Positions 1-21,363 of a DNA stretch of 21,363 nucleotides are shown piece after piece. The position numbers and the translations under genes are program-made. Source of the DNA: a virus. A model generated the notes under the pieces. The model saw only the letters and a list, made by a program, of their open reading frames with translations, was not told where the DNA came from and did not search any database. Position 1 is the first letter of the stretch, and the number at the start of each line of letters is the position of its first letter. The stretch spans positions 1 to 21,363 of IMG/VR virus record IMGVR_UViG_3300007734_000460; one strand, given 5' to 3'.

Positions 1-328
1 GGTTCCGCACAGCGATTTTCCCCTAGCTACGAAAATACTAAGAGTGAACGGTGCTGGATAGTTTTTATCCATCTGTTTTCGGGCGTCTTGACCCAACCAC
101 GTTTGCGGGAGATTTGGGAAGAATGTTTTAGTTCGCTTGCGTTTCGTCGAACGGGCGCGACCCGTAAGGCTAAGTTTTGATCGTGTCAAGATTATACGCT
201 TTTTACAGATAAAGGTTTTGACACCCACTTGCATCTAGTGCATAGCTTTCCTCGCGCCCGTTGCGGTCTTTGGTGTTTTTCATCCGTGGCGGGCGCATCT
301 TTTCCAATCCAACCAATTCGACAACTCT
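1..328. other. Gene-free leader upstream of terminase; possible packaging-site region
   Basis: I find no convincing gene in these 328 bases; the short open frame that starts at 229 overlaps the small terminase in another frame and has no family features. The stretch holds a promoter candidate (218-246), a perfect 5-bp inverted repeat ACGGG/CCCGT at 151-165, an overlapping GTTCG/CGAAC pair at 131-152, and the A/C-rich leader of the terminase gene (304-319). In lambda-like phages the packaging recognition site lies just before or within the small terminase gene, so this is where a cos or pac site would be expected. No sequence match to a known cos site is claimed. Confidence 0.4.
218..246 (+). 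promoter_or_regulatory. Promoter candidate P1 for the packaging operon
   Basis: A perfect -35 TTGACA (218-223) is followed after 17 bases by CATAGC (241-246), a weak -10 (3 of 6). The 9-mer GTGCATAGC at 238-246 recurs at 5179-5187 with the same 20-base offset from a TTGAC box, which is the main reason to take the weak -10 seriously. It would give a leader of about 75 bases before the small terminase ATG at 329. Not verified experimentally. Confidence 0.4.
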
Positions 329-757
329 ATGGAATACCTCGGAGTAAATCAGGCCAGCCGACTTACAGGCAAGTCGCCCACCACAGTTACGCGGCGTGCG
401 GCGAATCTCCCGTTTCTTGGCGGCGAGAACGGGACGGCGAAGAAGTATGAAGCACCCGCATTGCTGGAAGCCCTCTATTGCGGCGGGACTGGCGGCGGCG
501 ATAGTTCAGCCGTTAGCACCGAGCAGGCGCAAAAAGAACTAGCGATTGCTCGCAAGCAGCAGATTGACCTACAAAACGAAGTCCTCCGCAAAGAGCGAAT
601 ACCTCTTGAAGTCGTGGAACAAATCAACCAAGAGGCATTTGCGAACATGGCCGCAATGCTGAAGGCGCACACGGGAAAGACGCTTACCGAGGAACTGATT
701 AACGACATTTACACTCAGCACCGCGACATTGCGGACAAGGTGAAAGAGGCGGTATGA
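329..757 (+). CDS. Terminase small subunit (Nu1-like)
   Basis: The 142-residue product fits the DNA-recognition subunit of the packaging motor. Residues 1-45 read as a small helix-turn-helix unit (VNQASRLTGKSPTTVTRR) of the kind used by lambda Nu1 to bind the packaging site. Residues 65-105 are a charged helix of the type QKELAIARKQQIDLQNEVLR followed by RIPLEVVEQ, the usual Nu1-family coiled-coil linker, and the C-terminal helices would contact the large subunit. The start ATG has no Shine-Dalgarno sequence but follows an A/C-rich leader with AACCAAT. The stop overlaps the next gene as ATGA, as expected for translationally coupled terminase subunits. Family assignment is by motif pattern and position; identity to a named phage is not claimed. 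Confidence 0.8.
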   Translation: MEYLGVNQASRLTGKSPTTVTRRAANLPFLGGENGTAKKYEAPALLEALYCGGTGGGDSSAVSTEQAQKELAIARKQQIDLQNEVLRKERIPLEVVEQINQEAFANMAAMLKAHTGKTLTEELINDIYTQHRDIADKVKEAV

Positions 758-2688
758 CCGACACCATTTCCGCCGCATCCTACCGCCAGAGCATCGCGCT
801 ACAAATACAGAAGAACTTTGCGCCGTGGTCGAAGATGGCCCCGGAGGAATGGGCGGAAGAAGTCTATCGCCTACCAAATGGCGGGCGGTTCAAGTGGGAG
901 TTCGCGCCCTACACATTAGGGATGTATCGCAGTATGTTCGACCGGCGCGTGATTGAAACCAGCTATCAGATATTTTCTCGCGGGCTAAAATCCACCGTCA
1001 TATTGCTCGCCATTGGCTACACCATAGACCAAGCGCCCCGCAAGATTCTCTACATGATGCCGACGACTGGACAGGTGGAGAAGTTCAGCAAAGACAACCT
1101 ATGCGGCGAGCTATTGGACACCACGCCTTGCCTTAATGATTACGGCAGCAAGGGCAACCGTCGAATCACCAGCAACACGATACTGCACAAGAAGTTTCCC
1201 GGCGGATTGATCGGGATGTTTGGGGCGAACGCAGCGGGCGAGCTTAGGCGCGCAAAGGGATCGTTTCTCATCATTGACGAAAAAGACGCAATCACCAAGG
1301 AACAGACCGACGAAGGCGATCAGGTGCAAATCTTCTGGAAACGTGGTTCTGAATATCCTGATACCGTTCGTGTCTCCGCAAGCTACCCGTCGCTATTGGG
1401 CAACTCGCGCATTGCTGCCGACTTGGAAAACTCAGATTTTAATGAGTGGTTTTCTACGTGCGTGCGCTGTGGCGGTGAGCCTTACGTCATGTCACGAAAG
1501 ATGCTTCGCTACGACAAGGACAAGCCGCACGAAGCGCGCATGGAGTGCCCGATGTGCAAGGAGTTGTTGACCGATGAAGAGCGTTATCAGATGGCGCACA
1601 AACAGGGGTTTGACAACTGGCGGGCAAGGAATGAGTTCAAAGGGATGCGCGGCTTTCACGCAGGCGCAATGCTTTGGCCGCACCCGACCGACCCCGTAAA
1701 ATATCCCGCTGGTTTCCTTGGGATGTTGGCACAGCAAGAGCTAGAAGTTGCCGCCAGCGAAGAGCCGCGCCGTGCAATGCGCGTGCTTGTCAATACCGTG
1801 GATGCGCTGCCATTCGATCCGACCGACGAAACGGAAACGCCGCCTGAATGGAAGGCGGTTTATGACAAGCGTGAAGATTACGGCCTAATTGTGCCGGAGC
1901 GCGGGCTTGTGCTCACCGCTTTTGTGGACGTTCAAGTGAATCGCCTTGAAGTGGAATGGAAAGCACACGGCAGGAACGGTGAATCATGGGGCATGGATCA
2001 CGTTGTTCTCGACGGAAACACGCGGGACGTTGAAGTGTGGCGCAAATCGCTTTGTCAGGAGTTCCGTCGCAAGTTTAAGCACGCACTTGGCGGTGAAATC
2101 GGGTTGAGTATCGCCATGATAGACGGCGGATGGGCGTCTGAATACGTGTTCAGCTTCCTGCAATGGCTCGCCGAGAAGCCGATTGAAGGAGTGACGGGCA
2201 AAGTGCGCGCAAGCAAGGGCATGGGGCAGCACGGGCACCCGATTATTGACAGGAATTGGAAAACCATCTCCAAAAACTTGAAGGGCTACCATATCGGCAC
2301 ATGGGAAGCGAAGGATTTGATCAATCAAAGGCTGAGAATGACGCCAGATGCAGAGGGAAAACACCCGGACGGCTTCATGCACTACAATAAGCGTTACGAT
2401 GAACAGTATTTCCGCCAGCTTTGCACCGGCATCCCGACTATCGTATTTGAGAAAGTGAAGGGCAAGATTGAGGACGTGCGAAAGTTCCTCAACACAGCGC
2501 ACCTAAAAGACGAAGGGCTTGACTTGGCCGTTGGCAACCTCGCCGCGTTCCGTTTGCGCCAGTGGAATTTTGACGCGATTGAGGCAAAGATTATTGAGGA
2601 CGGAAAGCCAAAGGAGCAGCCGCCAGAACCGAAGGAGCAGAAAAGGCCGATTGGCTTCATCCATCAGCCTGCGGGGGCGTGGATTTAA
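754..2688 (+). CDS. Terminase large subunit, lambda gpA family
   Basis: This 644-residue protein is the packaging ATPase and nuclease that pumps DNA into the prohead and cuts concatemers. Seen in the sequence: a Walker-A-like SRGLKST at residues 75-81, Walker B FLIIDEKD at 171-178, a CX2C pair at C236/C239 and a second at C265/C268 (the zinc-ribbon-like insertion common in gpA proteins), FVDVQ at 390-394 and MIDGGW at 455-460 with acidic residues expected in the nuclease site, and LDLAVGNLAAF near 589-599, close to the conserved gpA C-terminal motif. Length is near lambda gpA (641). It overlaps the small subunit by ATGA and ends in a TTAA shared with a leftward gene. The C-terminal 30 residues are rich in K, E and P and probably flexible. 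Confidence 0.95.
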   Translation: MTDTISAASYRQSIALQIQKNFAPWSKMAPEEWAEEVYRLPNGGRFKWEFAPYTLGMYRSMFDRRVIETSYQIFSRGLKSTVILLAIGYTIDQAPRKILYMMPTTGQVEKFSKDNLCGELLDTTPCLNDYGSKGNRRITSNTILHKKFPGGLIGMFGANAAGELRRAKGSFLIIDEKDAITKEQTDEGDQVQIFWKRGSEYPDTVRVSASYPSLLGNSRIAADLENSDFNEWFSTCVRCGGEPYVMSRKMLRYDKDKPHEARMECPMCKELLTDEERYQMAHKQGFDNWRARNEFKGMRGFHAGAMLWPHPTDPVKYPAGFLGMLAQQELEVAASEEPRRAMRVLVNTVDALPFDPTDETETPPEWKAVYDKREDYGLIVPERGLVLTAFVDVQVNRLEVEWKAHGRNGESWGMDHVVLDGNTRDVEVWRKSLCQEFRRKFKHALGGEIGLSIAMIDGGWASEYVFSFLQWLAEKPIEGVTGKVRASKGMGQHGHPIIDRNWKTISKNLKGYHIGTWEAKDLINQRLRMTPDAEGKHPDGFMHYNKRYDEQYFRQLCTGIPTIVFEKVKGKIEDVRKFLNTAHLKDEGLDLAVGNLAAFRLRQWNFDAIEAKIIEDGKPKEQPPEPKEQKRPIGFIHQPAGAWI

Positions 2689-2972
2689 CCGCGCCTATGT
2701 TCAAAGCACGGATGCCCGCTATATTGCGTCGGCCACGCCGTAGCTGGCACATCCAGCTTTAGGCAATGACCGGAAAATCGAGTCAACCAGCCAACTTTCT
2801 TCATCGCCCCGCGCTTGAAATGGCGGCAGTCATTGCAGTCCGCATCTATGGTTTGCATGGCGATCACGGCAGCGTCGTCTAGCTTCGCGTCGAATTGATC
2901 GGACTCGATCAACTGCTGTTTCGTCATTCTCTCTTTATCGAGAACGGTGGGCGTGCTCCAATAGCGTTTCAT
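2685..2972 (-). CDS. Small Cys-rich (putative zinc-binding) phage protein
   Basis: Leftward gene of 95 residues inside a rightward late cluster. It carries CNDCRHFKRG (C46, C49, H51), a second GHC (C70) and PCFEHRR (C89, H92), a spacing that suggests one metal site; similar C..C-HFKRG...CFEHRR proteins are frequent, uncharacterised phage products. The start at 2972 is supported by a leader AACCAATC reading leftward (in 2978-2986), the same motif used before rightward genes; a second ATG lies at residue 16. The stop codon overlaps the terminase stop within TTAA at 2685-2688, so the two genes converge with a 4-base overlap. Function unknown; a regulatory or host-interaction role is possible but not shown. 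Confidence 0.75.
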   Translation of the reverse strand: MKRYWSTPTVLDKERMTKQQLIESDQFDAKLDDAAVIAMQTIDADCNDCRHFKRGAMKKVGWLTRFSGHCLKLDVPATAWPTQYSGHPCFEHRRG

Positions 2973-2998
2973 ATTTAGATTGGTTGACGCGAAAGAAA

Positions 2999-3016
2999 GC
3001 CGCCATTGCGGGCGGC
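2999..3016. repeat. Hairpin between divergent genes
   Basis: Perfect 6-bp stem GCCGCC/GGCGGC with a six-base loop, between the leftward Cys-rich gene and the rightward phosphoesterase. Read leftward it is followed by CTTTCTTTC, so it could be a weak intrinsic terminator for transcription coming from the right; it could also be an operator. Only the inverted repeat is certain. Confidence 0.4.
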
Positions 3017-3047
3017 GGCAAGATAAATCTTTTCCGCTTTACAACTA

Positions 3048-4079
3048 ATGGATGCAAGGCTAGGCAATGGTTCCATGACCAAAGAAGCACCCGTGAAAAC
3101 CGAGGCCGTGAATCTTTGTCGCCGCTTCCCCACTCTTCCAGCGCGAACACTGGCGAGGATGTTGAATCGAGATCACCCTCACCTTTTTACCACCGTAGAA
3201 CGCGCCCGCACCGCAGTAAGAAATGTGATGGGACTTCTTGGGCCGAGCAATCAAAAAAGGGCGGTTGCCGATCTTGTCCGCCCCAAGCGCAATGCTGGTG
3301 AATGGGAAGGCGTGCCCGTAGGATCCCGCGAAATTGACTGGCGCACCTTCGACGTGGACGGCAAGGCGCGGTGCCTTGTGCTGTCTGATATTCACATCCC
3401 GTTCCATGATGACAAGGCGCTGATTTTGGCGCTGAAACAAGGGAAGCGGGATAAGTGCGACGTTATACTCCTAAATGGAGACATCATGGATTGCTACAAG
3501 CACGGGCGATGGGAAAACGATCCACGCTATTACCCGTTCAAGGAAGAGTTGTCCTACACGATTGCTTTCTTTGAAACCTTGCGCGAAAACTTTCCGAAGG
3601 CGCGCATTATTTGGAAGCTCGGCAACCACGAAGATCGCTACATGATTGCGATGAAGAAAGACCACGCCGTCTTTCTCGATGTGCCCGACTTCGATTTGGC
3701 AAAACTGACACACGCCGACAAGCTCGGCATCGAAATGGTGGACAACATGAGACCGATCCGCTTAGGAAAGCTATTCGTTCTCCACGGCCACGAATACCGC
3801 TTTTCAATCAGCAACCCCGTGAATCCAGCGCGTGGCTTGTTTATGCGGGCAAAGGTAAATGTGATGTGCTCGCACTTCCATCAGACATCGCAGCACAGCG
3901 AGAGCGACCTTGACGGAAAGGTTGTTAGCGCGTTCTCAATCGGCGCGTTATGTGACCTGCATCCGCGCTATGCGCCATTAAATAAATGGAATTTGGGCTA
4001 TGCCAAGGTGGAGACGGATAGTGAGGGCAAGTTTGAAGTGAACAATTACCGCATCGTTGACGGGAGGATATACGCATGA
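3048..4079 (+). CDS. Calcineurin-like metallophosphoesterase
   Basis: The 343-residue product has the full metallophosphoesterase motif set: LSDIHIPFHD (D114, H116), NGDIMD (D145), GNHED (N193, H194), SHFH (H276, H278) and HGHE (H246, H248), which together bind two metal ions and hydrolyse phosphate esters. Residues 25-65 look like a helical DNA-binding segment (ARMLNRDHPHLFTTVERARTAV), a frequent N-terminal extension in phage members. The substrate cannot be told from sequence; nucleic acid or nucleotide processing is a reasonable guess. The start is ambiguous: ATG 3048 follows an A/C-rich TACAACTA leader, and ATG 3075 (residue 10) gives a tidier N terminus. The stop overlaps the next gene as ATGA. 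Confidence 0.9.
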   Translation: MDARLGNGSMTKEAPVKTEAVNLCRRFPTLPARTLARMLNRDHPHLFTTVERARTAVRNVMGLLGPSNQKRAVADLVRPKRNAGEWEGVPVGSREIDWRTFDVDGKARCLVLSDIHIPFHDDKALILALKQGKRDKCDVILLNGDIMDCYKHGRWENDPRYYPFKEELSYTIAFFETLRENFPKARIIWKLGNHEDRYMIAMKKDHAVFLDVPDFDLAKLTHADKLGIEMVDNMRPIRLGKLFVLHGHEYRFSISNPVNPARGLFMRAKVNVMCSHFHQTSQHSESDLDGKVVSAFSIGALCDLHPRYAPLNKWNLGYAKVETDSEGKFEVNNYRIVDGRIYA

Positions 4080-4279
4080 CCAAAGACGAGCTATGGGCGG
4101 CGTTTGTCAGGAAAAACCCCGCATTACTTGCGGCAAATGTCACGTTTTCCGCCGCCGGCGTGCGCCACTTCTTCAACCGCACTTTTGAGATTGCACTTGA
4201 GGAAGGCGAGTATGACATTCCAAAGAAAAACGGCGCAGATATTCCAGATTTTCTGAAACAATTCCTAAGACCACGATGA
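4076..4279 (+). CDS. Small conserved-looking phage protein, function unknown
   Basis: A 67-residue soluble protein beginning MTKDELWAAFVRKNPALL and rich in helix formers, with no cysteine and no membrane segment. It overlaps the phosphoesterase upstream and the next small gene downstream by ATGA at both ends, which makes it very likely translated by coupling. The N-terminal phrase DELW-AFVRKNP with a later RHFFNRTFE segment looks like a recurrent small phage protein found near terminase genes, but I cannot attach a function. Confidence 0.75.
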   Translation: MTKDELWAAFVRKNPALLAANVTFSAAGVRHFFNRTFEIALEEGEYDIPKKNGADIPDFLKQFLRPR

Positions 4280-4485
4280 CTGCAACTTTAACATTCAACC
4301 TGCCAGTCGAGGACACAGAACACCGTTGGGCCGTTGGTGCGCCGGAAATGGCGTCGGCCATCCTTGAACTGATGTCCGACATTCGCGGCTGGCAAAAGCA
4401 CGGGCACAAGTTTCAATCACCCGAAGATGTTATGGAAGCAATCAGACAATCTATGGTTGACGCTTACAGCATCGCGCAAGGATAA
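4276..4485 (+). CDS. Small phage protein, function unknown
   Basis: A 69-residue protein, ATGA-coupled to the gene before it. The N terminus (TATLTFNLPVEDTEHRWAV) reads as a short beta strand with the phrase FNLPVED, followed by amphipathic helices (MASAILELMSDIRGW and PEDVMEAIRQSMVDAYS). Small phage proteins with a FNLP start and a helix ending in a tryptophan are common in packaging clusters and have no assigned role. Codon use matches the neighbours. Confidence 0.7.
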   Translation: MTATLTFNLPVEDTEHRWAVGAPEMASAILELMSDIRGWQKHGHKFQSPEDVMEAIRQSMVDAYSIAQG

Positions 4486-4489
4486 TCCC

Positions 4490-4621
4490 ATGAATGAACC
4501 CGGACTCCCACAGGCAATCACGGCTGGCTCGCTCGTTCTCGCGGTGTTCGTGGTCGGCAATATGTTTTACCGGCTCAGGTGGCGCGGTCGCAAAAATCGG
4601 AAACGGAAATTTCTTCCCTGA
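4490..4621 (+). CDS. Small single-span membrane protein candidate
   Basis: A 43-residue reading frame starts four bases after the previous stop. It has a short N-terminal tail, a hydrophobic stretch at residues 9-27 (AITAGSLVLAVFVVGNMFY) long enough for one membrane span, then a strongly basic tail (RLRWRGRKNRKRKF). The positive-inside rule predicts the basic C terminus in the cytoplasm. Its place in a tight gene series and its clean membrane-protein design favour a real gene; a longer in-frame start at 4427 would overlap the previous gene and is unlikely. It could be a holin-like or membrane-anchoring protein, but nothing in the sequence proves that. Confidence 0.5.
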   Translation: MNEPGLPQAITAGSLVLAVFVVGNMFYRLRWRGRKNRKRKFLP

Positions 4622-4677
4622 CTACGACCAGGACGAAACGCACGGCATGATTATCGGCACCCTAATCACTTTCACAG

Positions 4678-4962
4678 ATGAACGAAGCCGCAGAACAAGC
4701 CATGCAGAAAGTCGCCGCAATACTCGGCGACCACTTTCTTGAGTTTGTAATCGTCTGCGCACAAAAGCAATCGCGTGACCCGATACTAGAACACAGCGGC
4801 AGTATCTTTTCCGCTCACGGGCTGGCACTCGCCGCCGCTTACAAGCTCGATGTGCAAAACATTCCAGACGCACAAGACGACGAGGACGAAGGCGACAACG
4901 AGGGGTGGAAAAAAGACGACGGAGACGATCACACACAAGGTGATCCGCGTGTCGGCGCTTAA
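4678..4962 (+). CDS. Small acidic-tailed protein, function unknown
   Basis: A 94-residue protein with a compact helical first half (AAEQAMQKVAAILGDHFLEFVIVCAQ), a central HGLALAAAYKLD segment, and a last third that is almost entirely D, E, G and K (residues 64-90), which is probably disordered. The stop codon lies in TTAA shared with the leftward 42-residue gene. A frame of similar length on the opposite strand is Arg/Cys-rich and looks like a shadow. I do not recognise a family. Confidence 0.6.
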   Translation: MNEAAEQAMQKVAAILGDHFLEFVIVCAQKQSRDPILEHSGSIFSAHGLALAAAYKLDVQNIPDAQDDEDEGDNEGWKKDDGDDHTQGDPRVGA

Positions 4963-5087
4963 ATCACAAATACACCAGCCGATTCCCGCTCACGCTCTAG
5001 CGCGGCAAGAAACGCATCCTCGCGGCGAGCACACTCAGCTTCATCAGCCAAGGCGTCCAACTGCGCGTCTGTCAGCGTATCCGTCAT
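4959..5087 (-). CDS. Leftward 42-residue acidic helical protein
   Basis: Reading leftward from ATG at 5087 to a TAA at 4961-4959 gives 42 codons without interruption. The product begins MTDTLTDAQLDALADEAE, continues with ARREDAFLAALERERE and ends in a short hydrophobic AGVFVI; it has 11 acidic and 4 basic residues, one cysteine, and should form one or two amphipathic helices. Its stop overlaps the rightward gene's stop in TTAA, as with the Cys-rich gene at 2685. A good leftward promoter candidate (TTGACA, 17 bases, GATTAT) lies 30 bases upstream, and a perfect 8-bp inverted repeat lies between that promoter and the ATG. No helix-turn-helix is visible. It may be a small regulator or host-takeover protein; function unknown. 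Confidence 0.55.
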   Translation of the reverse strand: MTDTLTDAQLDALADEAECARREDAFLAALERERESAGVFVI

Positions 5088-5090
5088 TAT

Positions 5091-5112
5091 GTCAATGGGT
5101 AAGTCCATTGAC
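5091..5112. promoter_or_regulatory. Perfect inverted repeat, operator or 5'-UTR hairpin
   Basis: GTCAATGG and CCATTGAC are exact 8-base complements around the loop GTAAGT. The repeat sits just before the ATG of the leftward 42-residue gene, between it and its promoter candidate. It could bind a dimeric repressor or fold in the mRNA to hide the start codon. TCAATG/ATTGA half-sites recur nearby at 5107, 5121 and 5158. Confidence 0.5.
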
Positions 5113-5116
5113 CTTA

Positions 5117-5145
5117 ATAATCAATGATATGTTGATAATTGTCAA
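5117..5145 (-). promoter_or_regulatory. Leftward promoter candidate for the 42-residue gene
   Basis: On the leftward strand a perfect TTGACA (5145-5140) is followed by exactly 17 bases and GATTAT (5122-5117, 4 of 6 matches to TATAAT), all in AT-rich DNA unlike the surrounding coding sequence. Transcription would begin near 5110 and give a leader of about 23 bases. The -35 box lies inside the dyad at 5131-5146. Confidence 0.45.
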
Positions 5146-5146
5146 C
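5131..5146. promoter_or_regulatory. Operator-like dyad over the leftward -35 box
   Basis: GTTGATAATTGTCAAC is a 16-base dyad with only one mismatched pair (14 of 16 bases symmetric). It covers the leftward -35 element, so a protein bound here would block leftward transcription. This is a classic size for a phage repressor site, but no repressor gene is visible in the window. Confidence 0.4.
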
Positions 5147-5158
5147 GCGATAATGTAA

Positions 5159-5187
5159 TTGACTTGCGTTAGTGTTTCGTGCATAGC
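5159..5187 (+). promoter_or_regulatory. Promoter candidate P2 for the head operon
   Basis: TTGACT (5159-5164), 17 bases, CATAGC (5182-5187). The last nine bases, GTGCATAGC, are identical to P1 at 238-246 and sit at the same distance from TTGAC. The predicted start point near 5194 is only a few bases before the ATG at 5197, so the transcript would be nearly leaderless. A perfect 5-bp hairpin CGTGC/GCACG (5178-5193) overlaps the -10 and could be an operator. Confidence 0.4.
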
Positions 5188-5196
5188 AGCACGGAA

Positions 5197-5751
5197 ATGG
5201 CCGTTCAGACACTTCAACAAATGCCCGATGTCGTAGAGTGCGGCGACACCCTGCGCGTTCAGCTAGGTTTCGGCAGCTACCCCGCCAGCACCTACACCGC
5301 CGCGCTAAAGTTCAACATCGCGGGCACCGCGCCAACCAGCGTGTCAGGAAGCGCGAGCGGAAACGACTTCGTGTTTGTCTTGTCAGCGGCGACCAGCGCG
5401 GCGATGGCGGCGGGCACGTATGACTATGCGATCCGCGTCACGGAGACAGCAACCAGCGAAACAGCCACCGCGCTAACTGGCACGATTGTATTTCTTCCGA
5501 ATCTTGGTGCAACGCTGACAAAATCGGTCACTGAGCAGCAATACGACGCCGCAAACACGGCGCTACTTTCATTGCTGGCAAACAAAAACAGCAGTGTTTC
5601 GTTTAACGGGCAGAGCTTCACGAAGGAAAACCAATCTTCGCTTGTCAGCATAATTTCGCAACTCAAGCAACGACTCGACGCAGAACGCGCACAGCAGGCA
5701 GGACTTCGCGGACAACCAAAAACGCGCTCGATAGCGCCATATTTCCAATAA
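5197..5751 (+). CDS. Head-tail joining protein, Ig-like domain plus gpW-like domain
   Basis: A 184-residue protein directly before the portal gene, where lambda places gene W. Residues 8-102 form an Ig-like beta domain (VECGDTLRVQLGF, YPASTYTAALKFN, GTYDYAIRVTE, GTIVFLP). Residues 112-184 match the size and pattern of gpW: a helix with AANTALLSLLANK, a short hairpin SVSFNGQSFT, a helix SSLVSIISQLKQRLDAE and an Arg-rich end. gpW seals the filled head and makes the site for tail attachment. I chose ATG 5197 over the GTG at 5179, because the GTG lies inside a hairpin and the predicted promoter -10. Alternative: a decoration protein; the gpW-like C terminus argues against that. Confidence 0.65.
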   Translation: MAVQTLQQMPDVVECGDTLRVQLGFGSYPASTYTAALKFNIAGTAPTSVSGSASGNDFVFVLSAATSAAMAAGTYDYAIRVTETATSETATALTGTIVFLPNLGATLTKSVTEQQYDAANTALLSLLANKNSSVSFNGQSFTKENQSSLVSIISQLKQRLDAERAQQAGLRGQPKTRSIAPYFQ

Positions 5752-5752
5752 A

Positions 5753-7504
5753 ATGCCAGCGAAAGCAAAAACTAGACAAGTGAAACAGGCATCTCCGCAG
5801 GAAAAGCCGCTTGTGCGCGATTACACGGCGCTCATGCAGCAGCTTAAAAAGCTGAGTCCAGATTGGAGCGTGAATAACATTTCAATGGAGTCGGATATTT
5901 TGGCGAATCAGTTGGATTTGCTGAATTACTCCCGCGACTTGTGGAAAACCAACCCATACCTTCAAGCCTACGGCGACGAAATGGCGGTGAATGTTCACGG
6001 GCCGCAAGGCATACGCCTACGCATGAAGATTCAAGAGGAATCGGATCGCGTGGTTCACGTTGAAGAGGAAAAGCAAAAGATTCGCGGACATTGGCAGCGC
6101 AGAGATAGGGTGAACAAGCATCTCGTCAAGAAAGGCGAGCGCCCTATTTTCGTGCGAGGCTACGAAGAAAAGCGCGGTGCGGCGACAATCAAAGCAGGAG
6201 CGCCCGACATCTACGCCAACAGCTACATTGAACGTGCATGGCTCGATTGGCAGCGCAAAGAGAACTGCACAATCACAGGGCGACTATCCTACAACGAAAG
6301 CCGGATGCTGCGATTGCGTTCGTGCGCCCGTGACGGAGATCACTTCATCCGTTTCCTGCGCGATCCGAAATATAAATACGGAATCAAGATTCAGCACATC
6401 AACACGGAATGGTGCGACTGGCGATTGAACCAAAAGATTGCAAAGGGGCAACCGGGAGAGGGCAACACTATCCGCATGGGCATCGAATACGACGCCAGCG
6501 GGCTTGTTCCTGTTGCGTATCACTTCCGCCGCCCTTCGTTTAATCAATGGCAAGGCGTTGTGCCCGTGTCTTACGGAACGAACGGCAAAGACACGCACGA
6601 GCGTATTTTAGCCGACGACATTATCCACTACGCGAAGTTCGACAACAACTCAGACATCAGCCGTCCAGTTCCTTGGGCGACGGCGATCATGAGTAATGCG
6701 CGCCAGTTGCAGAAATACACCGAGGCGGCAGTTGTTGCGGCTCGCGTAGGTGCGTGCTCAAACATCTTTTTCGAGTCTGAGCTTGGCGGCGAGGACGCCA
6801 CAACGGTTGCCGCGCCAGACCCTCGCGATCTTAATCAACTGGCAATGCAGATGAATCCCGGCGGCATGATAGGATTGCCGCCCGGCATTAAGGCAACCAT
6901 CAACAATCCGAACAACCCAAATCAAAACTTTGGCGCGTTCCGAAACGAAAACCTCCGCGAGTTCTGCGCGGGACTTCCCGGCGCTTCATTCCCTGTGATT
7001 GGCCAAAACTACGCGGAGATCAATTTCAGCGCGGGCCGATTGGATCGCCTCTCGACAACGGGCGCGTGGCAGATGCTCCAAGAGTTCGATATTGAAATGG
7101 CCGAACGTCGCATCTTTGAAGAGTGGCTGAAAATGGCACTCATCACGCAGGCAATTAAGCTGCCAGTCTCCAAGTTTGAGAAGTTCAACAAGCCGCATTT
7201 CCAAGCGCGTCGTTGGCCGGGCGTTGACCCGATGAAGGAAGTCAATGCGGCAGCTTCCGCAATCTCCAATAAGTTCACATCGCGCACCGCAGTCATTGAA
7301 AGCGGCGTATGCGGCGAGAGCGGCGACTTTGAGGATACCATCATTCAACTAGCCGAGGAAGAAATGATGTTGGAAAGCCTTGGTATGTCATGCGCGACCA
7401 CAGCAGACACAATGGAACAAGTCAATCAAACCGCCGAGGAACTAGACGATGAAGATGCAGCCGCAACCAATCCAAAACCAGAAATGGAAGAAGAAGAAGA
7501 TTAA
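5753..7504 (+). CDS. Portal protein, lambda gpB family
   Basis: A 583-residue portal, the dodecameric ring at one head vertex through which DNA passes. Family features include an N-terminal helical start with NNISMESDILANQLDLLNYSRDLWKTNPYL (the lambda-type R-L-NNPY region), YGDEMAVNVHGPQGIRLRM near 73-91, a WLDWQRKENCTITGRLSYNE segment near 163-182 followed by CARDGDHFIRFL (191-202), and VPVAYHF near 252-258. It is about 50 residues longer than lambda gpB; residues 117-155, rich in K, R and G, may be an insertion, and the last 30 residues are strongly acidic. It starts one base after the gpW-like stop, with CCAATAAA before the ATG. Confidence 0.93.
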   Translation: MPAKAKTRQVKQASPQEKPLVRDYTALMQQLKKLSPDWSVNNISMESDILANQLDLLNYSRDLWKTNPYLQAYGDEMAVNVHGPQGIRLRMKIQEESDRVVHVEEEKQKIRGHWQRRDRVNKHLVKKGERPIFVRGYEEKRGAATIKAGAPDIYANSYIERAWLDWQRKENCTITGRLSYNESRMLRLRSCARDGDHFIRFLRDPKYKYGIKIQHINTEWCDWRLNQKIAKGQPGEGNTIRMGIEYDASGLVPVAYHFRRPSFNQWQGVVPVSYGTNGKDTHERILADDIIHYAKFDNNSDISRPVPWATAIMSNARQLQKYTEAAVVAARVGACSNIFFESELGGEDATTVAAPDPRDLNQLAMQMNPGGMIGLPPGIKATINNPNNPNQNFGAFRNENLREFCAGLPGASFPVIGQNYAEINFSAGRLDRLSTTGAWQMLQEFDIEMAERRIFEEWLKMALITQAIKLPVSKFEKFNKPHFQARRWPGVDPMKEVNAAASAISNKFTSRTAVIESGVCGESGDFEDTIIQLAEEEMMLESLGMSCATTADTMEQVNQTAEELDDEDAAATNPKPEMEEEED

Positions 7505-7558
7505 ATTCCTGCCAATCCCGAAACCATTACTAACGCAAGAAACCAAACTTTTAACACG

Positions 7559-8575
7559 ATGAAAACTCTCAAGATTCCAAACCAACTATTCCGCGAAGGA
7601 ATGTCACAAGTTGACAATGGCACATTGCGCCTAAGCATTTGCAGCGACATTCCATACCTCCGCTATAATTGGGCAGACGGTGAACAATACTACGAGGTGC
7701 TCGACCACAGCGAAGGCAGCATTGATTTGTCCCGTCTTAGCAACGGCGCGGCATTGCTGTTTAATCACAAACGCGACATTCAAATCGGACTGATTGATTC
7801 ACCTTCGATTGAGAACGGGCGCTGCTACGTTAACGCCAAGCTATCAAACGCTCCGGACGTTGCCAGCTACAAGACTCGCGTTGAGGAAGGCATATTGAAA
7901 GACACCTCCATCGGCTACGAGGTTACGGACGACGGAACGCCAATCGGAGAGATTGAGGGAATCCCCGCATACAAATTCAAATTCGCAATTCACGAAGCAT
8001 CGCTAGTGACAATTCCCGCCGATCCTACGGTTGGCCTTGGACGTTCTCGCAGCGAAGAGCCCAAGTGCGGACTCAAAGAAATCAACATCGGCGAGAAAAA
8101 GGCGCTTGACTTAACGCAAGTAAGTTGCAATAAGCAAAACATGACGAAGGAAAACGAAGTCGCAGAAACGCCAGTGGAAAAACCGACACCAGCCGAAACT
8201 CCCGCGCCCGCAGTTGTGGAAACTCCTACGGAAACGCCCGTTGAAACTCCCGCCGCTGAACTATCGGCAGAGGAAGTAAAAGCCGCCGCAATTTCTGGCG
8301 AACGCACTCGCGTTGCAGAACTTCGCAAGTGGGCAAAAGACATTTCCGCACTTCGCCACATTGATCTAAACGACGCGCTCTTTACTCACATCGAGGATGG
8401 CAAATCGCTACCAGATTTCAAAGAGTGGGTTTTGGAGAACGAGTTCAAATCCAAACCAACCGCATTTTCATCCGAAACATCCGGCGCAAATGTGCTTTCG
8501 CGCTCTGCGTTCACCGCTCTTTCACCAAGCGAGCAAGCCGCCCACTGCATGAATGGCGGAAAGATTAAAGACTAA
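7559..8575 (+). CDS. Prohead protease with C-terminal scaffold-like region
   Basis: A 338-residue protein after the portal. Residues 1-165 show the HK97-type prohead protease pattern: GAALLFNHKRD (catalytic His likely H70), VEEGILKDTSIGYEV (nucleophile likely S117), and HEASLVTIPADPTVGLGRS (145-163). The protease matures the head by digesting scaffold and trimming the coat. Residues 200-236 are a P/T/E-rich linker and 237-338 are helical and charged, fitting a scaffold. An internal ATG at codon 195 (8141) is preceded by DNA that otherwise occurs only between genes in this window, so the scaffold may also be made alone, as lambda Nu3 is from gene C. The leader before 7559 holds TAACGCAAG and AACCAAAC but no Shine-Dalgarno. 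Confidence 0.88.
   Translation: MKTLKIPNQLFREGMSQVDNGTLRLSICSDIPYLRYNWADGEQYYEVLDHSEGSIDLSRLSNGAALLFNHKRDIQIGLIDSPSIENGRCYVNAKLSNAPDVASYKTRVEEGILKDTSIGYEVTDDGTPIGEIEGIPAYKFKFAIHEASLVTIPADPTVGLGRSRSEEPKCGLKEINIGEKKALDLTQVSCNKQNMTKENEVAETPVEKPTPAETPAPAVVETPTETPVETPAAELSAEEVKAAAISGERTRVAELRKWAKDISALRHIDLNDALFTHIEDGKSLPDFKEWVLENEFKSKPTAFSSETSGANVLSRSAFTALSPSEQAAHCMNGGKIKD
8121..8137 (+). repeat. Boundary repeat copy 1 (inside protease gene)
   Basis: TAAGTTGCAATAAGCAA, identical to 10618-10634. Here it is read as codons of the protease gene but sits four bases before the internal ATG at 8141. It directly follows TAACGCAAG (8112-8120), which elsewhere lies 24-28 bases before start codons. Confidence 0.85.
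8141..8575 (+). CDS. Candidate nested scaffold protein (internal start in the protease gene)
   Basis: In-frame internal start giving 144 residues: MTKENEVAETPVEKP, a P/T/E-rich stretch, then helices with GERTRVAELRKWAKDISALRHID and LPDFKEWVLENEFK. Size and character resemble phage scaffolds. The 29 bases before the ATG contain TAACGCAAG, then a 17-base string found exactly once more, in the true intergenic spacer before the tail tube candidate. Lambda gene C with nested Nu3 is the precedent. Production of a separate protein is inference. Confidence 0.45.
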   Translation: MTKENEVAETPVEKPTPAETPAPAVVETPTETPVETPAAELSAEEVKAAAISGERTRVAELRKWAKDISALRHIDLNDALFTHIEDGKSLPDFKEWVLENEFKSKPTAFSSETSGANVLSRSAFTALSPSEQAAHCMNGGKIKD

Positions 8576-8612
8576 CCAATCACAACTCACAACTCTCAAA
8601 TAACTAACTCAA

Positions 8613-9767
8613 ATGGCTAATAATACACTTACCAACCTGATTCCTTCCGCTTACCGCGCACTTAATGTTGTGTCGCGTGAACTGGTTGGCTTCATTCCAT
8701 CCGTTCAGCTTGACCCTAGCGCCGAAATGCTCGCCGTTGGTCAAACTATCTACATCCCGCAAGCGCCAGTCAACTCGGCAGGTAAGGACATCACGCCCGC
8801 AATGGCGTTTCCGACCGCCGCCTATCAAACCATCGGCAGCAAATCGCACTCGCTCACTAAGCAGCGCGCTTTCCCGTTCTCTTGGCAGAACGAAGAGCGC
8901 AAAGCAATGGACGCAGGCCCCGGCTATCTGTCCATCAACGAGCAGCAGATCGCGCAAGCACTTCGTGCCGCTGTGAACGAAATCGAAGTGGACATCGCAG
9001 TTGCCGCAAAGAACGGTGCATCACGCGCTTTCGGCGCAACCGCTGGCACGGCTCCCGTCCTCGCGGATTGGGCGCAGGCTAAAAAGATTCTCGACGACAA
9101 CGGCGCGCCTTCCACGGATCGCACCAGCGTCTTTGACACCACGGCGGGCGTTGCCCTTCGCTCGACAAGCAACCTTTACAAAGTGAACGAAGCTGGCGAC
9201 GGCGGAAGTCTCTTGCGTCAAGGCTTGCTCGGCAATCTCTTTGGATTCAACCTCCGCGAATCCGCTCAGATTCAGACAACCACGAAAGGAACCGCCGCAA
9301 GCGCGACCACGGATAATGCAGGCTACGCAGTCGGCGCAACCGTTCTCACGCTGGCATCAGCCGGAACTGGCACTATCCTCGCGGGCGACATCATCACCTT
9401 TGCTGGCGACAGCAATAAGTATGTAGTTGCAAGCGGAGATGGCGATGTTTCCAACGGCGGCACAATCACACTGGCTGAACCCGGCTTGCGCGTTGCAATG
9501 AGCGCGGCAACCAAAGCGATTACCGTCTTTGGAACTTCTGCCCGCAACACTGCATTTAGCCGCAACTCCATCCTCCTTTCCACCCGCCTCCCCGCAAGCG
9601 TGCAGGGCGACCTCGCCACTGACCGCCAAGTAATCACCGACCCACTCAGCGGAATCTCTTTCGAGCTTTCGATGTATCCCGGCGACCGCATGGTGCATTA
9701 CGAGGTTGGTGTCTGTTGGGGCGTCACGGTTATCAAACCCGAACATCTCGCAATCATCGTTGGCTAA
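8613..9767 (+). CDS. Major capsid protein, P22 coat-like
   Basis: A 384-residue coat protein. The N terminus (ANNTLTNLIPSAYRALNVVSRELVGFIPSV) and the phrases VGQTIYIPQAP, ITPAMAFPTAAYQTIG, FPFSWQNEERKAMDAGPGY and NEIEVDIAVAAKNGASRAFG match the P22-type (gp5) coat family, an HK97-fold shell protein. Residues 230-300, GYAVGATVLTLASAGTGTILAGDIITFAGD and the following strands, look like an inserted beta domain between the two halves of the core fold. Its leader has AACCAATC at 8574-8581 right over the protease stop, and CTAACTCAA just before the ATG. A strong intrinsic terminator follows. Pairing a P22-like coat with lambda-like terminase and portal shows modular ancestry. Confidence 0.9.
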   Translation: MANNTLTNLIPSAYRALNVVSRELVGFIPSVQLDPSAEMLAVGQTIYIPQAPVNSAGKDITPAMAFPTAAYQTIGSKSHSLTKQRAFPFSWQNEERKAMDAGPGYLSINEQQIAQALRAAVNEIEVDIAVAAKNGASRAFGATAGTAPVLADWAQAKKILDDNGAPSTDRTSVFDTTAGVALRSTSNLYKVNEAGDGGSLLRQGLLGNLFGFNLRESAQIQTTTKGTAASATTDNAGYAVGATVLTLASAGTGTILAGDIITFAGDSNKYVVASGDGDVSNGGTITLAEPGLRVAMSAATKAITVFGTSARNTAFSRNSILLSTRLPASVQGDLATDRQVITDPLSGISFELSMYPGDRMVHYEVGVCWGVTVIKPEHLAIIVG

Positions 9768-9795
9768 TAGCGACCCGCAATAGCAGCTTCAAAAG

Positions 9796-9831
9796 GGCCG
9801 CGCATCGTAGCGATACGGGCGCGGCCTTTTT
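9796..9831 (+). terminator. Intrinsic terminator after the capsid gene
   Basis: GGCCGCGC (9796-9803) pairs perfectly with GCGCGGCC (9819-9826), followed by five T residues (9827-9831) and preceded by AAAAG. The loop contains a small second stem ATCG-TAG-CGAT. It separates the head module from the connector and tail genes; the next ATG comes nine bases after the T run, so readthrough or a promoter further upstream must supply the tail genes. Confidence 0.85.
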
Positions 9832-9839
9832 ACTAAAAC

Positions 9840-10172
9840 ATGAGCCTTATCACCGCAGCTTTTGACGAACTTGTGACTTCGATCAATGAAGCTCGCGGTT
9901 CATCGCCCACGCTGACAATCGGCGCAATCACGGCAACCGACATCCTTGTTGGTGACAACCCGATTGACGCGCAGATATTCGATGGCGCAACGTGCGATCC
10001 AGACGGGCCGCAAATCAGCTCGAAGGTATCTTCATGGGCAACCTTGCCAGTCAAGAACAATACCGCCGTTATTGCGGCTTCTAGTGGGGCGGATGGCACG
10101 TATGACGTAATGGATACGAACATTCACGACGGCATGATTTACTTGAAACTTGGAAAGCGCGCAGGCTTATGA
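9840..10172 (+). CDS. Putative head-tail connector protein
   Basis: A 110-residue protein immediately after the coat gene and terminator. Helix AAFDELVTSINEARG at the start, then mostly beta strands (LTIGAITATDILVGDNP, AVIAASSGADGTYDV, MIYLKLG). Small alpha-beta proteins at this position usually fill the FII-like or stopper role joining head and tail, but no diagnostic motif is seen. It overlaps the next gene by ATGA, which supports a paired connector and tail-terminator function. Confidence 0.6.
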   Translation: MSLITAAFDELVTSINEARGSSPTLTIGAITATDILVGDNPIDAQIFDGATCDPDGPQISSKVSSWATLPVKNNTAVIAASSGADGTYDVMDTNIHDGMIYLKLGKRAGL

Positions 10173-10606
10173 GCAACTTCGCTGAATACGATATTGAGCG
10201 CATGGTCATTACCATTCTCGCCGCGCAGACGGATTTGCCAGCGGCATTGCACCGCGACGTTGACGATGGCGCGGACAAGGACAGAATCATCGTGAAATGC
10301 GACCCGCGAGAGGTGGAGCTTGGCAACAAAGATGAGGGAGAAGCGCCGTCCCGTTGGGGCGCGGAGTTGACCGTTGAAATGCGGCTTGCCAGCATTACCG
10401 ACATGGCGAAGTTGCAGCTATGGAGCACGGCCATTGACGCCGCTTTTGCTGGCTCTCCACCGGCAGCAACCACGGCTCTTTTCAACACGCTTTACGGCGC
10501 AACGAACGGCTATTTTCAAATCAAAGCCGCAGACGGCGGAAGTCGGCAAGGGCCGGGATCGCAAGTGCGCGAATGGTCACGAACTTTTCGCGTAGTTACG
10601 TCTTGA
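10169..10606 (+). CDS. Putative tail terminator / tail completion protein
   Basis: A 145-residue protein coupled by ATGA to the connector. An N-terminal helix (AEYDIERMVITILAAQTDLPAALHR) is followed by DRIIVKCDPREVEL, then an alternating strand and helix pattern (AELTVEMRLA, ITDMAKLQLWSTAIDAAF) and a final strand SRTFRVVTS. This plan, a helix, a strand with R-DPR, a helix and a last beta strand, fits gpU-like or HK97-gp10-adjacent tail terminators, which cap the tail tube. The assignment rests on position and fold pattern, not on a recognised sequence match. Confidence 0.55.
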   Translation: MSNFAEYDIERMVITILAAQTDLPAALHRDVDDGADKDRIIVKCDPREVELGNKDEGEAPSRWGAELTVEMRLASITDMAKLQLWSTAIDAAFAGSPPAATTALFNTLYGATNGYFQIKAADGGSRQGPGSQVREWSRTFRVVTS

Positions 10607-10617
10607 CTAATCGCCAC

Positions 10618-10634
10618 TAAGTTGCAATAAGCAA
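10618..10634 (+). repeat. Boundary repeat copy 2 (intergenic)
   Basis: Exact second copy of the 17-base string at 8121-8137, here in the 52-base spacer before the tail tube candidate. It is followed by two tandem AACCAATC motifs (10638-10645 and 10648-10655) spaced ten bases apart, the second ending three bases before the ATG at 10659. Confidence 0.85.
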
Positions 10635-10658
10635 CAAAACCAATCCCAACCAATCCGC

Positions 10659-11078
10659 ATGAAACTCTTACTCTTACTTTTTTATACCATGACTATCATC
10701 GGAACAGCAGGCCCAACGCACGGAATCCCCGCCGACGAAACGGGCATCCTCATCAAATCTCTCGGACTCAGCTTTGAGCCTGAGTTCACCGACCCGCTCA
10801 CAAACCGCGAAGGCGAGCGCATCAACGAAGCGCGTGGCGCGATTTGCAACAAAATCAGCATCACGGGCGAAATCAATTCTGCCACGGGCATTGTTGACGC
10901 AACTTTCTACGCCGCCGTCACGCTGACAAACACACTCGGCGTCACGGGCGCAACCGCCAACGGGCTTCTGCCAATGGCTGTGGGCGGCGTGTATATGAAC
11001 AGCGCCAAGGTGGATCAATCCGCTACGGGCTGGAAAACTCTCTCGGCTGAATACCAGCAATACGCTGGAATCGCCTAA
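10659..11078 (+). CDS. Putative tail tube protein
   Basis: A 139-residue protein at the position of the major tail protein, between the tail terminator candidate and the chaperone pair. The core from residue 11 (TIIGTAGPTHGIPADETGIL, then LGLSFEPEF, ISITGEINSATG and LSAEYQQYAG) is glycine- and beta-rich as expected for a tube subunit. The first ten residues, MKLLLLLFYT, are hydrophobic and unlike tube proteins. Two starts are possible: ATG 10659 directly follows the double AACCAATC leader, while ATG 10689 (residue 11) gives a typical tube N terminus. Both cannot be judged without peptide data. Confidence 0.6.
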   Translation: MKLLLLLFYTMTIIGTAGPTHGIPADETGILIKSLGLSFEPEFTDPLTNREGERINEARGAICNKISITGEINSATGIVDATFYAAVTLTNTLGVTGATANGLLPMAVGGVYMNSAKVDQSATGWKTLSAEYQQYAGIA

Positions 11079-11094
11079 ACCAAAACAACAGGCC

Positions 11095-11128
11095 GTGCGT
11101 GGCGGCATCAATAATACCACGCGCTTTT
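11095..11128 (+). terminator. Weak intrinsic terminator candidate
   Basis: GTGCGTGG (11095-11102) and CCACGCGC (11117-11124) form an 8-bp stem with one G-U pair around a 14-base loop, followed by four T residues (11125-11128). It lies in the spacer after the tail tube candidate and could lower expression of downstream genes relative to the abundant tube protein. Confidence 0.4.
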
Positions 11129-11141
11129 ACCAATCAAACCA

Positions 11142-11645
11142 ATGGATCAGTTTTTCTCGACGCCTTCAACTCCTCTCGCAATCACGCTTGAGCTTCTAGG
11201 CGTCCCGTGGGTAAATCCGCAGTTCCCATGCGCGATGACATACACGGACAAGTTTCTCGCCGAACACAAGCGGCATCTTGTCAGCCGTGGCAAATGGGAG
11301 ACGGAAACCCCGTTTACGCCGCAGGACGCGCAACGACTCGACCTAGTAGATCAATGCACCTACTTTTTCCAGAAAACACCGCTTCTTTCCGTGGTATTGA
11401 AAGGATGGGAAAAAGGGTGTCAGGCGATCAGAAACGCCGATTTTCGCATGGATATTGACACTATCCAAGAGGAAGAAGCCGCAACCCTACTGGCAATCGC
11501 CCTTGGCCCGAACGGGAAGCGGGCACGCATGATAGCCATGATGAAAAACGCCGTCGCAAGCCTTGCGGTGCAAGCGGAGAACGGCGACTGGGCATTTTTT
11601 GGCAAAGACGCCACCGCAGAGACAGTTCAACATCTAACCCAATAA
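11142..11645 (+). CDS. Tail-region protein, function unknown
   Basis: A 167-residue soluble protein between the tube candidate and the chaperone. It starts MDQFFSTPSTPLAITLELLGVPWVNPQFPCAMTY and is largely helical after residue 45, with QRLDLVDQCTYFF and IQEEEAATLLAIALGPNGKRARMIAMMK. There is no transmembrane segment or recognised motif. It may assist tail assembly, given its position. The start is well marked: the ATG itself lies in AACCAATG, with a further ACCAATC just upstream. Confidence 0.6.
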   Translation: MDQFFSTPSTPLAITLELLGVPWVNPQFPCAMTYTDKFLAEHKRHLVSRGKWETETPFTPQDAQRLDLVDQCTYFFQKTPLLSVVLKGWEKGCQAIRNADFRMDIDTIQEEEAATLLAIALGPNGKRARMIAMMKNAVASLAVQAENGDWAFFGKDATAETVQHLTQ

Positions 11646-11652
11646 AACCAAT

Positions 11653-12051
11653 ATGGAAACACTGACAGACGACAACGCACCATCAACGCCCGCTCATATC
11701 TCGCAAGACATGGGGCGCGTGTTCACCTTCGCGGGCATCACGCTTAAACCTTTTTCCTTCAATCGCCGCGTCACGTTCTTTCGCGTGCGGACCGACGACA
11801 TCAGCGTTATCGAGTCGGCAATCTTGAAGCTGTTCATTTGCACGCAATCACCCGCGCAATGCGATTCTGCCCGTGGCGATGCCGCAAGCGCGTTTCGCGT
11901 AAAGGCTATGGAATGGGCGGAAAAGCTCGGCATTGACAGCGCAGCGCGCACCAAAGAGGCAATGGAAGTGTCTGACGCAATAGACAAAGACCTGTCTGAC
12001 GCATTGAGCGTGGAGCCGGACACAAAGGGCAGCGCATCGGGAAACGTCTGA
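11653..12051 (+). CDS. Tail assembly chaperone, short form (gpG-like)
   Basis: A 132-residue protein with an N-terminal beta segment (RVFTFAGITLKPFSFNRRVTFFRV) and helices (ISVIESAILKLFICTQ, AFRVKAMEWAEKLG, AMEVSDAIDKDLSDAL). Its place just ahead of the tape measure region and the frameshift signal at its end identify it as the short form of the lambda G/GT type, which coats the tape measure protein and recruits tube subunits. AACCAAT ends directly at the ATG. Sequence similarity to lambda gpG itself is not evident; the call rests on the frameshift architecture and position. Confidence 0.7.
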   Translation: METLTDDNAPSTPAHISQDMGRVFTFAGITLKPFSFNRRVTFFRVRTDDISVIESAILKLFICTQSPAQCDSARGDAASAFRVKAMEWAEKLGIDSAARTKEAMEVSDAIDKDLSDALSVEPDTKGSASGNV

Positions 12052-12281
12052 CGCCGGGCGGTGCAGCGTTCTACGTAGGCACTATCTCGGCAGTCACCTT
12101 GGGCAGTATGACGCCCGAACAAATCTTATGGGAGCTATCGCAGGCAGACGGCGAACGGCTGGAAAATACTTGGTGGCTTACGACGGCAAATGAAATGGGG
12201 AAGAACCAGCTACGGCACACCCGCAAATCGAAGCCCGTGAATGTGGCTGATTTCATGGCTATCAAAAAAAGCGTAAAATAA
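11653..12281 (+). CDS. Tail assembly chaperone, frameshifted long form (gpGT-like)
   Basis: Predicted product of a -1 ribosomal slip at 12039-12045. Reading the short form through residue 131 and continuing in the -1 frame from 12045 gives about 209 residues; the extension reads RLTPGGAAFYVGTISAVTLG, then MTPEQILWELSQADGERLEN, and ends at 12281. The -1 frame is open from 12000 only to 12281, and contains no strong start of its own except a TTG (12099) and an ATG (12108). The phrase ILWEL followed by a helix is a recurrent feature of chaperone second-frame domains. In lambda this domain binds tube subunits. The frameshift itself is predicted, not shown. Confidence 0.7.
12039..12045 (+). other. 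Programmed -1 frameshift slippery heptamer
   Basis: GGGAAAC placed in the reading frame as G GGA AAC, the X XXY YYZ pattern. Lambda uses the close relative GGGAAAG at the same point of its chaperone gene. The zero-frame stop TGA follows two codons later. Downstream bases 12052-12069 can form small stems (CGCC with GGTG, ACGC with GCGT) that may stimulate slippage; these are weak. Confidence 0.75.
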
Positions 12282-12379
12282 TGTTGACGGAATGGCGGCG
12301 ATACGCTTTCTTTGCGGAAACCAATGAAACCAAAAAACAAAAAGCCAAAGTTCAGCGTTCAGGAAGAATCTATGATTAG
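12281..12379 (+). CDS. Possible 32-residue protein overlapping the next gene
   Basis: The stop of the chaperone long form overlaps an ATG as TAATG, opening a 32-codon frame (MLTEWRRYAFFAETNETK, then a basic tail). It overlaps the gene at 12324 in another frame. It may be a real coupled small gene, or the remnant of a tail gene interrupted by the accessory cassette. Evidence is only the start/stop overlap. Confidence 0.2.
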   Translation: MLTEWRRYAFFAETNETKKQKAKVQRSGRIYD

Positions 12380-12560
12380 AGAAATCATAATTAGAATGCA
12401 CTTACACGCCGCATTTCTTCGCATTTCAGGCGGCAGTATAAATGACGTAACCGAAGACGAGGTGTTTGATTTTGCGGCGAGCGAACTAAAGAGCAGTGGA
12501 ATTTCCAAGAAATCTGGAATCAAGATTTTAACCGAGGCGGTAAAAAGGATCACTCAATGA
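12324..12560 (+). CDS. Small basic-helical protein of the accessory cassette
   Basis: A 78-residue protein with a lysine-rich start (MKPKNKKPKFSVQEES) and helices (MIREIIIRMHLHAAFLRI, DEVFDFAASELKSSGI, SGIKILTEAVKRI). Codons AGA and ATA are frequent here, unlike the CGC-preferring structural genes, which suggests later arrival. ATG 12324 lies in AACCAATG; a TTG at 12312 is a possible upstream start. The stop overlaps the ligase-like gene as ATGA, tying it to that cassette. No family recognised. Confidence 0.55.
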   Translation: MKPKNKKPKFSVQEESMIREIIIRMHLHAAFLRISGGSINDVTEDEVFDFAASELKSSGISKKSGIKILTEAVKRITQ

Positions 12561-13231
12561 ACATCCAACTTCTCACCGATTGCCTAGACCCCGAACCGCT
12601 TTTCCATTCTCCGCTATGGGCGGCGGAAGAAAAATGCGATGGCGACTGGCGCAGGCTGGTTAAATGCGGCAACGAAGTCTATGGCATCACCCGCGAGGGC
12701 AACCGCGTAGCACTGGCCGGCGAAACGGTTGCTCTTGCAATGCTTTCACCGTTCGACTTCGTTCTCGACGGCGAACAGATGCCCGCAGGCCGCTTTGTGG
12801 CGTTCGACATCTTTGGGTTGATGGGCGCGCCTGTCCTTGGCGATAACAGCGCACGCCGCGACATCCTTTGTGACGTGTGGAAAGGCGAAGTTGTCCAGCG
12901 CGTCATTGGCGAGGAAGCAAAACGCGAACTGTGCGAGCGCGTGAAGGAAATGGGCGGCGAGGGCATCGTGTTCAAGCGCGTGGATGCCCCCTACATCGAA
13001 GGTCGCACTCCCTATTGCCAACGCTGGAAAAACTACCAGCAGGAAGTGTTTGAAGTTGCCGCCGTGAACATCGCCAAGTGCAGCGTGGAAGTTGCTCGCA
13101 ATGGCGTATCGTTTGGCGGCGTGCCCGTGCAATCGCTCGCTCGGTTGCCGAAAGTGGGCGACAAGATTCTTGTGAAATACGAACGGGTGACGGAAAAGGG
13201 GAAGCTGCTTCGGGCGGTGCTTGCAAAATGA
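12557..13231 (+). CDS. Minimal ATP-dependent ligase-like nucleotidyltransferase
   Basis: A 224-residue protein with the ordered motifs of ATP-dependent polynucleotide ligases: motif I EKCDGDWR (K26 the probable AMP acceptor, with D28, G29, R32), motif III FVLDGE (68-73), motif IIIa VAFDIFG (81-87), motif IV GGEGIVFK (133-140) and motif V QRWKNYQ (155-161). From residue 165 a beta-rich end (FEVAAVN, VEVARNGVSFGG, KILVKYERV) fits a small OB fold. It is shorter than most DNA ligases and has no N-terminal DNA-binding domain, as in minimal phage ligases. It would seal nicks using ATP; RNA ligase or capping-type activity cannot be excluded. ATGA-coupled at both ends, in a tail operon where ligases are not expected. 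Confidence 0.82.
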   Translation: MNIQLLTDCLDPEPLFHSPLWAAEEKCDGDWRRLVKCGNEVYGITREGNRVALAGETVALAMLSPFDFVLDGEQMPAGRFVAFDIFGLMGAPVLGDNSARRDILCDVWKGEVVQRVIGEEAKRELCERVKEMGGEGIVFKRVDAPYIEGRTPYCQRWKNYQQEVFEVAAVNIAKCSVEVARNGVSFGGVPVQSLARLPKVGDKILVKYERVTEKGKLLRAVLAK

Positions 13232-14055
13232 AACTCACCGCCGAACAAGAGGCTTATAGAATTAGCCGAGTGCAAGCATCGCTAAAAGGACATCCGCCAA
13301 CAGACTTGCAAAGAAAGGCGCGCGCCGAAGGACTCAGAAAAGCATGGGCAGAAGGCCGTATAAAGCCCAATTCAACGCCGGAATCTATCAAAAAAACAGC
13401 CGACAAATTACGCGGAAGAAAACGACCAGCGGATGTAATAGCCAGGATCGCCAAATCAAATACAGGAAAGAAGCGAACACCAGAGCAGATCGAAGCGTTT
13501 AGGCAAATACAACTTGCAGGCCGAGCTGCCGGAAAATACAAGTCATCTCCAGAAGGCGCTGAGCGACGAAGGCTCGCGGCAATCGCCGCCCACTTGGGTA
13601 TTCCAAGAACAGAAGAACAGAAACGCCGACATTCAGATATAATGCGCGGAAGGAAGGCGAAGCCGGAACACGTAGAGAAGAGGATCGCGCCGATGATTGG
13701 GAGAGAACAAAAAGCTACACTCACATCGAAGGGGCCGACTAATCATGGCAGCATTGATGGCGTATTAAGGGATGCGAAAGGGCGGATTTGGCATTTCAGA
13801 AATCTCACTCATTTTGTTCGGACGCATCAGGAATTATTCGACCCAAAGGATTTAGTTATGAAACCAGCAGGACGCGGACGCAGGCAGCTATTTTGTAACG
13901 CAGCCAAGCGGCTTCTTCAGCTTTTTAAGAATGGAAAGAAAACGCTGGCGACATGGAAAGGCTGGACGGTCGCCTTTTCCATAATGGAGCGCGCAGAAGG
14001 CGGTGGCGACTTACTAGGGCGCGATTGCGCGACAGTGGTTGAACTTGCCAAATAA
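13228..14055 (+). CDS. NUMOD3-type DNA-binding protein, no nuclease domain seen
   Basis: From ATG 13228 (ATGA overlap with the ligase-like gene) this gives 275 residues. The first 160 are very basic and contain repeated short units of the NUMOD3 kind known from homing endonucleases: TPESIKKTADKLRGRKRPAD, the following SNTGKKRTPEQIEAFRQ, and TEEQKRRHSDIMRGRKAKPE. The C-terminal part has HGSIDGVLRDAKGRIWHFRN, LTHFVRTHQELF and TWKGWTVAF, a segment that recurs with NUMOD units in phage proteins. No HNH, GIY-YIG or LAGLIDADG motif is visible, so it may bind DNA without cutting, or use an unrecognised active site. AGA/AGG and ATA codons in the first half suggest transfer. A farther upstream start at 13078 would overlap the ligase by 150 bases and is rejected. 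Confidence 0.7.
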   Translation: MKLTAEQEAYRISRVQASLKGHPPTDLQRKARAEGLRKAWAEGRIKPNSTPESIKKTADKLRGRKRPADVIARIAKSNTGKKRTPEQIEAFRQIQLAGRAAGKYKSSPEGAERRRLAAIAAHLGIPRTEEQKRRHSDIMRGRKAKPEHVEKRIAPMIGREQKATLTSKGPTNHGSIDGVLRDAKGRIWHFRNLTHFVRTHQELFDPKDLVMKPAGRGRRQLFCNAAKRLLQLFKNGKKTLATWKGWTVAFSIMERAEGGGDLLGRDCATVVELAK

Positions 14056-14079
14056 CCCGCGCCCGCGCATAGTCGGCGC

Positions 14080-14790
14080 GTGACCATAAAGTATGACTTT
14101 TCGGGGCTGAACAAGGCACTTGCTCAAAAAGTGCAGCTTTCACGCACGCCCGTTGTGGACATCGTGCAGGATGCCGCTATGAAGGTGCTCATTGGAAGCG
14201 GCACAGGCGATGGACTTGTGCAGTTGACAAGGAAGGCCACCAAAGAGCGAATTAAAGCCGACATGAGCGTTCCTGTGTCTGGCACACTCGGCAGACCAAG
14301 CGGCGGCAAAGGGCGCACGATTACGCGACCAAGGTTATTTTGGCTCGCGTTGCAATGGCTGAAACAAAATGGCCGTCCATTCAGTAAAGAGTCCGTCAAA
14401 GAAGTGATGAGCGTCATTTTGAAAATGCGAATCGCTTCCCGTGCATACATAGCAGCCGGGTGGCTCTGGTGTGCCCGCGATCTCCACGAAAAGTCTCCTT
14501 ACCTGCAAAAGAAGCACAAGCTGACAAGGCTTCGGGCGAAGGATATGCCGATGGTGGATAAAGCGGCGGGCGGAAGCGCGGCCCAATCGTTCAGCGTCAC
14601 CTACGCTGGCGACAATCAGTGCAGCGTCACGCTCTACAATACTTCACGCGGAGGCGACACTGTTGGTATGGAGTTTGTTCAACAGGCCATCAACAACGCG
14701 ACCAAGGATGTTCAAGAATATATTGACAAGAAGCTTGTCGGGGGCGTGCTCAAGGAAATGCTCAAAGGAAGTAATTTTGTAGTAAAGTAA
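14080..14790 (+). CDS. Putative minor tail protein
   Basis: A 236-residue protein starting at GTG 14080 (MTIKYDFSGLNKALAQKV). It has helices (PVVDIVQDAAMKVLIG), a basic region RLFWLALQWLKQ, the segment RIASRAYIAAGWLWCARDL, a strand-rich SFSVTYAGDNQCSVTLYNTS and a C-terminal helix with EYIDKKLVGGVLKEML. The phrase with a Trp-Leu after an Ala/Gly helix is common in phage minor tail or neck proteins encoded before the tape measure gene. The position supports a tail role; no specific family is certain. A promoter-like TTGCCA, 17 bases, CATAGT ends seven bases before the GTG. Confidence 0.55.
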   Translation: MTIKYDFSGLNKALAQKVQLSRTPVVDIVQDAAMKVLIGSGTGDGLVQLTRKATKERIKADMSVPVSGTLGRPSGGKGRTITRPRLFWLALQWLKQNGRPFSKESVKEVMSVILKMRIASRAYIAAGWLWCARDLHEKSPYLQKKHKLTRLRAKDMPMVDKAAGGSAAQSFSVTYAGDNQCSVTLYNTSRGGDTVGMEFVQQAINNATKDVQEYIDKKLVGGVLKEMLKGSNFVVK

Positions 14791-14816
14791 CGCAATTTGT
14801 TTGCAATAGGCGGGCG

Positions 14817-17243
14817 TTGGTTTATACGAAGCGCAAACCTATGTCAGCGACCGCAAAAGGAGAAGTCGAGATCGTATTAAGAATGTCCGAATCTGCGATG
14901 AACGCGCAGGTTCTCGCGGCACAGACAGCGGCGGCGAAGTCATCCACGGACAACGCGGCATCACACGAACGTCAGGTTATGTCTCAGCTTGCGCTTGAGC
15001 GGAAGCGGTTTGTTGCTGAGGGGCTGGCAAATGAAGTGGCGGCACTTGATCAAGTTGTCGCAATGCGGAAAAAGGCATACGACTACAAATCGCAAGGCTT
15101 TTCTCAAGAGCGCGCAACAGGAATGGCGAGGCAGGAAGTTCTCTATGACACAGAGATCGCCGCCAAACAAAAGGCGGCTGAACTTGCTAAGAGCATTGAG
15201 GCATCGCAGGCCTCTCTTAATGCTCAGAAATTAAAGGAACTGGAAACCGCCCGCCAGATTGCAGAAAAGCAATCCGCGATTTCCGCCGCCAATGGAAGAG
15301 AGCAGCTGGCGATACAAAAGAAGATTAAGCTTATGGCCGCAGTCGCGGCGGGAGATAATCAGCGTGAGTCTCATCTAAAAGCGATGGCGGCGCTAGAGAG
15401 GAACGTGCAATTAGGGCTGAACGCTGGTTTAAAGCCATCAGAGGCGTTGCAGCAGGCGCGCACGATGCTGCGGCTTGAGCAAAACATTTCACAAGAAAAA
15501 CAGAAGCAGCAAAGTATTGGCGGAGGGAAGGGCGGCGATGCTTATTCTGGCGCTCGCCGTGGCCCCGCTTTCGCCGGAGGTCAAAACGCAGCCTCTCGCG
15601 TAGGGATGCTTTCACAGCAGGCGCAGGACGTGGCCGTGTCGCTGCAAATGGGAATGAGCGCAAATCGCGTCATTGCGCAGCAAGGATCGCAGATTGCCTC
15701 TATATTCGGCTCTAAGGGCAGGGTCATCGGCGGCGTTATTGCGATTGGCGCGGCGATATACGAATGGGCTGCAAATACCAAGGCGGCAGAAAAAGCCGCC
15801 GAAGAATACAAAAAGGTATTGGATGAAACCAGCAAGATTGCCGAGAAAAACGCCGCCAGCAGAATTGAGATTGCATCAAAAATAGCGGGCGCGCTTGGTG
15901 GGCAAGAGGCTGGAGAAAGGTCAGCGGAAGAATTGAAATACAGCAAGGAGCTAAACGAAATCCATCAAAAGGAAATCGCACTTCTCGCCACGATTGCCGA
16001 CAAAAAAAGGCGCATTACGGAAGATAACCTACGGAACGCAAGAGACACGCGGCCATCTAGGATAATCACCGAGAAACAATCCCCCGGCGTCATCCGCGCA
16101 CTATCTGGAGAAGAATCTCAGTTGATTGAGCTTGCCACGAGAAAGAAGCAAATGGCGGAAGAGATCAATGTTGATAGGTCTATCCGCGCCAAGAAAAAGG
16201 AGGATGCCGTTAATTTCGCTACATGGAGCACCGGCGAGCAAATCAAGATGCTTTCGATTGAGTCTGAGCAGGAGAAGAAATACGCACAGCTTGAGCACGA
16301 ATTTAAGAGCGACCTTGTTCAGATTGAAATGAGCGACGAAACGGCGCTGCAGAAAATAAAGCGCACCAACGCCGCCGAGAATCTTTATGCAGCAAAGTTG
16401 GAGATAGAGGCAAAAACGGAAGAGGCAAAAATAAAGAAGAAAGACCAAGATCAATTTATGAACTCGCCCGACGTGAAGGTGCGAGCGGAAGCCATCAAGA
16501 ACGAGCGGAAGTTGCAAGAGCAGGGCGAAACCCACGCGGATAAGTTGCTTTCGATCTCCGAAAAGATAGGCGCGCTGAATATGGAAAAGCTGAGTATCGG
16601 AATGACCGAGGCGCGCGGTGACGAGATTCGATTGGCGTTATCAAAGCTGGAATTGGAAAGGTCGGCGGCGATGAAAGATGCATCCGAGGACATTGTAAAA
16701 AAGGCGAATGAGGAATACAATTTCGCGGCAAGCATGAACGCAATCGTGCGAGATACTTCCGCCACGCGGCTTGAGGTTTTGCGCGAAGAACGGGCATTAC
16801 TCGACAAAAAGATTGCATGGACGCCAAACGAAATTGCGCTGCTTAACGCTCAAAAGGTCAAGATAGATCAAGACATCCAGAAGCAACAGCGCGACGGGCT
16901 GATTGCGGCGGGCGGTGCCGGTATGGGCGTTGTAGCGCAACAAATGGCGGCAGACAAGGCGCAGGAAAAGGCATTGAATCGCGCCCGTAAAAACCTTGGA
17001 CTTGGACAAATCAAGCGCGGCATGAGCGGCGAGATTATCGGCGGCGTGAACCTTGATCCTAATTCTGGAAAAGTTGGCGAAAGTGTGGGGCCGGAAGAAA
17101 TCGCACGCAGGCAAAGACTGCTTGGAGTTGTAGCGGGCGGAGGCAACCTTCCAGTGCCAGCAAATGCGGTTTTTGACCAAAATCAAATCAAGGCGATTTC
17201 TGACGGCATTGCATTGGCGGTTTTTGCACTCATCACCAAATGA
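14817..17243 (+). CDS. Tape measure protein
   Basis: An 808-residue, largely coiled-coil protein, the longest in the window. Residues 264-300 hold the tape-measure signature LSQQAQDVAVSLQMG, then ANRVIAQQGSQIASIFG, followed by a hydrophobic segment near 302-317 (RVIGGVIAIGAAIYEW) that probably enters the host membrane during DNA ejection. Long Ala/Lys/Glu helices flank it on both sides. It sets tail length, and a tail of roughly 110-120 nm would follow from the usual 0.15 nm per residue rule, which is a rough estimate only. The frame opens at TTG 14817; ATG 14841 (residue 9, MSATAKGEVEIVLRM) is a more usual start. The stop overlaps the next gene as ATGA. Confidence 0.92.
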   Translation: MVYTKRKPMSATAKGEVEIVLRMSESAMNAQVLAAQTAAAKSSTDNAASHERQVMSQLALERKRFVAEGLANEVAALDQVVAMRKKAYDYKSQGFSQERATGMARQEVLYDTEIAAKQKAAELAKSIEASQASLNAQKLKELETARQIAEKQSAISAANGREQLAIQKKIKLMAAVAAGDNQRESHLKAMAALERNVQLGLNAGLKPSEALQQARTMLRLEQNISQEKQKQQSIGGGKGGDAYSGARRGPAFAGGQNAASRVGMLSQQAQDVAVSLQMGMSANRVIAQQGSQIASIFGSKGRVIGGVIAIGAAIYEWAANTKAAEKAAEEYKKVLDETSKIAEKNAASRIEIASKIAGALGGQEAGERSAEELKYSKELNEIHQKEIALLATIADKKRRITEDNLRNARDTRPSRIITEKQSPGVIRALSGEESQLIELATRKKQMAEEINVDRSIRAKKKEDAVNFATWSTGEQIKMLSIESEQEKKYAQLEHEFKSDLVQIEMSDETALQKIKRTNAAENLYAAKLEIEAKTEEAKIKKKDQDQFMNSPDVKVRAEAIKNERKLQEQGETHADKLLSISEKIGALNMEKLSIGMTEARGDEIRLALSKLELERSAAMKDASEDIVKKANEEYNFAASMNAIVRDTSATRLEVLREERALLDKKIAWTPNEIALLNAQKVKIDQDIQKQQRDGLIAAGGAGMGVVAQQMAADKAQEKALNRARKNLGLGQIKRGMSGEIIGGVNLDPNSGKVGESVGPEEIARRQRLLGVVAGGGNLPVPANAVFDQNQIKAISDGIALAVFALITK

Positions 17244-18031
17244 TCTACCTAAATTCCAAAGGCGAAACATTCGAGGAACAGCCGGGCGCGCAACTCTCGA
17301 TTGACGCATGGGGGTTGGATTCCATCACGCGAAAGTATAGCGGCAAGGTGGCGAACATTCCCGATTTCATCAAGACGCTGCGCAAAAATCGCAATAAGCC
17401 GGATGAAGAATACAACGCGCTCACGCTTGGCAACTACACTATCACTAAAGGGCGGGCATGGGCGGAAGTGGATGTGAACTACAAGGGCACGTTTGACGGC
17501 AAGCTGCCAGCGCCGATTATCAGCGGGGGCGGTATGAGCACGCAGACCGTGCAACTCGATTACAAGGATAGCATGACGGAGCAACTGACTACCGCGCTCA
17601 ATATCACCTACACGAAGCCGACAACCACGCTCACCTATAAAGCGCCCGGCGTCGGTATCAAATACGTGTTGCGCAATCGTCCATCCGTTGCCACGTATCC
17701 GCAGGAGCTTGGCGGCATCACGCCGACCATCCAGATTGTCAATCAGACGGGCGCACGCGGCGGCATTGCTATCGTGCCGTTGTCTCAGCCGCGCATCAGC
17801 AACGTGCCCGTGTATTACGGCGTTGACCCCGACACGGGCGAGCTTGTTCCCGCCGCGTTCCCCGCGAAAGAATATCTATTCAACGGCATCGCTAACATTG
17901 TCAACGAAGGGCCGACATGGACACAGGAAGGGCAATACTATCTGTGCGAGGAGCGCAATCAGGTTGTCATCATGCCATTCGATTTCGCCTCTCTCCTTTG
18001 GAATATCAACTTGAACCAATCGCAGCCGTAA
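17240..18031 (+). CDS. Tail protein downstream of tape measure
   Basis: A 263-residue protein, ATGA-coupled to the tape measure gene. It is beta-rich: MIYLNSKGETFEEQPGAQLS at the start, TQTVQLDYKDSMTEQLTTAL in the middle, then IVNQTGARGGIAIVPL, VYYGVDPDTGELVPAAFP and a C-terminal VVIMPFDFASLLW. There are no cysteine clusters or membrane spans. In siphophages this slot holds the distal tail or minor tail protein that links the tube to the tip; that is the likely role, but the family is not recognised. Confidence 0.55.
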   Translation: MIYLNSKGETFEEQPGAQLSIDAWGLDSITRKYSGKVANIPDFIKTLRKNRNKPDEEYNALTLGNYTITKGRAWAEVDVNYKGTFDGKLPAPIISGGGMSTQTVQLDYKDSMTEQLTTALNITYTKPTTTLTYKAPGVGIKYVLRNRPSVATYPQELGGITPTIQIVNQTGARGGIAIVPLSQPRISNVPVYYGVDPDTGELVPAAFPAKEYLFNGIANIVNEGPTWTQEGQYYLCEERNQVVIMPFDFASLLWNINLNQSQP

Positions 18032-18034
18032 CCG

Positions 18035-18859
18035 ATGCCACGCATTGACGCCGAAGCAAAGAACATCCCGCAGTTTGAAGGCGGCAATGTGAAACAGCGC
18101 GACCACTTAAACAAGGTGGTGGATGCGCTGAATCACGCCAACAACATGATTGAGGCGTTAGAAGTTGCCAACGGCGCACAAAACCCGCTGCAAATGATTG
18201 TCGGCAACGCACGCGGCGACCGTCTCTCACTCGTCGAAGTTGCCAACGCCAATCACATTGCCGACTTCGGCGCGTTTCACCCCACGAAGCTGACACCTTG
18301 GCAGCCGTTCATCACTGGCGCGGACACAAATGAGCAGGGGCGGTGCAAACGGCTTTACGTGGACTTCAACCCGCTTTCCACCCTTTGGGGTATGGCGAAT
18401 AGCGAATGGGACAACACGAGTAAGCAATGGGATAAGCAAGTTGACATCACCAACTTTGCGGTGCCGACGCACGATCCAGTTTCCGTTACCAGCGGCACGG
18501 ATGTAATCTGGCTGGAGGTAGTTGTCGGCGCATACCTATCACTAACAAGCGCCACCCTTAAAAGCGGGCCGCGTTGGGCAACATGGCCGAAAAGCTACTC
18601 CAAGACGGGCGGCGGAGCCGGGGAGACGGTTGTGAGCGGGGCTACGATTTACCAACTCCTTGTCAGCTTCCGCCCCGCCCGCACCGAAACGCAGTTTGAA
18701 AAGGTGGATGTCATTTTCGAGGACGGCGTGAAATACGCCATGATTCAGCACACTTGCAATGATTTGATCGTCGGCATCCTGCGCCAAAACTACGGCTCAG
18801 GCGCAATCGGCGACTTCGTTGCCCTTCTACCTTGGTTTAAGACTTACAAGGGTTCTTGA
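18035..18859 (+). CDS. Tail tip or minor tail protein, function unknown
   Basis: A 274-residue protein starting three bases after the previous stop (TAACCGATG). Residues 1-55 are helical and polar (GGNVKQRDHLNKVVDALNHA, then NNMIEALEVANGA), which could make a short trimeric coiled coil. The remainder is beta-rich and tryptophan-rich, with YVDFNPLSTLWGMANSEWDN, VIWLEVVVGAYLSLTSATL, GATIYQLLVSFRPAR and a C-terminal FVALLPWFKTYKG. This design, a helical trimer start and beta body, suits a tip or adhesion subunit. No homology is claimed. Confidence 0.5.
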   Translation: MPRIDAEAKNIPQFEGGNVKQRDHLNKVVDALNHANNMIEALEVANGAQNPLQMIVGNARGDRLSLVEVANANHIADFGAFHPTKLTPWQPFITGADTNEQGRCKRLYVDFNPLSTLWGMANSEWDNTSKQWDKQVDITNFAVPTHDPVSVTSGTDVIWLEVVVGAYLSLTSATLKSGPRWATWPKSYSKTGGGAGETVVSGATIYQLLVSFRPARTETQFEKVDVIFEDGVKYAMIQHTCNDLIVGILRQNYGSGAIGDFVALLPWFKTYKGS

Positions 18860-18893
18860 CAATGACCAATAACGCAAGCTACTAACAATAACG

Positions 18894-20537
18894 ATGACTC
18901 CCGCAATCTGGAATATCAACCTACAAGACGAGACGGCATCTGGATTGCTCGCCAGCGCATCCTCGGAAAGCCTTGCTCAAAATCCCGCTTTTATTCGCAG
19001 GGACGGGCGGGATCGCAGCCTTCGCTTTCTGTCTTCCGTTGGCAGCGGCTTTGACGACGCCAACATTGACGCATCTTCGCTGGTGGAGGTTGCCATCGGC
19101 ACGCCCGACGATCCGCCAACTTCCGGCACGTTCACCATTACTTTCGGGGCCAATACCACGTCGTCACTTAACTTTGACGCATCCGCTTCCGCCGTTTCCG
19201 CCGCACTGAATCTACTCGCGTCCGTCATTGCGGCTGGCGGAGTTTCCGTGCAGAAAGACGGCGGATTATACATTGTATCATTCACCGCAGTAGGTGCGCG
19301 TTCGCTCATGGTGTTAAACAAGGGCACGCTTTCGCCCGCCATTGTTGACACGAACAACGTCCTAGAAGTGCAAACGGGCGATGCCAACACGCGGGAAGTG
19401 CAAGTGATCGTGCTCAAGAAAGGTTATCTCGCCTATTCCTCAGACTTCGCGCAAGACGCAAGCGGCAGCATTTCACAGACGAATATCCAGACTGGCACGA
19501 CCAGCCTCCCGCAGATTACGCGCATCGCCATCAGCGGCAACGTGAAGGGCGGAAGCTGGATTCTCAACACTTCCCGCGCGCAAGTTGTCACGATCTATTG
19601 TCCCACTGGCACCCTTGGCTATGTCGGTGGCGGTTACATCATCCTGACCGATGCCACCGGCACCGTTGGCGTGTGGATCAACTCCGGCTCGACCACGATG
19701 CCCGCCGCCGTCGCCGCTTGTGACCGCAATATCGAAGTGACAGGCGTATTGATCGGCGACACCGCCCCGCAGGTTGCCACAAAGGTTGCCGCCTTCATTG
19801 ACAACGATTCGCAATTCGTAGCCGCATCGGGCGGCACGGCGATAATTACAGTTACACAGTCTTACAGCGGCCCGCGTTCATTCCCGCTCACCAGCGGCGT
19901 TTATGGAGTGGCGGAAACCACGGCTGGCTATTCCATCGCCGCCAGCTTCCCATACGACGCCACTGCGCAAACCATCAGCGCGCAGCTAGGTAACTATTAC
20001 TATGTCAACAAAGTCACGGACAAAGAATGGGAATTGACAGGCCGCACCGTCGGCGCGCAAGCCTCGCTCACCCTGACCAGTAATCTCCTTTGGGAAAAGA
20101 CATGGACAGGCACACTTTCACTATCCACATGGGCGATGTATGTCGAGTTTGCCACCGCTGGCACGGATGAAATCACGCGCACCTTTGAGGTTCAGGTGAC
20201 ACAGCCAAGCGATGCGCCGATTAAAGCACTGTCCATTTCCTGCACAATCCGCCGCGATGTGATTGATGTTGGCAACCTGACAACGGCCACGTCTTCGATG
20301 TTCGGTTACTTCAACGGCACGATCACGGGATACACCGGCGGCACGTCAACCGACTTGGATAGCCTTGTGACAACCAATCGCACCGTGCCGGGCCTGCTCG
20401 CCTTCGACCATAGCACAGACGGCGGCGTAGTGTTCAAGCTCCGCGCAGGCACCGACGCCGAAGCAAGCCCGTCCATTATTCGCCCCGACGACTATAACGC
20501 CAGCACTAACGCCAAAGTTTGGCAACGCTTTCAATAA
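18894..20537 (+). CDS. Large beta-rich tail/adhesion protein
   Basis: A 547-residue protein rich in Thr, Ser, Ala and Gly. Seen domains: residues 75-145 (SGTFTITFGANTTSSLNFDA followed by SAALNLLASVIAAGGVSV and YIVSF), a unit common in phage structural proteins; residues 240-330 (GGGYIILTDATGTVGVWINS, AACDRNIEVTGVLIGDTAP, QVATKVAAFID), another recurrent phage tail unit; residues 405-450 an Ig-like pair of strands; and a C-terminal IIRPDDYNASTNAKVWQRF. It is likely a tail-tip or receptor-binding component. The leader has ACCAAT fused to TAACGCAAG (18865-18878) and a consensus TTGACA at 18856, but no clear -10. Confidence 0.6.
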   Translation: MTPAIWNINLQDETASGLLASASSESLAQNPAFIRRDGRDRSLRFLSSVGSGFDDANIDASSLVEVAIGTPDDPPTSGTFTITFGANTTSSLNFDASASAVSAALNLLASVIAAGGVSVQKDGGLYIVSFTAVGARSLMVLNKGTLSPAIVDTNNVLEVQTGDANTREVQVIVLKKGYLAYSSDFAQDASGSISQTNIQTGTTSLPQITRIAISGNVKGGSWILNTSRAQVVTIYCPTGTLGYVGGGYIILTDATGTVGVWINSGSTTMPAAVAACDRNIEVTGVLIGDTAPQVATKVAAFIDNDSQFVAASGGTAIITVTQSYSGPRSFPLTSGVYGVAETTAGYSIAASFPYDATAQTISAQLGNYYYVNKVTDKEWELTGRTVGAQASLTLTSNLLWEKTWTGTLSLSTWAMYVEFATAGTDEITRTFEVQVTQPSDAPIKALSISCTIRRDVIDVGNLTTATSSMFGYFNGTITGYTGGTSTDLDSLVTTNRTVPGLLAFDHSTDGGVVFKLRAGTDAEASPSIIRPDDYNASTNAKVWQRFQ

Positions 20538-20540
20538 ACC

Positions 20541-21134
20541 ATGCCGACTCCAACAGCAGCAGTTAAAGTCAATCCAACCACAGGTGCGCTCATTGTGCCT
20601 AGTGCCGCCACGTTCGCCAGCGCAAACGGTTTTCTGACAAGCGGCAGTTCTGACGCAAAAGCAAGCGTGCGAGTGGCGACCACCGCAAACGGCACCTTGG
20701 CAACAGCATTTGAAAACGGAGACACGGTGGACGGAATCGTATTGGCAACATCGGATCGCATCCTGATTAAAAACCAATCCGCCCCGGCAGAAAACGGCAT
20801 CTATACCGTGAACGCATCGGGCGCTCCTACCCGCGCAACCGACTTCGACGCATGGACTGAAATACCGGGCGCTTTTGTTTCAGTCGAAGCGGGCACTGTG
20901 AACGCCGGAACGCAATGGCTTTGCAACGTCGTGGCGGGCGGCACGCTTGGAGTCACAGCGATTACGTTTGTGGTGCCGAAGAACTACGTGGATTTGACAA
21001 CTGGGCAGACAATTTCGGGGCAAAAGACTTTCACTAATTTTGCGTCGAGTTACAGCGGCATGAAGTTTGAAAACGGGTTTGGCGGCGATATGGTGGACGG
21101 TCTTTGTTTTTCACGGAAGATTCTACATATCTAG
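20541..21134 (+). CDS. Tail fibre, N-terminal part (frame ends early)
   Basis: In the zero frame the product has 197 residues. Residues 40-155 match a fibre unit common in phages: DAKASVRVATTANGTLATAF, ENGDTVDGIVLATSDRILIK, NQSAPAENGIYTVNASGAP and TRATDFDAW. It is followed by DLTTGQTISGQKTFTNFASS, a typical fibre shaft start. The frame then stops at 21132-21134 after an out-of-character KILHI. The adjacent -1 frame continues the fibre without a stop to the window end, so this CDS is probably only the front of a longer fibre. Start ATG follows AATAAACC three bases after the previous stop. Confidence 0.8.
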   Translation: MPTPTAAVKVNPTTGALIVPSAATFASANGFLTSGSSDAKASVRVATTANGTLATAFENGDTVDGIVLATSDRILIKNQSAPAENGIYTVNASGAPTRATDFDAWTEIPGAFVSVEAGTVNAGTQWLCNVVAGGTLGVTAITFVVPKNYVDLTTGQTISGQKTFTNFASSYSGMKFENGFGGDMVDGLCFSRKILHI

Positions 21135-21363
21135 GAGTTATCGCGGGAGGGCCAAGCGAATATCTTTGGATGCGATTCTCCGGCAACACCGACATCACCC
21201 TCCCTTCATCCGGCACGCTCCTTTCCACCGCCGCCATCGGCTCAACCGTGCAGGCATACGATGCCGACTTGACCACATGGGCAGGCATCACGCCGGGCGC
21301 GGGCGTCGGCACGTTCCTAGCAACTCCATCCGGCGCAAACCGCGCGTCTGCGCTTACGACGGC
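21110..21363 (+). CDS. Tail fibre continuation in -1 frame (partial, runs off window)
   Basis: Reading from TTC at 21110 gives FTEDSTYLGVIAGGPSEYLW, then SGNTDITLPSSGTLLSTAAI, then VQAYDADLTTWAGITPGAGV and FLATPSGANRASALTT, open to the last base. These are standard phage fibre phrases and complete the shaft that the zero frame loses. Joining needs a -1 slip, or one extra T, at the T run 21107-21111. No start codon suited to separate expression is evident before ATG at 21170. Whether this is phase variation, programmed frameshift, mutation or a sequencing error is open. Confidence 0.65.

Follow-up and report, generated by a model that had tools for sequence, protein, structure and literature searches.

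The choice of start codon in Shine-Dalgarno (SD)-poor bacteria and in their phages is an open question, and the known cues (A-rich context, low structure and leaderless ends) are diffuse. The phage DNA considered here raises the question of what marks the starts of genes that do not overlap an upstream neighbor. The initial annotation had proposed that a short motif, AACCAAT, takes the place of the SD sequence at such uncoupled genes, either as an initiation enhancer, for example an unstructured element bound by S1, or as a conserved recombination boundary. We analyzed the whole IMG/VR record of 21,363 bases (hereafter, the window), which carries tailed-phage genes, including those for a terminase, a portal, a coat protein and a tape measure protein.

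Relatives were collected as 24 IMG/VR loci from a terminase scan, and further loci were obtained from scans with genes 10169, 5753 and 11653 (genes are referred to by their start positions). The near clade is a mosaic in which most shared genes are ~75-97% identical, while the terminase of several members is only 53-54% identical (window positions 754-2688 against the sister contigs L038-L043, whose other genes mostly show high identity). The terminase of otherwise more distant relatives, at 62-66% identity to that of the window, lies above these values. In the distant relatives L026-L037, the coat protein is ~65% and the portal ~40-52% identical. Starts in the window were read directly and then refined against homologues, and in this way the listed open reading frame starts 3048, 5179 and 14817 were better placed at 3075, 5197 and 14841. 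Near-duplicate contexts, sharing ~70% of positions, were collapsed; relatives share descent, so that the counts below are not fully independent and the z-values are descriptive.

The window contains 13 copies of AACCAAT where 2.8 would be expected, and none of 100 dinucleotide shuffles reached 13. Twelve copies lie on the plus strand, and the single copy on the minus strand lies in the leader of the leftward gene 2972 (Table 1). The exact word was found at each of genes 329, 2972, 8613, 10659, 11142, 11653 and 12324, where the initial annotation had placed it. Among the sites listed there, 18865-18870 is not an instance, being an ACCAAT within a promoter spacer (TTGACA-N17-CTACTA) at which relatives differ, and the copy at 18014-18020 had been overlooked. 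Four further copies are intragenic and away from starts (5629, 7465, 20372 and 20772). For gene 8613 the first base of the motif is 39 nt ahead of the start and falls at the stop codon of the gene before it (TAACCAAT); the word here may be no more than a part of a G-free leader. The spacing between motif and ATG is variable, ranging from overlap to 32 nt, which is unlike a ribosome contact of fixed geometry. As had also been claimed, the exact word is absent from the ATGA-overlap genes 754, 4076, 4276, 10169, 12557, 13228 and 17240, and its orientation follows the gene, the leftward gene 2972 having a copy in its own orientation, also in relatives whose leader has diverged. Uncoupled starts without AACCAAT include 5197, 14080, 18894, 9840 and 4678.

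Table 1. Copies of AACCAAT near gene starts and promoter-like sites in the window.
Feature	Position	Strand	Remark
AACCAAT, leader of gene 329 (terminase small subunit-like)	311..317	+	kept in L038, L040 and L041; AATCAAT in L043
AACCAAT, leader of leftward gene 2685-2972	2979..2985	-	kept in L040, flanks diverged
AACCAAT, head of G-free leader of coat protein gene 8613	8574..8580	+	
AACCAAT, two copies 10 nt apart before gene 10659	10638..10654	+	10638-10644 and 10648-10654; kept in L228
AACCAAT running into ATG of gene 11142	11137..11143	+	ACCAAT also just upstream; kept in L271 and L228
AACCAAT as the entire 7-nt gap before gene 11653	11646..11652	+	
AACCAAT running into ATG of gene 12324	12319..12325	+	
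AACCAAT 14 nt before start 18035, within end of gene 17240	18014..18020	+	weak case, partly conserved
Promoter-like TTGACG-17-TTTCTT	12284..12312	+	-10 end 11 nt before ATG 12324
Promoter-like TTGACT-16/17-CAATAAG before gene 10659	10603..10631	+	
Promoter-like TTGACT-17-CATAGC	5159..5187	+	-10 end 9 nt before ATG 5197
Promoter-like TTGCCA-17-CATAGT	14045..14073	+	-10 end 6 nt before GTG 14080; conserved in nine relatives
Promoter-like TTGCAA-16-TATACG	14801..14828	+	-10 end 12 nt before ATG 14841; then AACCT-ATG
Promoter-like TTGACA-17-CTACTA	18856..18884	+	-10 end 9 nt before ATG 18894; ACCAAT 18865 in spacer

We next consider the leaders themselves. Across 35 non-redundant uncoupled leaders, A is dominant at positions -6 to -4 and C at -3 and -2 (at -3, C 46% and A 26%), and G is depleted. 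Compared with 112 internal in-frame ATGs, 16 uncoupled starts of the window show less pairing (p 9e-5) and, by minimum free energy, less structure (p 3e-7). Pairing of the last 25 nt of the 35 leaders with the anti-SD sequence is weaker than in all 200 shuffles, and the uncoupled leaders do not show the anti-SD complementarity ~5-9 nt from the start that characterizes SD initiation. The earlier statement that no AGGAGG-like sequence occurs at any start holds for the motif-bearing starts, at which no SD-like tetramer was found, but not for genes 4076 (GGGAGGA), 4491 and 12557 (AAGG at both). Gene 4076, which overlaps its upstream neighbor, has its GGGAGGA (within 4057-4079) ~8 nt ahead of the start. 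Relatives keep this sequence, one SD-like site of the window, although it doubles as coding sequence for the end of the protein before it. An Rfam search gave no family match.

To evaluate specificity, we took all 105 arrangements of the same letters and counted, for each, the non-redundant copies found up to 25 nt ahead of an ATG with an open frame of 55 codons or more. AACCAAT ranked first in the window, with 8 of 13 copies before an ATG (mean of the other arrangements, 0.45), and first again in 25 contigs of the clade, with 25 of 46 copies; the other arrangements averaged 2.1 of 12.5 and the next best reached 8. We also ranked all 16,384 heptamers in the 25 clade contigs by their concentration just before the longest ATG start of open reading frames of at least 80 codons. 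AACCAAT was again at the top (17 of 46, z 14.5), with AAACCAA, which overlaps it, coming next. Both analyses are independent of the word chosen in the initial annotation, which would have had to be abandoned if upstream enrichment were lacking; instead, the word leads both rankings. It is specific to the clade: in the distant relatives L026-L037 AACCAAT is not used (rank 58 of 105) and only G-poor, A/C-rich leaders, clearest at the coat gene, are kept.

These results bear directly on a purely compositional explanation, in which G-poor, unstructured leaders in an SD-less host yield AACCAAT-like words whose copies are preserved by descent and recombination. Every uncoupled leader is indeed G-poor and weakly structured, the leaders of distant relatives are A/C-rich without the word, and related leader composition was seen in a Bacteroidota sample and two Verrucomicrobiota samples, although the Bacteroidota loci came from a motif-before-ATG scan, so that their likeness to the phage profile is inflated. 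However, no other arrangement of the letters comes near this enrichment (at most 8 against 25), and we regard composition alone as a rather unlikely explanation. One heptamer standing far above its rearrangements means that sequence-specific recognition, or spread by copying, is also needed. The preference for one exact heptamer is thus not explained by structure alone, and the suggestion of a merely unstructured element is incomplete to that extent.

Recognition could also be by a phage or host regulator of the structural gene set, with AACCAAT as its operator or RNA-binding site, on DNA or RNA. The exactness of the word, its tandem copies 10 nt apart at gene 10659, its presence at structural genes and its variable distance to the start all suit such a site. 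However, the word often overlaps the start codon, is absent at coupled starts and is not palindromic, and no known regulator lies within the fragment. Accordingly, we consider a regulator site unlikely.

Many uncoupled starts also lie close to a promoter. Of the 35 leaders, which were hand-picked, 15 carry a sigma70-like site with a score of at least 6 whose -10 ends 4-14 nt ahead of the start (shuffle mean 1.8, maximum 6). An automated set from the distant relatives gave a near-start -10 in 10 of 31 leaders (shuffle mean 1.4), which indicates that this feature is wider than the AACCAAT word. Strict consensus matches over the whole window do not exceed shuffles; the signal is positional. At start 5197, three different sequences (in the window, L271 and L229) all contain TTGACT-N17-CATAxx at 7-9 nt from the ATG, and a site resembling that at 12284 precedes gene 12557 in L041 and L229. 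The usual distance from a -10 box to the first transcribed base is well established, and from this distance the predicted 5' UTR at near-promoter starts is ~0-8 nt. The mRNAs of many uncoupled starts are therefore predicted to be probably leaderless or nearly so, with the leaderless type of spacing, a -10 within ~4-14 nt of the start, found at a subset of genes only. In the window, the minus strand upstream of leftward gene 2972 carries a hairpin (2999-3019; GCCGCC-loop-GGCGGC, then TTTCTTT), and we did not rely on the candidate promoter there, which overlaps these elements.

Motif and close promoter occur together at 12324, at 10659 and, in relatives, at 2972. At these starts AACC follows the -10 box by ~6-7 nt, close to where transcription is predicted to begin, and 14841 and its counterparts in L261 and L271 have AACCT or AACCA in a similar place. 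Such spacing, which is also found at 14841 and in L229, would be expected if the motif were the initially transcribed sequence at +1 of phage promoters, and TTG-to-motif distances of 35-36 are the most frequent. However, this distance signal is modest in the clade and, for the window taken by itself, weak, being reached in 18 of 300 shuffles, so we rejected a fixed TTG-to-AACC distance. Moreover, genes 11142 and 11653 have the motif and no visible promoter, while 5197, 14080 and 18894 have promoters and no motif. Given that each occurs without the other, a purely transcriptional role is improbable.

Comparison of leaders showed that AACCAAT is kept at the same starts in the near clade. At 11142, 11653 and 10659 the motif stays beside the start even though the upstream DNA is unrelated between relatives. 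The versions of the gene 11142 leader, for example, are GCTTTTACCAATCAAACCA-ATG (window), GACGCAAAACCAATTACAACCA-ATG (L271) and CAACAACCAATCAAATCAATC-ATG (L228), and L228 likewise retains the motif of gene 10659 behind unrelated upstream DNA. For gene 2972, L040 has AACCAAT at near-identical spacing within a leader that has diverged. Gene 12557 offers a natural test. It overlaps gene 12324 by ATGA in the window and has no motif there; in L041, L042, L262, L273 and others the junction upstream is different, TTGACG-N17-CATCTT or a variant is present and AATCAATCC stands directly before the ATG; and in L229 the start reads AACCAAT-ATG. The motif form and the promoter are thus present only in relatives in which the gene is uncoupled. 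Two further arrangements were observed among relatives. The L039 homologue of gene 10659 has CTGA in place of ATG behind an intact tandem motif, one base being missing, with the next in-frame ATG 30 nt downstream, a natural loss of a start codon. Small genes led by ACAAACCAATxxAACCAATG or a form of that leader (L262 3678-3693, L264, L267 and L268) occupy a site where the window has another gene.

The swaps of upstream sequence that extend to the motif at 11142, 11653 and 10659 agree with the earlier suggestion that it is a boundary for short homologous recombination between gene modules, but selection that preserves the motif would leave the same picture. A seven-base word is little for homologous exchange and frequently extends into the ATG, and neither its absence at ATGA junctions nor its gene-wise orientation would be accounted for, so that we consider such a boundary very unlikely. 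Base pairing to a part of 16S rRNA other than the anti-SD, such as the 3' arm of helix 45 (GGUUGGAU), is scarcely credible, because, although AUCCAACC before gene 329 is complementary over 8 bases and CCAACC before 10659 over 6, the 35 leaders do not go beyond shuffles (14% reach their value) and AACCAAT itself matches only 4 bases.

We therefore return to initiation, and give about an even chance to the reading that one phage clade uses an SD-free, start-associated sequence, with AACCAAT as its core, to initiate de novo. What the sequence itself shows points to this reading: where the motif lies and how it is oriented, that the clade retains it, its specificity, the low structure around it, the absence of anti-SD pairing and the promoters close to starts. 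Against it stand the variable spacing between motif and ATG, the uncoupled starts that lack the word and its absence from the distant relatives. The motif sits in short, G-poor, A/C-rich, unstructured leaders of genes that would receive no ribosomes from an overlapping upstream gene, and 30S subunits would begin there at the ATG, de novo and with no need of anti-SD pairing. For genes with a promoter of their own, the -10 box is ~4-20 nt away from the start; the mRNA would then begin at the start codon or a few nt off it, which would put the motif close to the predicted 5' end. Overlapping ATGA genes would use termination-reinitiation and need no motif. Because no promoter is visible alongside the motif at 11142 and 11653, the role of the motif would not be tied to transcription. 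The proposed initiation enhancer thus gains from the link of the motif to the start, in the place of the SD sequence at uncoupled genes and in unstructured A/C-rich RNA. We infer that AACCAAT raises initiation in an SD-poor host and is read by the ribosome, by bS1 or by a phage or host RNA-binding factor. A more specific version, in which the heptamer is a sequence-specific, SD-independent initiation signal recognised by the ribosome or a trans factor at a variable short distance, at the 5' end of near-leaderless phage mRNAs, is possible, and we propose it tentatively.

If the host is SD-poor, then it introduces the question of its identity. It is possibly a member of the Verrucomicrobiota, which we offer as a lead rather than an assignment, because SD-poor leaders, classical -35/-10 promoters and leaderless-type spacing fit this group. 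Akkermansia and Spartobacteria are SD-scarce (PMC10783764), and 10% of start sites are leaderless in Akkermansia against 0.4% in E. coli (PMC4782308). In two Verrucomicrobiota genomes, with crude gene calls, 7-10% of leaders were SD-like and near-start promoters were about twice as frequent as expected (18 against 8.8, and 13 against 6.4); there was no excess in Bacillota (0 against 1.6) or Bacteroidota (2 against 3.1). AACCAAT itself was not enriched at starts in the Verrucomicrobiota genomes G098 and G025, again with crude gene calls. In G025, of the Akkermansiaceae, CAAACCA and AATCC-ATG are the most concentrated words before starts, possibly a related context in a candidate host group. Alignment of the terminase against genome contigs found no relative, and 388 Verrucomicrobiota genomes gave two remote matches, less than 30% identical to it. 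Among the matches listed from phage records, terminases reach at most ~31% identity; coat proteins reach 42-53%, in phages of mixed hosts. Scans of genomes for the motif-before-ATG pattern, with a crude reversed-pattern control, singled out no clade, and some skewed genomes proved to use SD. A search of the relatives for tRNA genes, for host assignment, found none, and our literature search found nothing on point for AACCAAT or an SD-free motif in Verrucomicrobia.

Two other elements of the window were observed. A slippery heptamer, GGGAAAC (12039-12045), lies just before the stop of gene 11653-12051, with an open -1 frame spanning 12000 to 12281. This arrangement would suit a tail assembly chaperone produced through programmed -1 frameshifting, for which it is a candidate. 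A G/C-rich hairpin followed by T5 (9795-9831) lies just before gene 9840; it is present in L041 and L271, is replaced by unrelated sequence in L038 and looks like a movable terminator.

A phage clade with an exact word at many uncoupled starts and at no coupled ones, retained through recombination, offers a discrete and testable cis signal. The swap at gene 12557 and the paired leaders of 11142 and 11653 are ready-made reporter designs, and SD-dependent gene finders may misplace starts in such phages.

Several known systems resemble this one in part. CA-rich translational enhancers, such as the TMV omega leader and CA repeats, are C/A-rich, G-free, unstructured RNA near the start. The likeness is by description, and these enhancers are repeats or long leaders, whereas AACCAAT is a discrete heptamer present once or twice per gene. 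Leaderless and near-leaderless mRNAs, including those of Akkermansia muciniphila (PMC4782308), likewise have a -10 a few nt before the start and no SD. However, they are defined by mapped 5' ends, whereas the -10 positions here are sequence-based, and AACCAAT also occurs at internal operon junctions without a promoter. In Flavobacterium johnsoniae and E. coli, an SD-less, Kozak-like context has A at -3 as its main determinant (PMC6847099). SD-free initiation, low structure and the use of bases just upstream of the start are shared features, low structure being found here as well, but the phage leaders have C at -3/-2, A at -6 to -4 and a discrete heptamer rather than A at -3. In addition, F. 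johnsoniae transcripts are mostly leadered (PMC6847099), whereas here many starts have a promoter 4-14 nt away. The closest parallel described so far is the Start-Associated Sequence (SAS) of Cluster K mycobacteriophages, a short asymmetric repeat immediately upstream of starts whose function is not established (PMC3203893). SAS also has an extended form, with 17-bp imperfect inverted repeats. Like SAS, AACCAAT has nearly always one orientation, stands before different gene families and is conserved among related phages. Unlike AACCAAT, which has no G and no SD core, SAS (GGGATAGGAGCCC; PMC3203893) contains an AGGAG SD core; anti-SD pairing is avoided in the AACCAAT leaders, and copies of the word often extend into the ATG or come in tandem.

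Follow-up and report, generated by a model that had tools for sequence, protein, structure and literature searches.

Does a phage gene in which a head protease is joined to a scaffold also contain a second, nested gene for the scaffold alone? The locus that raises this question lies in a 21.4-kb stretch of the virus record IMGVR_UViG_3300007734_000460, here called the window, which is a tailed-phage structural module containing genes for terminase, portal, protease-scaffold, a P22-like capsid protein, tail proteins and tape measure. The original prediction placed a nested scaffold start at an in-frame ATG inside the protease-scaffold gene. Its coordinates were right: ATG 8141 is codon 195, in the same frame as ATG 7559. 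The genes concerned are as follows.

7559 to 8575, plus strand: protease-scaffold fusion gene (338 aa, 37.0 kDa), assigned by a PHROG profile, a Pfam match below cut-off and a structure model

8141 to 8575, plus strand: putative nested scaffold gene (144 aa, 15.5 kDa, pI 4.9), opening with a conserved ATG

8613 to 9767, plus strand: major capsid protein, P22-coat-like (PHROG 283)

10689 to 11078, plus strand: gene behind the second copy of the element described below, a tail tube protein by position only

A PHROG search gave no match for the last of these genes. Its start is probably ATG 10689 rather than ATG 10659, since the former (MTIIGTAG) fits the relatives better, the stretch from 10659 to 10689 has frame-breaking length differences among them, and one (L005) is without the first ATG. 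Amid the tail genes, 12557 to 13231 encodes a product with weak similarity to DNA/RNA ligases. Genome-collection scans returned zero relatives with query A2 and six with query A3, one of which (82%) lies in a Verrucomicrobiota MAG, in a contig so short (3.1 kb) that it gives only a hint of the host.

The protease-scaffold protein is modelled as a protease fold (residues 1-180), a disordered stretch (181-236), helices (237-294) and a C-terminal coat-binding-type motif (312-338) with helices at 315-331. Profile searches matched the protease to PHROG 4523 (E 9e-36) and PHROG 80 (E 2e-9), and to Pfam S78 (PF04586) at 19.4 bits, below the cut-off of 21 (E 0.0012). The best structural match of the protease model was T4 gp21 (5jbl), with Z 10.1 and an rmsd of 3.1 across 133 residues. 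Herpesvirus proteases came next; their Z of 4-6 is within reach of chance, yet they fill the list. The predicted model has the fold of T4 gp21 and herpes assemblin with a conserved His and Ser; H70 and S117 are invariant and would be the catalytic residues.

SRSAFTALSPSEQAAHCMNGGKIKD, the C-terminal motif, is found again in phages whose capsid proteins are related, where it closes the gene directly ahead of that for the capsid. In several of these phages the scaffold has a gene to itself, 137-157 aa long (137 aa in L053, 157 in L057, 152 in L059 and L060, 155 in L062), and in L058, L061, L064 and L067 it is fused to a different, ClpP-type protease. The nested 144-aa product is similar in size to the stand-alone scaffolds. 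It may be a P22-like scaffold, to judge by the shared C-terminal motif, the helices at 315-331 and the P22-like capsid gene behind it, and its coat-binding role is a prediction.

The window's gene has the look of a protease module joined to a scaffold module, and the suggestion that two once separate genes were joined here gained support from distant homologues. Homologues of the protease domain occur in 62 further loci, where they mostly form proteins of ~570-700 aa fused to an HK97-type capsid protein; in Faecalibacterium phage FP_Epona, protease and capsid are two separate genes. One locus, L160 (L036 is the same record), pairs the tail-gene element of the window (at 6267) with a protease-HK97-type capsid fusion (2852-4816), a combination which indicates that head modules are exchanged within one phage backbone. 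Because the protease homologues are mostly protease-HK97-type capsid fusions, and because L160 points to such exchange, the gene looks like a hybrid whose protease came from the protease-capsid fusion family and whose scaffold tail came from the P22-like capsid family.

Ahead of ATG 8141 lies an element of the form TTGACT-N17-AATAAG, within the protease-scaffold gene. Its parts and related sites in the window are listed here.

8106 to 8135, plus strand: nested promoter-like element TTGACTTAACGCAAGTAAGTTGCAATAAGC, identical at 30/30 nt in 17 relatives and at 29/30 in the more distant L045

8106 to 8111, plus strand: -35-like hexamer TTGACT, of which TTGAC is conserved before the junction ATG

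8112 to 8120, plus strand: promoter spacer segment TAACGCAAG

8121 to 8137, plus strand: 17-mer in common with 10618-10634

8129 to 8134, plus strand: -10-like hexamer AATAAG at 17-nt spacing; consensus of 18 homologues [CA]A[AT]A[AC][GC]

10603 to 10632, plus strand: second copy of the element, TTGACTAATCGCCACTAAGTTGCAATAAGC, starting in the last codon of the gene at 10169-10606 and reaching into the spacer ahead of the tail gene

14788 to 14808, plus strand: weaker related element TAACGCAATTTGTTTGCAATA, preceding the tape-measure gene

The original prediction had read two leader sequences here, TAACGCAAG and a 17-base string. No exact repeat in the window is longer than this string, TAAGTTGCAATAAGCAA, which has no sites other than 8121 and, as predicted, 10618. 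The repeat extends leftward, with TTGACT equally spaced in both copies, so that the shared unit is TTGACT-N13-TTGCAATAAGC; a search of the whole window allowing up to 3 mismatches over the 17 specified bases found two matches, both perfect, against 0.04 expected. TAACGCAAG stands at 8112-8120, at the predicted sites 7531-7539 and 18870-18878, and on the minus strand at 5163-5171 (4 matches against 0.24 in shuffles). We rejected it as a leader of its own because the 7531 copy is not kept in relatives; the tail copy has other bases in its place. The whole at 8106-8135 has the shape of a candidate promoter (-35, 17-base spacer, -10), not of a ribosome leader. TAA codons are indeed present in both other frames, but this is uninformative.

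Measured against the sigma-70 consensus (TTGACA, 17 nt, TATAAT), which may not be that of the host, TTGACT agrees at 5/6 positions and AATAAG at 4/6, and a TG sits one base ahead of the -10. Two points count against a promoter: AATAAG is without the final T, and a generic sigma-70 scan of the window, whose predictions did not rise above shuffles, did not list the site at 8106-8135.

Other motifs were seen in the window. A GCAA-N5-TTGC dyad, often in the form TTGACGCAA-N5-TTGCAATAG, overlaps the element at 8116-8128 and stands again before the tape-measure gene at 14793-14805 and in relatives (L011 at 9397, L120 at 3630); its role might be that of an operator or of an activator site. At 5159-5194, TTGACT-N17-CATAGC lies directly ahead of the head-joining gene, in a stretch that recurs in relatives, and that gene likely starts at ATG 5194 rather than GTG 5179. 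At 14045-14082, TTGCCA-N17-CATAGT is followed 6 bases further on by GTG 14080, which looks like a leaderless gene start.

The element's 30 bases and ATG 8141 are unchanged in all 17 close relatives (86-99% protein identity), among which the two codons between element and ATG differ. As sole proof, synonymous conservation in this set was judged too weak, given runs of 12 and 11 unchanged codons elsewhere in the gene, and L045 and the distant homologues were therefore needed. The protease gene of L045, at 62% protein identity to that of the window, keeps the ATG and 29 of the 30 bases, the lone change turning Val to Ala. Of 117 identical degenerate residues upstream of the element, only 41 (35%) have the same codon in L045, compared with 8/8 inside it.

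A strict scan of IMG/VR for the element returned 25 stretches. Two perfect copies were present in 8 of 10 relatives searched whole, the first within the protease gene and the second ahead of the tail gene; the remaining two were L160, with its different head module, and a contig that apparently ends before the protease gene. Relatives differ in the 9 bases that separate the blocks of the tail copy (AATCGCCAC, TGTCGCAAG, TGTTGCCAC, TGATGCAAG), while TTGACT and TAAGTTGCAATAAGC are constant. Fixed blocks around variable bases are the pattern of a putative -35 and -10 with their spacer.

Among the distant protease-capsid fusions, 32 of 33 non-redundant genes have an in-frame ATG in the variable linker right after the protease domain. 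This junction ATG was identified by visual inspection, taking the Met of the linker that follows the protease, and some genes have further Mets nearby. The 18 bases before it (29 genes) comprise A 0.42, C 0.32, G 0.13 and T 0.13, close to the composition at the starts of the next genes (A 0.40, C 0.31, G 0.15, T 0.14) and different from that at 362 other internal ATGs (A 0.23, C 0.29, G 0.30, T 0.18). In the A/C-rich group of homologues, the bases upstream of the junction ATG match those of true starts, unlike those of other internal ATGs.

Part of the A/C richness of the junction linkers comes from their amino acids. Since this could cause the bias, third-position G was tested against each gene's own codon usage, a synonymous test that controls for it. 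Third-position G was depleted over a stretch that begins ~20 codons upstream of the junction ATG and ends 14 codons downstream of it (z about -4 to -6.5), an effect that fades within some 30 codons and that agrees in a linker-non-redundant set of 18. Folding was also weakest at the junction ATG (mean -2.4 kcal/mol in 50-nt windows), compared with -3.2 at the genes' own starts and -12.1 at other internal ATGs. In the window, the 50 nt round ATG 8141 fold at -6.4, more than at its other starts, which suits a leaderless mRNA, not one with a long leader.

Outside the A/C-rich group, the junction ATG is preceded by a Shine-Dalgarno sequence (match of at least 4) in 9 of 10 genes, against 15 of 117 other internal ATGs (p 7e-7; as the homologues are mutually related, p-values are guides only). 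The cultured phages R4C, Mica, Alexa, ECO1230-10, Persinger, Bas97 and PBb002 agree, with a Shine-Dalgarno sequence before 7/7 junction ATGs and 20/99 others. No such match of at least 4 was found before the junction ATG in 19 A/C-rich homologues.

What the A/C-rich group has at the junction is TTGAC, present before the ATG in 19 of 21 genes (20 homologues and that of the window) and absent from the other two. Resampling of synonymous codons predicts it in 3.9 +/- 1.7 genes, with a maximum of 11 in 10,000 resamplings, and other stretches of the same genes have it in 0-3. In the linker-non-redundant set, TTGAC is the commonest pentamer (16/18 genes against 3.2 expected), and L150 has it even though 17 of its Asp codons are GAT and only 3 are GAC. 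When 18 homologues are aligned on TTGAC, A occupies position 2 of the -10 in 14 and position 4 in 16, and CA opens a -10 at 17-nt spacing in 11. Similar sequences stand in true spacers (L122 at 10397, L160 at 472, L159 at 1127, there one base shorter, and the window at 10603). The distance from the first base of TTGAC to the junction ATG varies from 35 to 80 nt, so that TTGAC is no ribosome-binding element. The Shine-Dalgarno group lacks TTGAC at the junction; the evidence for a promoter appears confined to the A/C-rich group, and that from the Shine-Dalgarno group bears only on a start codon.

Taken together, the conserved element, the ATG, its start context, the Shine-Dalgarno matches and the conservation of TTGAC make it quite probable that a nested promoter and start yield a protease-free scaffold of 15.5 kDa in this phage and a protease-free capsid precursor in its relatives. 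The start proposed at codon 195 gains from the ATG retained in all relatives and from the C-terminal motif of stand-alone scaffolds, its product being a prediction. From these features we infer how the nested gene would be transcribed and translated, in what relative amounts, and from what kind of start. Upstream transcripts would yield a little of the full protease-scaffold protein, and the nested promoter an additional mRNA from near the junction, covering the 144-aa scaffold free of protease and the adjoining capsid gene. Ribosomes would initiate at the nested ATG to make protease-free scaffold in the window's clade or capsid precursor in relatives; among the Shine-Dalgarno homologues the long mRNA alone may suffice for the nested start. 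Transcription is predicted to start at about 8141, 7 bases past the -10, at the A of the ATG itself. A -10 at 8129-8134 would place the start within a base or two of the ATG, hence a nearly leaderless mRNA; the chances that the nested mRNA in the window is leaderless or nearly so seem about evenly balanced.

That only a translation start is nested here, with internal initiation on the long mRNA in the manner of lambda C/Nu3 and a TTGAC that is no promoter, we consider unlikely. The conservation of start-codon context and Shine-Dalgarno sequences across the family, together with the Shine-Dalgarno group's lack of TTGAC, would fit this explanation, but ribosome binding needs neither TTGAC nor -10-like bases at 17-nt spacing, both of which are conserved, and a perfect copy of the element stands at a different distance from its gene start. 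Still less probable is a nested promoter that serves only the capsid gene at 8613 and those downstream, with ATG 8141 a passenger. The promoter does lie 507 bases ahead of the capsid gene, and its second copy likewise precedes a gene whose likely role calls for abundance; yet every relative retains ATG 8141 while the two codons preceding it vary, and in distant genes the homologous ATG has a start-like context with the capsid protein itself in frame behind it. That the element is just a piece of the tail spacer brought in by duplication or recombination, or reflects protein conservation only, with no function in expression, is hardly credible: the two copies do share 17 exact bases and 88% of 33, and modules appear fused at this very junction, but L045 retains the element at its level of divergence with a lone change that alters a residue, and many diverged homologues have the junction TTGAC without the 17-mer.

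The nearest known system to the proposed nested promoter and start is herpesvirus UL26/UL26.5, which is closer than lambda C/Nu3 in having its own promoter and a similar protease fold. In HSV-1, the promoter of UL26.5 is nested in UL26. Herpesvirus UL26 and UL26.5 are in-frame nested genes with a common 3' end, the protease being present only in the long product and the scaffold in both (PMC4498786). The window likewise has an in-frame ATG after the protease domain and a common 3' end, a similar protease fold (in its predicted model) and, in place of the nested promoter, a conserved promoter-like element. It differs in belonging to a phage with a putative bacterial-type promoter, and most of the phage relatives share between their products the capsid protein itself, not a scaffold.

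The original prediction had drawn the parallel to lambda, where the 3' part of the protease gene C encodes the scaffold Nu3 in frame, as Shaw and Murialdo reportedly described in 1980; by the usual account, ribosomes reach the Nu3 start through an internal site. The logic is the same, a phage protease gene whose 3' part encodes a scaffold in frame, but the protease family is another and the window also indicates a promoter. Lambda C is an S49 family peptidase (PMC10695390), of the S49/ClpP type, whereas the protease of the window has the S78/T4 gp21/herpes fold. Fusions annotated as 'Major head and protease protein' (PHROG 4523) in Dinoroseobacter phage R4C and E. coli phages ECO1230-10 and Bas97 have a homologous protease domain and a Met with start context at the same junction. 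The predicted nested start is Met 189 in R4C and Met 217 in Bas97. The protease partner in these fusions is an HK97-type capsid protein, and the annotation gives a single product, whereas the window's phage has a scaffold in the position of the capsid protein and a separate P22-like capsid gene. No account of an internal start or promoter in a protease-capsid fusion turned up in the literature searched, which lay mostly outside subscription journals.

Each head of a phage or herpesvirus takes many copies of scaffold or capsid protein but only few of protease. Fusion of protease and capsid protein in one gene seems to impose equal amounts, a problem that a conserved nested start and promoter would solve. 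Somewhat more guardedly, we think it likely that S78-type protease-capsid fusion genes in general hide a second gene for a capsid precursor or scaffold free of protease, with a conserved internal start and, in one large group, a conserved promoter as well, the dose of protease being set by the two starts. Many records of a 'major capsid protein' would then miss a second start. The nested layout ties phage head assembly to UL26/UL26.5 in viruses with a similar protease fold and, if true in general, S78-type nested genes would be the phage counterpart of herpesvirus UL26/UL26.5.
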